Assembly: GCA_943331345.2 (NCBI GenBank)
Contig: CALQLF020000008.1
Coordinates: 1-57,774, forward strand
Source of the DNA: Candidatus Planktophila lacus
GTDB lineage: Bacteria > Pseudomonadota > Gammaproteobacteria > Steroidobacterales > Steroidobacteraceae
DNA: 57,774 nt
Direction: 5' to 3'
Part shown: positions 1 through 57,774 of the stretch, in pieces
Numbering within the stretch: the stretch's first letter is position 1
Layout of the letters: every line of letters starts with the position of its first letter
The notes under the pieces: model-generated
What the model was told of the DNA's origin: nothing
Database searches by the model: none
The model's input: the letters and a program-made list of their open reading frames with translations, nothing else
Program-made: the position numbers and the translations under genes

Positions 1-848
1 AGGTTGTCATAGCGGCTGGAGTCATCGGGCAGCCGATGGTACGTGCCGACATCATCAAGACCACGCCAAGCGAGCACCGGCCCGTCCTGCCCCCCCTCGC
101 AAGTGTGGTTAAACACTACATCCAGAATGACCTCGAGGCCCGCTGCATGGACCGCCCGCACCATCTCGCGGAACTCCGTCAATGGATCCTCCACGGCATA
201 TTCCGCGGCCGGCGCGAACCACGCCAAGGGGTTGTAGCCCCAGTAATTCGGCAGGCCTTTAGCGCGCAAAAATTCCTCACGACGGAAGCACTGCACTGGC
301 AACAACTCGATAGCTGTCGCACCGACGGCTTGCAAGTGCTCGAGTACTGCCGGCACGGTCAGTCCCAAGTACTTGCCACGCCAGTCCGTTGGCACCGCCG
401 GGTGCAACTGTGTGTAGCCCTTGACGTGAATCTCGTGGATGACCGTTTCGCCCCACGGCACCGCAGGGCGTTTTTCACGCGAACGCAACGGCGCTGTATC
501 GACAACCCGTGAGCGTGGACTGTCGTCCGCATCAATCACTCGCCGCGAGTAAGGTTCGATGAGTGGCGGGCCGTCGATAGTGGTGGAGACGGTGTAGTCG
601 AGGCCCGGAGCCCCCAGTGGTGCCGGAAGGAAGGCATGAAACACGTCTCCTTCGCGGCCGGGAAACGGCCAACGCGCCTCCACTTGGCCATCTGCGGAAT
701 ACACAGTCAACCACAGCGCTGCTGCCACTGGAGCGTGCACAGCGAAGTTCACCCCCGCGTGTACCACCCCATGGGTAGTTGCAGGCTGCCAACTGGCACC
801 GAGTGGCGCCGGCGTGCCGGCAAGCAGCGGCGAGGAGGAAGGCGACAC
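1..848 (-). CDS. glgX: Glycogen debranching enzyme GlgX (partial, C-terminus beyond left edge)
   Basis: GH13 isoamylase-type enzyme that hydrolyses alpha-1,6 branches of glycogen after phosphorylase has shortened the outer chains; cytoplasmic. About 282 N-terminal residues are present. The start shows the family pattern (GVNFAVHAPVAAALWLTVY, a CBM48-like N-terminal domain), followed by PWGETVIHEIHVKGYTQLHP and GH13 region I as DVVFNHTCEGG. The reading frame opens with GTG at 848-846, two codons after the glgB stop (TAA CCG AGG GTG), so no in-frame start lies further upstream. Spacing to glgB is 6 nt, which implies translational coupling in a glgP-glgB-glgX operon. The remaining catalytic residues lie outside the window. 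The identification is secure; the exact start is fairly secure. Confidence 0.9.
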   Translation of the reverse strand, partial: MSPSSSPLLAGTPAPLGASWQPATTHGVVHAGVNFAVHAPVAAALWLTVYSADGQVEARWPFPGREGDVFHAFLPAPLGAPGLDYTVSTTIDGPPLIEPYSRRVIDADDSPRSRVVDTAPLRSREKRPAVPWGETVIHEIHVKGYTQLHPAVPTDWRGKYLGLTVPAVLEHLQAVGATAIELLPVQCFRREEFLRAKGLPNYWGYNPLAWFAPAAEYAVEDPLTEFREMVRAVHAAGLEVILDVVFNHTCEGGQDGPVLAWRGLDDVGTYHRLPDDSSRYDN

Positions 849-854
849 CCTCGG

Positions 855-2813
855 TTAACCAATACGTTCAAAAAAGCGGGCTGCCAGCGCTGGCAGATGC
901 ACATGAAGCGAGTGCGAACGACCGTGGCACTCATGGCGCTGCGCATCGACTTCGCCCTGCAGTTGCCAATCACCGCCTCCCATCCAACCCGCGTCGGAGT
1001 CGAACACGCAGCGCCAACGACCACCATCCACGCCCAGCCAGTAGTCACCTCGCGGAACCGGCGTGGCATTGAACGCACACAGCAGCGTCGGTTCACCGGG
1101 AGCATTGCGCTCGAAAGCGAACACGGACAATTCCGCGCTATCTACATCCACCCAACGGAAACCCTGTGGATGATGGTCTTCGCGGTGCAGCACACCACGC
1201 GTCCGCAACAAGCCATTCAGGGTGCGCACGCAAGCCAGCAACCCTTGATGGTTGTGGTCTGCCAACAATCCCCAGTCGAGCGCCTCCCAGTCGCGCCACT
1301 CGTGGTGCTGACCGAACTCGCCACCCATGAACAACAGCTTCTTGCCGGGAGTGGCCCACTGGTAGGCCAGTAGTAGACGCAAACCGGCGCGTTTCTGCCA
1401 ATCGTCACCGGGCATTTTTTGCAACAGGGAACGTTTCCCGTGAACCACCTCATCGTGAGACAAGGGCAGCAGGAAACGCTCGGACCACGCATACATGAAA
1501 CTGAAAGTGATGAGCGAATGGGTATAGCGCCGAAAGAGTGGATCGGTCGCCACGTAACGCAGCGTGTCGTTCATCCAGCCCATGTTCCACTTGAAGGTAA
1601 ACCCAAGTCCGCCTTCGGCCACGGGCCGCGTAATGCCCGCGAAGGTAGTGGACTCCTCAGCGGCCGTGATGACCCCGGGGAATGATTGCTGTAACTGCCA
1701 GTTGACGGCTTTCAGAAACTCGACCGCCTCCAGATTCTCGCGGCCACCATGCTCGTTAGGCAACCATTGGCCGGACGGACGGTCGTAGTCCAGATGCAGC
1801 ATCGCGGCCACGGCATCGACCCGCAGACCATCGATGTGAAATTCCTCCACCCAATAGAGAGCGTTCGCCACCAGGAAGTTACGCACTTCATGACGCGAGT
1901 AATTGAAGATGAGCGTACCCCAGCCCTTATGCTCGCCACGTCGACTGTCTTCATGTTCGTAAAGAGCCGTCCCGTCAAAACGTGCGAGCGAATGCTCGTC
2001 TTTCGGAAAATGTGCGGGCACCCAATCGAGAATGACGCCGATACCAGCCTGATGACAGCAATCCACGAACCGCTTGAAGGCCTCCGGACTGCCATGGCGC
2101 GCCGTGGGCGCGTAATAGCCGGTCACTTGGTAGCCCCAACTGCCATCGAAGGGGTGTTCGGCCACACCCATCAATTCGACATGCGTGAAGCCTTGCTCGG
2201 TCACATACGGCACCAACTGCGCGGCCAAGGTATCCCAGTCGAAGAAACCACCATCGCCATGACGCCGCCAAGTACCCGGATGCACCTCATAGATGGACAC
2301 CGGCTCGCCACCGGGCCACTGCGCGGCACGGCGCTCCAGCCAACGGGCGTCATGCCAAGGGAAGGCCTGCTCTTCAGTGACCACGCCGCAGTTCGCGGGA
2401 CGACATTCCGTGGCGCGGGCCATGGGGTCGGTCTTGAGTACCCAGCTACCGTCCGCGCCATGCACCGCGTATTTGTAAACTTCGCCAGCCTGCACGCCGG
2501 GAATGAAAAGCTCCCAGACGCCGCCCGGGCCGCGCTTCTCCATGACGTGCAGCTGACCATCCCACTGGTTAAACAGGCCGACTACCGCAACGCTGTGCGC
2601 ATTCGGCGCCCACACCGCGAACCGCGTGCCGGTGACGCCCTCGCGCACTCGAACCTGCGCACCCAGCACCTGCCACAGCCGCAGGTGGTTACCCTCGCCG
2701 AAGAGATGCAGGTCAAAGTCGCTGATCTCGGGAGCAAACGCACGCACGCCAGTGGGCGTTGGCGCATGGGCGTCGCCAAGCTGCTCCGCCACGTCTGGAA
2801 CACGCTGTGTCAT
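855..2813 (-). CDS. glgB: 1,4-alpha-glucan branching enzyme GlgB (short form)
   Basis: GH13 branching enzyme that makes alpha-1,6 branches in glycogen; cytoplasmic. The 652-residue protein has a CBM48 domain (FAVWAPNAHSVAVVGLFNQW), then the GH13 barrel with the nucleophile Asp in GLRVDAVAAML (about residue 333), the acid/base Glu in AAEEST (about 386) and the third Asp in LSHDEVVHGK (about 454). It is shorter than the roughly 730-residue E. coli enzyme because only about 30 residues precede the GEGNHLRLWQVLGA stretch, so the extra N-terminal N1 domain is missing. I chose ATG 2813 because GGGGGAGAG precedes it; an upstream ATG at 2861 would overlap glgP by 25 nt. The gap to the upstream glgP is 23 nt and to glgX 6 nt. 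Confidence 0.95.
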   Translation of the reverse strand: MTQRVPDVAEQLGDAHAPTPTGVRAFAPEISDFDLHLFGEGNHLRLWQVLGAQVRVREGVTGTRFAVWAPNAHSVAVVGLFNQWDGQLHVMEKRGPGGVWELFIPGVQAGEVYKYAVHGADGSWVLKTDPMARATECRPANCGVVTEEQAFPWHDARWLERRAAQWPGGEPVSIYEVHPGTWRRHGDGGFFDWDTLAAQLVPYVTEQGFTHVELMGVAEHPFDGSWGYQVTGYYAPTARHGSPEAFKRFVDCCHQAGIGVILDWVPAHFPKDEHSLARFDGTALYEHEDSRRGEHKGWGTLIFNYSRHEVRNFLVANALYWVEEFHIDGLRVDAVAAMLHLDYDRPSGQWLPNEHGGRENLEAVEFLKAVNWQLQQSFPGVITAAEESTTFAGITRPVAEGGLGFTFKWNMGWMNDTLRYVATDPLFRRYTHSLITFSFMYAWSERFLLPLSHDEVVHGKRSLLQKMPGDDWQKRAGLRLLLAYQWATPGKKLLFMGGEFGQHHEWRDWEALDWGLLADHNHQGLLACVRTLNGLLRTRGVLHREDHHPQGFRWVDVDSAELSVFAFERNAPGEPTLLCAFNATPVPRGDYWLGVDGGRWRCVFDSDAGWMGGGDWQLQGEVDAQRHECHGRSHSLHVHLPALAARFFERIG

Positions 2814-2836
2814 CTCTCCCCCGAATGCAGCCGAAC

Positions 2837-5368
2837 TCAAACCACCGGACGCAAGTGCCACAAACGTTCCGCGTAATCGCGGATGCTGCGGTCACTGGAG
2901 AAAAACCCCATGCCCACGGTGTTGGCCACCGCCTTGCGCGACCAAGCATCCGCATCCCGGTAAAGCGCATCGGCACGTGCTTGCGCGTCGCGGTAAGCCG
3001 CGAAATCCGCGAGCACCAGATACGGTTCGTTGTCGGCAAGCAAGCGGTCTACCACCGGACCGGCCTCGCCCACGTTGTGCGGCGAGAAATGCCCGCCGCC
3101 AATGAGATGCAGCACTGACGCCAGTTCCGGGTCCGCGCGCAAGACATCGCCAGGCACATAGCCGGCACGCCTGCTCGCCACCACCTCATCAGCGGTCAAG
3201 CCGAAAATGAAGACGTTATCCACGCCCACATGTTCGGCAATTTCGATATTAGCGCCGTCCAGTGTGCCGATGGTGAGGGCACCGTTCAGCGCCAGCTTCA
3301 TGTTGCCCGTGCCGCTGGCCTCGAGGCCGGCAGTGGAAATTTGCTGCGAGAGATCGGCCGCCGGCATCACCTGCTGCGCCAGCGAAACGTCATAGTCCGG
3401 CAGGAAGGCCACCTTCAGCCGGCCAGCCACCACCGGGTCGGCATTCACCGTGCGCGCCACGTTATTCACCAACTTGATGACTGCCTTGGCCATCGCGTAG
3501 CCCGGCGCCGCCTTGCCGGCAAACATCACGGTACGCGGCACGAAGTCCGCCTGCGGCGATTCCAGAATGCGCTGGTAGCGCCAAACCACATAGAGCAAAT
3601 TCAGCAACTGCCGCTTGTACTCGTGGATGCGCTTCACCTGCACATCGAACATGGACTGCGGGTCGATAACGAGCCCCATGCGGCGCTGCACCTCGACCGC
3701 CAGCCGCACCTTGTTCGCGGCCTTGATGTCGCGGTACTCGGCACGGAAGGCGGCATCGTCCACGGCCCAGCGCAGTCGTTCCACCTCTTCGAGATCGTTC
3801 TCCCAGCCATGCCCAAGATGCCGTGTCAGCAAGGCCGACAAACCCGGGTTGGCCTGTACCAGCCAACGCCGCACCGCAATGCCGTTAGTAACGTTCGTGA
3901 AACGCTCGGGGTAGAGCCGGGCAAACTCCGGAAACAAATCCGAACGCACCAAGTCGCTATGCAAGGCTGCAACGCCATTCACGTGACGGCTGGCGATGAC
4001 CGCCATGTTGGCCATGCGTACGCTACGACCATGGTCCTCGTTGATGATGGACAAGCGACGGCGCAGTTCATTCAGCCCCTGCCCCTCGCCCATGGCAGCG
4101 GCACGCCCCGTCGCCTCGTCGAGAAAGTCACGGTTCAACACATAGATAATCTGCAAGTGCCGTGGCAGCAGACGTTCGAAGAAGTTGACCGGCCAGGTCT
4201 CCAGCGCCTCGGGCAACAGCGTGTGGTTGGTATAGCCAAAGGTGCGGAAGGCAATGCCACAGGCCTGTTCCCATTCAAGGCCGTGCACATCGATCAGCAG
4301 ACGCAGCAACTCTGGCACCGCGAGAGCCGGATGCGTGTCGTTCAACTGGATGGACCAACTGTCCGCCAAGGCGTCCAGCGGACGCCCTTCGCCGAGATGG
4401 GTCGCCAGCAGGTCCTGCAGTGAGGCAGACACGAAGAAATACTGTTGCCTGAAACGCAGTTCTTTGCCCTGCGGCGTGGTGTCGTCGGGGTACAGGATGC
4501 GCGAAAGATTCTTCGCATCAATCTGTTCCGCCACCGCCTCGGCATAGCGCCCGGCGTTGAACACCTGCACATGGAACGGCGTCACGGCACGTCCCGACCA
4601 GAGGCGTAGATGGTTCACTGTGGAACTGCGGTTGCCGGGGACGAGTTGGTCGAAGGCCACCGCGTAGACGTCTTGAGTGTCCATCCACTGGTGCCGCACA
4701 CGCCCATCGCCATCAACGCTGGAACTGCAACGCCCGCCGAAGTGCACACGATACCGGGCATCCGTCCGCGGGGACTCCCAGGGGTTGCGAACGCGTAGCC
4801 AACTGCTGGCGCGCTCTTGCTGTGCACCGTCCTCGTCGATGACCTGCTCGAAGATGCCGTAGTCGAAACGGATGCCATATCCCACAGCGGGGTAATGCAG
4901 CGTCGCCAGCGAATCGAGATAGCAAGCCGCAAGGCGCCCTAAACCGCCATTACCCAAACCCGGATCGGGCTCGAGCCGGACAATCTCTTCGTAGTTGAAC
5001 CCCAGCCCCGCGAGCACCGTGCGGGTTTCCTCTTCGAGGTTCTGCCCAAGGCTGGCCACGGCATTCGGCAACGAGCGGCCCGGCAGATATTCCATCGACA
5101 GGTAGCAAACGCGCTTCGCGCCAGATTCCGCCACCCGCGCCTGCGTGGCCACCCAACGCGCACTGAGTTCCTCGTGGACTGCGAGCGATAGCGCGTCGTA
5201 GATATCGCGCGCCGTGGCACGCGCAGGGGACTTGCCCAGTGAGCGGACCAGCCGCGTCAACAGCGCGGTCCTGACCTTGCCTGGCTGAAACACTGCCAAA
5301 AGACCGGAGATATCCGCATTCACCTCGGTAGACACTGCCGCAGCGCTCCTGTTGTCCCACGTTGTCAT
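2837..5368 (-). CDS. glgP: Glycogen/starch/alpha-glucan phosphorylase
   Basis: GT35 phosphorylase releasing glucose-1-phosphate from alpha-1,4 glucans with pyridoxal phosphate. The 843-residue protein has the usual length. It shows LSMEYLPGRSLPNAV and EPDPGLGNGGLGRLAACYLDSL near the N-terminus and the PLP-lysine motif EASGTGNMKLALNGALTIG (Lys about residue 691), followed by TLDGANIEIAEHVG. ATG 5368 is preferred because homology-like sequence begins soon after it; the frame stays open to 5446, which would run towards the divergent GNAT gene. No strong ribosome-binding site precedes either start. It is the first gene of the glgP-glgB-glgX operon and transcribes away from the acetyltransferase gene. 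Confidence 0.93.
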   Translation of the reverse strand: MTTWDNRSAAAVSTEVNADISGLLAVFQPGKVRTALLTRLVRSLGKSPARATARDIYDALSLAVHEELSARWVATQARVAESGAKRVCYLSMEYLPGRSLPNAVASLGQNLEEETRTVLAGLGFNYEEIVRLEPDPGLGNGGLGRLAACYLDSLATLHYPAVGYGIRFDYGIFEQVIDEDGAQQERASSWLRVRNPWESPRTDARYRVHFGGRCSSSVDGDGRVRHQWMDTQDVYAVAFDQLVPGNRSSTVNHLRLWSGRAVTPFHVQVFNAGRYAEAVAEQIDAKNLSRILYPDDTTPQGKELRFRQQYFFVSASLQDLLATHLGEGRPLDALADSWSIQLNDTHPALAVPELLRLLIDVHGLEWEQACGIAFRTFGYTNHTLLPEALETWPVNFFERLLPRHLQIIYVLNRDFLDEATGRAAAMGEGQGLNELRRRLSIINEDHGRSVRMANMAVIASRHVNGVAALHSDLVRSDLFPEFARLYPERFTNVTNGIAVRRWLVQANPGLSALLTRHLGHGWENDLEEVERLRWAVDDAAFRAEYRDIKAANKVRLAVEVQRRMGLVIDPQSMFDVQVKRIHEYKRQLLNLLYVVWRYQRILESPQADFVPRTVMFAGKAAPGYAMAKAVIKLVNNVARTVNADPVVAGRLKVAFLPDYDVSLAQQVMPAADLSQQISTAGLEASGTGNMKLALNGALTIGTLDGANIEIAEHVGVDNVFIFGLTADEVVASRRAGYVPGDVLRADPELASVLHLIGGGHFSPHNVGEAGPVVDRLLADNEPYLVLADFAAYRDAQARADALYRDADAWSRKAVANTVGMGFFSSDRSIRDYAERLWHLRPVV

Positions 5369-5452
5369 GCCAAAGTTTAGCGGAAAACGTCCCGGCCCGT
5401 CACAGGCTCGGCTGGCATTCGTATGCACCGGAAATCTGGGTATCATTTCGCC

Positions 5453-6034
5453 ATGTCAGCACCGAGCACAGCGCCCACTTTCGTCATTCGCCCCGGGCAT
5501 CCCGAGGAAGCCGCCGCCCTCAGCGAACTGGTGAACTCCGCCTATCGGGGCGAGACCAGCAAAGCGGGCTGGACCACGGAAGCCGACCTGCTGGGCGGGC
5601 AACGCACGGACCCCGAAGGGTTGGCTGAAATTCTGCGCGGTCACACTGGCGAAGATGATGAGCCAGTCGATTGCCAAGTGGTGTTGGTCCATACAGACGC
5701 CGCGGGACTGGCCTGCTGCGTCCACTTGCAGCGCTTACCCGACCACGGGGCGTACTTGGGCATGTTGACAGTGCGGCCGGTGGGACAAGCCCGAGGCCTG
5801 GGGCGGGCACTGCTCGCTGCTGCCGAACAATGGGCTGCCCGCGAATGGGGAACCCGCGAAATACAGATGACCGTCATCGCCCAGCGTACGGAACTGATTG
5901 CCTGGTACGAACGCCGGGGTTACAGGCGCACGGGCGAAAATCGTCCTTTCCCGTACGACGACGTACGGTTCGGCCTGCCGCAACGGCCGGACCTCTACTT
6001 CAACGTTCTCGCCAAGGCGCTACCCGCTCCCTGA
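5453..6034 (+). CDS. GNAT-family N-acetyltransferase
   Basis: Predicted acetyl-CoA-dependent N-acyltransferase of unknown substrate, 193 residues. The GNAT fold is visible from TFVIRPGHPEEAAALSELVNSAY at the N-terminus to the acetyl-CoA-binding motif A in LGMLTVRPVGQARGLGRALL (Q-x-x-G-x-G/A type) and motif B in LIAWYERRGYRRTGE. It is transcribed alone: divergent from glgP and convergent with the flavin oxidoreductase gene 22 nt downstream. The start at 5453 places the domain at residue 7; an in-frame ATG at 5423 is possible but has no better ribosome-binding site. Amino-acid or small-molecule acetylation is likely, but the substrate cannot be read from sequence. Confidence 0.8.
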   Translation: MSAPSTAPTFVIRPGHPEEAAALSELVNSAYRGETSKAGWTTEADLLGGQRTDPEGLAEILRGHTGEDDEPVDCQVVLVHTDAAGLACCVHLQRLPDHGAYLGMLTVRPVGQARGLGRALLAAAEQWAAREWGTREIQMTVIAQRTELIAWYERRGYRRTGENRPFPYDDVRFGLPQRPDLYFNVLAKALPAP

Positions 6035-6056
6035 AGCGGCGGCGCATAGCCGCGGC

Positions 6057-7127
6057 TTAGCGCGGCTTCACGGCCCAGTACTGTTGCGCCCAATAGTCCA
6101 GCTTCACGCCGAGCGCGGCCGCAGCATGCTGGGGCCAGTAGGGGTCCCGCAGCATCTGGCGGGCGAGCAACACCATATCGGCCTGCCCGGTTGCCACAAT
6201 ACCTTCCGCTTGGGCCGGCTCCGTGATGAGCCCAACCGCACCGGTTGCCACCCCCGCCTCCCTACGGATGCGCTCCGCGAATAGCACTTGAAAGCCAGGC
6301 GCTACGGGAATCTTCACGCCGGGCACGATGGCGCCGGAACTGCAGTCCACCAAGTCCACGCCAACCGCCTTCAGTTCCACGGACAGGGCTACCGAATCTT
6401 CCACCGTCCACCCGCCCTCCACGTAGTCCGTCGCGGACAAACGCACCCACAGCGGCTTGTCTGCCGGTAACGCTGCGCGCACTGCCGCAGCAGCCTCCAG
6501 CAGGAAACGAAAACGATTCGCCTGACTACCGCCGTAAGCGTCCGTCCGTTGGTTGGCCAGCGGCGAGAGGAACTGATGGAACAAATAGCCGTGGGCCGCG
6601 TGCAGTTCCACCACCTCGAACCCAGCGGCAACCGCCCGCGTGGCAGCCGCCGCAAACGCTTCCACTAGCGAGGCGATTTCCGCCAGCGACAGGGCGTGCG
6701 GCGTGGCATGGCTGGCCTCAGCGAACGACACGGCGCTAGGCGCCACGATAGGCGACCATCCTCCATCTTCTGGCTTGAGCGTGCGAGCACCGCACGGCGT
6801 AGTGCCTGCCTTGCGTCCAGCATGGGCCAATTGGATGCCGGCGACCGCACCCTGCGCACGGATGAAGTCCGTGATGCGGCGCAGCCCGGGGATATGCTCA
6901 TCGCTCCACAAGCCGAGGTCGGCGGTATTGATGCGCCCTTGAGCCGTTACCGCCGTGGCTTCAGCGATGACCAGTGCCGCACCACCTGCGGCCCGCGAAC
7001 CGAGATGGACCAAATGCCAGTCGTTGGCGAACCCATCCTGTGCCGAATACATGCACATGGGCGAGACGGCCAAGCGGTTGCGAAAGGTGACTCCACGCTG
7101 GGTGTAGGGACTAAACAGAACGGACAT
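6057..7127 (-). CDS. NADH:flavin oxidoreductase, old yellow enzyme family (YqjM/XenA type)
   Basis: FMN-dependent ene-reductase, 356 residues, TIM barrel. The N-terminus LFSPYTQRGVTFRNRLAVSPM and the signature QLAHAGRKAGT followed by HAAHGYLFHQFLSPLANQRTDAYGG (substrate His pair and FMN-site Arg) mark the YqjM-like class, which reduces activated C=C bonds in enones, nitro-olefins or nitrate esters. The start at 7127 is preceded by GGAGAG with good spacing; an upstream in-frame ATG (7160) lacks one. It is divergent from the LOG gene (89 nt between starts) and convergent with the GNAT gene. The physiological substrate is unknown. Confidence 0.9.
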   Translation of the reverse strand: MSVLFSPYTQRGVTFRNRLAVSPMCMYSAQDGFANDWHLVHLGSRAAGGAALVIAEATAVTAQGRINTADLGLWSDEHIPGLRRITDFIRAQGAVAGIQLAHAGRKAGTTPCGARTLKPEDGGWSPIVAPSAVSFAEASHATPHALSLAEIASLVEAFAAAATRAVAAGFEVVELHAAHGYLFHQFLSPLANQRTDAYGGSQANRFRFLLEAAAAVRAALPADKPLWVRLSATDYVEGGWTVEDSVALSVELKAVGVDLVDCSSGAIVPGVKIPVAPGFQVLFAERIRREAGVATGAVGLITEPAQAEGIVATGQADMVLLARQMLRDPYWPQHAAAALGVKLDYWAQQYWAVKPR

Positions 7128-7216
7128 CAAGGCTCTCCGAGCAATGCACAGCGACAGCAAGATTGTCGCATGGCGGGCGTATCATCTCACTGCTGCCCAC
7201 CGTACAGGTCGCCCTC

Positions 7217-7822
7217 ATGTCCGAAGCCCAACTCCCCGTCATCCCGCGCGCCGTCTGCGTCTTCTGCGCGTCCAGCAAGAGTTGCGCCCCAGGCCACCAT
7301 GCCGACGCCCGCCGTCTTGGCGAATTACTGGCACAGGAGGGGCGCACCGTCATCTACGGTGGTAGCAAGTCAGGTTCGATGGGTGCACTGGCCAACGGCG
7401 CGCTGGGCGTCGGCGGTCAGGTGCTAGGAGTTCTGCCGAACTTTCTGGCGGACATGGAACTGGCCCACGATGCACTGTCGGAATTGATGCTCGTGGATGA
7501 CATGCGTACCCGTAAGCACCTCATGCTCAGCCGCAGCGAGGCAGTCATCGCGCTTCCCGGCGGCACTGGCACCTTCGAGGAATTACTGGAAACCCTAACC
7601 CTCAAGCGTTTGGGCCTATGGACGGGCGCCGTGATCATCGTCAACCGCGGCGGCTATTACGAACCGCTGCGACAACTGCTCGAAGCCGCCATCGATGAAC
7701 GCTTCATGGCGCAACAACACGCTGACATGTGGGTGTTCGTGGACACCGTGGAAGCCGCTGTCGCCGCGCTGGACACTGCGCCCGCCTGGTCCTCCGCGGC
7801 ACGGAGCTTCGCTGCCCTATGA
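7217..7822 (+). CDS. LOG family protein (cytokinin riboside 5'-monophosphate phosphoribohydrolase type)
   Basis: Lysine-decarboxylase-like Rossmann protein of 201 residues. The LOG signature PGGTGTFEELLETLT follows MRTRKHLMLSRSEAVIALPGG, and the N-terminus is AVCVFCASSKSCAPGHHADA, the TIGR00730 pattern. Family members cleave nucleoside 5'-monophosphates to free base and ribose-5-phosphate; they are not lysine decarboxylases despite older names. The stop overlaps the start of the S1/P1 nuclease gene (ATGA at 7819), so the two are translated together. That pairing links a nucleotide hydrolase to a secreted nuclease and suggests salvage of nucleotides, which is an inference from position only. 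Confidence 0.88.
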   Translation: MSEAQLPVIPRAVCVFCASSKSCAPGHHADARRLGELLAQEGRTVIYGGSKSGSMGALANGALGVGGQVLGVLPNFLADMELAHDALSELMLVDDMRTRKHLMLSRSEAVIALPGGTGTFEELLETLTLKRLGLWTGAVIIVNRGGYYEPLRQLLEAAIDERFMAQQHADMWVFVDTVEAAVAALDTAPAWSSAARSFAAL

Positions 7823-8757
7823 AACAATTGCCTCCCCGCGCCGGCGCGGTAAGCCGCTGGTGTCTGCTCGTCGTCTGCTGCGTCTGTCTACCCGGCGCGG
7901 CATTGGCTTGGGGCGCCGATGGGCACCGCACCACCGGCTACATCGCCCAACCCCTCCTCTCGCCAGTGGCACGCACGGAACTGCTCGCCCTCATGGGTGA
8001 GGTAGACGTGGCCAAGTGGTCCACGTGGATGGACGAGCAACGCGACCGCCTGAAGAAAGAAGTGCCCGGCTCGAACCAATGGCACTACGACGACCGCCCG
8101 GTGTGTGGGGGCCCCGTGGACAAAGCCGAGTACTGCCCCAATGGAGACTGTGCCTCCGAGCAGGCAGACCGCCTGATGGGTGTTCTGGCCAACCCGGACT
8201 CCCCGGTAGAAGCACGGCGCCAAGCCGTGCTGATGCTGGTCCACATGGTTGGCGACATCCACCAACCGCTGCACGCCGGCGAGAACCACGACCAAGGCGG
8301 CAATCAGGTGCGCATCACGCTGGTGGGGCCCTTGTTCCCCACCAATCTACATGCCGTCTGGGATAGCGACCTCGTCAACATGGTGCTGTGGCGTGGACCC
8401 GAGGCCGCGCGTCAGGGAGAAACCATGGTGCGCGGCAATGCCAAGGCCTTGGCCCGCCAGTTCGCGAGCGAATTCCCTGCTTGGCGACGAGGCACGCTGG
8501 ACGCCTGGATGGAAGAGTCGCGCGCGCTGTCTCGTCGCTGGGTATACGACCCCCTGCCCAACTTCCAGTGCGGGCTGCCCACCCAAGCGAAAGGCAGCGG
8601 CCCCATGGAACTGCCTGAGGCCTACCTGGAAGGCGGGCGTCGCTTGGTGCCACAGCAACTCGCGCGCGCCGGCGTACGGATTGCGCAGGTACTGAACACG
8701 ACACTAGAGGCGGCAGCACGACGCCGCCAGACAAGCGCGGCGATGGCACCACGGTAG
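7819..8757 (+). CDS. Secreted S1/P1-type zinc nuclease
   Basis: Predicted exported single-strand nuclease/3'-nucleotidase with three zinc ions, 312 residues. A signal peptide (hydrophobic CLLVVCCVCLPGAALA) ends directly before Trp31, so cleavage would leave WGADGH at the mature N-terminus; in P1 nuclease the N-terminal Trp and the following His (Trp1, His6) bind zinc, and the spacing is the same here. Other ligands are seen in NQWHYDD, HMVGDIHQPLHAG and NLHAVWDSD. It starts at ATG 7819 overlapping the LOG stop and ends 10 nt before sdaA. Likely role: phosphate and nucleoside scavenging from extracellular nucleic acid. Confidence 0.9.
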   Translation: MKQLPPRAGAVSRWCLLVVCCVCLPGAALAWGADGHRTTGYIAQPLLSPVARTELLALMGEVDVAKWSTWMDEQRDRLKKEVPGSNQWHYDDRPVCGGPVDKAEYCPNGDCASEQADRLMGVLANPDSPVEARRQAVLMLVHMVGDIHQPLHAGENHDQGGNQVRITLVGPLFPTNLHAVWDSDLVNMVLWRGPEAARQGETMVRGNAKALARQFASEFPAWRRGTLDAWMEESRALSRRWVYDPLPNFQCGLPTQAKGSGPMELPEAYLEGGRRLVPQQLARAGVRIAQVLNTTLEAAARRRQTSAAMAPR

Positions 8758-8767
8758 AATCCACCCC

Positions 8768-10153
8768 ATGAACCAGACACCCGTCAGCCTTTCGGTCCTC
8801 GACATCTTCAAGATCGGGGTAGGTCCGTCGAGCTCGCACACGATGGGCCCGATGAACGCAGCAAGGCAGTTCGCCCTAGACTTGGCGCACCGCGGCCTAT
8901 TGGACGGCGTACGCAAAATCGCTATCCAACTGTACGGTTCGCTGGCGCTCACCGGCCGCGGCCACTGCACGGATCGCGCCGTATTGCTTGGCCTTGAGGG
9001 CATGGAACCGGCCACGCTCGACCCGGAGAGCATGGACCCAGCCTTGGAAAGAATTCGCGGCAACCGGGAACTGCGCTTGCTAGGCACGCACACCGTGTCC
9101 TTCGATGAAGCCTTGGACTTGCTGTTTCACCGCGACCAAGTACTGCCGATGCATGCCAACGGCATGCGCTTCACTGCTTTCGATGCCTCCGACCAAGTAC
9201 TCCTGCGCGAAGAGTTCTATTCCACCGGCGGTGGCTTCATCGTCCGCGCTGCAGAATTCGGCGCAGGGAACAATGCCTGCACAACCGCCGTCCTGCCGCA
9301 TCCTTTCTGGGACGGTGCTTCCTTGCTCGGCCGTTGCCGCGAAACCGGACTGGAACTGAACGAACTGGTGATGGCGAACGAAAGCGCATTCCGTCCGACC
9401 CCTGAAACTCGCGACAGCCTGCTGCAAATTTGGACCGTGATGCAGTGCTGCATCACGCGTGGCTTCTCGGCGCAAGGTCTGCTGCCAGGCGTACTGAAAG
9501 TGCGTCGCCGTGCGCCAAAGTTGCACCGCATGCTGAACGAGGCCTCGAGCCCGGGACCTATGGAAGCCATGGACTGGGTCAATGCCTGGGCGCTGGCGGT
9601 CAACGAGGAAAATGCTGCCGGTGGCCGCGTCGTCACGGCCCCCACCAATGGCGCAGCGGGCATCATTCCGGCGGTTCTCATGTACTACCGCCGCTTTGAA
9701 GCCGGTTCGAGCGAAGAAGGCGTGGTGCGCTTCCTGCTCGCTGCCGGGGCCATCGGCATGCTCTACAAGCGCAACGCTTCCATCAGTGGTGCAGAGATGG
9801 GTTGTCAGGGAGAAGTGGGCGTGGCCTGCTCCATGGCCGCTGCGGGCTTGGTGGCAGCGCTGAACGGCACCAACGAGCAACTCGAGAACGCGGCCGAGAT
9901 TGGCATGGAGCACAATCTCGGGCTCACCTGCGACCCTATCGCGGGCTTGGTGCAAATTCCCTGCATCGAGCGCAACGCCATGGGCGCGGTAAAGGCCATC
10001 AACGCGGCGCGCCTCGCCATGCGCGGCGATGGCACGCACAAGGTCTCACTCGACATGGTCATCGCTACCATGCGACAGACGGGCGAAGACATGAAGACCA
10101 TTTACAAGGAGACCTCCCAAGGAGGCCTCGCGGTCAACGTTCCGGAGTGTTGA
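8768..10153 (+). CDS. sdaA: L-serine ammonia-lyase (L-serine dehydratase)
   Basis: Single-chain iron-sulphur L-serine deaminase converting L-serine to pyruvate and ammonia; cytoplasmic, 461 residues. The N-terminal beta domain starts [20 protein letters not shown], and the C-terminal alpha domain carries the conserved cysteines in [25 protein letters not shown] and [12 protein letters not shown] that hold the 4Fe-4S cluster. The start codon is 10 nt after the nuclease stop, so it may be read from the same transcript, but a functional link is not obvious. It is convergent with ppc, with a small hairpin between the two. Confidence 0.95.
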
Positions 10154-10174
10154 GCAGCCGGTAACAGGAACTAA

Positions 10175-10195
10175 CCGTGGGCATACTACCCACGG
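10175..10195. terminator. Hairpin between convergent sdaA and ppc
   Basis: CCGTGGG and CCCACGG form a perfect 7-bp stem around a 7-nt loop in the 60-nt gap between the two stop codons. There is no T-tract on either side, so this is at most a weak bidirectional terminator or mRNA 3' end stabiliser. Confidence 0.45.
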
Positions 10196-10213
10196 CCAGC
10201 CCACGCCGCCGCT

Positions 10214-12940
10214 TTAGCCGGTGGCTTGCAGTCCCTGCGCAATACCACTGATGCTGGCCAACAAGGCCTCGAACAGGTCGCGGTCCTCGCGGCCACTGGC
10301 GCGCCAGCGCTGGAGCAAGTCCACCTGCATCAAATGCATGGGGTCCACATACGGGTTGCGCAGTTTGATGGCACGCTGGATGGTCGGATCGCCATCGAGC
10401 AAGCGACTCTCGCCCTTCAAGCGCAGCAAGTGTTCCAAAGTCCGTGTGTATTCCGCCTGCACCGGCGCGAGGTAACTCGCCAGCCCAGGCTCCGCCAACT
10501 GCGCGTAGAAGCCGGCAATCTCGAGGTCGGTGGTCGCCAACTGCTGCTCGACATCGTCCAGCAACCCTGAAAAGAATGGCCAATGCGCCAACATGTTTTC
10601 TACCGCGGCACTGCCATGCGCTGCCAGCGCCACGTCGAGCCCCGTCCCCACACCATACCAACCTGGCAAGAAGAACCTGGCCTGGCTCCAGGCAAAGGCC
10701 CACGGGACGGCCCGCAACGCGGTCAGGCCCTGCCCTCCCACCCGCATTGCGGGGCGCGACCCAATCTGCATCCGCTCGATGACATCAAGCGGTGTCACTT
10801 GGCGGAACCAGCGATGAAAGTCCGGGCTACCGTAAACCAAGCGCTGCCAAGCCTCGCGGCTCGCGTCCGCAAAGGTGCGCATGACCGCATGGTGTTCTGG
10901 GTCCTCCGCGCGCGCAGCCGCCATCGGCGTACTCGCCATCATCACCGCGTGGAAGGCTTGCTCGAAGGTACGCATGGCGATGGGCTTCAGCCCGTAGCCA
11001 TGGCTAAGCACTTCGCCCTGCTCCGTAACGCGCAGTTCACCGCGGAAGGCACCGGGGGGCGCACTGCGCACCAACACATCCGTACGCGCCGCACCACGAC
11101 TGACCGCACCGCCACGTCCGTGGAACATCGTGAGGTGTACGGCGTTGCTGCGCGCTGTGGCAGCCAACTGCTGCTGCGCCACATGGATGGCCCAGCGTGA
11201 CGCCACCAAGCCGCCATCCTTGCCGCTGTCCGGATAACCCAACTGCACCACCTGACGCCTGCCGCGAGCCTCGAGGTGGCGTTGGTAGGCGGGCACTGCG
11301 CACAGTGCTTCCAGTAAGGCGCCCGCCCCTTCCAAGGTGTCGATGGTTTCCAGCAATGGCGCCGCATCCAACACGGCTTGGCCGGTCTTCTGGTCGAGCA
11401 CGTCCGCCCATCGCGCCAGCACCAGCACCGCCAACACATCATCTACGCCCTGCGTACCACCGATGACGTACTCACCAATGGCACCGCGGCCGAAGCGATG
11501 CCGCGCGTGGCCCATGGCTTCAAATACGCCAAGGGTACGGCGCCCAATGGCATCCAACGGCGCCACAGGCCCCAAATCGGCATCGAGCACAGCAGCGAGG
11601 CGTGCCGCCCGCTCGGCAGGAGGACGCTCGCACCACTGGGGATCCGCCAGACCCTGCGCCAGCACCTCATGGTGCACATCAGCATGTTGGCGCACATCGA
11701 TGGTGGCCAGATGGAACCCGAAGGTGCCGACACGGCGCAGCAGCCGCTGCACATAGAACAGCCCCGCAGCCCGCCCGCGATGTTCCGCAAGGCTCTCGGC
11801 TACCAACCGGATATCGTCGGTGAACTGAGTCGCTGTCTCATACTGTTCTGGCAGCGCCTCATAGGTGGCACGTAGGCGCTCGGCCACCTGCCCCAAAAAC
11901 ACGCGATAAGGCATACGGTCATGGCGCGCCGGGGTCATACCCTGCACGCCCGGCAAGCGGCGCGCATATTCCTCCGAACGAGTCATCAGCGCGGCTGACA
12001 CGCCAACGCGACTGGCGCTCTGCGAAAGCTGCTCCGCGAGTTTCTGCACTTCGCCGAAGTAGGCATTGACGATGACACGCTGATGCCGCCGCAAAGTCTC
12101 GCGCAGTGTCTTGGCGTGCACGTCAGCGTTGCCCTCCATGTCGCCACCGACCCAGGAGCCGCAGCGGATGAAATCGGGCAGCGTGGACGGGTCACAGGGT
12201 TCGCCAAACACCCTCTCCATCGCAAAGCCCAGTTCTTCATAGAGCGCCGGGACGATGCGGTAAATGACTTCGACGAGATAGAACAGAACATGCTCGCGCT
12301 CGTCGGCCACGGTCAGCCGTTCGCGCGGGTGGTCCTCGGTCTGCCAGGAGGAAGTCAATTCGGTGCGGATGCGTTCCCAACTGCTGCGCTTCTCGGGTAG
12401 CGTCAGGTTGGGGTCGATACGCTCCAGCATCAGTTCGGCGACGCGCTGCTGCTTGCGCAGCATAGTGCGGCGGGTAGATTCCGTCGGGTGCGCCGTGAAC
12501 ACAGGGTAGATCCGCAGGCCCTCCAGCATCTGCCGCACCTCGGCAGCGGTGTAGCCGTCGCGCTTTAGACGCTGCAGACAGTCGGCAATACCACCAGGCT
12601 GAGGATGGTCTGCATCATTCAAATACTGCCGGCGACGACGCGTCCGGTGCACCTTCTCGGCAAGGTTCACCACTTGAAACCAAGTGGAGAAGGCTCGGGA
12701 AAGATCGCGGGCGGCGGCGGGAGTGCGGCCACTGGTCCGTTGGCGGAGGTCGGCAGCGCCGTCGGGGTCGCCCTCGCGGCGACGGATGGCGGCAACCCGG
12801 TCACCCTCAACGCGCAGGAAAAGTTCCTCGCCGCCTTGCTCGCGCAGAATTTCCCCTACCAAGCCGCCAAGCGCATGGACATCCTCCCGCAGGGCTGCGT
12901 CTTTGGCGGGGAATTGGATGTTCTGCCGGTAGATGGACAT
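10214..12940 (-). CDS. ppc: Phosphoenolpyruvate carboxylase
   Basis: Anaplerotic enzyme making oxaloacetate from PEP and bicarbonate, 908 residues, normal length. The catalytic His motif is VFTAHPTESTRRTMLRKQ, and the second signature is FHGRGGAVSRG; the family's usual GRGG-(S/T)-VGRGG is modified, as in many gammaproteobacterial forms. The C-terminus ends QATG in place of the common NTG. ATG 12940 (MSIYRQNIQFPAKDAALREDV) is chosen because it matches the family N-terminus; upstream in-frame codons to 13093 read like non-coding DNA. It is transcribed away from the TonB receptor with a 295-nt intergenic region that holds operator site A and no other feature I can support. Confidence 0.93.
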   Translation of the reverse strand: MSIYRQNIQFPAKDAALREDVHALGGLVGEILREQGGEELFLRVEGDRVAAIRRREGDPDGAADLRQRTSGRTPAAARDLSRAFSTWFQVVNLAEKVHRTRRRRQYLNDADHPQPGGIADCLQRLKRDGYTAAEVRQMLEGLRIYPVFTAHPTESTRRTMLRKQQRVAELMLERIDPNLTLPEKRSSWERIRTELTSSWQTEDHPRERLTVADEREHVLFYLVEVIYRIVPALYEELGFAMERVFGEPCDPSTLPDFIRCGSWVGGDMEGNADVHAKTLRETLRRHQRVIVNAYFGEVQKLAEQLSQSASRVGVSAALMTRSEEYARRLPGVQGMTPARHDRMPYRVFLGQVAERLRATYEALPEQYETATQFTDDIRLVAESLAEHRGRAAGLFYVQRLLRRVGTFGFHLATIDVRQHADVHHEVLAQGLADPQWCERPPAERAARLAAVLDADLGPVAPLDAIGRRTLGVFEAMGHARHRFGRGAIGEYVIGGTQGVDDVLAVLVLARWADVLDQKTGQAVLDAAPLLETIDTLEGAGALLEALCAVPAYQRHLEARGRRQVVQLGYPDSGKDGGLVASRWAIHVAQQQLAATARSNAVHLTMFHGRGGAVSRGAARTDVLVRSAPPGAFRGELRVTEQGEVLSHGYGLKPIAMRTFEQAFHAVMMASTPMAAARAEDPEHHAVMRTFADASREAWQRLVYGSPDFHRWFRQVTPLDVIERMQIGSRPAMRVGGQGLTALRAVPWAFAWSQARFFLPGWYGVGTGLDVALAAHGSAAVENMLAHWPFFSGLLDDVEQQLATTDLEIAGFYAQLAEPGLASYLAPVQAEYTRTLEHLLRLKGESRLLDGDPTIQRAIKLRNPYVDPMHLMQVDLLQRWRASGREDRDLFEALLASISGIAQGLQATG

Positions 12941-13202
12941 CGCCGTGAGTTCCCGTCCCGCCTGCCGTACTGCCTGAGGTGCAATACGAAAATACTGTGC
13001 AAATGATAGCAGCAGGGCCTGCCGCAGATTGTACAGGACAGCAGCACGTTGCTTTCTTGCAACAGGCGAAAAACCGGCTACCCGCAGCCACACGGGACAC
13101 TATCGCTGCCGGGATTTCCGAAAATTGTATACCGTCGCATTGCAGCCACAGCCCTCCCGGTGTACGCTCAGGCCTGCGTCCAACTCTTGTCCAACGCAAC
13201 CA

Positions 13203-13216
13203 AACGTCCGGACATT
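13203..13216. promoter_or_regulatory. Palindromic operator site A (putative GntR/UTRA target)
   Basis: AACGTCCGGACATT is a palindrome with one imperfect pair (C/A at the second position outside the GTCCGGAC core). It matches sites B, C and D in this window. It ends 19 nt before the ATG of the TonB receptor and just ahead of its Shine-Dalgarno GAGGGC, a position suited to repression. That the regulator at 27147-27947 binds here is inferred. Confidence 0.6.
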
Positions 13217-13235
13217 CCACTCTCGAGGGCATCGC

Positions 13236-15752
13236 ATGAGCAAGCGTCCTGTTTATAGCCTGCTGGCACTCAGCATCGGCACCGTTCTGGCTTCCGCGCA
13301 GGCGTACGCCGCCGCACCATCAGATGGCATTGAAGAAGTCATCGTCACCGCCCGCCAGCGTGCAGAGTCCATCAAGGACGTGCCCGCCTCGGTGCAGGCA
13401 TTCACCACGGCAGACATCGTCTCCGCCGGCATCGAGCGCCCGCAGGACTTCATCGCCCTGACGCCTGGCGTTGCTGCCGTGCAGACCGCCGAAGTCGGCG
13501 ACATGCAGGTGAACATCCGCGGCATCAATACCGGCCGTGACGCCGAGACGAACTTCGCGCTCGTCATCGACGGCGTGCTGCAGACCAACCCGACCGGCTT
13601 CAACCGCGAGCTGGCCAACGTTTCGCAGATCGAAATTCTGAAGGGCCCGCAGGGCGCGCTCTACGGCCGTAACGCCGTCGCCGGCGCCATCATCCTGAAC
13701 ACCCGCAAGCCCTCCGACGCTTTCGAGGCGGACGTGGATGTGGGCGTGGCCAACAAGAGCACATTCAAGGGTAGCGTGTACCTGTCCGGCCCCCTCGGCG
13801 AGAACGCTGGTGGCAGCCTCTCGGCCTACCACCGCCGTACGGATGGCTTCTTCTACAACACCACGCTGCGCTGCGGCAACTGCTCGGACTACCTGGAAGA
13901 GACCGGTGGTTCAGGTCGGTTCACGTTCACCGTCGGTGACAACGCCAGCTTCGACGTGAAGGCCGCCTACTCCAAGGTGTCCGCCGGCGCCATTAACTTC
14001 AACGCCGCGTTCGCCCTCCCGGGCTTCGCAGCGGCTTTCGGTAACCCGGACTTCTACCAGAACGTGAATGATCACGCGTTCCAGTTCATGAATAATGTGA
14101 AGCCGGTGAACGAGCAGAAGAACACCAACTTGTCAGTCAAGGGTGACTTCGAACTCGACGTGGGCACCCTCACCGCCGTGGCCGCCTACAACAAGCAGGA
14201 AAACTACTTCCTGACGGACGGTACCTCGGCTGCCTTCGGTGTCTACGCCGCGGAGTCCACCTGCCGCGCCTCGGTCGCTGCCGCACCCGCCGGTCCGCTG
14301 CCCTCGCCGTTCTTCTACGCCAACCAGTTCGGCCCCGGCATTCCGGGCTTCGACCTGCTCCCGCCGTACAGCCCGACTACTTGCGACGGCTACCAGTACC
14401 AGCAGCGCGACCAGCGCGATGCCTCGCTCGAACTGCGCTTGACGTCGAAGGGTGACCAAGCCACCCGTTGGCAGGTCGGCGCCTACTACGGCGACATCGA
14501 CCGTCGCGTCGTCGTGGCACAGGGTGCAGACCGCAACCGCGGCTTCCTGGCTCAGGCTTACGTGCCGCCCACCGGCGCGAACCCCACGGACCTGCTGTAC
14601 GACGACAGCTACAAGACCAAGATCTCCGCCATCTTCGGCAACATCGCTCGCGACGTTGCTGACGGCGTGGAAGTGGCCTTGGCCCTCCGTTACGACCAGG
14701 AAAAGCGCAACGTTTCCAACAACGTCCCGCACGTTCTGGCCCCGTACCTGCAGCCCGCCATCTGCGCCCCGAACTGCTACATCAACCCGGCCTACAACGT
14801 AGCCGGCGCGGGTAGCAGCATCCCGGACCGCAGCAAGACCTTCAGCCAGTTGCAGCCCAAGCTGACCGTGAACTGGAAGCTGAACACCGACGTGTCGCTG
14901 TTCGCCTCCTACGGCTACGGTTTCCGTAGCGGCGGCTTCAACTCGCAGGGTTCGGCCGCCACCGTGGCTGCCTACTACAACAACCCGGTCGTAGGTGCGT
15001 TGAACCTGAAGTACGTCAACGCGGCTGGCGCCGTCACCACGACGCCGTCCTTGGGCGATGTCAACGACTCCTTCAAGAAGGAAGTGTCGAAGGCTGCGGA
15101 AGCCGGCTTCAAGGCCTCGCTGCTGGACAACCACCTGTCCATCAACGGTGCGGTGTTCTACACGAAGGTCGAGAACAGCCAGTTCTTCAACTTCTTCGCC
15201 GGCCCGTTCGGCCTGCTGCGTGTGGTCACGAACATCGACGAGGAAACCCTGAAGGGTGCTGAAGTGGACTTCCGTTGGAAGGCCACGGACATGTTCAGCA
15301 TCTACGGCGGCTTGGGTCTGGTGGACGGCAAGATCGACAAGTACGCCGGTCGCCCCTACACCGCTGGCAACAAGGTGCCTTACGCGCCGGAATACACCGG
15401 CAACCTCGGCGCCGAGTTCACCTACCCGGTGGGCGACTCCATGGAACTGGTCGTCCGTCTCGACGGCACGGCCGTGGGCGATACCTGGTTCCACCCGGTG
15501 CAGGACGACTCGGTGCAGACGCTGTTCGGTGCCCCGGGCAACTACAGCAAGACCAAGCGTGATGCCTACCAGCTGTACAACGCTCGCGTCAGCCTGCGTG
15601 CGGACACCTGGGACGCCACCATCTGGGGCCGCAACCTGGGCGATAAGGACTACCTCGCGGAGGTCATCCCGGCCCCCGAGTTCGGTGGTTCGTTCATCCA
15701 CTCCGGCACCGGCCGCGCCTACGGCCTCGACCTGAGCTACAAGTTCAAGTAA
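13236..15752 (+). CDS. TonB-dependent outer-membrane receptor 1
   Basis: Outer-membrane active transporter, 838 residues. After a signal peptide (LLALSIGTVLASAQAYAAAP) comes a TonB box region EEVIVTARQRAESIKDVPAS, a plug domain (LTPGVAAVQTAEV, IRGINTGRD, ILKGPQGALYGRNAVAGAI) and a C-terminal barrel ending in the aromatic-terminated LDLSYKFK. ATG 13236 has GAGGGC upstream. The barrel resembles the catechol/organic-substrate receptors common in oligotrophs and not a specific siderophore type; the ligand is unknown. Codon choice is strikingly uniform (AAG, CTG, GGC, GTG, TTC, TAC) compared with neighbours, which suggests strong expression. It carries operator site A upstream and a strong terminator downstream, so it is its own transcription unit. 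Confidence 0.93.
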   Translation: MSKRPVYSLLALSIGTVLASAQAYAAAPSDGIEEVIVTARQRAESIKDVPASVQAFTTADIVSAGIERPQDFIALTPGVAAVQTAEVGDMQVNIRGINTGRDAETNFALVIDGVLQTNPTGFNRELANVSQIEILKGPQGALYGRNAVAGAIILNTRKPSDAFEADVDVGVANKSTFKGSVYLSGPLGENAGGSLSAYHRRTDGFFYNTTLRCGNCSDYLEETGGSGRFTFTVGDNASFDVKAAYSKVSAGAINFNAAFALPGFAAAFGNPDFYQNVNDHAFQFMNNVKPVNEQKNTNLSVKGDFELDVGTLTAVAAYNKQENYFLTDGTSAAFGVYAAESTCRASVAAAPAGPLPSPFFYANQFGPGIPGFDLLPPYSPTTCDGYQYQQRDQRDASLELRLTSKGDQATRWQVGAYYGDIDRRVVVAQGADRNRGFLAQAYVPPTGANPTDLLYDDSYKTKISAIFGNIARDVADGVEVALALRYDQEKRNVSNNVPHVLAPYLQPAICAPNCYINPAYNVAGAGSSIPDRSKTFSQLQPKLTVNWKLNTDVSLFASYGYGFRSGGFNSQGSAATVAAYYNNPVVGALNLKYVNAAGAVTTTPSLGDVNDSFKKEVSKAAEAGFKASLLDNHLSINGAVFYTKVENSQFFNFFAGPFGLLRVVTNIDEETLKGAEVDFRWKATDMFSIYGGLGLVDGKIDKYAGRPYTAGNKVPYAPEYTGNLGAEFTYPVGDSMELVVRLDGTAVGDTWFHPVQDDSVQTLFGAPGNYSKTKRDAYQLYNARVSLRADTWDATIWGRNLGDKDYLAEVIPAPEFGGSFIHSGTGRAYGLDLSYKFK

Positions 15753-15801
15753 GAGCCAAAGGCACGAACCACCGCCTCTTTACCGGGGCGGTGGCTCTAC
15801 G

Positions 15802-15830
15802 AAAAAACCCAGCTTCGGCTGGGTTTTTTC
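15802..15830 (+). terminator. Intrinsic terminator after TonB receptor 1
   Basis: AAAAAACCCAGC-TTCG-GCTGGGTTTTTT gives a perfect 12-bp stem with a UUCG tetraloop and a T-rich tail (CTTTT). It lies 50 nt after the receptor stop. A second inverted repeat (15769-15776 with 15787-15794, CCACCGCC/GGCGGTGG) lies just before it and may form a separate stem in the 3' UTR. Confidence 0.92.
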
Positions 15831-15880
15831 TTTTATGGGAACGGCACAGGAAAGCCGCAGCGCGCTGCCATTCCGCTAAG

Positions 15881-15892
15881 ATGTCCGGACAT
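15881..15892. promoter_or_regulatory. Palindromic operator site B (putative GntR/UTRA target)
   Basis: ATGTCCGGACAT is a perfect 12-bp palindrome, 26 nt before the ATG of the isochorismatase-family hydrolase. It overlaps a weak -10-like hexamer TAAGAT (15877-15882). The right flank (CATTCACCCTC) resembles that of site D (CATTTACCCTC). Confidence 0.65.
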
Positions 15893-15918
15893 TCACCCTC
15901 CCAGCCCAAGAGGCCGTC

Positions 15919-16596
15919 ATGTCCGCCAATCCTGCCTACATCGACAGCTACACGCGTCAGTTCAAGGTCTCGCCCAAAGACACCGCCTTGGTCATCGTGG
16001 ATCTGCAATACGCCAGCGGCAGCCGCCACCACGGTCTCGGCAAGCTGTTGGCCGCGGCGGGAACGCTGGCCGATGCAGAATACCGTTTCGCCCGCATCGA
16101 CAACGTGGTGGTGCCGAACTCGCGTCGCCTCGCGGAAACTTTCCGTGCTCTTGGCGCGCGCGTCATCTATGTCACCTACGGCTGCGAACTGCCGGATTTC
16201 GGTGATGCTCCCATTCAACTTCGCGAATGGCTCATCGCCACCAACAACACCGCCGGTCAGCGCGAGCACGAGATAGTCGACGAGATCAAGCCACTGCCGG
16301 GCGACCTTGTGCTGAACAAGAACACTATGGGTGCCTTCGGCTCCACGGGCATTGATGCTCACCTGAAAAGCCTCGGCGTGAAGAACGTCGTGGTCACGGG
16401 CGTTTCCACCAATAATTGCGTGGGCATGACCGCACAGGAAGCCAGCGACCGGCAGTATGGTGTGGTGGTGGTCAGCGATGCGACCGGCACCTGCAGCGAC
16501 GAAATGCAGGACGTGACCTTGAAAACTTTCCGCCGTCTGTGGGGCCGCGTTGCCTCGACGGCCGAGGTCATCGCCGAAATGCAGGCCCGCGCGTGA
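15919..16596 (+). CDS. Isochorismatase-family cysteine hydrolase
   Basis: Cytoplasmic cysteine amidohydrolase-type enzyme, 225 residues. The catalytic triad is visible: Asp28 in LVIVDLQ, Lys134 in LNKNTMGAF and Cys167 in GVSTNNCVGMTAQEA, with the family's non-proline cis-peptide context before the Cys. Members hydrolyse amides or related bonds (nicotinamide, N-carbamoylsarcosine, ureidoacrylate, biuret, maleamate). The active substrate cannot be read from sequence. It is the first gene of a five-gene operon preceded by operator B, which puts it under the same presumed GntR control as the CoA-ester genes; this suggests it opens an amide or carbamoyl group of the imported compound. Its GTGA stop overlaps the nitroreductase start. 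Confidence 0.88.
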   Translation: MSANPAYIDSYTRQFKVSPKDTALVIVDLQYASGSRHHGLGKLLAAAGTLADAEYRFARIDNVVVPNSRRLAETFRALGARVIYVTYGCELPDFGDAPIQLREWLIATNNTAGQREHEIVDEIKPLPGDLVLNKNTMGAFGSTGIDAHLKSLGVKNVVVTGVSTNNCVGMTAQEASDRQYGVVVVSDATGTCSDEMQDVTLKTFRRLWGRVASTAEVIAEMQARA

Positions 16597-17321
16597 GCGT
16601 GGACCCGAACCGCCCCACCGGCAGTTCTACCGCGCCTGCGAAGAGCGTCAGCGAAGCGCTGCGCACGCGGCAGTCGGGGCGTGCCTTCCTGCCCACGCCC
16701 GTGCCACTGGCCACCGTGACCGAACTGCTGGATCTGGCCCGCTGGGCACCTAGCGGCAGCAATATCCAGCCGTGGCGCGCGCATGCGCTGTCGGGTGCCC
16801 CACTGCAGGCCGTGGTGGATGAAACCATGACGATGGCGAAAGCCGGCCAGGTGCCTGAGCAGGAATACCTGTACTACGCGAACCCTCTGCCGGAGGTTTA
16901 TTTGCAGCGCCGTCGTGCCAATGGCTGGGGCCTTTACGGACATCTCAGCATTGGCAAGGGAGACCGTGTGGCCTCCACCGCCCAAGCCCTTCGCAACTTC
17001 ACCTTCTTCGGCGCACCGGTAGCGTTGTTCTTCTTTATCGACGCCGGCTTGGAAAAAGGCAGCTGGGTCGACTACGGCATGTTCCTGCAAAGCTTCATGC
17101 TGGCGGCGCGTGAACGGGGTTTGCACACCTGCCCGCAAGCGGCTTGGCTGCCCTACCACGCACTGGCGCGACGCCACTGCGGGATGGATGAGGGTTGGAC
17201 GCTCGTCTGCGGCATGGCACTTGGCCACCTCGACACCACCGAGTACGTGAATGGCTTCCGCACCCCACGCTTACCGGTGAGCGACTTCCTCAGTAGCAAC
17301 GGCTTTCAGGACGCGCAGTGA
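16593..17321 (+). CDS. Nitroreductase-family flavoprotein
   Basis: FMN-binding nitroreductase fold, 242 residues. Signature N-terminus EALRTRQSGRAF and LLDLARWAPSGSNIQPW, and C-terminal GMALGHLD. The family reduces nitro groups, quinones or activated C=C bonds, or performs dehydrogenations; members closer to BluB fragment flavin. The substrate is unknown. The start is GTG 16593 in a GTGA overlap with the hydrolase stop, and its own stop overlaps the DMT permease start in the same way, so the genes are translationally coupled. The pairing with an amidohydrolase-type enzyme hints at stepwise processing of one substrate. Confidence 0.85.
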   Translation: MSVDPNRPTGSSTAPAKSVSEALRTRQSGRAFLPTPVPLATVTELLDLARWAPSGSNIQPWRAHALSGAPLQAVVDETMTMAKAGQVPEQEYLYYANPLPEVYLQRRRANGWGLYGHLSIGKGDRVASTAQALRNFTFFGAPVALFFFIDAGLEKGSWVDYGMFLQSFMLAARERGLHTCPQAAWLPYHALARRHCGMDEGWTLVCGMALGHLDTTEYVNGFRTPRLPVSDFLSSNGFQDAQ

Positions 17322-18256
17322 ACCCGAAGCCCCAAGGCTTGGCTTTCGGCGTAGTTGCCGCCATGGCCGGGGCCGTCGGATTCGCTACCAAAGGGTTGTT
17401 TGCGAAAAAGCTTTACGAACACGGCTGGACTTATGACGCCGTGCAGGTCGCGCGCATGTGGCTGGCCTTGCCAGTGCTATGGCTGTGGGCTTGGTGGCGA
17501 GTCGGCCCTGCCCTGCTAAAGCCACCGCGGGCAGCACTCATAGGCGCAGCTCTTGCTGGCCTCTTCTGCTACCACTTCGGCGCGATGATCAATTTCTACG
17601 CGCTCACGCTCATCGATGCCAGCCTCGAGCGAGTGCTGCTCTTCACTTATCCGTCGATGGTGGTACTTGTCCACTCGATAATGCACCGCAAACTGCCGGG
17701 CTCGCGAACCGTTCTCGCACTGCTCGCAACTTTTCTCGGTATCATCGCCGCCGTTAGCGGCCTCGACGCCCACATCTTCCGCGCCAACATGCACGGCGCA
17801 ATGCTCGTGTTGGTCTGCGCCAGCACCACAACCGTGTACTTCCTCGCGAGCGACCGTTGGACACCGCAGGTAGGCAGCGCGGCGTTCACGGTATGGGCAA
17901 TGACCGCAGCGACCCTCGGCCTCAGCGTCCAGGCACTGCTGGTCCCGAGCGCTCGTCCTCCATTGCCGGGCCGCACGGATCTGCCGCTCCTGCTGGGATT
18001 GGTGGGCCTTGCCACCGTCTTCGCCATGCTGATGACTGCCGAGGGCGTGCGCCGCCTGGGTGCACAGCGAGCTTCGGTGATCAGCACCGTGGGTCCACCT
18101 GCAACCATCTTGTTGGCGGTACCACTGCTAGGTGAGCGACTAAACCTGGCCCAATGGCTAGGCGTCGCACTCATCATTGCCGGAATCCTCTTCATGGAAC
18201 TAGCCCGCACCGGCGCCTTAAGCACGCGCGGCCAAGTGCCAACGAGCGCACGCTGA
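17318..18256 (+). CDS. DMT-family (EamA-type) inner-membrane transporter
   Basis: Drug/metabolite transporter superfamily protein, 312 residues, about ten hydrophobic segments in two EamA repeats (first repeat AAMAGAVGFATKGLFAKKLY onward, second from ANMHGAMLVLVCASTTTVYF). The end of the second repeat, TVGPPATILLAVPLLGERLNLAQWLGVALIIAGILF, is typical. Members export amino acids and metabolites or import sugars and nucleotides; the direction is unknown. It starts with GTG overlapping the nitroreductase stop. Within this operon it could move the substrate of the two upstream enzymes or export a by-product. Confidence 0.87.
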   Translation: MNPKPQGLAFGVVAAMAGAVGFATKGLFAKKLYEHGWTYDAVQVARMWLALPVLWLWAWWRVGPALLKPPRAALIGAALAGLFCYHFGAMINFYALTLIDASLERVLLFTYPSMVVLVHSIMHRKLPGSRTVLALLATFLGIIAAVSGLDAHIFRANMHGAMLVLVCASTTTVYFLASDRWTPQVGSAAFTVWAMTAATLGLSVQALLVPSARPPLPGRTDLPLLLGLVGLATVFAMLMTAEGVRRLGAQRASVISTVGPPATILLAVPLLGERLNLAQWLGVALIIAGILFMELARTGALSTRGQVPTSAR

Positions 18257-19030
18257 ATGCAGCCAGCGGCGTACGGCATCCCGTTCCCGCCTACGGATTG
18301 CTGCTTCTTCCTCGACTTCGACGGCACGTTAGTCGACTTCGCCGCCACACCCGACACCATAGAAGTGCCGGGAGAATTGGTTTCGCTCCTCGCCGCGCTG
18401 GCTGCGGCGCATGACGGCGCGCTCGCCATCGTGACCGGCCGGGCACTGCCCGATATCGATCGTCATCTCGCTCCCCTGCGTTTGCCTACGGCAGCCCTGC
18501 ATGGGACGGTGCGTCGCAACCTAGCAGGACAACTCTACGGCGGTCCGCATGCTGTCGACTTCGCTACGCGTACCTCCATGGTGCGTGAGCGAATCGACGT
18601 ATGGCTAGCGGCACACCCGGGTTTGCTGCTGGAAGACAAGGGTTTGGCCCTGGCAGTACATCTCCGCGCGCTGCCTTATGAAGTACGTCTGTTGCACGAA
18701 CTGCAAGCTGCACTGCACGGCGAACTGACCCCCTTTTTGCCCGAAGGCGTGGAACTACTGAACGGCAACCTCGTCGTGGAAGTGCGACCCCGCGGTGCTG
18801 ACAAGCGTTCGGCCGTAGAGGCGTTCCTCGCTGAAGCACCGTTTCGCAAACGCTTGCCCGTGTACCTGGGCGACGATCTGGCAGATATCAACGCGATGGC
18901 CGCGGTGGAAAGCCGCGGCGGCCTGGCTATCGCTATCGGCCACCGCCTGCAGAAGCACTACCACCTGCCTTCGCCGACGGCGGCACGGGCGTGGCTAGCG
19001 AACTGCATGAAGCGCGGCGGTGCACCATGA
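18257..19030 (+). CDS. otsB: Trehalose-6-phosphate phosphatase
   Basis: HAD-superfamily phosphatase turning trehalose-6-phosphate into trehalose, 257 residues. HAD motif I is FFLDFDGTLVDF (Asp20 nucleophile, Asp22), motif II lies in AIVTGRAL, and motif IV is YLGDDLADINAM where the usual OtsB text is GDDxTDE. Length and order fit OtsB. Its ATG directly follows the permease TGA (TGAATG), and its stop overlaps the otsA ATG, so otsB and otsA are coupled, the normal arrangement. Trehalose is a compatible solute and stress protectant; its place at the end of a catabolic-looking operon is unexpected. Confidence 0.9.
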   Translation: MQPAAYGIPFPPTDCCFFLDFDGTLVDFAATPDTIEVPGELVSLLAALAAAHDGALAIVTGRALPDIDRHLAPLRLPTAALHGTVRRNLAGQLYGGPHAVDFATRTSMVRERIDVWLAAHPGLLLEDKGLALAVHLRALPYEVRLLHELQAALHGELTPFLPEGVELLNGNLVVEVRPRGADKRSAVEAFLAEAPFRKRLPVYLGDDLADINAMAAVESRGGLAIAIGHRLQKHYHLPSPTAARAWLANCMKRGGAP

Positions 19031-20445
19031 GCCGGCTGGTTGTGGTCTCCAACCGTCTTGACCTACCCCCGGGAAACCACGCCCCAGGCGGTCTTGCCGT
19101 GAGTTTGGCAGCCATACTGCGGGCCACCGGCGGACTATGGTTCGGCTGGAGTGGCGACGTTGTAGCGGGAGCTCAGGGCCTACAACGTCGCACTGTGGGC
19201 AACATCGACTATGCCACCGTTGACCTGACGCCTGCGGAATACCGCGACTACTACCATGGCTTCAGCAATAGCGTCCTGTGGCCACTGTGCCATGGCCTGC
19301 CGTCTGCAACGGCATCTGGCGCTGCCCATTATCTTGCCTATCAAAAGATGAACGAGCGTTACGCTGGACTGCTTTTCCCCTTGTTGGAACGCAGTGATCT
19401 CCTTTGGGTGCATGACTTCCATTTACTGCCCCTCGGCAACCACCTGCGCGCGGCTGGCTGTCGCCATCGCATCGGCTTCTTTCTACATGTACCGTTCCCT
19501 CCATTGCAGCAACAAGTAGAAGGCAAAGCATTGCTCAGGGCTTTATTGGCCTATGACCTGATCGGCTTCCAGACGGCAGAAGATCTGCTAGCGTTTCAGG
19601 CAGCAGCGCGTTGGCAATGGGGAGCCAGCGCAATAGCGGACGATGGCAGCTTGCATGCCGAGGGGCGGAGCGTCGCGACGGGCGTCTTTCCCGTAGGTAT
19701 TGACGTCGACGCAGTCAGCGCGGCAGCGCTACGAATGGCGCCAGCGGAGGTAGCCCCGTGGTGGCCCAGAGGCCGCGACGTCCCACGCCTCATCGGCGCA
19801 GACCGCCTCGACGCCACCAAAGGCTTGCCGCTGCGTCTTGAGGCTTACAAGTACTTCCTTGCCACACAGCCCTGCAATGCTGGTTTGCCAGACTACCTGC
19901 AACTCGTCACGCCATCGCGAAACGATCTGCCCGCCCACCAGTCGCTGCGCGAATCCATTCAAGTGGCAACCATCGCCGTAAACAGGCTGCACACGGCAAC
20001 GAACGCGAACGAGGGCGCCGAGAATCTTGCGCTGCGCTGTGCCTTCACCGCCGTGGAACACACTACGCTGATGGGCCTACTCGCGACGGCGGACGTCGGC
20101 CTCATTACTCCACTGAAAGACGGCATGAACCTGCTCGCCAAGGAATTTGTGGCAGCGCAACCGGCGGCGAACCCGGGCGTGCTAGTGCTGTCGGCATACG
20201 CCGGCGCAGCACGCGAACTGGAGGCCGCCTTGCTGGTAGACCCCCGCGACGTCCATGAAGTAGCTCGCGCTATTGCCACCGCCCTGAACATGCCACTGAG
20301 TGAGCGTCAGCAACGGCAGCTAACATTACTCGCCGCTTTGAAGCGCAACGAGCGGTCCGCTTGGCAAGAACGCTTCTTGGAACGTCTGCTGGATTGCAGG
20401 GCCTACGGAGAAGCCCGAAAGCGCGCTACTGAAGGGCCCTATTGA
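19027..20445 (+). CDS. otsA: Trehalose-6-phosphate synthase
   Basis: GT20 glycosyltransferase joining UDP-glucose and glucose-6-phosphate, 472 residues, normal length. Landmarks: RLVVVSNRL, PGGLAVSL, GGLWFGWSGD, YYHGFSNSVLWPLCH, WVHDFHLLPL, IGFFLHVPFP, GADRLDATKGLPLR (sugar-nucleotide Arg and Lys kept, although the common SVERLDYSKGL is changed) and TPLKDGMNLLAKEFVAAQ. ATG 19027 overlaps the otsB stop. The gene ends 35 nt before the convergent selD stop; I see no clear terminator in that gap. Confidence 0.93.
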   Translation: MSRLVVVSNRLDLPPGNHAPGGLAVSLAAILRATGGLWFGWSGDVVAGAQGLQRRTVGNIDYATVDLTPAEYRDYYHGFSNSVLWPLCHGLPSATASGAAHYLAYQKMNERYAGLLFPLLERSDLLWVHDFHLLPLGNHLRAAGCRHRIGFFLHVPFPPLQQQVEGKALLRALLAYDLIGFQTAEDLLAFQAAARWQWGASAIADDGSLHAEGRSVATGVFPVGIDVDAVSAAALRMAPAEVAPWWPRGRDVPRLIGADRLDATKGLPLRLEAYKYFLATQPCNAGLPDYLQLVTPSRNDLPAHQSLRESIQVATIAVNRLHTATNANEGAENLALRCAFTAVEHTTLMGLLATADVGLITPLKDGMNLLAKEFVAAQPAANPGVLVLSAYAGAARELEAALLVDPRDVHEVARAIATALNMPLSERQQRQLTLLAALKRNERSAWQERFLERLLDCRAYGEARKRATEGPY

Positions 20446-20480
20446 AGGATCCTGTGCAGGAAATCTGCGCGCCAAAGCCG

Positions 20481-21497
20481 TCATAGAATTTCGACCTGTC
20501 CCGGGCCAGCAATCACCCGGCCGATAACGGTAAACCCTGCAGTCTGCAATTGCGGCACCGCGGCAGCCGATACGGCCACCAACAAGCCACCAGAAGTCTG
20601 CGGGTCCTGCAATACCGCCAATAACGCCGCATCCACCGATACCGGGAGACCCGGACGAGCGCGGTGAGCGGAAGTACGTACTCCAGCAACAGCCACCTGC
20701 AGTGCCCCCGGCAGCAAAGGCACTGCAGCAGCCTCGATTTGCAGCGTGGCATTCGACTGCTGCGCCATTTCCTCGGCATGACCAAGCAAACCAAAGCCAG
20801 TGACATCCGTCACCGCATGCGGGGCTGCAGGCAGCGCATGGAGCGCTTGTGCTGCAGCGCGGTTAGTTTTACGCATGGAACCGATGGCGCCTGGCAGCCA
20901 CTCGGGGGCCTGAGAGGACAACAACAACCCGGTACCCAATGGTTTGGACAGCAAGAGCACATCGCCCTCGCGCGCGCCGGCTTTTCGCCAAATGCGTTTC
21001 GGGTCGACGAAACCCAACACGCAGAGACCAAACACCGGTTCAGCGCAACGCACGCTGTGTCCACCTAGCACTGCACCACCACAGCTACCCACCAAGTTCG
21101 CGGCCGCCCGGTTCACCTCGGCAACGACTGCGGTCGGCACCGACACAGGGAAACCCGAGATGGCAAGAGCGAAGGCCACGGTGCCACCCATGGCATAGAC
21201 GTCGCTCACCGCGTTGGCGGCAGCAATCGTGCCGTAGTCAGTGGGGTCATCTACCAGCGGCGGGAAAAAATCCACGGTGGCTACCAGTGCGCGGTCGCCC
21301 TCCAACTGATAGACCACCGCATCGTCGGCCGGTGCCAACCCGACGAGGACCGCACTGTCCTTCGCACCCGCTGCGGCGGCCAAGCCCGCCAGCATCGACA
21401 CTACCTCGGGCGGCGCTTTCGCCGCACAACCGCCGCAGCCGGCCAGCGCACGCAGCCCGGTATAGGGCGCGCTTTCTGCACTGCGAGATACGGCCAT
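20481..21497 (-). CDS. selD: Selenide, water dikinase (selenophosphate synthase)
   Basis: Makes selenophosphate from selenide and ATP, 338 residues. The catalytic Cys/Lys pair is Cys24 and Lys27 in AGCGGCAAKAPP, of the GGCAAK type, not the E. coli GCGCK type; there is no in-frame selenocysteine codon. The ATP-site region DDAVVYQLEGDRALVATVDF and FFPPLVDDPTDYG ... NAVSDVYAMGG is intact, and the C-terminal half has DVTGFGLLGHAEEM and DPQTSGGLL. ATG 21497 comes 4 nt after the acyl-CoA dehydrogenase stop; an ATG at 21515 would overlap it. It is the last gene of the mmgE operon. No selA, selB, tRNA-Sec or tRNA 2-selenouridine synthase gene is in the window, so the use of its product is unknown. 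Confidence 0.92.
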   Translation of the reverse strand: MAVSRSAESAPYTGLRALAGCGGCAAKAPPEVVSMLAGLAAAAGAKDSAVLVGLAPADDAVVYQLEGDRALVATVDFFPPLVDDPTDYGTIAAANAVSDVYAMGGTVAFALAISGFPVSVPTAVVAEVNRAAANLVGSCGGAVLGGHSVRCAEPVFGLCVLGFVDPKRIWRKAGAREGDVLLLSKPLGTGLLLSSQAPEWLPGAIGSMRKTNRAAAQALHALPAAPHAVTDVTGFGLLGHAEEMAQQSNATLQIEAAAVPLLPGALQVAVAGVRTSAHRARPGLPVSVDAALLAVLQDPQTSGGLLVAVSAAAVPQLQTAGFTVIGRVIAGPGQVEIL

Positions 21498-21501
21498 TCG
21501 C

Positions 21502-22797
21502 TCAGCGCTCCGCATTCACCGGCGCGGATTTCGAAGCCTCGAAGCGCAGGCCCAGGGTCTCCGCGATGGTCGTACGCTGCACCTCGTCCGTGCCACCGGG
21601 AATGCGCAGGTTGCGGGCAATCTGGAACAACTTGTTCACCGGGTTGTTGCGCATGACACCAAAGCCACCGTGCAACTGCAGTGCGCGGTCTGCAACGCGA
21701 TAGAACGACTCGTCGTTGCTCACCTTCAGTGCACAGATACGCCGAATCTCGTCCTTCGGGCGCGGCAGCGCATACCAGGGGCCCGGGCTGTCGATGCTGC
21801 GCGCCACTTCCAGCGACAGCGAACGCGTCTGCAACCAATCGATATACATGTCGGCCACCATCCACTGAATGCCTTGATTGGCACCCAGCGGACGGTCGCC
21901 AATTTGCCGACTTTGCACACGGTCCAAGGATTTCTCGATGAGATACTTGGACCAACCGGAGCACATACCCGCGCGACGCATGCGCGTGTAGTTGAATGAC
22001 ATGACGGCAATGTCGAAGCCCTGCCCCACCTCTCCGATGACCGCACTTTGCGGCAGCACGAGGTTGTCGAAGAACAACTCGCCCGTGTACCCGTCACCAA
22101 ACATGGTCTGGTAGACGCGCCCCGTGCGGTAGCCCTTGCCCAGCATCTCGCGGGCATCGAACATGAAATACGTGAAGGTCTTGCGACCACCGCCCGGATT
22201 CGTCACGGCGAGAACTTGCACCACATCCGCGTCGAAGGCATTGGTGATGTAGGCCTTGGAGCCGTTCAGCACCCAGTCATCACCGCGACGCGTGGCATGG
22301 GTCTTCATGTCGAAAAGATTGGAGCCCGCTCCGGCCTCGGTAACGGCATGTAAGCTGGTCTTCTCGCCGCGCACGAGCGGGTCCGTGAATTGCTCACGCT
22401 GGTGGTCATGGCAATACAGTAGCCGCGGAGTGGCGCCTTCCGACCAGGACAACAAAGCCGGGTTCAGGCCGCAGCCGTAGCCGTAAACCTGCTCTTCCAC
22501 GTAAATCATGTCGGTGCGGCCAAGGCCACCGCCACCGAGATGGGTCGGCAGATGCGCGCTGTAGACACCCACCTTGCCGGCGGCCCGCATAATCTCGCGC
22601 CGCGCCGCAATGATTTCGGGGTGCAGCTTGCCATCGGCATCGAGGTACTGGCTCTCGTCCTCCAGACGATGACGGAGTGCCTCTTCCCGCGGCGCCACTT
22701 CATCGCGGTAAAGGGCCGTGACACGCCCGAGGATATCCGCCAGATGCGCGGGCGGGTTCAGTTCCTTGTCGAGTGGCGAGGGTGCGCTGTCGTTCAT
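21502..22797 (-). CDS. Acyl-CoA dehydrogenase family protein, catalytic Glu replaced
   Basis: FAD-dependent acyl-CoA dehydrogenase fold, 431 residues. N-terminal helical domain, then TEAGAGSNLFDMKTHATRRG and WVLNGSKAYITNAFDAD (middle beta domain), and C-terminal helices with LQLHGGFGVMRNNPVNKLFQ. The C-terminal signature is RIPGGTDEVQR: Gly401 stands where the MCAD-type catalytic Glu (EGT) should be, and the alternative isovaleryl-CoA-type position, near MSFNYTRMRRAG, also looks non-acidic by eye. It may use another base or have a different reaction. ATG 22797 follows GGAGCG. It is fourth in the mmgE operon, 40 nt after the ApgM-like gene and 4 nt before selD. Confidence 0.88.
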   Translation of the reverse strand: MNDSAPSPLDKELNPPAHLADILGRVTALYRDEVAPREEALRHRLEDESQYLDADGKLHPEIIAARREIMRAAGKVGVYSAHLPTHLGGGGLGRTDMIYVEEQVYGYGCGLNPALLSWSEGATPRLLYCHDHQREQFTDPLVRGEKTSLHAVTEAGAGSNLFDMKTHATRRGDDWVLNGSKAYITNAFDADVVQVLAVTNPGGGRKTFTYFMFDAREMLGKGYRTGRVYQTMFGDGYTGELFFDNLVLPQSAVIGEVGQGFDIAVMSFNYTRMRRAGMCSGWSKYLIEKSLDRVQSRQIGDRPLGANQGIQWMVADMYIDWLQTRSLSLEVARSIDSPGPWYALPRPKDEIRRICALKVSNDESFYRVADRALQLHGGFGVMRNNPVNKLFQIARNLRIPGGTDEVQRTTIAETLGLRFEASKSAPVNAER

Positions 22798-22837
22798 GGT
22801 CGCTCCGTTAATGCAGACGGTGTTCGGGTCCGGCGCG

Positions 22838-24160
22838 TCAATCGGCCGGCATCGGTTCGGGGGAATCGGGCAAGGCCAACGTCCGGGTGGCACCCGGCCG
22901 GTGTCCCAGGAAGAACGGGCGGTTGGCCAGCCCGAGCAGGTAAGGCAGCACTTCGGCCGCACGCAAGCGGCCCACTTCGCCGGCCAGTGCGGAGCGCTCG
23001 CCGAAACTCGTGACGGCATCCGGACGCAAACCGGGAGCCGCAACCACGAAGGGTGTCGGGTCGCCACTGTGCAGCAAGCTGCCGATGGAAGGCGATGCAT
23101 GGTCACCCGTCACGGCCACCACGGCGCGGGAAGACAACTGCAACAGTTCCGCGAGGCCGGCGTCTGTGGCTTCGATGACATCGCGCTTGAAGGCCGGGCG
23201 CTTCGTATGGGCGGCTTCGTCCGTGGCTTTGACGTGCACATGCACGAAGCCGTGATGGTCCAGCAACCGCGCGGCCGCCGCTATACGGCTGCGCATATCA
23301 CCCGCCGGGTCTGCGGGCTGATAAGGAATATCCACCATCTCCATGCCAAGCACTCGCGCCAGGCCACGATAAAGGGCGGTATCCGTCACCGCGGCACCAC
23401 TCAAGCCGTTGGCCGCCTGAAAACTTGGCATAGCCGGGTCCAGCCAGCTGGCCCACTTGGTCACCGCCACATCGAGCGGCGGCAGCCCTGCCGCGCGGCG
23501 CTGAGCATTCACGGGATGCGCCAGCAACACACGACGGCTTTCCAGTAGCCAAGCCTCAAGCGTCGCAGCGAAACGCTGCGCCGCCGCCAGATTGCTGGCC
23601 TCCGGCAAGGCGCGTGGACGCATCCACGGATGCAAGTGGTCGAACAGCGCATCGCTGTCACTGACATCACGAGTACCGGCGCCACGCGCAACCAGCACGC
23701 CTTCCCCAGTACGCAACGGCAGAATGTCGAAGCTCACGCCGTTGCGGGTACGCCCATCGAGAGCGGCGAACAACTCCGCAGCACTCGCCACATCTTCCCG
23801 CGGCCGCGCGCGTGCCCCCAGATACAGCGACCCTTCACGCGGCAGTCCTGCGCGCAAGGCCAGATGAAACAGGGGCTCGCCCACGGGCGGCTGCAACCCG
23901 ACACCCAAGGCTTCGATGGCCGCACGCCCGGGAAACGGCACTTCGCCAAGCCCGAACAACGACCAATGCGCATGCTCGCTGGAAGTGGCTCGGCCGGGGC
24001 CGAAGGGCACATGCACGCCGCTGACGCCCGCAGCCACCAGCGCATCAAGATGAGGCGTCGCGGCAGCCTCGCAAGGCGTCAGTCCGCCCAGTTCTTCGCA
24101 GCCCCGGTCCCCGAGGCCATCGAGGATGACCAACAGCACCGGCAAGCGATCATCGTGCAT
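22838..24160 (-). CDS. ApgM-like phosphoglycerate mutase family protein (alkaline phosphatase superfamily)
   Basis: Metalloenzyme related to archaeal 2,3-bisphosphoglycerate-independent phosphoglycerate mutase, 440 residues. Metal and active-site motifs: LLVILDGLGDRG (Asp14), LTPCEAAATPHLDALVAAG, RATSSEHAHWSLFGLG (the family's GSDTAH becomes SSEHAH), HVKATDEAAH and VTGDHASPSIGSLLHSGDP. ATG 24160 has AAGGAG upstream and overlaps the nucleotidyltransferase stop by 11 nt. The divergent active-site loop argues against simple glycolytic mutase work. In phosphinothricin biosynthesis an ApgM-like protein (PhpH) is paired with a nicotinamide-mononucleotide-adenylyltransferase-like protein (PhpF), the same pair of families as here; whether the chemistry is related is unknown. 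Confidence 0.83.
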   Translation of the reverse strand: MHDDRLPVLLVILDGLGDRGCEELGGLTPCEAAATPHLDALVAAGVSGVHVPFGPGRATSSEHAHWSLFGLGEVPFPGRAAIEALGVGLQPPVGEPLFHLALRAGLPREGSLYLGARARPREDVASAAELFAALDGRTRNGVSFDILPLRTGEGVLVARGAGTRDVSDSDALFDHLHPWMRPRALPEASNLAAAQRFAATLEAWLLESRRVLLAHPVNAQRRAAGLPPLDVAVTKWASWLDPAMPSFQAANGLSGAAVTDTALYRGLARVLGMEMVDIPYQPADPAGDMRSRIAAAARLLDHHGFVHVHVKATDEAAHTKRPAFKRDVIEATDAGLAELLQLSSRAVVAVTGDHASPSIGSLLHSGDPTPFVVAAPGLRPDAVTSFGERSALAGEVGRLRAAEVLPYLLGLANRPFFLGHRPGATRTLALPDSPEPMPAD

Positions 24161-24719
24161 GCGACACTCCTTGCCCTTCGAAGGTCCACGCCTTGAGCAA
24201 GGCATGCGCCCCGCGCGGGACGCTGGCAGGAACGCCTTCCCCCGCAGACAGTGCGCGACGAATCTCCGTTGCGGTCAACCGCTTCGCAGCATCGCCCTCC
24301 ACCACCAACGTGGGGTACCCAGCCGCCGCGAACCGGCGCACCTTCTCCCGCTCCCAATCGGAATAGACCCGCACCAGCTGCGGCGTGCCAGGGGCTACCA
24401 AGGCAGGCCAGCGCTCCGGCGTATCCAAAGGAAAAGGCACGATGTCATAGCGCTCTCGCGCAATCGTCTCCGCCTGCAAGGCAGCGTCGATCAACTGCAC
24501 GCGCTGCTGGTACGAAAAAGGATTGGCACTGGCGAGATGACGATGGGCACTGGCAGCGTGCGGAATCAAGTTCGCCTCATCGGCATTGGTGACGCCGATG
24601 AGCACCCGTTCCGCCAAGCCCAGCGCATGACGCACCATCTCGAGATGGTCGAGATGGAAAGGCTGAAACCGCCCCGTAAAAACCACCAAGGGCAGCGAAG
24701 GAGCCACCGCCGTGGTCAT
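24150..24719 (-). CDS. Nucleotidyltransferase of the NMN adenylyltransferase (NadM-like) family
   Basis: Small Rossmann nucleotidyltransferase, 189 residues. It shows VVFTGRFQPFHLDHLEMVRHAL, where the family (H/T)xGH motif reads HLDH (His22, His25; Gly replaced by Asp), and RLTATEIRRALSAGE near the C-terminus in place of ISSTxIR. Archaeal and bacterial NadM proteins adenylate NMN; relatives are cytidylyltransferases, including PhpF, which activates phosphonoformate with CTP. ATG 24719 overlaps the mmgE stop (ATGA). Its substrate here is open: position between an MmgE/PrpD and an ApgM-like gene suggests activation of a carboxylate or phosph(on)ate intermediate, not NAD synthesis. Confidence 0.8.
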   Translation of the reverse strand: MTTAVAPSLPLVVFTGRFQPFHLDHLEMVRHALGLAERVLIGVTNADEANLIPHAASAHRHLASANPFSYQQRVQLIDAALQAETIARERYDIVPFPLDTPERWPALVAPGTPQLVRVYSDWEREKVRRFAAAGYPTLVVEGDAAKRLTATEIRRALSAGEGVPASVPRGAHALLKAWTFEGQGVSHAR

Positions 24720-26191
24720 GACGAGGGCAGCAAGGCGCATAGCGCCGCCAAGCTTTCGGCCTGCTCGAGGCCCATGACTGCCGCCAACACCGCTTCTGCC
24801 TGCGCCGGCGAAACGCACAACAAGGCGTTGGCCAGAAACTTCGCTTCGATATCTTGCCGCGACAATGGCCGCTCCGCCGCACCGCGGTTCACGCGTTCCC
24901 GTCGCTCGAGACGTCGGCCATCGCGCAAGTGAATCTCTACCTGCCCGGAGAAGTACTCGGGGAACGCCGATTCTTCATCGTGTTCGCACTGCACCTTGGC
25001 ACACAGCGCCAGAATGTCCGGGTCCGTGATACTAGCCGGCTCGAGCTCCTGCAAGCCGAAGCGGCCCCGGACCAAGCAGGCCGCCACGAAGTACGGCAGG
25101 CTGAACTTGGCGTCGTAGTCGCTTTGCGGGCACAGCTTGGCTGCGGCAGGTTCGCAAACGACGGGCATCTGGTTGCGATGAATGCGTGCCGTGATGGACA
25201 CCACCTCTACTGCCTTGAAGCCGTGCTCGGCCTGCAACGCCAGCGCCGCATCGCCACAGGCATGATTGAAGTGGCACACCGGATACGGCTTGATAGCGAC
25301 CGTAGCGGTCTCCCAGCGCTCCCCGAGGCCTTCCAGAAGGTCGCGGTCGTTGCCAGGCCAGCGTCCACCAAGGTAGGTATTGAACAGCCCGAAGCGTCCT
25401 TCGAAGGCCTGTCGCGGGCTTTCAAAACCATGCCGCGCGAGGCTTGCCGCGGTCAGACCACTGGAGGCCGCCCAACCGGGATGCAGCCGCTTGGTCCAAG
25501 TGCCGTCATCCAGAAATTCCATGCTGCCACTGGCCATGCTGAGCGCCAGGCCCTGCCCCGTAGCGAGTTGTTCGGCCGATTGCCCTTGCAGGTAGCCGGC
25601 CGCCAACGCTGCACCGAACACACCCACAACGCCAGTGGGGTGAAAGCCTGCCTTCTGCCACCAGCCACCGGCCTGCAAACCAATTCGCGCGTCGGCTTCC
25701 ACCGCCAGCACGTAGGCCGCCAGTGCCCGCGCGCCGCTAACGCCACGCTTCAGACCTTCGGCCAACACCACGGGCAAGGCACTGGCAGTGGCGTGAACCA
25801 CGCTGCCAGGATGGGTGTCGTCGTAGTCCAGTCCGTGAATCAGGACGCCATTCAGCAGCGCAGCATCGCGCAGGGGAAGCCGTTCGCTTCGACCGATGAC
25901 GACATGCTCGCCAGCACCCGCCACATCAACGATGCCTGCCGCGGTGCGCGCGGCAAAGTCGAAAGTGTTCGAAGCGAACGCGATGCCGATAGCGTCGAGG
26001 ATGCAGAGCTTGGCACCCGCGACGACTTCCGCAGGAACCTGTGCCAAGTCGAAGGCCGCGCCGAAAGCACCCAACCGTTGCGACCACGAAGCCGCTGCGG
26101 TTGACGATGCCGACGGCGAATCTGCCGCTGAGTTCTCAGCAGATTGCGGGAGCGATTCGGCGCGAAGTTCAAGCGGAGCGGGTGCGTTCAC
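24716..26191 (-). CDS. MmgE/PrpD family protein
   Basis: Predicted dehydratase, isomerase or decarboxylase of branched C5-C7 carboxylates, 491 residues. Family landmarks: KLCILDAIGIAFASNTFDFA, DAALLNGVLIHGLDYDDTHPGSVVHATASALPVV, KAGFHPTGVVGVFGAAL, and a C-terminal region with IKPYPVCHFNHACGDAAL. The family includes 2-methylcitrate dehydratase, cis-aconitate decarboxylase and an MmgE/PrpD member in itaconate clusters. I prefer GTG 26191, which has GAGG seven bases upstream; ATG 26230 would leave operator C directly at the start with no ribosome-binding site. First gene of the mmgE-nucleotidyltransferase-apgM-acyl-CoA dehydrogenase-selD operon. The residues before about position 30 are Ala/Ser-rich and poorly conserved. 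Confidence 0.88.
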   Translation of the reverse strand: MNAPAPLELRAESLPQSAENSAADSPSASSTAAASWSQRLGAFGAAFDLAQVPAEVVAGAKLCILDAIGIAFASNTFDFAARTAAGIVDVAGAGEHVVIGRSERLPLRDAALLNGVLIHGLDYDDTHPGSVVHATASALPVVLAEGLKRGVSGARALAAYVLAVEADARIGLQAGGWWQKAGFHPTGVVGVFGAALAAGYLQGQSAEQLATGQGLALSMASGSMEFLDDGTWTKRLHPGWAASSGLTAASLARHGFESPRQAFEGRFGLFNTYLGGRWPGNDRDLLEGLGERWETATVAIKPYPVCHFNHACGDAALALQAEHGFKAVEVVSITARIHRNQMPVVCEPAAAKLCPQSDYDAKFSLPYFVAACLVRGRFGLQELEPASITDPDILALCAKVQCEHDEESAFPEYFSGQVEIHLRDGRRLERRERVNRGAAERPLSRQDIEAKFLANALLCVSPAQAEAVLAAVMGLEQAESLAALCALLPSS

Positions 26192-26234
26192 GTCAATGCC
26201 TCGTATGGCCAGCGGCGCACGGCGGAGCATAACG

Positions 26235-26252
26235 CAAATGTCCGGACATTTG
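26235..26252. promoter_or_regulatory. Palindromic operator site C (putative GntR/UTRA target)
   Basis: CAAATGTCCGGACATTTG is a perfect 18-bp palindrome, the best of the four copies. It lies in the gap between the citE-like stop (26293) and the mmgE start, 43 nt ahead of the GTG at 26191. So mmgE and the genes after it probably have their own regulated promoter, even though they lie on the same strand as gntR and citE. Confidence 0.72.
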
Positions 26253-26292
26253 GGGTTTTTGATTCCCCGGTCGAGCGCCCTGAAAACGGGGT

Positions 26293-27159
26293 TCAGGCCC
26301 CCTGCGCCGCCGCCAACACACGGCGCGCCTTTTCCACCACCGGGTAGTCGATGAACTCGCCATCCACCCGCAGCGAGGCCACGCCTTCTGCTTCGGCCGC
26401 GGCAAAGGCTTCGACAATCTTCTGTGCCCGCGCCACTTCCGCAGCGCTAGGCGCAAAAGCCGCGTGGCACAGGGCCACTTGGTCCGGGTGAATGAGCAAT
26501 TTGCCGTAAAGCCCGAACTGGCGTGCCCGGGCTGCAGAGCTGGCGAAACGCTCCGGCTCCTTCACCTGCACCGTCACGGTATCGATGGGTGCCGCGAGCC
26601 CCGCCGCACGGGACACATGGACAAGACGCGAACGCAGGTAATCGAACTCCTGCTCGCCCGCCGTCCACTGCAGGCCCAAGTCCAGCGAGTAGTCGGCGCC
26701 ACCGAACGCGAAACGACGGACGCGCGGCGAAGCCGCCGCCAGCGCTTCCAGATGGCTTTCACCCAGCGCGGTCTCGATGATGGGCAACAACGGCAAAGCA
26801 CCGACTACGAGGCCCCGCTCGCGCTCCAGCTGTGTCAACACCCAGTCCAGCACCTGCAATTGCGCGGCGCTTTCCGCCTTGGGCACCATCACGCCATCGA
26901 GCCCCGGGCCGACGATGGTCTGCAGGTCTCCCCAGCACCACGGCGTGTCTACGCCATTCACCCGAACGAACCCGAGGCCGGGGCGCGGCACTTGCAAAGC
27001 ACGCACCACGCTCTCGCGAGCAGATAGCTTTTCGTCGACAGCTACCGCGTCTTCAAGGTCGAGGATGGCAACATCGGCACCACTCTGAAACACCTTCGCG
27101 GCGCGGCGTTCGTGGTTACCGGGGGCGAACAGAAAACTGCGGGCTTTCACGTGGTCCAT
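26293..27159 (-). CDS. CitE-like CoA-ester lyase (HpcH/HpaI aldolase family)
   Basis: TIM-barrel Mg-dependent C-C lyase, 288 residues. N-terminus ARSFLFAPGN, metal-binding region VAILDLEDAVAVDEK, RVNG, GVMVPKAESA, PIIETALG and FGGADYSLDLG are all present, and KLLIHPDQVAL is typical near the end. Relatives cleave citramalyl-CoA, malyl-CoA or beta-methylmalyl-CoA. Next to MaoC, CaiB and MmgE/PrpD genes, cleavage of (S)-citramalyl-CoA to acetyl-CoA and pyruvate is the leading guess. Its ATG overlaps the gntR stop by 13 nt, so it is co-translated with the regulator. Confidence 0.88.
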   Translation of the reverse strand: MDHVKARSFLFAPGNHERRAAKVFQSGADVAILDLEDAVAVDEKLSARESVVRALQVPRPGLGFVRVNGVDTPWCWGDLQTIVGPGLDGVMVPKAESAAQLQVLDWVLTQLERERGLVVGALPLLPIIETALGESHLEALAAASPRVRRFAFGGADYSLDLGLQWTAGEQEFDYLRSRLVHVSRAAGLAAPIDTVTVQVKEPERFASSAARARQFGLYGKLLIHPDQVALCHAAFAPSAAEVARAQKIVEAFAAAEAEGVASLRVDGEFIDYPVVEKARRVLAAAQGA

Positions 27160-27947
27160 GAACCGGCTCCTTCAGCGCCAGACTGCCAACCGCGACGCAA
27201 CTGGATGGAATAGGTGTAACGGTCGGCGGGGTGTTCCGAGACGCTGACCTCGAAGACCTTGCGGTCTTCGCCGAAGTAGCGACGCACCACCTGCAAGCTA
27301 GGCGACCCGGCTGCCACCTCGAGCACTTCGGCCAGCCCCTCGGGCACTAGACCTGCCCGAATCTCGACACGCACGTCGTTCACTCGATGACCAAATTGCT
27401 GTTCGATCATCTCGTACACCGGCTGCAATTTGCGGCCCATCAGTTCGGCGACGCCGGCGAATTCGGGGAGCACATAAAGGTCGACATGGCAGATCGGCAG
27501 GCGCGTTTCGCGCATGCGTCGCACGGCGCTCACCTTCACCCACTGCGACCCGACGGAACAACCGATGAGCCGCGCTAGTTTTCGCGTGGCCCGCACAGGC
27601 TCCACCTGCAACACCGTCAATTGGCTTTCAGCGGGGTACCGGAGCAGTTCTTCGGGCGAGCGTACGGACTGCACGTAGCTTTGCTGCGGTTCGCGGGCTT
27701 TGACTACCGTGCCGATACCCTGATGGCGACCGATGAGCCCGAGGCTCTCCAGACGCCGCAGCGCCTCGCGCACGGTGTGGCGACTGACGCCAAACTGGGT
27801 GACGAGTTCCAGTTCGCCAGGCACGGTAGCGCCCACAGGCAGCTTGCCCGTACGAATGGACTCCAGCAGGGCTTCCGCTACCTGCTCATAACGCTTGCGG
27901 CCACCCGTAGGCGCCGCCTTCATCCGTTCCGCCTTGCGTATGGCCAT
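27147..27947 (-). CDS. GntR-family transcriptional regulator with UTRA domain (HutC subfamily)
   Basis: DNA-binding regulator, 266 residues. The N-terminal winged helix runs RYEQVAEALLESIRTGKLP to SRHTVREALRRLESLGLIGRHQGIGTVV (about residues 20-85); the C-terminal UTRA ligand domain covers about 105-250 (YRYPAESQLTVLQ-like start, RRMRETRLPICHVDLYV, and VVRRYFGEDRKVFEVSVSEHPADRYTY at the end). HutC-type proteins usually bind GT-n-AC palindromes and respond to a pathway intermediate. ATG 27947 has GGGGAG upstream. It is divergent from maoC with operator D between them, implying autoregulation. The same palindrome at three other promoters marks it as the likely controller of a wider regulon. Confidence 0.92.
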   Translation of the reverse strand: MAIRKAERMKAAPTGGRKRYEQVAEALLESIRTGKLPVGATVPGELELVTQFGVSRHTVREALRRLESLGLIGRHQGIGTVVKAREPQQSYVQSVRSPEELLRYPAESQLTVLQVEPVRATRKLARLIGCSVGSQWVKVSAVRRMRETRLPICHVDLYVLPEFAGVAELMGRKLQPVYEMIEQQFGHRVNDVRVEIRAGLVPEGLAEVLEVAAGSPSLQVVRRYFGEDRKVFEVSVSEHPADRYTYSIQLRRGWQSGAEGAGSWTT

Positions 27948-27963
27948 GGCCACTCCCCGCCGG

Positions 27964-27992
27964 TTGACTGCCTCCGGCAGCGCGCCTAGTAT
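27964..27992 (+). promoter_or_regulatory. Sigma-70-type promoter of the maoC operon
   Basis: TTGACT (27964-27969), a 17-nt spacer and TAGTAT (27987-27992) form a good -35/-10 pair. Transcription would start near 27999-28000, so operator D (28004-28021) covers about +4 to +22, where a bound repressor would block initiation or early elongation. Read by eye, not scored. Confidence 0.6.
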
Positions 27993-28003
27993 GCCATGGA
28001 ACC

Positions 28004-28021
28004 TAAATGTCCGTACATTTA
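28004..28021. promoter_or_regulatory. Palindromic operator site D (putative GntR/UTRA target)
   Basis: TAAATGTCCGTACATTTA: arms of seven bases are perfectly inverted around a CCGT centre (the two flanking centre positions do not pair). It lies 56 nt from the gntR ATG and 38 nt from the maoC ATG, so one site may control both directions. Confidence 0.7.
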
Positions 28022-28059
28022 CCCTCGTCTGCGGTACCGCCGCCAACTGGAGTGCAGCC

Positions 28060-28578
28060 ATGGTGCAAAACGTCAAACAAGTCGGCCCGCAGCGCTACCG
28101 GGAAACCTTCGGTCGCTATTACGAAGACTTCGTCATCGGCGACGTCTACGAACACCGCCCAGGCCGCACCATCAGCGAAACCGACAACACCTGGTTCACG
28201 CTGCTGACCATGAACACGCACCCTCTGCATTTCGACACCGAATACGCCAAGGCCACCGAGTTTGGTAAGCCATTGGTGTGCAGCCCACTCACCGTCGCCA
28301 TCCTCGTCGGCATGAGCGTAACCGACGTTAGCCAGAAGGCCATTGCGAACCTGGGCTGGAAGGAAATCCGCATGCCGGCACCCGTGTTCATCGGCGACAC
28401 GCTCTACGGCGAAAGCCAAGTGTTGGACAAGCGCGAAAGTAACAAGCGCCCCGGTGCTGGCCTCGTCACCGTGAGCACCACCGGCCGCAACCAGCACGGC
28501 ACTATCGTCTGCACTTTCGAGCGCACCATTCTCGTGGCCAAACATGGCCACAGCGTTGAAGACAGGATCGGGTACTAA
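28060..28578 (+). CDS. MaoC-family dehydratase (possible itaconyl/mesaconyl-CoA hydratase)
   Basis: Single hot-dog-domain hydratase, 172 residues. The N-terminus RYRETFGRYYEDFVIGDVYEHRPGRTISETDN and the MaoC core (NTHPLHFDTEYAKATEFGKPLV, with the catalytic Asp/His dyad in the HFD region) are clear, followed by LVCSPLTVAILVGMSV. Single-domain members of this length next to CitE-like lyases hydrate itaconyl-CoA or mesaconyl-CoA to citramalyl-CoA; a mycobacterial example sits in the same sort of cluster. ATG 28060 has GGAG 8 nt upstream. First gene of the maoC-acyl-CoA dehydrogenase-caiB-caiB operon. The substrate assignment is inferred from context. Confidence 0.88.
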   Translation: MVQNVKQVGPQRYRETFGRYYEDFVIGDVYEHRPGRTISETDNTWFTLLTMNTHPLHFDTEYAKATEFGKPLVCSPLTVAILVGMSVTDVSQKAIANLGWKEIRMPAPVFIGDTLYGESQVLDKRESNKRPGAGLVTVSTTGRNQHGTIVCTFERTILVAKHGHSVEDRIGY

Positions 28579-28581
28579 TAC

Positions 28582-29751
28582 ATGAACACTATCGCCAGCA
28601 ATCGCCCCACTGCCGATGACGAAGCCCAGTTGCTCGAAGCCATCGAGCGTTGGGTAGAAAAGGAAGTGCGGCCCATCGCCCGCAAGATGGATCAGGGCGA
28701 TGAATATCCGCACGACCTCGTGGAGCAGATGAAGGAACTGGGCCTGTTCGGCGCCACCATCGCCCCGGAATACGGCGGCCTCGGGCTTTCGGCGACCGGC
28801 TATGTGCGTATCGTTACGGCCATCTCGAAGGTATGGATGGCGCCCACCGGTATCTTCAACTCGCACCTCATCATGGCGCAGTGCGTGGAACGCTCCGGTA
28901 CGCAAGAACAGAAGGACTTCTTCCTGCCCAAGTTCGCCAGCGGCGAATGGCGTGGCGGCATCGGTCTCACGGAGCCCAACGCTGGCACCGACCTGCAAGG
29001 AATTCGCACCATCGCCCGCCGCGACGGCGAAGACTATGTGCTGAATGGCACCAAGACGTGGATTTCCAACGGCATCTATGGCAACTGCTTTGCGGTGCTG
29101 ACGAAAACGAATCCGGAAGCCGAGCCGCGCCACAAGGGCATGACCATGTTCCTGTGCGAGAAGGGTGAAGGCTTCACCGTTGGCCGCAAAATCAAGAAGC
29201 TGGGCTACCGCTGCATTGACAGCGCAGAACTCATCTTCGACAACTTCCGCGTTCCCGCCAACCGTCTGGTTGGCGGTGCCGAAGGCCATGGTTTCCATCA
29301 TGCGGTGGGTGGTCTGGAACTTGGTCGCATCAACGTGGCCGCGCGTGGCGTGGGCCTGGCGCAGGGCGCTCTGGAACTGGCGCTGAAGTACGCGCAAGAA
29401 CGCCAAACCTTCGGCAAGCCCATCATCCAGCACCAAGCTATCCAATTGAAGCTGGGCGACATGGCCACGCGCGCCGAAGCGGCACGTCTGCTAGTGGAAC
29501 AAGCCGCCCGTAAATACGACACGGGCGAGCGCTGCGACCTGGAGGCCGGTATGGCCAAGCTGTTCGCCAGCGAGGCAGCCGTGGCGAACAGCATGGACGG
29601 CATGCGTATCTTCGGTGGCTACAGCTACAGCACCGACTACGACATCGAGCGCTTCTTCCGCGACGCGCCACTCATGTGCATTGGCGAAGGCACGAACGAG
29701 ATGCAGCGCATCATCATTGCGCGGCAGTTGGCGGCCCGGAACCCGCTATGA
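28582..29751 (+). CDS. Acyl-CoA dehydrogenase
   Basis: Canonical FAD acyl-CoA dehydrogenase, 389 residues. Key text: GIGLTEPNAGTDLQGIRTIARR, YVLNGTKTWISNGIYG, GRINVAARGVGLAQGALELAL with YAQERQTFGKPI, and RIFGGYSYSTDYDIERFFRDA. The catalytic Glu is present in CIGEGTNEMQR, unlike the paralogue at 21502. Acyl-CoA dehydrogenases of this type occur in itaconate and branched dicarboxylate clusters; methylsuccinyl-CoA oxidation is one possibility. It begins 3 nt after the maoC stop, and its own stop overlaps the first CoA-transferase start (ATGA). Confidence 0.93.
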   Translation: MNTIASNRPTADDEAQLLEAIERWVEKEVRPIARKMDQGDEYPHDLVEQMKELGLFGATIAPEYGGLGLSATGYVRIVTAISKVWMAPTGIFNSHLIMAQCVERSGTQEQKDFFLPKFASGEWRGGIGLTEPNAGTDLQGIRTIARRDGEDYVLNGTKTWISNGIYGNCFAVLTKTNPEAEPRHKGMTMFLCEKGEGFTVGRKIKKLGYRCIDSAELIFDNFRVPANRLVGGAEGHGFHHAVGGLELGRINVAARGVGLAQGALELALKYAQERQTFGKPIIQHQAIQLKLGDMATRAEAARLLVEQAARKYDTGERCDLEAGMAKLFASEAAVANSMDGMRIFGGYSYSTDYDIERFFRDAPLMCIGEGTNEMQRIIIARQLAARNPL

Positions 29752-30929
29752 ACCGTCAGCCGCTGCAGGGCTACCGCGTCCTGACTTTCGAAAACTTTGG
29801 CGCCGGTCCGTTTGGTTCGCTGTACTTGGCGAACCTCGGCGCCGAAGTCATCAAAATCGAAAGCCGCGATGCCGGCGGCGACGCTACCCGCAGCATGGGC
29901 CCGTATTTTCTGGGGCCCAACGACAGCCACTTCTTCCAGACGTTCAATATGAACAAGAAGAGCGTGGTGCTGAACTTGAAGACCCCCGAGGGGCACGCCG
30001 CGTTCCATAAACTGGCGGCCACCGCGCACGTGGTGCTGAACAACCTGCGCGGCGATCAACCGGAAAAACTCGGGCTGGACTATGCCACCCTCAAGGCAGC
30101 CAACCCTCGGCTCATCTGCGCCCATCTTTCTGCCTATGGTCGGGACAATGAACGCAAGGGCTGGCCTGGCTACGACTACCTCATGCAGGCGGAGGCGGGC
30201 TTTCTGCATTTGACGGGAGAACCCGGCACGCCACCCTCGCGCATGGGCTTGTCCATTATCGACTTCATGACGGGTATCACTACGGCGGTTGGCATCCTCG
30301 CCGGGCTACTAGGCGTGGCCCGCGATGGCCATGGTGGCGATATCGATGTTTCCTTGTTCGACGTGGCATTGCACCAGCTCAGCTACCCGGGCAACTGGTA
30401 CATGAATGAAGGATTGGTCACCGGCCGCGTTCCGCGCAGCGGGCACCCCAGCGCCACACCCGTCCAGCTCTTCCGTACTGCCGATGGCTGGATCTTCATC
30501 ATGTGCATGACGGAAAAGTTCTGGCAGGCGCTCTGCGGCGCTACTGAACGTCCGGACCTGCTCACCCACCCCGACTACGTCACCATCGCCAAGCGTCGCG
30601 AGAACCGCGATGCCCTTACCGTGGTGCTGGATGCCGTGTTTGAACAAGCGACCACGGCGGACTGGCTGAAGCGCCTGCAGGGCCTGCTCCCCGCCGCGCC
30701 CGTGTATGACTTGCCGCAAGCGCTCGATAACCCGTACTTGGCTACCATCGGCATGGTGCAAGACGTACCTCACCCCCTGAAGACGGATTTCCGCGCCTTG
30801 TCCAACCCCATCAAGTTGGATGGGCAACGCCTGGAAAACCGCCGTGCCCCTGCACTGGGCGAGCACTCTACCGAGTTGCTTGGCGCACTGGGTTATAGCT
30901 CGGAAGAGATCGCCAAGCTCGTTGGCTGA
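29748..30929 (+). CDS. CaiB/BaiF CoA transferase (first copy)
   Basis: Class III CoA transferase, 393 residues, that moves CoA between carboxylic acids. N-terminus LQGYRVLTFENFGAGPFGSLYLANLGAEVIKIES, then MNKKSVVLNLKTPEGHAAFHKL and the region with the catalytic Asp in MGLSIIDFMTGITTAVG. Likely activates the free acid of the pathway using succinyl-CoA or a product CoA-ester; itaconate is a reasonable candidate given the MaoC/CitE neighbours. The ATG overlaps the dehydrogenase stop. The 27-nt gap to the second copy has its own ribosome-binding site. Confidence 0.92.
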   Translation: MNRQPLQGYRVLTFENFGAGPFGSLYLANLGAEVIKIESRDAGGDATRSMGPYFLGPNDSHFFQTFNMNKKSVVLNLKTPEGHAAFHKLAATAHVVLNNLRGDQPEKLGLDYATLKAANPRLICAHLSAYGRDNERKGWPGYDYLMQAEAGFLHLTGEPGTPPSRMGLSIIDFMTGITTAVGILAGLLGVARDGHGGDIDVSLFDVALHQLSYPGNWYMNEGLVTGRVPRSGHPSATPVQLFRTADGWIFIMCMTEKFWQALCGATERPDLLTHPDYVTIAKRRENRDALTVVLDAVFEQATTADWLKRLQGLLPAAPVYDLPQALDNPYLATIGMVQDVPHPLKTDFRALSNPIKLDGQRLENRRAPALGEHSTELLGALGYSSEEIAKLVG

Positions 30930-30956
30930 GACCGACTCTGTGACAAGGACCACCCG

Positions 30957-32120
30957 ATGAAACTCGAAGGCCTGAAAGTCCTGGACTTGTCGATGTTCCT
31001 GCCGGGACCGTATTTGTCGACGCACTTGGCTGACCATGGCGCCGAGGTCATCAAGATTGAGGCCCCGGGTGAAGGTGACCCGGGCCGCCACATCGGCAAA
31101 GGCCAAGGCGGCCACAAAACGTTCTTCCGCAACCTGAACCGCGGCAAGAGCAGTGTAGTGCTGAACCTGAAAAACGATGCCGGCCGCGAAGCTTTACTGC
31201 GTCTGGTCGAAACCGCCGACGTTTTCATCGAAGGCTTCCGCCCCGGTGTGGTGAAGCGTTTGGGCGTGGACTATGCCGCGGTTTCCGCACGCAACCCGCG
31301 TATCGTCTATGTCAGCATCAGTGGCTTCGGGCAGACCGGCCCACTCAGCGGCGTGCCCGCACACGACGTGGCCACGGAAGCGATGGGCGGCATCGTCAGC
31401 CTTAACCTCGGCAGCGACGGCCAGCCTGCCATGCCACCGGTGCCCATTGCCGACCTCACTGCGTCGCTACTGGCTTTGTCCGGAATACTGATGGCGCTCC
31501 TGCGTCGCACGCAAACCGGCCAAGGCGATTACCTCGACCTTTCCATGCACGACGCCGTACTGGCTTCCATGCCGAACGTACTGGGCGACGTGTTCGTGGA
31601 CAAGCAGCCACCGGACCGTTTACGTGAACGGCCTTGGGGCGGCAATGCCTTCTACCGCTTGTACCGAACCGCGGATGGTCGTCACGTGGCGCTAGGCGCT
31701 GCCGAGATCAAGTTTGTGCGCAGCTTGCTCGGCGAACTCGGGCACTTGGACTTGGTGCCATTGGCCGAGCGTGGCCCCGGGCCGCATCAGGCTCCCATCG
31801 TCGCAGTACTCGATGCCTGGTTCGCCACGCGCAGCCAAGCGGAATGGGTGGAGTACTTCCATGGTCGCGACATCGGCTTCGCACCCGTGCGCAACGTACG
31901 CGAAGCCTTCGATGAACCGCATGTGGCGGCACGAGAGATGCTCCTGCACGATGCAGATGGCATCGAACACGTGGGCACGCCTTTGAAGTTCGCAAACGAG
32001 CCAGGCCACATCCGTTTTGCCGTGCCCGGGCAAGGCGAACACACCGCCGCGGTGCTGGGTGCCGCGGGCTTCACTGCCGAAGAGATTACCGCGCTACGAG
32101 CCGCGGGCGCTTTAGGCTGA
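30957..32120 (+). CDS. CaiB/BaiF CoA transferase (second copy)
   Basis: Class III CoA transferase, 387 residues, clearly distinct from the copy just upstream. N-terminus LEGLKVLDLSMFLPGPYLSTHLADHGAEVIKIE, NRGKSSVVLNLKNDAGREALLRLV, GFRPGVVKRLGVDY and the catalytic Asp in PVPIADLTASLLALSG. ATG 30957 follows AAGGA. Class III transferases can act as heteromers, so the two proteins may form one enzyme; or one may activate the substrate and the other recycle a product such as a second acid. Last gene of the maoC operon, convergent with TonB receptor 2. Confidence 0.92.
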   Translation: MKLEGLKVLDLSMFLPGPYLSTHLADHGAEVIKIEAPGEGDPGRHIGKGQGGHKTFFRNLNRGKSSVVLNLKNDAGREALLRLVETADVFIEGFRPGVVKRLGVDYAAVSARNPRIVYVSISGFGQTGPLSGVPAHDVATEAMGGIVSLNLGSDGQPAMPPVPIADLTASLLALSGILMALLRRTQTGQGDYLDLSMHDAVLASMPNVLGDVFVDKQPPDRLRERPWGGNAFYRLYRTADGRHVALGAAEIKFVRSLLGELGHLDLVPLAERGPGPHQAPIVAVLDAWFATRSQAEWVEYFHGRDIGFAPVRNVREAFDEPHVAAREMLLHDADGIEHVGTPLKFANEPGHIRFAVPGQGEHTAAVLGAAGFTAEEITALRAAGALG

Positions 32121-32140
32121 ATGGGTTTGGATTTCTGAAC

Positions 32141-32178
32141 TGGGCCCGGTTACCCCGGGCCCATGGCTAACGTTAGCC
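32141..32178. terminator. Two inverted repeats between convergent genes
   Basis: TGGGCCCGG (32141-32149) and CCGGGCCCA (32155-32163) make a perfect 9-bp stem with a 5-nt loop; next to it GGCTAACGTTAGCC (32165-32178) is a perfect 14-bp palindrome. No T-tract follows on either strand, so a bidirectional termination role is plausible but unproven. Confidence 0.55.
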
Positions 32179-32185
32179 CCGGAGA

Positions 32186-34969
32186 TTAGGGCTTGCCGCC
32201 AAACCGCTTCGAGATCTGCAGATAGAACGTCCGCCCCTGCGTATCGAACCAGTTGATGTCGTAGTACGGATAGGACGCGTAGGTCGCGTCCTTCACCGGG
32301 TCTTCATCGAGCAGGTTATCGACCACCAAGTTCACGTCGGTACCATCGGCGAACTGGTATTGCAGCGAGGCGTTATACAGATAGCTCGCCTTGATGTAGG
32401 CGTCTTCATCCCAGTTGGGCAGTTTGTCGAGGCGCTGTGCGTGCAGCGTGGCACCCCAGGGACCACGGGTCCAACCTAGCGAGGCGCTCGCCTTGCTACG
32501 CGGCATGTAGTAGCCGCTGTCCGCTGCCAGCTTGTTTTCCACCGGGTCGCCGGGGTACTGCGTTAGCGTCAGGTAGCGCAGGCGCGAATAGGTGCCACGC
32601 AAACTGAACTCGCCCACCGGTGTCGGCCAACGGGCATGCAGGCTGAAGTCGAGGCCAGCCGTATTTTCACCGGCCACGTTGATGGGATTGATGGACACGG
32701 CAGTCAACCCACCCGGATCGACCGCCGCTGTGAGTGGGTTACGCTGAACCCGTGCGATGGCGTCCACGCAAGTTGGTGAAGAAGCATTCACGGAAGCCCC
32801 ACTGTCGGTGACGCCAAGGCGGCAATCCGCCTCGTCACGCAACACCGAGTCGAGATTCATGTCCAACACCTCGTTGGACAAGCGAATACGGTAGTAGTCC
32901 ACCGAGAAATCGAGGCCCTGCAGGGGCGACCACACGACGCCGAACCCAACCGACGTGCTGGTCTCGGCCTGCAGTTTGCGGTTGCCCACACGCTGCTCGA
33001 CGATGCCGACATCCGACCAGGAGCAATCGCCAAGGTCGACACCCGCTTCTTCGGTACGGCAGCGGTAGTAGTCCGTCGCCGAGGGGTGCGTGTTGCCAGC
33101 GCCAGAGAACACGTAGTGCAGGTCTGGCGCGCGGAAGCCCGTGCCATAAGTGCCACGCACCAGCACTTGCTCGAGCGGCCGCCACTCAAGGCCAGCGTTC
33201 CAAGTGAACTTGCCGGCGGTGTTGCCGGCGAACTGGTAGCGGTCGTAACGCGCCGCCGTGCTGAGCCCGACACTGTCGAGCACCGGAATGCGGAGTTCCG
33301 CACCACCACCGAAATGGTTGCGAGAACCGGTGCCGTCCGAATCCACCAGGCCGTAGTACGTCGGCACCAGCGCCAACGGGTCCGGGTTGAGGGCGTAGCT
33401 CTGGCGGCCACCCTCCACAACTGCCGCGAACCCGACCTCGCCGGCCGGCAAGCGGAACAGCGCCGGCTGCGTGACCGAGAGCGACAAGGAGGTGGTCTTG
33501 GACTTCGGCGTGTACTCCGTGTTCTGCGCAATGCCCGCGTATTCGGTAGTGGTCAGCGGGCGATACAGCCGCGAAATGGGCGCATTGAAGATGGGGTAGC
33601 CAGAGTCGGGGTCGACACCCAGCTGCGGACCAAGATAGAGACGGTTCGCCGCCGCCGCCACGATGACCGGCCAGCGCACCTGTGAACGGTACTGGCTGTA
33701 ATTGAGCGCGGCCTCGTAACGCCAGCCACCCGCCCACTCGCCCGTGACGCCGGGCGTGAAGGTGAAAGCCGTCGAATGGTTACGAATGAAGCCACGGCCC
33801 AAACCACCGGACTCTTCCGGCGTGAATTGCCGATACCAAGAATCGAGAGCGCCGATGGCGCTGTTGTAGAAAACACCATCCTCCGAACCATTGGCATCCT
33901 GAAACTGCCAATTGAGTACGTCACGATAGATGCCGATGCGGCTGATTCCCAACTGCAAGTCCGCAAACAGTTCGGTGGTGTCGTTCAGCCGATAGTGGGC
34001 TGAGGTAAACGTGCTGAGCGACTTGCGCTCGCTGAGGATGGTGCCGTAGCCGATGGATTCGTTGCTGCCACAGTAACGCCCCGGGCCACCATCCACCGCC
34101 CAGCGCGGACGCGCCGCGTAATAGGTGGTGCCACCGTTCAGGTTGGCTAAGGGCGCACAAGTGGCCGCACCCGGGTCCACGTAGCCATCACCCACCGGGT
34201 CGTACTGGAGGAAGGTACGGCGCCCGACCACCGTAGCCGTAACGGGATTGTCCGCCGTGGAGTCCTGCAGCGGACGCGAATACGCCCACAGCGGCTTCTG
34301 GTCTTGCAACTCCGCACCGAACACCACGTCGAAGTCGCCACTGGCCCAGCCGCCAGCGAAGGAGAAACGGTTGGAAGTGCCGCCACCATGTTCCGTAGTA
34401 CCCACGCGATAGTCGACGGTGAAATCGGTAATCTTGCGGCGCAGATTGAAGTTGATGACACCGGCTACTGCGTCGGAACCATACACGGCCGAAGCACTAC
34501 CACTGAGCACTTCGACGCTTTCGACCATGCCGAGCGGAATGTTGGAGATATCGGTGAAATTGCTGCGCCCCTTGAAGGGCAGCGGGAAGTCGGCGATGCG
34601 TCGACCATTCACCAGCACCAGCGTGTGGTTGGAGCCGAGACCACGCAGGTCTACTTGCTGGGCGCCAGGCGTGAAGGACGAGCCTGAAAAAGATTGCTGG
34701 CTCTGCGTCTCGCCCGCGTTCTGCGCCAAGCCACGGAGTAGTTCAGGAACCGTGGTGTAGCCATCAGCGCGAATAGCTTCCGCCGTAATGACCGTCACGG
34801 GTGCGGGGCCTTCCGTCTGCGCACGGGGAATGCGAGACCCTATGACCAGCACTTCAGCGGCATCCGCGGGCGCGGCGGCTCCCGGAGCCTCCTGTGCGTG
34901 CACAGTGGCGCTAGCCGCCAGCGAAGCAAAGACAGCCGCGATAGCGCGACGCAAAGTCGGTTGTGTCAT
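32186..34969 (-). CDS. TonB-dependent outer-membrane receptor 2
   Basis: Outer-membrane active transporter, 927 residues. Signal peptide AIAAVFASLAASATVHAQ, TonB-box-like AAEVLVIGSRIPRAQ, plug domain with ITAEAIRADGYTTVPELLRGL, VDLRGLGSNHTLVLVNGRRI and VEVLSGSASAVYGSDAVAGVINF, and a large barrel ending in GRTFYLQISKRFGG. This plug type (RGLG ... LVLVNGRR) is common in receptors for peptides and carbohydrates in gammaproteobacteria. ATG 34969 has GGGGAT upstream. It is divergent from a secreted cyanophycinase-like peptidase (166 nt between starts), which suggests uptake of a peptide released by that enzyme; this is inference. Confidence 0.93.
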   Translation of the reverse strand: MTQPTLRRAIAAVFASLAASATVHAQEAPGAAAPADAAEVLVIGSRIPRAQTEGPAPVTVITAEAIRADGYTTVPELLRGLAQNAGETQSQQSFSGSSFTPGAQQVDLRGLGSNHTLVLVNGRRIADFPLPFKGRSNFTDISNIPLGMVESVEVLSGSASAVYGSDAVAGVINFNLRRKITDFTVDYRVGTTEHGGGTSNRFSFAGGWASGDFDVVFGAELQDQKPLWAYSRPLQDSTADNPVTATVVGRRTFLQYDPVGDGYVDPGAATCAPLANLNGGTTYYAARPRWAVDGGPGRYCGSNESIGYGTILSERKSLSTFTSAHYRLNDTTELFADLQLGISRIGIYRDVLNWQFQDANGSEDGVFYNSAIGALDSWYRQFTPEESGGLGRGFIRNHSTAFTFTPGVTGEWAGGWRYEAALNYSQYRSQVRWPVIVAAAANRLYLGPQLGVDPDSGYPIFNAPISRLYRPLTTTEYAGIAQNTEYTPKSKTTSLSLSVTQPALFRLPAGEVGFAAVVEGGRQSYALNPDPLALVPTYYGLVDSDGTGSRNHFGGGAELRIPVLDSVGLSTAARYDRYQFAGNTAGKFTWNAGLEWRPLEQVLVRGTYGTGFRAPDLHYVFSGAGNTHPSATDYYRCRTEEAGVDLGDCSWSDVGIVEQRVGNRKLQAETSTSVGFGVVWSPLQGLDFSVDYYRIRLSNEVLDMNLDSVLRDEADCRLGVTDSGASVNASSPTCVDAIARVQRNPLTAAVDPGGLTAVSINPINVAGENTAGLDFSLHARWPTPVGEFSLRGTYSRLRYLTLTQYPGDPVENKLAADSGYYMPRSKASASLGWTRGPWGATLHAQRLDKLPNWDEDAYIKASYLYNASLQYQFADGTDVNLVVDNLLDEDPVKDATYASYPYYDINWFDTQGRTFYLQISKRFGGKP

Positions 34970-35135
34970 GGTGGTATCCCCGGTTAAGTTGTGGCTGCCG
35001 CCACGCTGCAACACCCACTTCGGGAAAAAATAGCATATGCGCCGAGCCTTCCGCCAACCCGCCAAAATTCGCGATCGCAGCACTGCCGATGCCGGGCCCC
35101 ATCGGCACCGGACTGCGCCGGTTTCACTCGCCCGA

Positions 35136-36209
35136 ATGCGGTTGGTTTGGGCTCCACTCAGCGGGTTACTGCTCGCCGTGGTGCTGGCGTTATTCGCCGC
35201 CCGGGCCGTGGCCGATGCCAATGCCCAGCCCGATTCCAAGGAATACACCTACTACTCCATCGGCGACGCCCCCGCGGCCCATGCGGCAGGCACCCGTGCG
35301 GCGATGCTGCTACTCGGTGGCGGCGAATGGCCCATGCCGGCCATTCGCGACTTCATCAGCGCCGCGGGCAAAGGGCATATCGTCATCCTCCGTGCCTCCG
35401 GCGACGACGAGGCACAGCTCGATTTTTGGCGGAACGGCGGTGGGCCACGCGCCGTCTCCACGGTGGTTTTCCATAGCCGCCAGGCCGCTTTCGACCCGAA
35501 CGTCATCCGGCTGCTGCAGTCCGCCGATGGCATCTTCATTGCGGGCGGCGACCAGGCCAACTACATCCGCTACTGGGATGGCACCCCCGTGCAAACCGCC
35601 ATGAACGAACACGTCCGTGCGGGGCGACCCATCGCCGGCACCAGCGCAGGCCTCGCCATCCTCGGGCGCCACGCCTATGGCTGCCTAGACGGCGACAGCA
35701 TGGATTCCCCACGGGCTCTGGCCAACCCGTTACGCAGCGGACTGACGCTATGGACGGGCCTGCTAACCCTCCCCGGCCTCGAACACGTGCTGACCGACAG
35801 CCATTTCTCGGAACGGCACCGGCTAGGGCGTTTGGTATCGTTTCTCGCGCGGCTCGCCCACGATCAACCGGCAACGCAAAGCGCGGTTATCGGGCTCGGC
35901 ATCGACGAAGAAAGTGGCTTGTGGATCGAACCTACCGGCGAAGCGCGCGTCGTCTCCAGAAAACAGGGCGCCGTGTGGTGGGTGAAGGCCGGCAGCCCTG
36001 CGGCCAACCTAGAGCAAGGCAAACCACTCGCGCAGTCAGGTATCGAGGTGGTTCGTCTTGGCACCGACAGTGAAATTCAACTGACTGTGGGGCCCGTGGG
36101 TAGCGACGGACTGCCGACTGCGCGGTGGACTTGGCGCAAGGCCACTGGCCACTTCAGCGGCCGCGCCGAGGATGGCGTACTCGAACTAACACCGACGCCG
36201 GCGGGATAG
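35136..36209 (+). CDS. Secreted cyanophycinase-like peptidase (S51 family)
   Basis: Serine peptidase of the S51 family, 357 residues. Signal peptide LSGLLLAVVLALFAARAVADA; nucleophile Ser170 in IAGTSAGLAIL; the preceding IFIAGGDQANYIRYW and DSHFSERHRLGRL (catalytic His region) are typical of cyanophycinase, which cuts the beta-Asp-Arg polymer to dipeptides, more than of dipeptidase E. A C-terminal segment of about 90 residues after the catalytic core (from SGLWIEPTGEARVV) is predicted beta-rich. No internal cyanophycin synthetase gene is in the window, so use of external polymer is more likely. ATG 35136 gives a proper signal peptide, though the ribosome-binding site is weak. Confidence 0.85.
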   Translation: MRLVWAPLSGLLLAVVLALFAARAVADANAQPDSKEYTYYSIGDAPAAHAAGTRAAMLLLGGGEWPMPAIRDFISAAGKGHIVILRASGDDEAQLDFWRNGGGPRAVSTVVFHSRQAAFDPNVIRLLQSADGIFIAGGDQANYIRYWDGTPVQTAMNEHVRAGRPIAGTSAGLAILGRHAYGCLDGDSMDSPRALANPLRSGLTLWTGLLTLPGLEHVLTDSHFSERHRLGRLVSFLARLAHDQPATQSAVIGLGIDEESGLWIEPTGEARVVSRKQGAVWWVKAGSPAANLEQGKPLAQSGIEVVRLGTDSEIQLTVGPVGSDGLPTARWTWRKATGHFSGRAEDGVLELTPTPAG

Positions 36210-36229
36210 CGCTAACCGCGCAAGCGGTG

Positions 36230-36247
36230 CCGCGAATTCCTTCGCGG
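36230..36247. terminator. Hairpin between convergent genes
   Basis: CCGCGAA and TTCGCGG form a 7-bp stem with a TTCC loop in the 67-nt gap between the cyanophycinase-like gene and the glutathione S-transferase gene. No T-tract; weak evidence for termination. Confidence 0.4.
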
Positions 36248-36276
36248 AACAGCAAGACCCACCAGGCCCGCGCGAA

Positions 36277-36966
36277 TCAGCCCGGCAGCGCCCGGAAGTC
36301 CGCCACCACCTCGCCCGCCACGAGAATGTCCGCTTCGTGCGCGGCTTCGCGCCAAGGCTCGGCGAGCGCCCCGGCCTCCCACTCTTGCAACGCCGGGTGC
36401 GAGAGCATTCGCTCGACATACGCTGCTGCCACTGGCGACAGCGGCAGCCCATAGGAACGCATGCGGAACACCACGGGCGCGTAGAACGCATCGACGGCCG
36501 TAAAGGCAGCGCCGGCGAGAAACGGCCCACCGAACCGCTGCAGCCCTTCGCACCACAGCGCATCGATTCGCGCGACGTCGGCCAGCAAGCGCTCCGACAT
36601 GGTATGCATGCGAATGCGCTGACCCACCGTCATGGAACAATCGTTACGCAGCGTGGCAAAGCCAGAATGCATCTCCGCCGCAGCGCAGCGCGCCCAAGCG
36701 CGTGCTGCCGCGTCAGTGGGCCAGACACCTGCATGGCGTTCGGCCAGAAACTCGACAATCGCCAGCGAATCCCACACCACCAAGCCTTCCGCGTGGAGGC
36801 ACGGCACTTTTGCCGTCGGCGAGAACTGACTGAACACCGGGGCGTTAGGGCCGTCGGCAAACACCATGAGGCGTTCTTCGAAGGGAATGCCCAAGGCCTT
36901 GAGCACCGCCCAAGGGCGCAGCGACCACGAAGAGTAGTTTTTGTTCGCGATATAGAGTGCGAGCAT
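36277..36966 (-). CDS. Glutathione S-transferase family protein
   Basis: Cytosolic GST fold, 229 residues. Thioredoxin-like N-terminal domain with LYIANKNYSSWSLRPWAVLKALGIPFEE (the SSWSLRPW motif typical of a bacterial GST subgroup), AKVPCLHAEGLVVWDSLAIVEFLAE (glutathione-binding cis-Pro and DS region), and an all-helical C-terminal domain with FGGPFLAGAAFTAVDAFYAPV. Likely glutathione conjugation or peroxide defence; substrate unknown. ATG 36966 is preferred over an in-frame ATG 33 nt upstream because the domain starts at once. It lies just downstream of, and on the same strand as, the AgmX operon, but a strong terminator separates them. Confidence 0.9.
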   Translation of the reverse strand: MLALYIANKNYSSWSLRPWAVLKALGIPFEERLMVFADGPNAPVFSQFSPTAKVPCLHAEGLVVWDSLAIVEFLAERHAGVWPTDAAARAWARCAAAEMHSGFATLRNDCSMTVGQRIRMHTMSERLLADVARIDALWCEGLQRFGGPFLAGAAFTAVDAFYAPVVFRMRSYGLPLSPVAAAYVERMLSHPALQEWEAGALAEPWREAAHEADILVAGEVVADFRALPG

Positions 36967-37017
36967 GGCAAGCCCCGAAGCAAAGACGCCGGAGGCCATG
37001 CCTCCAGCGTGCGAACG

Positions 37018-37046
37018 AAAAAACTTCCCGGCATTAGGCCGGGAAG
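37018..37046 (-). terminator. Intrinsic terminator of the envelope operon, overlapping the agmX stop
   Basis: On the minus strand CTTCCCGGC-CTAAT-GCCGGGAAG gives a perfect 9-bp stem followed by TTTTTT. The TAA stop codon of the AgmX-like gene lies in the hairpin loop, so its last codons form the first arm. A second small stem (36991-37005, GGAGGC/GCCTCC) follows. Confidence 0.9.
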
Positions 37047-37978
37047 AATTCTATCGTCTTTCGCGCCACCAGCGTTTCCACGTCACGGGCTTCGAAGCGG
37101 AAGCCCTTGATACGAGCGATGATCCGCCGTTCGAGTTCGGCATCGCCGAGTTCGCTGGACAACACATGCGCTTCCGTCACCTCACCCGAAGGTGCGATGG
37201 TCAGCTGCACCACCAGCTTTCCTTGCAGCGCCGGGTTGTCGCGCAAGGCACGGTTGTACAAGGCATAGAGCGCGCTCTTGTTCCGGTCGAACATCAGTTC
37301 GACTTCTTCACGGCTGCGGGCCGCCTTGCCACTGTTGCCATCGCGTTGCACGGAAGCCTGTCGGCCGAACTTGTCGCCGAACGAAGGGCTGGCCTGCGTC
37401 GTACCCACGCCCTTCAAGGAGCCGGCTCCACCACCGAAACCGCGACTCGAAGGCGCCGTCGCGACTCCACCGCTGGCAGCACCCGCATTGGAAGTGAGGA
37501 TGGAACGTTCCGCCCGCGACGGGCCATCCGTCTTGGCTTCCAAGTTACGGATGTTGGTCGGGGTAGGCTCGAACGCATCGCGCAGGGCCTTCAGGTCATC
37601 CTTCAGCGCCAACACGCCCACGGACTCCGCCTTGCGGCGCGCCTCCTGCACACGGTCCACCGGCTTGGTGGTCTTGGTAGGGACCGCCTTGGGCTCGGGC
37701 TTTTTAATCTCGGGCTTCGGCGGCTTGGGCGGTTCCGGTGTCGGCTCCAACACCAACTGCACCACCTCTTCAGGCAGTTGCGCTGGCGTGGCACGTTCAC
37801 TCACCGGCAAGAACGGAATGACCAAAGCACCCACCAAAAACAGGAGCAGCAACACCGCTCCCACACGCCGCAGGCGCTTCTGCGCTTCGGTATCTGCCGT
37901 CCAAGGTAGGTCGTAACTCCGGTAGGCACCCGGCAGGCTAACGCCTTCCAGTGCCGCCGCGGCGGTAGCTAGGCTCAT
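37034..37978 (-). CDS. AgmX/PglI-domain TonB-like energy transducer
   Basis: Inner-membrane-anchored periplasmic protein, 314 residues. A short cytoplasmic part precedes one transmembrane segment (VGAVLLLLFLVGALVIPFLPV, about 40-60), then a Pro/Lys-rich stretch (PTPEPPKPPKPEIKKPEPK) that could span the periplasm, a Gly/Ser/Ala linker and a C-terminal AgmX/PglI domain (from REEVELMFDRNKSALYALYNRAL). The C-terminal domain has the TonB-like pattern KLVVQLTIAPSGEVTEAHV. In Myxococcus AgmX-type proteins work with AglR/AglS/AglT motors. Here it follows ExbB and two ExbDs in the same operon (ATGA overlap), so it is the probable force-transmitting partner. Confidence 0.87.
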   Translation of the reverse strand: MSLATAAAALEGVSLPGAYRSYDLPWTADTEAQKRLRRVGAVLLLLFLVGALVIPFLPVSERATPAQLPEEVVQLVLEPTPEPPKPPKPEIKKPEPKAVPTKTTKPVDRVQEARRKAESVGVLALKDDLKALRDAFEPTPTNIRNLEAKTDGPSRAERSILTSNAGAASGGVATAPSSRGFGGGAGSLKGVGTTQASPSFGDKFGRQASVQRDGNSGKAARSREEVELMFDRNKSALYALYNRALRDNPALQGKLVVQLTIAPSGEVTEAHVLSSELGDAELERRIIARIKGFRFEARDVETLVARKTIEFFPA

Positions 37979-38493
37979 GGTGCGGGCCCTCGCGCTGCGG
38001 TTTCCTTCTCGACCACGGCAAGGGAAAGCTTCCCGAAGTTGGCCGCCGTGCCCGCATTCATGATCTTGCGCAACACGCGGTAGGGCAGGCCCTTGTCCGC
38101 CATCACCGTAATTTCCGCTGCGGTGGTGGTTTCCTTACCGACGCGCGATTTCGCGGCCTCGTTGCGCAAGGCCTGCACCAACACCAGCGCCGTCGGCGCG
38201 GTCTCCGCATCGAGCGCCGCCACGGTCATCACCTTGACCCCGTTCACGAACAAATCGTCACGGGTCACCAGCATCGTGATGGTTTCCCGGGGCGCCTTCT
38301 CGGCCATGGACATGGGGATGGAGATGTTCTTGGTGTTCGGCAGAATCTCGTAGTCCGCGGTATGCACCAGCAGGTACACCACCATGATGGTCAGCATGTC
38401 GATCATGGGAATGAGCGCGGGCATGCCATGGCCGCCACCGCCCCTCCCGACTTTGCGCCCGCGCCCCCGGTGCTTGAAGCGTGAACGAATCAT
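37975..38493 (-). CDS. ExbD/TolR-family protein (second)
   Basis: Proton-channel partner of ExbB, 172 residues. One N-terminal transmembrane helix carries the conserved proton-binding Asp32 (LIPMIDMLTIMVVYLLVHTA), followed by a periplasmic domain. The cytoplasmic N-terminus is very basic (RSRFKHRGRGRKVGRGGGGHG). It overlaps both neighbours by 4 nt (ATGA). Different enough from the adjacent ExbD to suggest a heterodimer inside one ExbB pentamer, comparable with the AglS/AglT pair. Confidence 0.9.
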   Translation of the reverse strand: MIRSRFKHRGRGRKVGRGGGGHGMPALIPMIDMLTIMVVYLLVHTADYEILPNTKNISIPMSMAEKAPRETITMLVTRDDLFVNGVKVMTVAALDAETAPTALVLVQALRNEAAKSRVGKETTTAAEITVMADKGLPYRVLRKIMNAGTAANFGKLSLAVVEKETAARGPAP

Positions 38494-38999
38494 TTGGGCG
38501 CATCTCCAAGGGCCACCTGCGGGAACAGTTCCCCGCGAGCGGGCTGGCCGTCTTGCATACCTTCATAGGTACGCACGGCGTCCATCACTTGCACGATGGT
38601 GTCATACGGCACATCCGGCTCTGGCAAAACGGTCGCATCTTTCTTGTCCGGGAACCGCGCCTTCACGCGTGCCAGGTAATCGCCTAGCCCCTTCAGGTCG
38701 TAACCGGCAGCGCCCACCTTGAACGCCTGCAGCAGGCCGGTCTTGCGGTCGGCCACCTCCAGTACGTCCTTGCGGATGATGACTTCCAACTCCAGCTCCT
38801 TGATGGGCTCGAGCTCCTGCGGAACCTCCGCCGGCAAATTGAGCTCGAGGATGCGCGTCTTCGAGAACACTGCCGTGAAGATGAGGAAGAAAATGAGGAT
38901 GACCATCACGTCCAGCATCGGGACGATGTTGATGTCATTCCTGCCCTGGCGTTTGGCGCGCGAACGCGCCTGACGCCGGGCTATGCGGGAGCCACTCAT
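38490..38999 (-). CDS. ExbD/TolR-family protein (first)
   Basis: Proton-channel partner of ExbB, 169 residues. Basic N-terminus, then one transmembrane helix with Asp30 (NIVPMLDVMVILIFFLIFTA), and a periplasmic domain ending in a disordered-looking tail (GELFPQVALGDAPK). Coupled to ExbB and to the second ExbD by ATGA overlaps. Both ExbDs keep the essential Asp, so both should take part in proton flow. Confidence 0.9.
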   Translation of the reverse strand: MSGSRIARRQARSRAKRQGRNDINIVPMLDVMVILIFFLIFTAVFSKTRILELNLPAEVPQELEPIKELELEVIIRKDVLEVADRKTGLLQAFKVGAAGYDLKGLGDYLARVKARFPDKKDATVLPEPDVPYDTIVQVMDAVRTYEGMQDGQPARGELFPQVALGDAPK

Positions 39000-39673
39000 G
39001 CACGCCCACCGGTCGGGGCGCCGCCGGCCTGCTGCTGGGCCTGCTGGCTTTCGTACAGGGCGTTCATCACCTTCACGGTGGCCACTTCCAGGCTATCCGT
39101 CAGTTCGGTGGTCTTGGTCTCCAGATACATATGCGACAGCAGCAACGTAATGGCCACCACGAGGCCGAGCGCGGTGTTGTTCATTGCCACCGAGATGGAG
39201 GCCGCCAGCAGGCTGGCCTTTTCAGCCGGATTCGACTGCGCCACCGCTGCGAACGCGTTGATGAGGCCGATGACCGTACCGAGCAACCCCATGAGCATGC
39301 CGATGTTCGCCATGGTGGCTAGGTAGTGCGTCCGCTGCTCGAGACGCGGAATGATCTCAATGAGGCTTTCTTCCATGGCCTTCTCGACGTCATCGCGACG
39401 ACGCGAGCCGGGGATGCGGCTCAGGCCGTAACGCATGACCTGGGCCAGCGCGGTATCGGAAGCAGTCGCTGCGACAAGCGCTTCCTTGAAGCGGCCGCCC
39501 TCCAGCAGGGGCTGCAGTTCACTCCAGAAAGACTTGTTGCCGCCGCCCACCTTGGTCAGGTAGATGAAGCGTTCTACAGCAATGACCAGGCCAATGACCC
39601 AGACCAGAGCGATGGGGTACAGGAAGGCACCGCCCTGCTTGAAGAAGTTCACGATAATGTCGAGAGATTGCAT
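38996..39673 (-). CDS. MotA/TolQ/ExbB-family proton channel protein
   Basis: Inner-membrane channel subunit, 225 residues, three transmembrane helices: FLYPIALVWVIGLVIAVERFIYL, MANIGMLMGLLGTVIGLINAF (with the conserved Thr) and NNTALGLVVAITLLLSHMYL. A large cytoplasmic loop lies between helices 1 and 2. The C-terminus is Gln/Ala-rich and short. ATG 39673 follows GGAGCGG. It begins 57 nt after the small periplasmic protein gene and is coupled to the first ExbD by ATGA overlap. Confidence 0.92.
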   Translation of the reverse strand: MQSLDIIVNFFKQGGAFLYPIALVWVIGLVIAVERFIYLTKVGGGNKSFWSELQPLLEGGRFKEALVAATASDTALAQVMRYGLSRIPGSRRRDDVEKAMEESLIEIIPRLEQRTHYLATMANIGMLMGLLGTVIGLINAFAAVAQSNPAEKASLLAASISVAMNNTALGLVVAITLLLSHMYLETKTTELTDSLEVATVKVMNALYESQQAQQQAGGAPTGGRA

Positions 39674-39730
39674 CTTGGGGTCCGCTCCGTAGTGGGTGTT
39701 CCCGGCTTCACGCCAGAGACACCTGTTGAA

Positions 39731-40210
39731 TCAAGGGGAAGTAGGGTTGGAAACAGGGGCTGGCTTGGCAGGCGCTGGCGGCGCCTTGCCACGCAAGGCT
39801 TGGTCATACTGCAATTCGCGCCGAAATTCTTCACGGTCCAATGGCGCTAGCGCCTCGTCCAGCAAGCTGGCACCGGGTTTGCCGGGTTCACCCGGGCCCG
39901 ATTCCTTCCAAGGGACGATGACCATGACATTCGGCAACTCGCGGTTGCCGGTGATGGTGGTTTGGTCCAGTTCGACGTGGTCCGTGACTTTGCCGCGGGC
40001 AGCGCGTGGCTTGGCCGGTGCTGCGGGCGAGACTGTTGCGCCACTGACGGCCGCTGCCGGGACACTAACGGTCGGCGTGGTCATCACCGCTGGCGACTCC
40101 ACGGACGATTCAGTTGGCGACTCAGTTGGCGATTGCACCGGGGCGGGCGGCGCAGCGCTGGCCACCACCGCCCAACCGACCGTCAGCCACAGCAAGGAAG
40201 CAGGCTTCAT
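39731..40210 (-). CDS. Small secreted protein of the ExbB operon, unknown function
   Basis: 159 residues with a short signal peptide (SLLWLTVGWAVVASAAPPAP), a low-complexity Ser/Pro/Thr/Ala region, and a short conserved-looking core (about residues 73-105: KVTDHVELDQTTITGNRELP then VMVIVPWKES). A Pro/Ala-rich C-terminus follows. No known family is recognised. The ATG overlaps the stop of the large TPR gene, and the gene lies directly before exbB, so the product probably sits in the periplasm and helps the complex assemble. Real gene status is supported by frame continuity, the signal peptide and coupling on the upstream side. Confidence 0.7.
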   Translation of the reverse strand: MKPASLLWLTVGWAVVASAAPPAPVQSPTESPTESSVESPAVMTTPTVSVPAAAVSGATVSPAAPAKPRAARGKVTDHVELDQTTITGNRELPNVMVIVPWKESGPGEPGKPGASLLDEALAPLDREEFRRELQYDQALRGKAPPAPAKPAPVSNPTSP

Positions 40211-43200
40211 GGGGTACTCCCGGAGGCAGGCACCGGCTTCACGCCGAGCCGCGCCCGCAATTCAGCAATCCAGCCGTTCAGCAGACGGTCGTCCGATTCA
40301 CCGGCCGCGGTACGTGCCGTTGCGACGCTCTCGAACAGCGGCAAGGCCTCGGCAGGCCGCTGCCGGTAAATGTCGAGAAACACCGCCACATTACGCTGCA
40401 CGCGGGCGTCGCGAGGGCGCAGCGCCAGCGCACGACGATAAGCCGTCTCTGCGTCGGGCAAATTGCCCTGCAGCCGCAGCACGTGCGCGTATTCCACCAA
40501 GGCCAAGCCGTTGGCCGGGTCCGCGCGTAGCACCTTCTCCAACTGCTCGCGTGCTGCCGCAGGCTCTACCCCAGCGACTGCCACGCTGAAGAAAGCGCTG
40601 TCCTCGGTTTTGCCATAGCGCCCCGCCTTCAGTTTGGCGAGCAGGTCGAGCGTCTTTTGCACCGCCGCGTCGTAGTAGCCTTCCGCCAGCCGAGCGACAT
40701 TCACCTCGAGCACCGCAATGGCTTTTTCGTTGAACGGGTCCGCTTGGTCTTCCAGCAACAAGTTGTACTGCTCGAGCGCATCGGCATCTAGTTTACGCGG
40801 ACGCTCCGAAGCCAGCAGGGCTTGGGCCAACCCGCGATAAAGTTCACCGGTCTCGAAAGTGGCTGCTGTCGCCACTTCCGCAATGCCGTAAGCGCCCGCG
40901 GCCTCGTAAGCCTTCAGCGCCTTCTCGAGTGCCGCGCGCTTGGCAGCCAGCGATTTCTTCAACGGAATGGTCAGGTTCACACGCTGGTAAGCATCACGCG
41001 CGGGCGCAGCCAGCTCCAGCGCCGCCGTGGCCGCCAAGGTGCGTGTGCGCGCCGTGCGGGCGGCGCCAGCGCCACGGTCCACGGCCACCACTTGCTGCAG
41101 CCAGCGTGTCCGGTCGTTTGCTGCGCCGCGAGCGCGGGCGTGGTCCGCCAGCTTTTGCTGTGCCTCCATGACCAAACCGATGTCGCTGCGATACTGCGCA
41201 ACATAGCGCTCGTAAGTGCGTGCAGCCGCCGCCATACCGCCGGCAGCCTCCTGAATTTCTGCCGCTTTCCACAGCGCCTCGCGACGCGCCGCCAAGGGTT
41301 CGTTGGCGGCATCGGCAATACGCAGGTACTCCGCAGCCGCCGGCAACGGTTGCCCGGCTTCCGCATAAGCAATCGCCAAACTGCGCGTCACTTGCGCTTG
41401 CAAGGCGTCCTTGGGGAATTCCGTGCGGAAGCGCTCCAGCACCGTGATAGCGCGAGTCCACTCATGGCTGCGGAACAGCAGCGCACCCGCATCGTAATCG
41501 GCGGTCAACCGAACCTTTGACAGGGGCGCGAGTTCGCGCACACGCAGCCAAGCACTGACAGCACCTGCATTGTCACCCGCCGCTTGCAAGGCCTCGCCCT
41601 GCCGATAGACGGCCACCGCCAACCGTTCCAGGACCACTGGCCGATCGGCGTCCTGCGCGGGCACTAACGGCAAAAGCTGCTGCAAAGCCGCTTCAGCGGG
41701 CACCCATTCAGCAGCATCGAAATGCGCATTGGCCACGACGCCCCAAGCGAGACGGCGCTTCGCCACATCGACAGCCTCACCGCGCTGCAACAACTGCTCG
41801 GCGACAGCGACAGCGCGCCCGTATTCTTTGCGGTCGTAAAGGTCTTTGGCCGCACGGGCCAGCACGACCGGCACTTCCGGATGTTCCGGGAAAGCCGTGG
41901 CGAACTTCAAGGCAGCGGCTTGTGCCTGCTCATGCCAAGCGGCACGTTCATTGGCAGGAAGCCGCGCCTCTTCACGGTCGAAGGCCACGACCCCCGCATA
42001 AGCCGCATCGGCGGCACGCGGATAGCCCGGATATTCATAGGCCACCAGACCGTATTCCTTGGCCGCCTCCGCCAATTGCCCGCTTTCAATGAGCGCATCA
42101 GCCAGCAAGTAGCGCGTCTGTGCCGCATCGGCATCGGAGGGAAACTGCTCCAGCAACTGCCGATACCAGTGCGCCGCCTCGAGGAAATCGGCCTGCTTCT
42201 TCTCGCGTTGTGCAAGCGCGTGGTGGTACTGGGCGAGGTCCCGCAAGTTCGCCTTGAGGTCCCGCACCACGGCAGGCTGCCCCTCCAGCGTCCGTCCGTT
42301 CCAGTAGGGCTGCCCGAGGCTATACCGCGCCACGAACTCGCGCTTGGCATCCACGACAAGCTCCAGGAAGCCGCCCTTGGTATAGGCGGCCAGCGCCTGC
42401 AGCAGCAGCAACGGCGCCGGATCGCTGTCCGGGGCACGCTTCACGTAAGCACGATAGGTGTCGGCAGCGTCCGTGTAGCGTTGCTTGGCGAGGTACAAAT
42501 CTCCCAACTGCGCATACAGCAGATGGGTGTAAACCGGGCTGCCACGTGTCGTCAACGCCGCATCGATACTCTTCGCTCCCTCGAGGTAGCTGAAGTCGAG
42601 ACTCAGCGCCCGGAAGGTATCTTCGACGAGTTCGCGTTCCGCACGCGGCATCTGCTGCAGGTCACGCAGGCCACCACCGTTGGCCGCGTCTACCAGCTTG
42701 CGGTCCAGCAGCACGAGGAACGGGCCGATGCTGGCTTCATTCTCGGACTGCTTGAAGAGGGTCCAACCTTGCTTGTAGAGCGCCTGCTCATGAAACGCCC
42801 CGGAAGGCCCGCGCTCGATGACGGATTGATAGGCCGCTTGCGCATCCAACCAGCGCTTGGCCATGAACAAGGCCTCGGCACGACGGAACCAAGCTTCGTC
42901 CACCAAAGCACTCTTGGGGTATTCCGTGACTAACCGCGCCAGCACGGCAGCAGATTCGTCCGGCTGACCATCGGCATCCAGGGCGCGTGCCAATTGATAA
43001 AGCACGGCGTCGTTGCGCGCGTAGCCCGGGTAAGTTTCCAACAGGCGGCGATACAGCAAGATGGCGTCGCTGGTTTCCAGCGGCGACCCTTGCGCCAAGT
43101 CCTGTTCGATACGAGCGAATTCACCGTCGGTAAGCTTCAGGTCTGCGAGGCGCCGCATGGCTTCAGCGCGCAGCGCTTCGTCACCGCGCTCCAACTGCAG

Positions 43201-43386
43201 AAACTGTTCGTAGGCCACTTTGGCCTTGGCGGCATCCGCCTGCACGGGCACGTCCCGACGCACTTCCACCTGGCGTGAACGCAGGTCGGCAATGGTAGGC
43301 GGCTTGGCAGCAACGCTGCCGACCACTCCACTACCCAAGGCAACGGAAATGAACCAAGCCAACGGGCGGGAAGGAAAGCGCTTCAT
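40207..43386 (-). CDS. Large periplasmic tetratricopeptide-repeat protein (1059 aa)
   Basis: Exported TPR protein of 1059 residues. Signal peptide PLAWFISVALGSGVVGSVAA, then many TPR-like helical pairs across the whole length (for example YQLARALDADGQPDESAAVLARLV, YLLADALIESGQLAEAAKEYGLV and LALVEYAHVLRLQGNLPDAETAYRRAL), ending in a Pro/Ser tail. Such scaffolds hold protein partners; YbgF/CpoB in the Tol system is a smaller analogue. It is coupled by ATGA overlaps to the second TPR gene upstream and the small secreted protein downstream. No enzyme motif is seen. Confidence 0.85.
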   Translation of the reverse strand: MKRFPSRPLAWFISVALGSGVVGSVAAKPPTIADLRSRQVEVRRDVPVQADAAKAKVAYEQFLQLERGDEALRAEAMRRLADLKLTDGEFARIEQDLAQGSPLETSDAILLYRRLLETYPGYARNDAVLYQLARALDADGQPDESAAVLARLVTEYPKSALVDEAWFRRAEALFMAKRWLDAQAAYQSVIERGPSGAFHEQALYKQGWTLFKQSENEASIGPFLVLLDRKLVDAANGGGLRDLQQMPRAERELVEDTFRALSLDFSYLEGAKSIDAALTTRGSPVYTHLLYAQLGDLYLAKQRYTDAADTYRAYVKRAPDSDPAPLLLLQALAAYTKGGFLELVVDAKREFVARYSLGQPYWNGRTLEGQPAVVRDLKANLRDLAQYHHALAQREKKQADFLEAAHWYRQLLEQFPSDADAAQTRYLLADALIESGQLAEAAKEYGLVAYEYPGYPRAADAAYAGVVAFDREEARLPANERAAWHEQAQAAALKFATAFPEHPEVPVVLARAAKDLYDRKEYGRAVAVAEQLLQRGEAVDVAKRRLAWGVVANAHFDAAEWVPAEAALQQLLPLVPAQDADRPVVLERLAVAVYRQGEALQAAGDNAGAVSAWLRVRELAPLSKVRLTADYDAGALLFRSHEWTRAITVLERFRTEFPKDALQAQVTRSLAIAYAEAGQPLPAAAEYLRIADAANEPLAARREALWKAAEIQEAAGGMAAAARTYERYVAQYRSDIGLVMEAQQKLADHARARGAANDRTRWLQQVVAVDRGAGAARTARTRTLAATAALELAAPARDAYQRVNLTIPLKKSLAAKRAALEKALKAYEAAGAYGIAEVATAATFETGELYRGLAQALLASERPRKLDADALEQYNLLLEDQADPFNEKAIAVLEVNVARLAEGYYDAAVQKTLDLLAKLKAGRYGKTEDSAFFSVAVAGVEPAAAREQLEKVLRADPANGLALVEYAHVLRLQGNLPDAETAYRRALALRPRDARVQRNVAVFLDIYRQRPAEALPLFESVATARTAAGESDDRLLNGWIAELRARLGVKPVPASGSTP

Positions 43387-45311
43387 GGTCGCTTTCCTGC
43401 ACCGGCGCGGTCATAGATAGCCGCCAGCGCATAGCGCGCGCGAACTTCATAGTCGGCCAGACGGGCTTGCTCGGCTTCCAATTCCCGCACTGCAATCAAT
43501 GACAGGAAGCGCTCCTCCGTCATGCGCGCCTCACGCAGACGCCCTTGCATGGCCAGCAAGCGTGGCTGGAGGGTGTTGATACGCAACTCATAGTCTGCGT
43601 AACGAGCCGGAGACAGTTCGCGAGCTTCGTTCACGTGTAGCCGCGCACGCTCCGACAAAACCAAGGCAGCTTGGGTTTCGTTCAAACCGCGCTGCGCACG
43701 GAACGCCCGAGATTTCATGGCAGCGGACAGATTCCACTGCATCACTCCCTTGAGCAAGCGGTGGTCCTCACGCGCATCGGCGAGATCCGGGTCTTCCGGG
43801 CGCGCCGCAAACGTCGCTTCCATCTTCATCAACTTCGCCCAAACTGCGTGTTCGCGCGGCGTGGCGAACGCTGTGCCATCACGTTCCGTCTGAGCGGCAC
43901 CCAAGGTGGCAGCAAGCCCGGTGGCACGCTCGTGTAACTTTTGCAGATCCACCAAATCCGTCTTCGCCAACACTGGCGGCAACCAGCGCGCGAAGCGGTC
44001 GCGCCGCAGCGCCACCATTTCGCGGAACGCATCGAGCCCACGGTCGGCCGCGTCGAGGTGCTGCTCCGTGGCGAGCATCGAGCGATAGTTCTTTAACGCT
44101 TCCTGAAAGGCGTGGCTGGCCAGCAGGTGCGGCAAATAACGGCTCTCGGGTAGGTCCGGCAATTGCCGGACATGCCACAGCCAGCCTTCCAGCGCCTGTC
44201 CCTCGTTGCCGGAAACCATTTGCATCAAGCGCCCTTGGCGCAAGGCAGTAATCGACTCCGCCAAACGCACCTTCTCGGCAGCGAACGCCTGCAGCGCGGC
44301 TTCGTATTGTTCTGCCGCCTGCGCGTCCGCCCCCAGCTGGCTGTAAGCCTGCGGCACCGCGAGGTAGCTTTCCTGCACGGCGGCATCGAGCACGCTGTGG
44401 CCTTGCAGTTCCAACCAAGGAACCAGCGCGCGGTCGGTCTGCCCCAGAGCCGAGTACGCCCAGCCGGTGGCGAGCAAGGCCCGCGTGCTGAACGGACCGT
44501 CGAGACGGACATGCTCGAACGCCAGACGCGCGCGTTCGGCCTCCCCTGCCTTCAGCAATGCCGAGCCAGCGGCGAGCCAAGCCTTGTCACGCAGTGCGGC
44601 GGTCTCTTCGCGTTCGCCAGCGAGATTGCCAACCACTTCCAGTTGGCGCAGACCGTCTTCCAGACGACCGGCACGAATGAGTGCTACACCTAGATTGAAG
44701 CCGGCATAGCCGCGCCATTCAGAAGGCGCATCCCACGCCGACAGCAAAGTGATGGCTTCGTCGAACTTGCCCTGCTGCAACAAGGCTTGCGCCAGCCACT
44801 GCTGACGTTCCGCAGCCCACTCCGGCACCAGCGTGTTGCCAGTTTGACGCAACACTTGCTCGGCCTTCGCGTAGTAACCGCGCTGGTACCACACCTTCCC
44901 CAGCAAAAAACGGGCGCGGTCGCGCACGGTCGGTGGCACGCCCGGACGGTCCAGGACCTCGGCGAACAAACGGCCCGCTTCAAGATGCTGACCCTGCGAA
45001 AAATAAAGACCACCCAGCAACAACTTCGCGTCATCCGCATGGTGTCGCAACAGCCCTTGCGCCTCATAGACACGCAACTTCAGCAGCGCGTTGGGCAGGT
45101 CGCCGTTGTAGAACTCGAATAGAACGTCGCCGTAATGCAGGTCACGCACCTCAATAGGCGCGAGGGTGTCCGGAGCCGCCGCGGGTACTGCCGGCGCACG
45201 GTCAAGCAAACCGGCCGCCGCCACCGGCAAACCGGTCAGCAACGCGCACGTCGCCACGCCAAGGCAGAGGCCGCGACGCAAAGCAGGAGTCCGTTGCCGG
45301 CTCTGCCTCAC
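43383..45311 (-). CDS. Second periplasmic tetratricopeptide-repeat protein (642 aa)
   Basis: Exported TPR protein. Signal-like segment LCLGVATCALLTGLPVAAAG, then a core beginning IEVRDLHYGDVLFEFYNGDL and TPR pairs (LLLGGLYFSQGQHLEAGRLF, RFLLGKVWYQRGYYAKAEQVL, FNLGVALIRAGRLEDGLRQL, LLATGWAYSALGQTDRALVP), and a long helical C-terminal half. GTG 45311 is the best start: GGGAG lies about 7 nt upstream, at the end of the preceding gene; a TTG just before it is possible. Overlaps the 1059-residue TPR gene by ATGA. The two TPR proteins together would give a large scaffold for the ExbB/ExbD/AgmX motor. Confidence 0.85.
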   Translation of the reverse strand: MRQSRQRTPALRRGLCLGVATCALLTGLPVAAAGLLDRAPAVPAAAPDTLAPIEVRDLHYGDVLFEFYNGDLPNALLKLRVYEAQGLLRHHADDAKLLLGGLYFSQGQHLEAGRLFAEVLDRPGVPPTVRDRARFLLGKVWYQRGYYAKAEQVLRQTGNTLVPEWAAERQQWLAQALLQQGKFDEAITLLSAWDAPSEWRGYAGFNLGVALIRAGRLEDGLRQLEVVGNLAGEREETAALRDKAWLAAGSALLKAGEAERARLAFEHVRLDGPFSTRALLATGWAYSALGQTDRALVPWLELQGHSVLDAAVQESYLAVPQAYSQLGADAQAAEQYEAALQAFAAEKVRLAESITALRQGRLMQMVSGNEGQALEGWLWHVRQLPDLPESRYLPHLLASHAFQEALKNYRSMLATEQHLDAADRGLDAFREMVALRRDRFARWLPPVLAKTDLVDLQKLHERATGLAATLGAAQTERDGTAFATPREHAVWAKLMKMEATFAARPEDPDLADAREDHRLLKGVMQWNLSAAMKSRAFRAQRGLNETQAALVLSERARLHVNEARELSPARYADYELRINTLQPRLLAMQGRLREARMTEERFLSLIAVRELEAEQARLADYEVRARYALAAIYDRAGAGKRP

Positions 45312-45315
45312 CAAA

Positions 45316-46014
45316 TCACTCCCATTCCTTGATGACAAACTCGGGCTGCAGGGCGCGCTGTTTGTCGCTGACGCGCAACTCGAGGAACTTGGCACCCTCG
45401 CCCTTGCGGAAGGTGATGGTGGCACCGCGACGGTATTCGCGGTCTTGCGGGCCTTTGCCCGTGAAGAAGGCCACGAGTTCGTGCTGACCGAACTTAACGT
45501 TGCCGAGGTAGAGCCGCTGCACACCACCGCGATTGAGGCCATCGACCTCGCGTTCGGTGTAGAGGTAGTTCGCTACCTGCTTGTCGTCCAACCTCAGCTG
45601 CACGCTATCCAGCTGAAAAAAACTGCTGACATCCATCGACAGGAACACCGCCATCTGGGTGTTGGCCGGAAACAGCAGTTCCTCTTCGAGCATGAAGAGG
45701 TCGCGGTTCAGATCCAGCACGTCCTGCTTCAGATCCTGCACCTGCGTATCGAGGGCTTGGAAGGTTTCCGGCACCGGCGCAGCCGCTGGCACTTCCGGCG
45801 ACGCTGCCGGAGCTGCCTCCGGAGCGGTGGCGGTCGCGGTTGCCTCCTGTGCCGCCACCGCTACCACAGGCGCTGCCGCGGGTGGCGGCGCGATGGTAAG
45901 CGGCGGTACCGGCAACGAAGCTTGCGCGTTCGCAGTACCGGCTAGCGCCAAGGTAAAGGCCAGCAACGCAACACGCGCAGCCAGACGGAAAGAACGGGGA
46001 TGGACTGGGTTCAT
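45316..46014 (-). CDS. Conserved periplasmic protein of the ExbB operon, unknown function
   Basis: 232 residues: signal peptide VALLAFTLALAGTANAQA, an Ala/Pro-rich linker (about 35-85), a short coiled segment (FQALDTQVQDLKQDVLDLNRDLFMLEEELLFP) and a beta-rich domain with FLSMDVSSFFQLDSVQLRLD and GVQRLYLGNVKFGQHELVAFF. No enzyme motif. Text of this kind recurs, to my memory, beside ExbB/ExbD genes of gammaproteobacteria, but I cannot name the family. It lies 3 nt after the TlpA-like gene and 4 nt before the second TPR gene, clearly inside the same operon. Confidence 0.8.
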   Translation of the reverse strand: MNPVHPRSFRLAARVALLAFTLALAGTANAQASLPVPPLTIAPPPAAAPVVAVAAQEATATATAPEAAPAASPEVPAAAPVPETFQALDTQVQDLKQDVLDLNRDLFMLEEELLFPANTQMAVFLSMDVSSFFQLDSVQLRLDDKQVANYLYTEREVDGLNRGGVQRLYLGNVKFGQHELVAFFTGKGPQDREYRRGATITFRKGEGAKFLELRVSDKQRALQPEFVIKEWE

Positions 46015-46017
46015 AAG

Positions 46018-46611
46018 CTATTCATCCAGCAACTGGCGGATGTCTTCAACGAGTGCCTTCCGGCCCTTGCGGTCCAGACGGCCATATACCTGACGCACGA
46101 TGCCACCGCGGTCCACAAGGACCAGGGTAGGCAGATCAAGCAGGGCAAACCGGCGACTGATGCGCTTGGTGATGTCGTGCATGACTGGAAAACCAACCCC
46201 GGCACCAGCGGCGAACTCGCGCGCATCGGCCAAGGAATCGTCAAGGTTCACGCCAACCACAGCAAGGCCGGCGCCCCGATAAGTGGTATGCAGTTCCTGA
46301 ACCTGCGCAAGTTGCACGTCGCAACGACCACACCAACTCGCCCAAAAGGCCAACAGCACCACCTCGCCCGCGAATTCGCTGGTGCGCAGGTTCGCGCCAT
46401 GCAAAGCCTTGGCCGACAGCACCGGGAGTGGGTAACCAATCCAGTCTTCGGGGGTATCAGGACGGGGCGGCGCTGGCAAGGCAGCGCTCCCTGCCGCCAT
46501 TTCCGCGGAGGTAACCGCGGAGCTGACCATTGGGAAACCGCACGAAACTGCACCGCAGGCGAACAGCAGCCAACCGTACGCGAACCCGCGAACGTGACGA
46601 GGGCTAGCCAT
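46018..46611 (-). CDS. TlpA-like thiol-disulfide oxidoreductase (thioredoxin fold)
   Basis: Exported thioredoxin-fold protein, 197 residues. N-terminal hydrophobic segment GWLLFACGAVSCGF with a possible lipobox (LFAC, Cys19); redox motif WCGRC (93-97) in VVLLAFWASWCGRCDVQL; cis-Pro in LDLPTLVLVDRGG. Likely keeps periplasmic partners reduced or delivers electrons to an envelope component. First gene of the nine-gene operon and divergent from the outer-membrane protein genes, so the 287-nt gap 46612-46898 should hold both promoters; I could not identify convincing -35/-10 pairs there. Confidence 0.88.
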   Translation of the reverse strand: MASPRHVRGFAYGWLLFACGAVSCGFPMVSSAVTSAEMAAGSAALPAPPRPDTPEDWIGYPLPVLSAKALHGANLRTSEFAGEVVLLAFWASWCGRCDVQLAQVQELHTTYRGAGLAVVGVNLDDSLADAREFAAGAGVGFPVMHDITKRISRRFALLDLPTLVLVDRGGIVRQVYGRLDRKGRKALVEDIRQLLDE

Positions 46612-46898
46612 GGACGCGGCTGTCCTGCAACTGGGGAGCCCCGAGGAAGCCCCCGGGCGGACGGTTTGGCGGTAGCATTCTGTCAAATTGTCACGCAATG
46701 GCAGGTGGGGTCAACCTTTGGCGAGGTCGACCGGTCACGGGATACTAGTCGGCGGGCAGCGAGTTGTGGGTGCGCTACCCGTCGCCGGACAGCGACATTC
46801 CGCCGTACCGGCTTCGCGGCGTATCCTTGGGAATAAGCAACCGCCCGGTGCCTAGGGTTTTCCCCGAACGCCCGGCTGGTGCTGTGTAGCGAGGAACG

Positions 46899-47789
46899 AT
46901 GCCAATCGAACGCCTTCATCGTCTGGCCCGGCCAGCATCACTTGCCAGCGGCATCCTGTGTGCGGCCCTCTGCCTCCCCGGCATAGCCGCTGCCCGTGGC
47001 GCTATACCTGTTGCGGTGGAGGTGGCGGACGCCTACCTGGAACTGCATACCGGCCCCGGCCGCGGCTACCCCGTCACCCGCGTCATCCCCCGTGGCGACC
47101 GTGTCGAAGTACTGAAGCGCCGCACCGACTGGTACCTGCTGCGCGACGACCGGGGCCACGAGGGCTGGGCCAAACGTAAAGCGATGGCGCTGACGCTGCT
47201 GGCACTGTCAGGCGAAAAGCCGGACGACGGCTTCCGTACGGCGGAGCAACGCGCCGCCGCCTCGCCCGAGCCGTCAGCAGTAGTTTCTGCCAGCGAGACA
47301 CCGTCTTCACCTATGGCCAGGCCCGGCAAAGTCGCTGGCAATGTTTTCAATGACGGCAGCTACCCGGATGCCGAGAACCACCACTGGGAAGCGGGCGCCG
47401 GTGCAGGCCGGCGCGGCGACTCCAAGGTACTGCGCGCCACGCTGTCCTATTTGCTGGACGAAAATCTCAGCGTGGATGTCACTCTGTCGCAGGTGCTGGA
47501 TGGCCCGCGCAACGAGGACCTCGTGCTCTTTGGCCTCACGCACACCTTTCACCCCGAACACCGCATTGCGCCCTTCGTGACGATGGGCCTCGGCGCCTCA
47601 CGCTTGCACCAGGCGGGCACCCTGCCCGCCGATACTCGTGAAATGGGTTATGCGGCGGCAGGCTTTCGGGTACTGCTGCAGCAGCGCCTCATGTTCCGTG
47701 CGGATTACCGCAGCTTCACGGCCTTTTCCGGCCGTGGCAACCCCAAGGAAACGAACGAATGGAACGTTGGCTTCGTATTCTTATTCTGA
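46899..47789 (+). CDS. SH3-domain outer-membrane beta-barrel protein
   Basis: 296 residues. Signal peptide PASLASGILCAALCLPGIAAA, a bacterial SH3 domain at about 35-95 (VADAYLELHTGPGRGYPVTRVIPRGDRVEVLKRRTDWY pattern, split here at typical SH3 strands), a Pro/Ser/Ala linker, and a C-terminal barrel-like region (about 130-296) with alternating strands and a terminal aromatic (WNVGFVFLF). SH3 domains of this type often bind peptidoglycan, so the protein may tie the cell wall to the outer membrane. It overlaps the next gene by 31 nt, and is divergent from the TlpA-ExbB operon. Confidence 0.82.
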   Translation: MPIERLHRLARPASLASGILCAALCLPGIAAARGAIPVAVEVADAYLELHTGPGRGYPVTRVIPRGDRVEVLKRRTDWYLLRDDRGHEGWAKRKAMALTLLALSGEKPDDGFRTAEQRAAASPEPSAVVSASETPSSPMARPGKVAGNVFNDGSYPDAENHHWEAGAGAGRRGDSKVLRATLSYLLDENLSVDVTLSQVLDGPRNEDLVLFGLTHTFHPEHRIAPFVTMGLGASRLHQAGTLPADTREMGYAAAGFRVLLQQRLMFRADYRSFTAFSGRGNPKETNEWNVGFVFLF

Positions 47790-48499
47790 GCGGCGTCTGC
47801 GCGCTCTCTACCGGTTGCGCCAGCCTCAACCTGCCGTCCTTCCACCTGCCCTTCCTGCGTGACAAGGTGGCAGGCGCGGAAACCGTGCCAGTAGAGGAAA
47901 CCGAAGGCGCCTCGCCAGTCGCCGCCAGCGGCCCACTCGGGGAATCGCCTTCAATCGTCGCGCCCGTGGTGAGCCGGCGGCAGGTGCGGCAGGTCAAGAT
48001 TGACGCCGAGGACTTCGAGATAGGTCCTTACATGGGCGTCTTGTCACTCGAGGAATTCGGCATCCACCCGTCGTACGGCGTGCGTCTGTCGTACCACATC
48101 TCCGAAGACCTGTTCGCCGAAGTGGACGTTGGTCGCTCCAAGGGCGGGCTCGCCAGCTACGAGCGCCTGACCGGCACCAACTTCTTCCCGGACAGCGGCC
48201 GACAAATTACCTATTACGACCTTGGCGCCTACTACAACCTGCTGCCAGGCGAAGTCTTCCTCGGCAAAGGCCGCGCGTTGAACACCGCGCTTTACGTTGG
48301 CGGCAGCGTGGGCGCCATGCGTTTTGTCGGCGACAACCGTTTCACGGCGGCGCTGGGCGGCGGCTATCGGGTCATGGTGAACGACTGGCTGTCGATGCGC
48401 ATTGACCTGCGCGACCGCCTGATGCGTTCGCCACTGCCGGGGCTGGGGCGCGCTTCCCACAATCTGGAAAGCTATCTTGGTTTCACCGTTTTCTTTTGA
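47759..48499 (+). CDS. Outer-membrane beta-barrel lipoprotein
   Basis: 246 residues. Lipoprotein signal with lipobox LSTGC (Cys20), a low-complexity linker to about 75, then an eight-strand-type barrel with YMGVLSLEEFGIHPSYGVRLSYHISEDLFAEVDVG and a C-terminal SYLGFTVFF ending in Phe, the outer-membrane insertion signal. Starts 31 nt inside the preceding gene in another frame, with AAGGAA upstream, so the two are coupled. Function unknown; the barrel resembles small OMPs that accompany envelope complexes. Confidence 0.82.
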   Translation: MERWLRILILSGVCALSTGCASLNLPSFHLPFLRDKVAGAETVPVEETEGASPVAASGPLGESPSIVAPVVSRRQVRQVKIDAEDFEIGPYMGVLSLEEFGIHPSYGVRLSYHISEDLFAEVDVGRSKGGLASYERLTGTNFFPDSGRQITYYDLGAYYNLLPGEVFLGKGRALNTALYVGGSVGAMRFVGDNRFTAALGGGYRVMVNDWLSMRIDLRDRLMRSPLPGLGRASHNLESYLGFTVFF

Positions 48500-48576
48500 A
48501 ACGAGCGACGTGAACCACTATCCGCAGCAGGTGGACCTGCTGCTGGCCGAATCGGCATGACCCTGCAAGGAACCCC

Positions 48577-49878
48577 ATGCGTCGCCTGACCGCTCTCGCC
48601 TTACTGACACCTCTCACGCTGCTGAGTGGTTGTAGTCACCTGTCCCTGCCGCACCCTTCCCTGCCGCACCTTCGCCCTTACGAGCGCACTAGCGTGCTGC
48701 GCCCAGCGCTCGCCAACCAGCAGTCGCCATTGCTCGCAGCCAACACCTTGCGCTCGCGCGAGGCCGAAGAAGGCGCGAGCGGCGCCATGCTGGAACCCCC
48801 ACCGGTGGTGCAGGACCAGCGCGTCGATCTGGTGCAGCAACGCGACGACGGCATGACGCGCGTGGTGGACGGCACCAATCTTTTCGCCCGTGCCAATTTC
48901 GCCGGCAACTACAGCGCCGCTTTCACCGCGGGGCGGGAACAGGTGCGGGAATCCTCGCCCGACGTGCAAGACCTCGCCGGTGGCATCTACCGCGAGAACC
49001 GCACCCGCTATGGTCTGGAACTGGCTGCCCGTGAAGGGCGCGGGCGCTACTCGCTGGCTTACCTGCGCGACAGCAGCGACGACGACGCCATCAAGACCTT
49101 GCGAGTGGGTCTTACCCAAAACATTTTTCATGACCAGACGCGCATCACGCTCGCCTGGGACCGTACCCAGCAAGACCTCGAGCGTCGCGGAGACACTGCC
49201 TTCCGTGGCACCAACGAACGCCGTGGCTATATCTTTGGCGTGAGCCACCTGTTTACACAACGTCTTGAACTGGGCGCTACCGTCGAAGGGCGCAGCGCTA
49301 CCGGCTACCTGGCCGACCCTTACCGCACCGTGCGTTATCTCGCGCCCACCGCCCCGGGTGGCTATGCCCGCCAAGCGGAACGCATGCCGGACCAGCGCAG
49401 CAGCGACGCACTGACCCTGCGCGGGCGCTATGCCCTGCCGGGCCGCAGCAGCGTCGGCTTGGACTACCGCTACTACCAGGACAACTGGGGAATCGCGGCC
49501 CACACCATCGAGGCGGAATACCTCTATCCGCTGGGCGAGTCGCTATTGCTGGAAGCGCAACTGCGCCACCATCGCCAGGACGGCGCCTACTTCCATCAGG
49601 ATTTGCTGGCCAGCCGCGGCGCGGCCACCGGCTTCTACACCCGCAACCCGGCACTCTCTACCCTGCAGACCACGGGCGCCAGCCTAGGCTTTCAGTGGAA
49701 GTTCCTGCGTAGCCACTGGAAGGGCATCGAGGGCGGCACGTTGTTTGGGCGTCTCGAACACCGCCGACAGCGCTACGACGACTACCTCGACGTTCGTACC
49801 GGGCTTTCCCCGGGCACCGAACCGCCCTACCGGGGCCGCGTGACCCAACTCCAACTAGGTGCCTCGTTACGTTTTTGA
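48577..49878 (+). CDS. Predicted outer-membrane protein, DUF3570-like
   Basis: 433 residues. Lipoprotein-type signal (LTLLSGC, Cys19), a linker, then a long barrel-like sequence with many alternating strands (GLELAAREGRGRYSLAYLRD, RRGYIFGVSHLFTQRLELGATVEG, SVGLDYRYYQDNWGIAAHTIE) and a terminal LQLGASLRF. It resembles DUF3570 proteins, which are often next to TlpA-like genes, as here. Third of the three outer-membrane genes; 77 nt after the second. A 16-codon GTG-started frame (48510-48560) fills most of that gap and looks like a remnant or chance frame. Confidence 0.78.
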   Translation: MRRLTALALLTPLTLLSGCSHLSLPHPSLPHLRPYERTSVLRPALANQQSPLLAANTLRSREAEEGASGAMLEPPPVVQDQRVDLVQQRDDGMTRVVDGTNLFARANFAGNYSAAFTAGREQVRESSPDVQDLAGGIYRENRTRYGLELAAREGRGRYSLAYLRDSSDDDAIKTLRVGLTQNIFHDQTRITLAWDRTQQDLERRGDTAFRGTNERRGYIFGVSHLFTQRLELGATVEGRSATGYLADPYRTVRYLAPTAPGGYARQAERMPDQRSSDALTLRGRYALPGRSSVGLDYRYYQDNWGIAAHTIEAEYLYPLGESLLLEAQLRHHRQDGAYFHQDLLASRGAATGFYTRNPALSTLQTTGASLGFQWKFLRSHWKGIEGGTLFGRLEHRRQRYDDYLDVRTGLSPGTEPPYRGRVTQLQLGASLRF

Positions 49879-49956
49879 CAGCGTTACAATATCCACCGAA
49901 CCTTGGCTGGCCCGTGCTGTCGAACTATTTAACTTCATTTACCGACCGGAGCCTTT

Positions 49957-50895
49957 ATGCCCTTCTCCTTTGCTGACCTGACGCTGCCCACCCGGCACCG
50001 TTCCCCGGTCGCGGGCCTACTAGCCGCCGCCTTGCTCTCGGTGGCGGCACTGATTCCTGCCAGCAGCATCGCCCAAGCCGCCCCCATCGCAGCGCCGGCC
50101 GAAGAAGCGCGTGCGCTGCTCGCCGTAGACGTCCTTAACGGGATGCAGGCGCTGCCCGAACTGCGCATTCCGGACGCGCTACTGCGTCGCGCGCAGGGCA
50201 TCGCCATCATCCCGGACATGGCTCGAGGGGCATTGCTCATCGGCGGCCGTGGCGGCAAGGGCGTGCTGCTAGTCCGCAACGCGGATGGTCAGTGGAGCAA
50301 CCCGGCCTTCATCACTGTCGGCGGTATCAGCTTCGGTTGGCAGTTCGGTGTGCAAACCGTCGACGTAGTCCTGGTCTTCACCACCCGCGAGAGCATCGAG
50401 GGAGTCACGGGCGGCAAACTGACGCTCGGTGCGGACGCCTCCATCGCCGTTGGTCCCCTGGGCCGTCAAGCGTCAGGCGCTACTGACACCACCTTCGCTT
50501 CAGAGGTTTACGCTTACTCGCGCGCCAAGGGCCTGTTCGCCGGCATAGCTCTCGACGGCGGCGTGGTAGCCATGGACCGCAAAGCCAATGCCCGCTTCTA
50601 TCAAAAGCCCGGCGTACTGGCTTCCGAGATTCTTGCGCCCAGCGCGCCGCAACCGCCGTTCAGTGGCCAGCGCGTCACCATCGCGGTGAGCAAACTGACT
50701 GAACAGGCACGCAACCCCCCGCCGCCGCGCCCGTCGCTGGCACCGCCGATGCCGCAGGCCACTTCCGCCGCCCCTGTGGCAGCGCCGCCGGCTGCGCCCA
50801 CGGCGTCCACCACGCCAGCAAACGAGGCCGCACCCGCGGCCAGCACCCGTTCACTGGAAACCGCACAGCCAGCGCCACTGCCCCCGCAACGCTAG
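49957..50895 (+). CDS. Lipid-binding SYLF-domain protein (YSC84 family), secreted
   Basis: 312 residues. Signal peptide LLAAALLSVAALIPASSIAQA, then the SYLF/YSC84 domain (about 75-235): IPDALLRRAQGIAIIPDMARGALLIGGRGGKGVLLVR, ITVGGISFGWQFGVQTVDVVLVF, AYSRAKGLFAGIALDGGVV. The C-terminus is a 70-residue Pro/Ala/Thr low-complexity tail. SYLF domains bind phosphoinositides in eukaryotes; bacterial members are exported and of unclear use. ATG 49957 has CGGAGC upstream. Convergent with msrA. Confidence 0.87.
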   Translation: MPFSFADLTLPTRHRSPVAGLLAAALLSVAALIPASSIAQAAPIAAPAEEARALLAVDVLNGMQALPELRIPDALLRRAQGIAIIPDMARGALLIGGRGGKGVLLVRNADGQWSNPAFITVGGISFGWQFGVQTVDVVLVFTTRESIEGVTGGKLTLGADASIAVGPLGRQASGATDTTFASEVYAYSRAKGLFAGIALDGGVVAMDRKANARFYQKPGVLASEILAPSAPQPPFSGQRVTIAVSKLTEQARNPPPPRPSLAPPMPQATSAAPVAAPPAAPTASTTPANEAAPAASTRSLETAQPAPLPPQR

Positions 50896-50930
50896 CCAGT
50901 CTCATCTGAGAATGCCGTAAGACCAGCCTG

Positions 50931-50946
50931 AGCCTCAACTGAGGCT
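50931..50946. terminator. Small hairpin between convergent genes
   Basis: AGCCTC and GAGGCT form a 6-bp stem with a 4-nt loop just before the msrA stop on the other strand. No T-tract; weak. Confidence 0.35.
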
Positions 50947-50954
50947 ACGCTTCT

Positions 50955-51602
50955 TCAGGCGCTAACCGGCAGCGCGAAGTCCACTCCGCACCCACCAATA
51001 CCGCAGTATCCATTCGGGTTCTTCGCGAGATACTGCTGGTGGTAGTCCTCGGCGTAATAGAACGTGGGTGCCGGTAGTACTTCGGTGGTGATGGGCGCAC
51101 TGATGCCAGCCGCCTGCAGCGCTTGCTGATAAGCCGCGCGCGCCGCCACAGCGCCCGCTTGCTGCGCCTCGCTGTAAGTGTAGATGCCGGACCGGTACTG
51201 CGTTCCCACGTCATTCCCCTGCCGCATGCCTTGCGTGGGGTTGTGCAGTTCAAAGAACGCCTTCAGCAAATCCATGTAGGAAATGACCGTGGGGTCGAAC
51301 ACCACCAGCACCACTTCGTTGTGTCCAGTGCGCCCGGTGCAGACTTCCTGATAGGTGGGGTTCGGCGTATGCCCACCGGCATAACCCACCGCCGTGGTGT
51401 AAACGCCATGCTTCTGCCAGAAGCGGCGCTCCGCACCCCAGAAGCAACCCAGACCGAACATGGCCACTTCCGTGCCTTCCGGGAACGGCGCTTGCAGCGG
51501 ACGGTCATGAATGAAATGGGCCGCCGGCACCGGCATGGCGGTGGCGCGGCCGGGCAGCGCTTCGGCGGCCGTGGGCAGGGTAAGCACTTTGTTTCCGAAC
51601 AT
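50955..51602 (-). CDS. msrA: Peptide-methionine (S)-S-oxide reductase
   Basis: Repairs methionine-S-sulfoxide, 215 residues. The catalytic Cys is in [14 protein letters not shown]; the substrate-binding [29 protein letters not shown] and [17 protein letters not shown] are typical, with resolving cysteines in [15 protein letters not shown] 51602 follows GGAGAGGAG. The N-terminal 40 residues ([28 protein letters not shown]) match the long-form MsrA of gammaproteobacteria. No MsrB gene in view. Confidence 0.96.
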
Positions 51603-51724
51603 GGGGTTCTCCTCTCCGGCGAGCGCGTATTGGAACACGGCGCGAAACCGCTGTGGAGGTCTGAACCTCGCCGGTTCGCTCGTGGCACTACAGGAACCGA
51701 TACAGGGCCGAAATACGCGCAGTG

Positions 51725-53164
51725 CTACAGCACTTGGTCCAGCCCGGGAATGCGCGCCGCGAACCGCACCAACCAATGTCGCCACCGAGGTGCTTCGGGT
51801 TCCGCTTCCAGCAATAGGTCAGCGCCCGCACGCTTCCCGCGCCAGCCCAGTACCCAGCGATGCTTGGCCAGTGGCGCTTTGGGCGGCGCATGGAACACGC
51901 GCACCAGTTCCCAGGCGCGTTCCGGTGTCGTGTCGGCAGCAAACACCGCTACCAACCGCGCGGCCAGTTCCGGGCTGTGCACGAGCAGACCTACCTCAGT
52001 GTTCAAGAGCAAACTGCGTGGGTCGAAGTTGAAGCTGCCCACCCAACAGTACTCGCGGTCGAATACCGCCAACTTGGTATGTAGCGAGGCCTCCCGCGGC
52101 CCACCACGGAACTCGAACAGGCGCGCGCCGGCCGCCAGCAACCGCCGGCGGTAACGCGCATAGCCCACGTGAACCAAAGCGACATCATTCGCTGCCAATG
52201 AATTGGTGAGGACGCTGACCGCGACGCCACGCCGTACCGATTCCCTGACCAAGCGCACCCCCAACCGACGCGGCACGAAGTACGCGGACGCCAGCAACAC
52301 CTCCTGCCGCGCCGCGCGCCACTGCGACACCAACAGCGCGCCCACGGCAGAACGGCGCCGACCCAGCGCATCGAACTTGTGCACCGAGTCGTGCACCAAA
52401 CGCGCCTCACCCCAAGCCAGTGCCGCAGGGCTCGCCGCCAACTCGCCGATGAAAGCAGCGCACTCCTCCGCCGAAGGCTCGGGACGCGTCTGCGCCTGCA
52501 GCGACTCGCGCAACTGCGCTACCAAACGTGGCACGACCACCCGCGCCGGCCTTCGACGCAAAAACTCGGCGGGGTCCACCGCATGGTCGCTATGCCAATA
52601 CTCGTCGAAGGAAGCCTGCGCTTCAGCAACCACAGGGCCGATGGCCAGCAGGTCCACATCTGCGAAACGCCCCGCATCACCTGCATCGAAATAGGCGTCG
52701 CCGACGTTGCGCCCACCAACGATTGCCACGCAGCCATCCACGGCGAAGATCTTGTTGTGCATGCGCCGGTTCAACCGCTTCAAGCGCAACAGCCCTTCAA
52801 ACGGTCGCAGCCAGCGCACACGCCCCGCGAACGGATTGAATACCCGTACTTCGATGTTCGGGTGCGTAGCCACTTGCGCTGCCACCACATCTGAAACGGC
52901 CAGATTGTTGTCGTCCACCAGCAGGCGCACCTTCACGCCACGGTCGGCGGCAGCCGCCAAATGCAGCAGCAAAGTCAGTCCGCTGTGGTCGGCCGCATAA
53001 ATGTAGTACTGCAGGTCGATGCGCTCGGCGGCCTGACTGGCAAGCGCGGTGCGCGACAGCAGCGCTTGCGCGCCGTCTTGCAATACCGCGAAGCCACTCA
53101 GCCCGGGGCGGGCCGCCAGAGCCGGCGCGAACTGTTCGGCCAACTGCAAGGTGGCACCGTTCAT
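51725..53164 (-). CDS. Cardiolipin-synthase-like phospholipase D family protein
   Basis: 479 residues with two HKD motifs: [18 protein letters not shown] (first) and [18 protein letters not shown] (second), each with the following Gly/Ser-Asn. The N-terminal part [34 protein letters not shown] is the usual PLD-domain start. No transmembrane helices at the N-terminus, unlike E. coli ClsA; closer to ClsC-type soluble forms. It transfers phosphatidyl groups or hydrolyses phosphodiesters. ATG 53164 is used; another ATG lies at 53173. Divergent from the small gene at 53188. Confidence 0.88.
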
Positions 53165-53187
53165 GGCACCCATCGTACAATGCCCCC

Positions 53188-53436
53188 ATGGCTATCGCGA
53201 ACGAACACAATCTGCACCGCCCGGCCCCGCCGGCGAACCGCCCCTACGGCATCCGCGTCCGCTTGCCGGCCGGGGATACCTTTCGCGCCCTGCTCGGCGA
53301 CGAATGGCAGCGCGAACACTGGTACGCCACCGCCGCCGAACGCGAAGCCGCCATCGTGGAAATGGGCCGCAAGCACGAGTTTTCTCGCCCCGGCGACAAG
53401 CCGGCGCTGCGTTTCGAGCGCATCCAAAAGCTCTAA
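53188..53436 (+). CDS. Small conserved hypothetical protein (82 aa)
   Basis: An 82-residue basic protein (IRVRLPAGDTFRALLGDEWQ ... FRFERIQKL-like end, ARG/GLU-rich) with no signal peptide, membrane segment or recognised domain. Its middle, WQREHWYATAAEREAAIVEM, suggests a small alpha/beta fold. It lies 24 nt from the divergent PLD-family start and is convergent with the patatin gene. The codon pattern and clear ATG support a real gene, although it is short. Confidence 0.65.
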   Translation: MAIANEHNLHRPAPPANRPYGIRVRLPAGDTFRALLGDEWQREHWYATAAEREAAIVEMGRKHEFSRPGDKPALRFERIQKL

Positions 53437-53458
53437 GGTCGCCGTGTGCCGGCTGCGG

Positions 53459-55714
53459 CTAAAACCCGCGGCCCAGGAACAGATACCAAGCGCTGTTCCC
53501 GTCCCCATCAAGGCCACCGCCCAAGTACACGGGCCCTAGGCCCGTATCCAGCCCGAGGAACAAGGCGGCGTCCTTGCGCAGCCCGCCGAAGCCCGCCTCG
53601 CGCCGCGTGGCCCAGGCATTGCCCGCCTCCACGGCCAAGCCCGCCCAAGCAGGCACGTTGAAGAAGCCGCTGCCGCCACGCCCAATCTTCCGCAGCACGA
53701 CCGCCCGCGCCAACGCGTAGTGCGCGCCACTGATGGACCCGGCTGGCAAACCCGACAACCGCAAAAAGCCGCCCAACTGGAACAAGTTGTCGACGTCGCC
53801 AGTAGGTGTGGACACCGTACTCCCGGCGTCCAGCCCCAGCACCAAGGTGTGCCGTCCTGCCGTCCAGGCACGCAGCGCGGAAAATTCGATACGGTCGCTA
53901 CCGCGCGCCGCTCCAGCCTCTTCGCGAGAGTCTGTCCACTGCGTGCTGAAGTAGCCGCCCTCGCGCGGAAAGTGCACGTTGTCCAGGCCATCGAAAGTGA
54001 AACGGCCAAACCACTCGCGGCGCGAATATTCGGCTCGCCCGGAGGCGTCGAGCGAGGGTGTGCCGGGCGGTAGCGTCGCCGCGTCGCCTACGCGCAAATG
54101 CAGACTGCCCAAGGCACGCTGAAACCCAAAGCGCAGTTCACAGCACAAACCGAATTCGCGCCCGAAATCGAACCCACCACGTGCTTCGCGCACACGGAAT
54201 TCCGCCACGCGTTCGCCCCCATCCATGACGGGCACGTTGCGACTTTCCAGCAAGACGCGCGGCGCCACAAACCACGGCGAGGCCAGCCCGAGCGGTTGAT
54301 GGAACTCCGAAGCCAGTCGCGGCGTTTCCCCGAACTGGAAATCCGTGCGCCACTCAGCACCCGAAGCATTCAGTTCGGTCAACAACAACCGCACGCCGGC
54401 ATTGAAGCTGTTGTTGCCATCGAGGTCATCCTGCAAGTCGAGGCCGAAGGTCAGGAAATTCGGTCCCCACGATTTGCCACGGCCAGTCACTTGCAAGCCC
54501 GTCGCCCCAGTCGCCTCGCGCACCAAGCGCCAATCGATGGTTTCGAACACATCCCGGCCATAAGCCTCGGCCACGCGCCGCTCCACGCGCGCCGGCGCCA
54601 ACGGCTGGCCCTGTTCACCGGCCAACGCAGCTTCCAGCCAACGCCGCTGCAGGGGCGTGGAGGCTTGCACATTCACGAAGGCCAGCGTGGCCGGTTCCAC
54701 CGGCGGCACCGTTCGACGTTCCAAACGGGCCGTAGCTAGCGCCTGCCATTCGTCCATCGCGACGGCGTAGCGGGCAAAGTCCGCACGATGCGTCGCGGCA
54801 GCAGCCACACCGCGATCGATGGCGAAACCTAAGCGATGAAAGTCCGTCGAGCCCAGCTCGCCGAGCTCCGGCGTAATCAAGAGGTCGGCGGCCCCTAGGG
54901 ATTCGCGGGCGCGCTGCGTCTCGCGCGCCATGAGTACAGTGATGGCTTGGTTCGACACCTCCAGCGCCGAACTCAGCGAGGCTCTGGGGACCAAGGGATA
55001 AGACACATCAACGACAATCAAGCGATCCACGCCCATCTGCCGCGCCAAGTCCACCGGCAAATTCGCCGTGAGCCCACCGTCCACCAACAAACGCCCGTCC
55101 AGATCTACCGGCGAGAACACCGCGGGTGCCGACAGGCTGGCACGCAGCGACTGCGCAAGGTCGCCACGCTGCAAAGGCACTCCTTCACCGCTGACGATGT
55201 CCGTCGCCATGGCACGGAACGGAATAGGCAGCCGGTCGAAGTCGGTCACTGCGGCTACGGGCAGCGTCATGTGGCGCAAGGTGGCCAACAGTTTTTGTCC
55301 CTGCACCAACCCCTGCGGCAGCACCAAGCGCGTGCCACGCACACCCAAGGGCACACGGACCAGAAACTCACGGTCATCTTGCTTGCGACGGAAGCCGAGG
55401 TCGCTGCGGGGTGCGCGGTCGCGAAAGGCCTCTTCCCAGTCCGTGGAACGAAACAGCTTCTCGATGTCGTCCAAGGGCACGCCGGAAGCATAGAGGCCGC
55501 CTACCACCGCCCCCATGCTGGTGCCGGCAATGGCGTCGATACGCACGTGGGCGGCTTCCAATTCGCGCAGCACGCCCACGTGGGCCGCGCCACGCGCACC
55601 ACCACCCGACAGCACCAGCCCAGTGCGCAGGTCCGTGGCGGCCGTCGTGGGCGCCGCCAAGACCAGCAGGCACGCGCCGACGAGCGAGCAAAGAAAGGAA
55701 AATCGCGAGGTCAT
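53459..55714 (-). CDS. Patatin-like phospholipase, type Vd autotransporter (PlpD-like)
   Basis: 751 residues: signal peptide LCSLVGACLLVLAAPTTAA, patatin domain (about 30-320), a POTRA-like linker and a C-terminal outer-membrane barrel of the BamA/TamA surface-antigen class, ending in aromatic WYLFLGRGF. Patatin motifs: oxyanion loop GGGARG (37-42), catalytic Ser66 in AGTSMGAV and catalytic Asp212 in VDGGLTANLP. The design matches PlpD of Pseudomonas aeruginosa: the barrel displays the lipase on the surface. Probable phospholipid or lysophospholipid hydrolysis outside the cell. Its start is 69 nt from the divergent third TonB receptor. Confidence 0.93.
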   Translation of the reverse strand: MTSRFSFLCSLVGACLLVLAAPTTAATDLRTGLVLSGGGARGAAHVGVLRELEAAHVRIDAIAGTSMGAVVGGLYASGVPLDDIEKLFRSTDWEEAFRDRAPRSDLGFRRKQDDREFLVRVPLGVRGTRLVLPQGLVQGQKLLATLRHMTLPVAAVTDFDRLPIPFRAMATDIVSGEGVPLQRGDLAQSLRASLSAPAVFSPVDLDGRLLVDGGLTANLPVDLARQMGVDRLIVVDVSYPLVPRASLSSALEVSNQAITVLMARETQRARESLGAADLLITPELGELGSTDFHRLGFAIDRGVAAAATHRADFARYAVAMDEWQALATARLERRTVPPVEPATLAFVNVQASTPLQRRWLEAALAGEQGQPLAPARVERRVAEAYGRDVFETIDWRLVREATGATGLQVTGRGKSWGPNFLTFGLDLQDDLDGNNSFNAGVRLLLTELNASGAEWRTDFQFGETPRLASEFHQPLGLASPWFVAPRVLLESRNVPVMDGGERVAEFRVREARGGFDFGREFGLCCELRFGFQRALGSLHLRVGDAATLPPGTPSLDASGRAEYSRREWFGRFTFDGLDNVHFPREGGYFSTQWTDSREEAGAARGSDRIEFSALRAWTAGRHTLVLGLDAGSTVSTPTGDVDNLFQLGGFLRLSGLPAGSISGAHYALARAVVLRKIGRGGSGFFNVPAWAGLAVEAGNAWATRREAGFGGLRKDAALFLGLDTGLGPVYLGGGLDGDGNSAWYLFLGRGF

Positions 55715-55783
55715 GCCGGAAGCCTAGCAGCCTCCGGCGTCAGTCATAATGCGTAGGCCCCTGAATTCATCTCGGTTCCACCC

Positions 55784-57774
55784 ATGCCCGTCGCTTCCTT
55801 ACTGCCCACGCTCGTCCTGACTGCGACCACAGCGACGCCAGCCATGCTGGCAGCGCCTTGCGCCGTCCCGACTGGCCAAGCCAGCCAGACCCCTCAGGCC
55901 ATTCAAGCACCCACGGATTGCCCACCACCCGAGGTCATCATCGAAGCGACGCGTACCCGCGTGGCGGCCTTCGACTACCCCGGCAGCGCCAGTACCGTGG
56001 CCAACGACGAACTCGGCTTGTTGGCAGCCACGCATTCGAGCGAAGCCATCAACCGGGTCCCCGGCGCCTTCCTGCAGCGGGGCAGCGGACAGGAAGTGCT
56101 GGTGGCGCTGCGCTCTCCGGTGCTGGCTGGCCCCGGTGCCTGCGGTGCCTTCCTCGTCATGGAAGACGGCCTGCCACTACGCCCTGTGGGCAGTTGCAAC
56201 GTGAATGAGCTGTTCGAGGTCAACTTGGAACAAGCCGCCGGGCTGGAAGTGGTGCGCGGCCCCGGCCTCGGGCCGCAAGGCGCGAACGCGCTCCACGGGC
56301 TCATCAATGTCCGCAGCGTGGCGCTCGACGCACCCTTCCGCGCTGGCCTCGAGTTAGGCCAGAACGGCTATTCGCGAGTGAAACTGCAAGGCAGCTTCGC
56401 TACCTCCAGTGACCCTGACACCGGCGATGGGAACCCCCATGCCGCCAACGGCAGCAACGACAGCAGCCGCCTCGCCTTCGCCTTCCACACCACGCGCGAC
56501 GGTGGCTGGCGCGATGCCACGGGCTTCCGCGAGCAGAAGGGCAACCTCAAGTGGGGCGCGCCGCTCGGGAGCGGCCAATTCACTTTGAGCCTCGCCGGTA
56601 CGAACCTCGACCAAGAGACGGGCGGGTTCATCGCAGGCCTGAATTCCTACCGCAACCCGGTACTCGCCCGCAGCAACGCCAACCCCGAAGCTTTCCGCCA
56701 AGCCAGCGCTTTGCGCGTGCTGAGCCGCTGGCAAGAAGACGCCGCCGCTGGCTGGGAACTGAGTGCTTACGCGCGCGCCTCGCGCATGCGCTTCCTGCAG
56801 CACTTCCTGCTCGGCAAGCCGCTCGAACGCAATGGCCAGCAAAGTGCAGGGGTAGTGGTCAGCCATGGCTTGGACTTCGCGGGGGCACAGTGGCGTTTGG
56901 GCTTCGATGCCGAAACCGCCAACAGCTACCTCGTGGAATACCAAGCCGGCCCGACGTTGGAAGGCACTACCGCAGCCCGCGCCATTCGGCCGGCCGGCTT
57001 CCACTACGACTACCGCGTACAAACGCTGGGCTTGGCACCTTGGCTGACGTTTGAAAAAACGCTGGCACCGGGCTGGACGCTTTCCGGCAGCCTGCGCGCC
57101 GACCGCACGCGCTACCAATACGACAACCGCATGCGCAGCGGCAATACCAGCGATACGGGCGCCACCTGCACGGGCGGTTGCTTGTATTCGCGCCCGGCGG
57201 ACCGCAGCGACCGCTTCAATCTCGTGATGCCCCGCCTTGGCCTCGCTTGGCGCGTGAATGAAGGACTGAGCGCGTGGGCCAGTGTGGGCCGCGGATTCAG
57301 GCCACCCGAGGCTACCGAACTCTATCGCCTGCAGCGTCAGCAAAGCGTGGCGGACCTACAAGCCGAAACCGCGCGCTCGGCAGAACTGGGCCTGCGCGGC
57401 CGTGGAACTGGCTATTCCTGGTCCTTGGCGACCTACGCCATGGAGAAGCAGCATGTCATTCTGCGCGACGCCTCGGCCTTCAACGTTAGTGACGGCCGCA
57501 CGCGGCACCGCGGCGTGGAATTCGAAGGCGCTTGGGCGGCCACTGCTTGGTTGACGCTATCGGGCGAGGCGAACTTCGCGAACCACACCTACCGCTTCAA
57601 CCGTGCCGCCGAACAAGGCGAGCGTATCGTTTCCGGGAACGAAGTGGACACCGCACCGCGGCGCCTGCATTCGCTGCGCGCCAGCGTGACGCCGGCGACC
57701 AGCACGCGCGTGGAGCTCGAATGGGTAGCGGTCGGGCCCTACTTCGCGGATGCCGCCAACACGGCACGGTACCC
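55784..57774 (+). CDS. TonB-dependent outer-membrane receptor 3 (partial, cut by right edge)
   Basis: At least 663 residues, still open at the window end. A probable signal peptide at the N-terminus (LLPTLVLTATTATPAMLAAP), then a Cys-containing spacer, TonB-box-like PPEVIIEATRTRVAAFD, plug domain (INRVPGAFLQRGSGQEVLVALRSPVLAG, FLVMEDGLPLRPVGSCN, VVRGPGLGPQGANALHGLINV) and most of the barrel. The plug lacks the usual RGxG wording at one point (VALRSPVLAG) and has a Cys pair (GACGAFLV ... GSCNVN), which recalls the 'gated' receptors with a disulfide. ATG 55784 is the first in frame after the upstream stop. Ligand unknown. Confidence 0.88.
   Translation, partial: MPVASLLPTLVLTATTATPAMLAAPCAVPTGQASQTPQAIQAPTDCPPPEVIIEATRTRVAAFDYPGSASTVANDELGLLAATHSSEAINRVPGAFLQRGSGQEVLVALRSPVLAGPGACGAFLVMEDGLPLRPVGSCNVNELFEVNLEQAAGLEVVRGPGLGPQGANALHGLINVRSVALDAPFRAGLELGQNGYSRVKLQGSFATSSDPDTGDGNPHAANGSNDSSRLAFAFHTTRDGGWRDATGFREQKGNLKWGAPLGSGQFTLSLAGTNLDQETGGFIAGLNSYRNPVLARSNANPEAFRQASALRVLSRWQEDAAAGWELSAYARASRMRFLQHFLLGKPLERNGQQSAGVVVSHGLDFAGAQWRLGFDAETANSYLVEYQAGPTLEGTTAARAIRPAGFHYDYRVQTLGLAPWLTFEKTLAPGWTLSGSLRADRTRYQYDNRMRSGNTSDTGATCTGGCLYSRPADRSDRFNLVMPRLGLAWRVNEGLSAWASVGRGFRPPEATELYRLQRQQSVADLQAETARSAELGLRGRGTGYSWSLATYAMEKQHVILRDASAFNVSDGRTRHRGVEFEGAWAATAWLTLSGEANFANHTYRFNRAAEQGERIVSGNEVDTAPRRLHSLRASVTPATSTRVELEWVAVGPYFADAANTARY

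Follow-up and report, generated by a model that had tools for sequence, protein, structure and literature searches.

Does a palindrome repeated in front of several separate transcription units mark a regulon, which protein reads it, and what might the genes behind it do? This question is raised by the window analysed here (a stretch of 57,774 nt), in which the first-pass annotation had noted four copies (sites A–D) and assigned all four units to one GntR/UTRA protein encoded among them. On the evidence below we consider it likely, with good confidence, that the palindrome is the operator of this protein, a proposed repressor of a TonB-energised uptake and catabolic regulon.

Four palindromes in the window and their copies elsewhere

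The features on which the argument draws are as follows (strand given where assigned).
13204..13215, site A, ACGTCCGGACAT variant, 20 nt upstream of the TonB-dependent receptor 1 ATG (13236)
13236..15752, + strand, TonB-dependent receptor 1 (TBDR1; Pfam Plug and beta-barrel, called with a longer start)
15881..15892, site B, ATGTCCGGACAT, 26 nt upstream of the isochorismatase gene
15919..16596, + strand, isochorismatase-superfamily amide hydrolase (isoch1; PF00857, 118.7 bits)
16593..17321, + strand, nitroreductase-family flavoprotein (PF00881)
17318..18256, + strand, EamA-family transporter (PF00892)
18200..26305, accessory 8.1-kb block, absent at the corresponding place in genomes G035 and G052
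20481-21497, - strand, SelD-like, mmgE operon
21502-22797, - strand, acyl-CoA dehydrogenase 2, mmgE operon
22838-24160, - strand, ApgM-like, mmgE operon
24150-24740, - strand, NMNAT-like, mmgE operon
24716..26230, - strand, MmgE/PrpD-family protein (longest reading), first gene of the operon behind site C
26235..26252, site C, CAAATGTCCGGACATTTG, perfect 18-bp palindrome upstream of mmgE
26293..27159, - strand, HpcH/HpaI (CitE-like) lyase (PF03328), downstream of the regulator gene
27147..27947, - strand, GntR/UTRA (HutC-subfamily) regulator, proposed repressor (PF00392 and PF07702)
27964..27992, + strand, predicted maoC promoter TTGACT-17-TAGTAT (from hexamers and spacing; coordinates hand-counted)
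28004..28021, site D, TAAATGTCCGTACATTTA, in the divergent gap between regulator and maoC
28060..28578, + strand, MaoC-type enoyl-CoA hydratase, RipB/Ich-like (PF01575)
28582..29751, + strand, acyl-CoA dehydrogenase 1 (profile matches)
29700..30929, + strand, family III CoA-transferase 1 (start 29748 in our own gene caller)
30957..32120, + strand, family III CoA-transferase 2 (profile matches)

A direct sequence check located all four palindromes exactly at the positions first reported, and all are intergenic, as had been claimed, in a window whose non-coding share is 5.3% by our own gene caller. Matches to ATGTCCGGACAT with at most one mismatch number four in the window, i.e. sites A–D, against 0.11 expected, a count reached in none of 100 shuffles; at up to two mismatches there are six against 1.43 expected. 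When the window was scored with a weight matrix built from 75 distinct 18-mers of other genera, sites C (27.0), D (23.4), B (22.9) and A (15.0) took the top four positions, the next-best place (7.3) being intragenic. The centre of site D contains a T; site A is an imperfect palindrome (ACGTCCGGACAT), and this variant recurs in G035 before the ortholog of the receptor gene (L043:2751). The reported distance of 19–43 nt to a start codon needs revision at site C, which lies 4 nt from the first possible mmgE ATG (26230); by hand count, 43 nt requires a later in-frame GTG as the mmgE start.

Across the whole 3.17-Mb genome (G000), ten places lie within one mismatch of the palindrome and three within one mismatch of the reversed pattern used as control; six of the ten are intergenic (A–D and one each on contigs C2 and C35). 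That no other full copy exists is correct within the window; genome-wide, an exact intergenic copy lies at G000:C2:319, between an FCD regulator gene and an alpha/beta hydrolase gene. At C35:18923, ATGTCCGGACAA occupies an intergenic position upstream of a tonB gene. The regulon is therefore not confined to 13.2–32.1 kb, an alpha/beta hydrolase and TonB being encoded elsewhere behind the same operator. This genome has two hydantoinase B genes (C76, C35), both more than 10 kb from any listed strict-pattern site, so the hydantoinase part of the regulon is seen in relatives only. The sites are conserved before orthologous genes in several genera, contrary to what would have spoken against the first-pass proposal, yet four of the ten near-matches in the window's own genome fall within ORFs.

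The candidate regulator and its distribution

The regulator combines an N-terminal GntR winged helix-turn-helix (PF00392, 73.4 bits against a cut-off of 27) with a C-terminal UTRA domain (PF07702, 66.9 bits against 23.8), a match to YvoA spans its residues 20–247, and it is the sole UTRA protein of its genome. It passes none of 25 listed NCBIfam cut-offs (HutC 102 of 220 bits, PhnF 93 of 157). An excerpt of PMC4494728 gives four nucleotides between GT and AC as the HutC rule, against two to three for FadR-type operators, and treats the consensus centre GTMTAKAC as a subfamily trend with published exceptions. The spacing at sites B and C (TGT-CCGG-ACA) fits the HutC rule; relative to GTMTAKAC the outer M and K fit, and the central TA is replaced by CG. 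The system shares with the HutC subfamily (HutC, PhnF, YvoA, DasR, TreR) its domain pair, the GT-N4-AC palindrome and a regulator gene divergent from its target operon, but differs in the operator centre (CCGG/CCGT) and in its predicted targets (TonB receptors, TonB and CoA enzymes). The DNA-binding domain is also similar to that of AraR of Bacillus subtilis (4egy, E 4.6e-9), which differs in governing an arabinose regulon and has an effector domain other than UTRA; AraR operators contain a sequence resembling TGTCCGTACA. In AraR, according to an excerpt of PMC4218819, R41 contacts a G and acts together with R45, and R56 and R60 of the regulator, spaced like this pair, may be their equivalents by an analogy made without alignment.

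Orthologs of the regulator were found in 29 of 150 genomes of the family (UTRA genomes). All 29 contain WTGTCCGKACAW, against 36 of the 121 lacking the protein (P ~3e-13), and forward matches total 103 and 44, respectively (summed by hand). Split by genus, the contrast is pronounced in g13 and in g19 but weak in g4 (3/3 with the protein, 6/11 without) and g23 (1/1 and 5/12). In UTRA genomes 100 of 108 examined sites, a set that excludes C35:18923, are intergenic; of the eight within called genes, two (maoC gap, L055 and L063) are gene-caller errors left in the count. Seven of the nine sites first examined in non-UTRA genomes lie within called genes. Sites in the UTRA-less G066 and G064 precede regulon-type genes, and there either the regulator gene is absent from the assembly or another regulator may act; some sites have neighbours that do not recur. 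Across the class, homologs at E 1e-35 occur in 4 of 369 genomes, two belonging to the window's genus and two to other families; in G461, TTGTCCGGACAA lies ~4 kb from the homolog gene, and in G514 no such operator core was found in 20 kb. A scan of a genome collection with the regulator protein matched two near-identical MAGs.

The palindrome adjoins the TBDR1 receptor cluster in 14 genomes (20 proteins), isoch1 in nine and mmgE in five, and the EamA family was found in regions examined from 19 UTRA genomes. Further genes behind the operator in relatives code for isochorismatases, CoA-transferases and amidohydrolases or form HMG-CoA-lyase/hydantoinase operons; genes in relatives were delimited with a simple caller based on codon usage, and single starts may therefore be wrong. 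The maoC promoter region contains the palindrome in 25 of the 29 UTRA genomes, with 1.77 bits per column in the site core against 0.37 and 0.25 in the flanks of the alignment, a core value raised artificially by aligning the rows on the site itself. Of these 25 maoC promoters, 16, none of them from the window's genus, are of the form TTGACA-17/18-TAxxxT with the -10 box directly next to the operator, an arrangement that suggests repression by promoter occlusion; 12 show the strict form (maximum 0 in 200 shuffles), and five score lower (G100, G125, G042, G094, G091). In the window's genus the operator is not abutting, lying 14–15 nt downstream of the -10 box; in the window, 14 nt separate the end of the predicted box from the 12-bp operator. 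A promoter search gave nothing convincing at sites A and C, and a weak candidate at B.

These computational tests (the sole UTRA protein, its invariable company with the palindrome, the sites kept in front of orthologs in several genera and the HutC-type spacing), together with the failure of a rival FCD regulator at the inspected loci, support control of all four units by one GntR/UTRA regulator, whose binding is predicted.

Alternative readings of the genes and of the palindrome

In Pseudomonas and Yersinia the regulator of the itaconate cluster is of the LysR type, and the catabolic genes might represent this known itaconate/methylsuccinate degradation cluster with a GntR protein substituted, which we regard as possible but rather unlikely. 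Shared gene kinds are the MaoC hydratase, acyl-CoA dehydrogenase, CoA-transferase (the latter two in the hydratase operon, 28060-32120), CitE-like lyase and MmgE/PrpD; an excerpt of PMC12290011 assigns such genes to methylsuccinate and itaconate use, and the catabolic core resembles in gene kinds the ict-ich-ccl-mcd-mmgE cluster described there. However, the MaoC hydratase (RipB_Ich, 235.2 bits) remains under the cut-off of 340 and the lyase (RipC/Ccl, 159.4 bits) under that of 375, as does its CitE match (195 bits) under its own, and filing the pathway as an itaconate cluster was rejected on these curated cut-offs. TonB receptors, TonB, several amide hydrolases and further CoA-transferases stand behind the same operator, and this counts against an itaconate cluster, since small C5 diacids would hardly need them. 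The window thus differs in its GntR/UTRA regulator, in added import and C-N hydrolysis genes and in an mmgE gene placed in a separate accessory block that is found, by its ApgM-like gene, in six of 150 genomes. The nearest NCBIfam models of isoch1 are BiuH (79 bits) and RutB (74 bits), both under cut-off, and a ligand search with TBDR1 returned a single weak match, to the pesticin receptor, and no clue to the ligand.

This accessory block comprises OtsB, OtsA, SelD-like, acyl-CoA dehydrogenase 2, ApgM-like, NMNAT-like and MmgE/PrpD genes, and in G035 and G052, of the same genus, its flanks lie ~100 bp apart (L043, L126). With site C at its edge, 13.2–32.1 kb consists of a core and an accessory insert; the earlier reading of this interval as one physiological system is accordingly argued for the core (import, C-N hydrolysis and CoA steps) and not for 18.2–26.3 kb. 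That the UTRA protein runs the core units whilst the mmgE block is otherwise controlled, or a mere neighbour, would agree with its absence from G035 and G052, with SelD-like, NMNAT-like, ApgM-like and trehalose genes that have no obvious place in the catabolic route, and with G042, where the ApgM-like block lacks both mmgE and a site. Nevertheless we judge it improbable, since all six block-bearing genomes have the UTRA protein (P ~3e-5), site C scores highest in the window, and in G002, G012 and G077 the block, although at a distance from the UTRA locus, has an exact ATGTCCGGACAT at each end.

An owner other than the UTRA protein could be the FCD (FadR-type) GntR regulator on contig C2, which has a GntR-type DNA-binding domain of its own and the exact copy upstream of its gene. 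FCD homologs occur in 40 of 150 genomes, and the 20 loci with the highest scores were inspected, a set outside which the UTRA genomes G025, G057, G088, G114 and G122 fall. The site is present at the seven loci with a hydrolase next to the FCD gene, every one of them in a UTRA genome, and missing from the 13 without such a hydrolase (12 UTRA-less genomes and G084); G002 is an eighth site-positive locus, and in G034, G051 and G089 the site accompanies a hydrolase that lacks an FCD neighbour. FadR-type spacing (two to three, in the excerpt of PMC4494728) also differs from the four seen here. In the 20 loci the site tracks the alpha/beta hydrolase and not the FCD gene, and FCD ownership, which fails there, was rejected as very improbable. 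A chance or structural repeat without regulatory role, to which the mostly single occurrences in the 36 regulator-less genomes might point, runs counter to both the co-occurrence and the conserved placement of sites before orthologous genes, and can practically be discounted.

A proposed repressor circuit and its meaning

We infer a circuit in which, without inducer, a dimer of the GntR/UTRA regulator would occupy the operator (WTGTCCGKACAW consensus), overlapping or following the -10 box of target promoters, and block transcription, including that of its own gene via site D. An effector, presumably either the compound taken up or an intermediate, would bind the UTRA domain and release the operator. 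Outer-membrane receptors, with TonB encoded elsewhere in the genome, would effect import; the predicted hydrolases would attack esters, amides and, in relatives, cyclic amides, joined by the flavin reductase; and the CoA-transferases, acyl-CoA dehydrogenase, MaoC hydratase and CitE-like lyase would break down a branched 1,4-dicarboxylate by chemistry like that of the itaconate/methylsuccinate route. Site C would place the accessory 8-kb block under an operator of its own.

The switch type is ordinary, whereas the gene set looks undescribed. Among open-licence papers, no text match to TGTCCGGACA, nor any listed for TGTCCGTACA, concerned a bacterial operator by its title, and none of the literature matches listed described such a regulon or pathway. 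As for the substrate, it is a speculative and rather improbable suggestion that the regulon is an undescribed route for a large, TonB-imported compound bearing cyclic amide or imide rings, e.g. chlorophyll- or bilin-derived maleimides or lactams. After import by the receptors, ring fragments would be converted to substituted succinates by the nitroreductase, by hydantoinase A/B and by C-N hydrolases including the isochorismatases; these succinates would in turn be cleaved to central metabolites by CoA-transferases, acyl-CoA dehydrogenase, MaoC hydratase and CitE-/HMG-CoA-lyase-type enzymes; one repressor would sense an intermediate, and optional modules would enter the regulon with their own operator.

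Judged from sequence, the scattered gene set is very probably under the joint control of one repressor, and the lineage gains a well-defined regulon whose operator, candidate repressor and promoter geometry are open to immediate testing. The accessory 8-kb block brings its own operator along into different genomic places. The shared operator groups TonB receptors, isochorismatases, hydantoinase operons and several CoA-transferases, which would hardly be connected otherwise, as one pathway, and this grouping narrows the search for its substrate.

Palindromes in the window and in its genome

The four palindromes claimed by the first-pass annotation are present where it placed them, in the following setting.

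Site A: before TBDR1, a TonB-dependent receptor gene
Site B: before isoch1, an isochorismatase-superfamily hydrolase gene
Site C: before the mmgE operon
Site D: in the gap between the regulator gene and maoC
27147-27947, minus strand: GntR/UTRA protein (the regulator)
28060-32120: maoC operon (MaoC hydratase, acyl-CoA dehydrogenase 1, two family III CoA-transferases)

At up to one mismatch, sites A-D are the sole copies of ATGTCCGGACAT in 57.8 kb, where chance predicts 0.11; in 100 shuffles the count never reached four. A weight matrix trained on 75 distinct 18-mers, all from genera other than the window's and carrying the bias of the 12-bp pattern by which they were chosen, placed the sites at ranks 1-4 (C 27.0, D 23.4, B 22.9, A 15.0), the fifth-best place, within a gene, scoring 7.3. 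Site A is an imperfect copy, and the identical variant precedes the orthologous receptor gene in another genome, G035. A second TonB-dependent receptor lies beside an opposite-strand peptidase S51 gene (32186-35248 and 35037-36209); the matrix scan of the window found no good palindrome at this pair (32186-36209).

In the window's own genome (G000; 3.17 Mb, 184 contigs, 96% complete) ten places match at up to one mismatch, against three for the reversed control pattern; six are intergenic (A-D, C2:319 and C35:18923, given as contig and position) and four lie inside ORFs. The earlier statement that there is no further full copy thus holds within the window at this threshold but not for the genome, where C2:319 is an exact intergenic copy between an alpha/beta hydrolase gene and an FCD-type GntR gene. 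C35:18923 precedes a TonB gene, taken at its longest reading, by 184 bp. A variant, ATGTCCGTACAA, at C165:374 (region L122) is an intergenic candidate that may belong to the regulon; an OmpR-type response regulator gene begins 26 bp after it, and it recurs in G052 only. No listed strict-pattern site lies within 10 kb of either hydantoinase B gene of this genome (C76:11632, C35:5470).

Proposed assignment of the palindrome to the GntR/UTRA protein

The protein at 27147-27947, the one UTRA protein in its genome, combines a GntR and a UTRA domain, and its closest solved structure is the YvoA repressor. Orthologs occur in 29 of 150 family genomes (G000 counted), spread over 10 of 25 genera. Every one of these 29 genomes has one or more WTGTCCGKACAW matches, as against 36 of the 121 without the protein (P about 3e-13), and hand-summed forward matches number 103 and 44, respectively; the contrast is weak in genera g4 and g23.

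Genomes with a WTGTCCGKACAW match, by genus (protein present; protein absent)
g13: 6/6; 1/8
g19: 1/1; 1/8
g24: 5/5; 0/1
g3: 1/1; 0/1
g15: 6/6; 1/1
g4: 3/3; 6/11
g23: 1/1; 5/12

The 108 sites in regions fetched from the 29 genomes comprise 100 intergenic ones and 8 within called genes; among those first fetched from genomes lacking the protein, 7/9 are within called genes. Five more sites were later added from three UTRA-less genomes: one in G066 precedes HMG-CoA-lyase/hydantoinase genes, two in G064 precede TonB receptors, and no regulon genes were found near the two in G067. In G066 and G064 the regulator gene may have been lost to assembly gaps, or another regulator may be used. In a class-wide sample, a UTRA homolog at E 1e-35 was present in 4/369 genomes, two in the window's genus and two in other families (34-35% identity); in G461, from another family, TTGTCCGGACAA lies about 4 kb from the homolog gene, and in G514, likewise from another family, such a core is absent from the 20 kb searched.

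The serious rival as owner of the palindrome was the FCD regulator, the FadR-type GntR protein on contig C2 whose gene adjoins the exact copy. FCD homologs occur in 40/150 genomes; among the 20 best-scoring loci, the palindrome is present in 7/7 that have an alpha/beta hydrolase next to the FCD gene, each in a UTRA genome, and in 0/13 without one (12 UTRA-less genomes and G084). G002 provides an eighth locus with hydrolase and palindrome. In G034, G051 and G089 the hydrolase has the site with no FCD gene alongside, and in G057 it is the final gene of the maoC operon. The operator spacing from GT to AC is 4, agreeing with the rule for HutC sites (4) rather than FadR-type sites (2-3), as given in PMC4494728; the CCGG centre deviates from the HutC consensus. 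Near the fifth site, the FCD-GntR gene is followed by an amidohydrolase gene (L042:1192-2715) that is conserved in G015 and G035.

Among the 29 UTRA genomes, 25 (window counted) carry the palindrome in the promoter region of maoC, almost always between the regulator gene and maoC; G078, G084, G114 and G122 have it elsewhere in the fetched 16-20 kb. With rows aligned on the site, the core carries 1.77 bits per column and the two flanks 0.37 and 0.25, the surrounding DNA being of low conservation. Sixteen of the 25 maoC promoters have the form TTGACA, 17 or 18 nt, TAxxxT and directly abut the operator (a gap of 0 or -1); the strict form (17 nt) is found in 12 and in none of 200 upstream-base shuffles; five of the 25 score lower. 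In the window and three same-genus relatives, a TTGACT or TTGACA-17-TAGTAT promoter ends 14-15 nt before the operator. At either placement, abutting or 14-15 nt downstream, a bound operator would block RNA polymerase, and both would suit repression. Sites A and C yielded no convincing promoter, and site B only a weak TAAGAT box.

The proposal of a single regulator for the four units is supported by the 29/29 co-occurrence, the conservation of the maoC-promoter site (25/29) and the failure of the FCD rival in the loci inspected.

Probable targets of the proposed regulon

Gene clusters recurrently adjoining the palindrome (number of genomes)
UTRA: 22
maoC: 21
TonB-dependent receptors: 14
alpha/beta hydrolase: 11
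isochorismatase 1: 9
FCD regulator: 8
TonB: 6 and the window's genome (checked against Pfam in three)
family III CoA-transferase: 6
amidohydrolase_2: 6
PEP carboxylase: 6 (probably just a bystander beside the receptor gene)
MmgE/PrpD: 5
HMG-CoA-lyase-like: 4

Behind these genes lie EamA (transporter), nitroreductase, GST and second isochorismatase genes; in G014, G078 and G089 the HMG-CoA-lyase-like gene is followed by hydantoinase A and B. Among the genomes, distant members carry a carbon-nitrogen hydrolase and hydrolases resembling polysaccharide deacetylases, and G084 has a Rieske oxygenase. Together the genes point to a shared theme of TonB-dependent import, C-N/ester bond hydrolysis and CoA-dependent cleavage of a branched diacid.

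In G014, G034, G051 and G089 the palindrome lies 22-24 bp upstream of the TonB-cluster gene, which has ExbB-, ExbD- and IlvD-like genes, named by eye, around it; in the window's genome (region L009, C35:17500-20500) the distance is 184 bp. In G035, G015 and G020 (L123:1514-4039, L127, L131) a further family of TonB-dependent receptors is encoded close to the alpha/beta hydrolase and the second isochorismatase. In the two largest UTRA genomes (L161, G122:C1; L163, G114:C10) three exact TTGTCCGGACAA sites lie inside 10 kb, neighboured by a LysR-like gene (by eye), a carbon-nitrogen hydrolase, an FAD-binding protein and a TonB receptor, a different set of targets for the same operator.

The accessory block and the proposed core pathway

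The view of 13.2-32.1 kb as one physiological system can be argued for the core but not for 18.2-26.3 kb, an 8.1 kb accessory block without counterpart at the same place in G035 and G052, where its flanks are about 100 bp apart and 84-94% identical over aligned stretches.

18257-26230: OtsB/OtsA (trehalose-type), SelD-like, acyl-CoA dehydrogenase 2, ApgM-like, NMNAT-like, MmgE

The ApgM-like protein, which matches the phosphonoformyl transferase PhpG more weakly, is encoded in 6/150 genomes, each of which also encodes the UTRA protein (P about 3e-5), and is 74-78% identical between genera, compared with 46-67% for the regulator. In G002, G012 and G077 the block and isoch1 are located elsewhere with an exact palindrome at both ends, in G020 the block lies between EamA and HpcH (CitE-like lyase) without Ots genes, and in G042 neither mmgE nor a site was detected beside it. 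Site C is thus part of a module that in most cases carries an operator along with it; the block has the look of a cassette, biosynthetic or accessory. The SelD-like protein (20481-21497) scores over the SelD TIGR cut-off and under PRK00943, and has the motif AGCGGCAAK, the usual SelD motif being AGCGCK.

The maoC operon and lyase match the itaconate/methylsuccinate gene set, listed in PMC12290011 as CoA-transferase, methylsuccinyl-CoA dehydrogenase, hydratase, citramalyl-CoA lyase and MmgE/PrpD isomerase. The window's hydratase and lyase score under the curated cut-offs for these functions, so that the chemistry is taken to be similar and the substrate different; the predicted substrate is probably a larger substituted succinate rather than itaconate or methylsuccinate.

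The regulon would be new, no matching description standing among the open-licence papers listed, while the regulator subfamily is already known, and the regulon claim is supported and widened: from its sites on C2 and C35 and the targets in relatives, the regulon would extend past the window. Binding of the UTRA protein to the sites is predicted, and physiological unity is argued for the core only.
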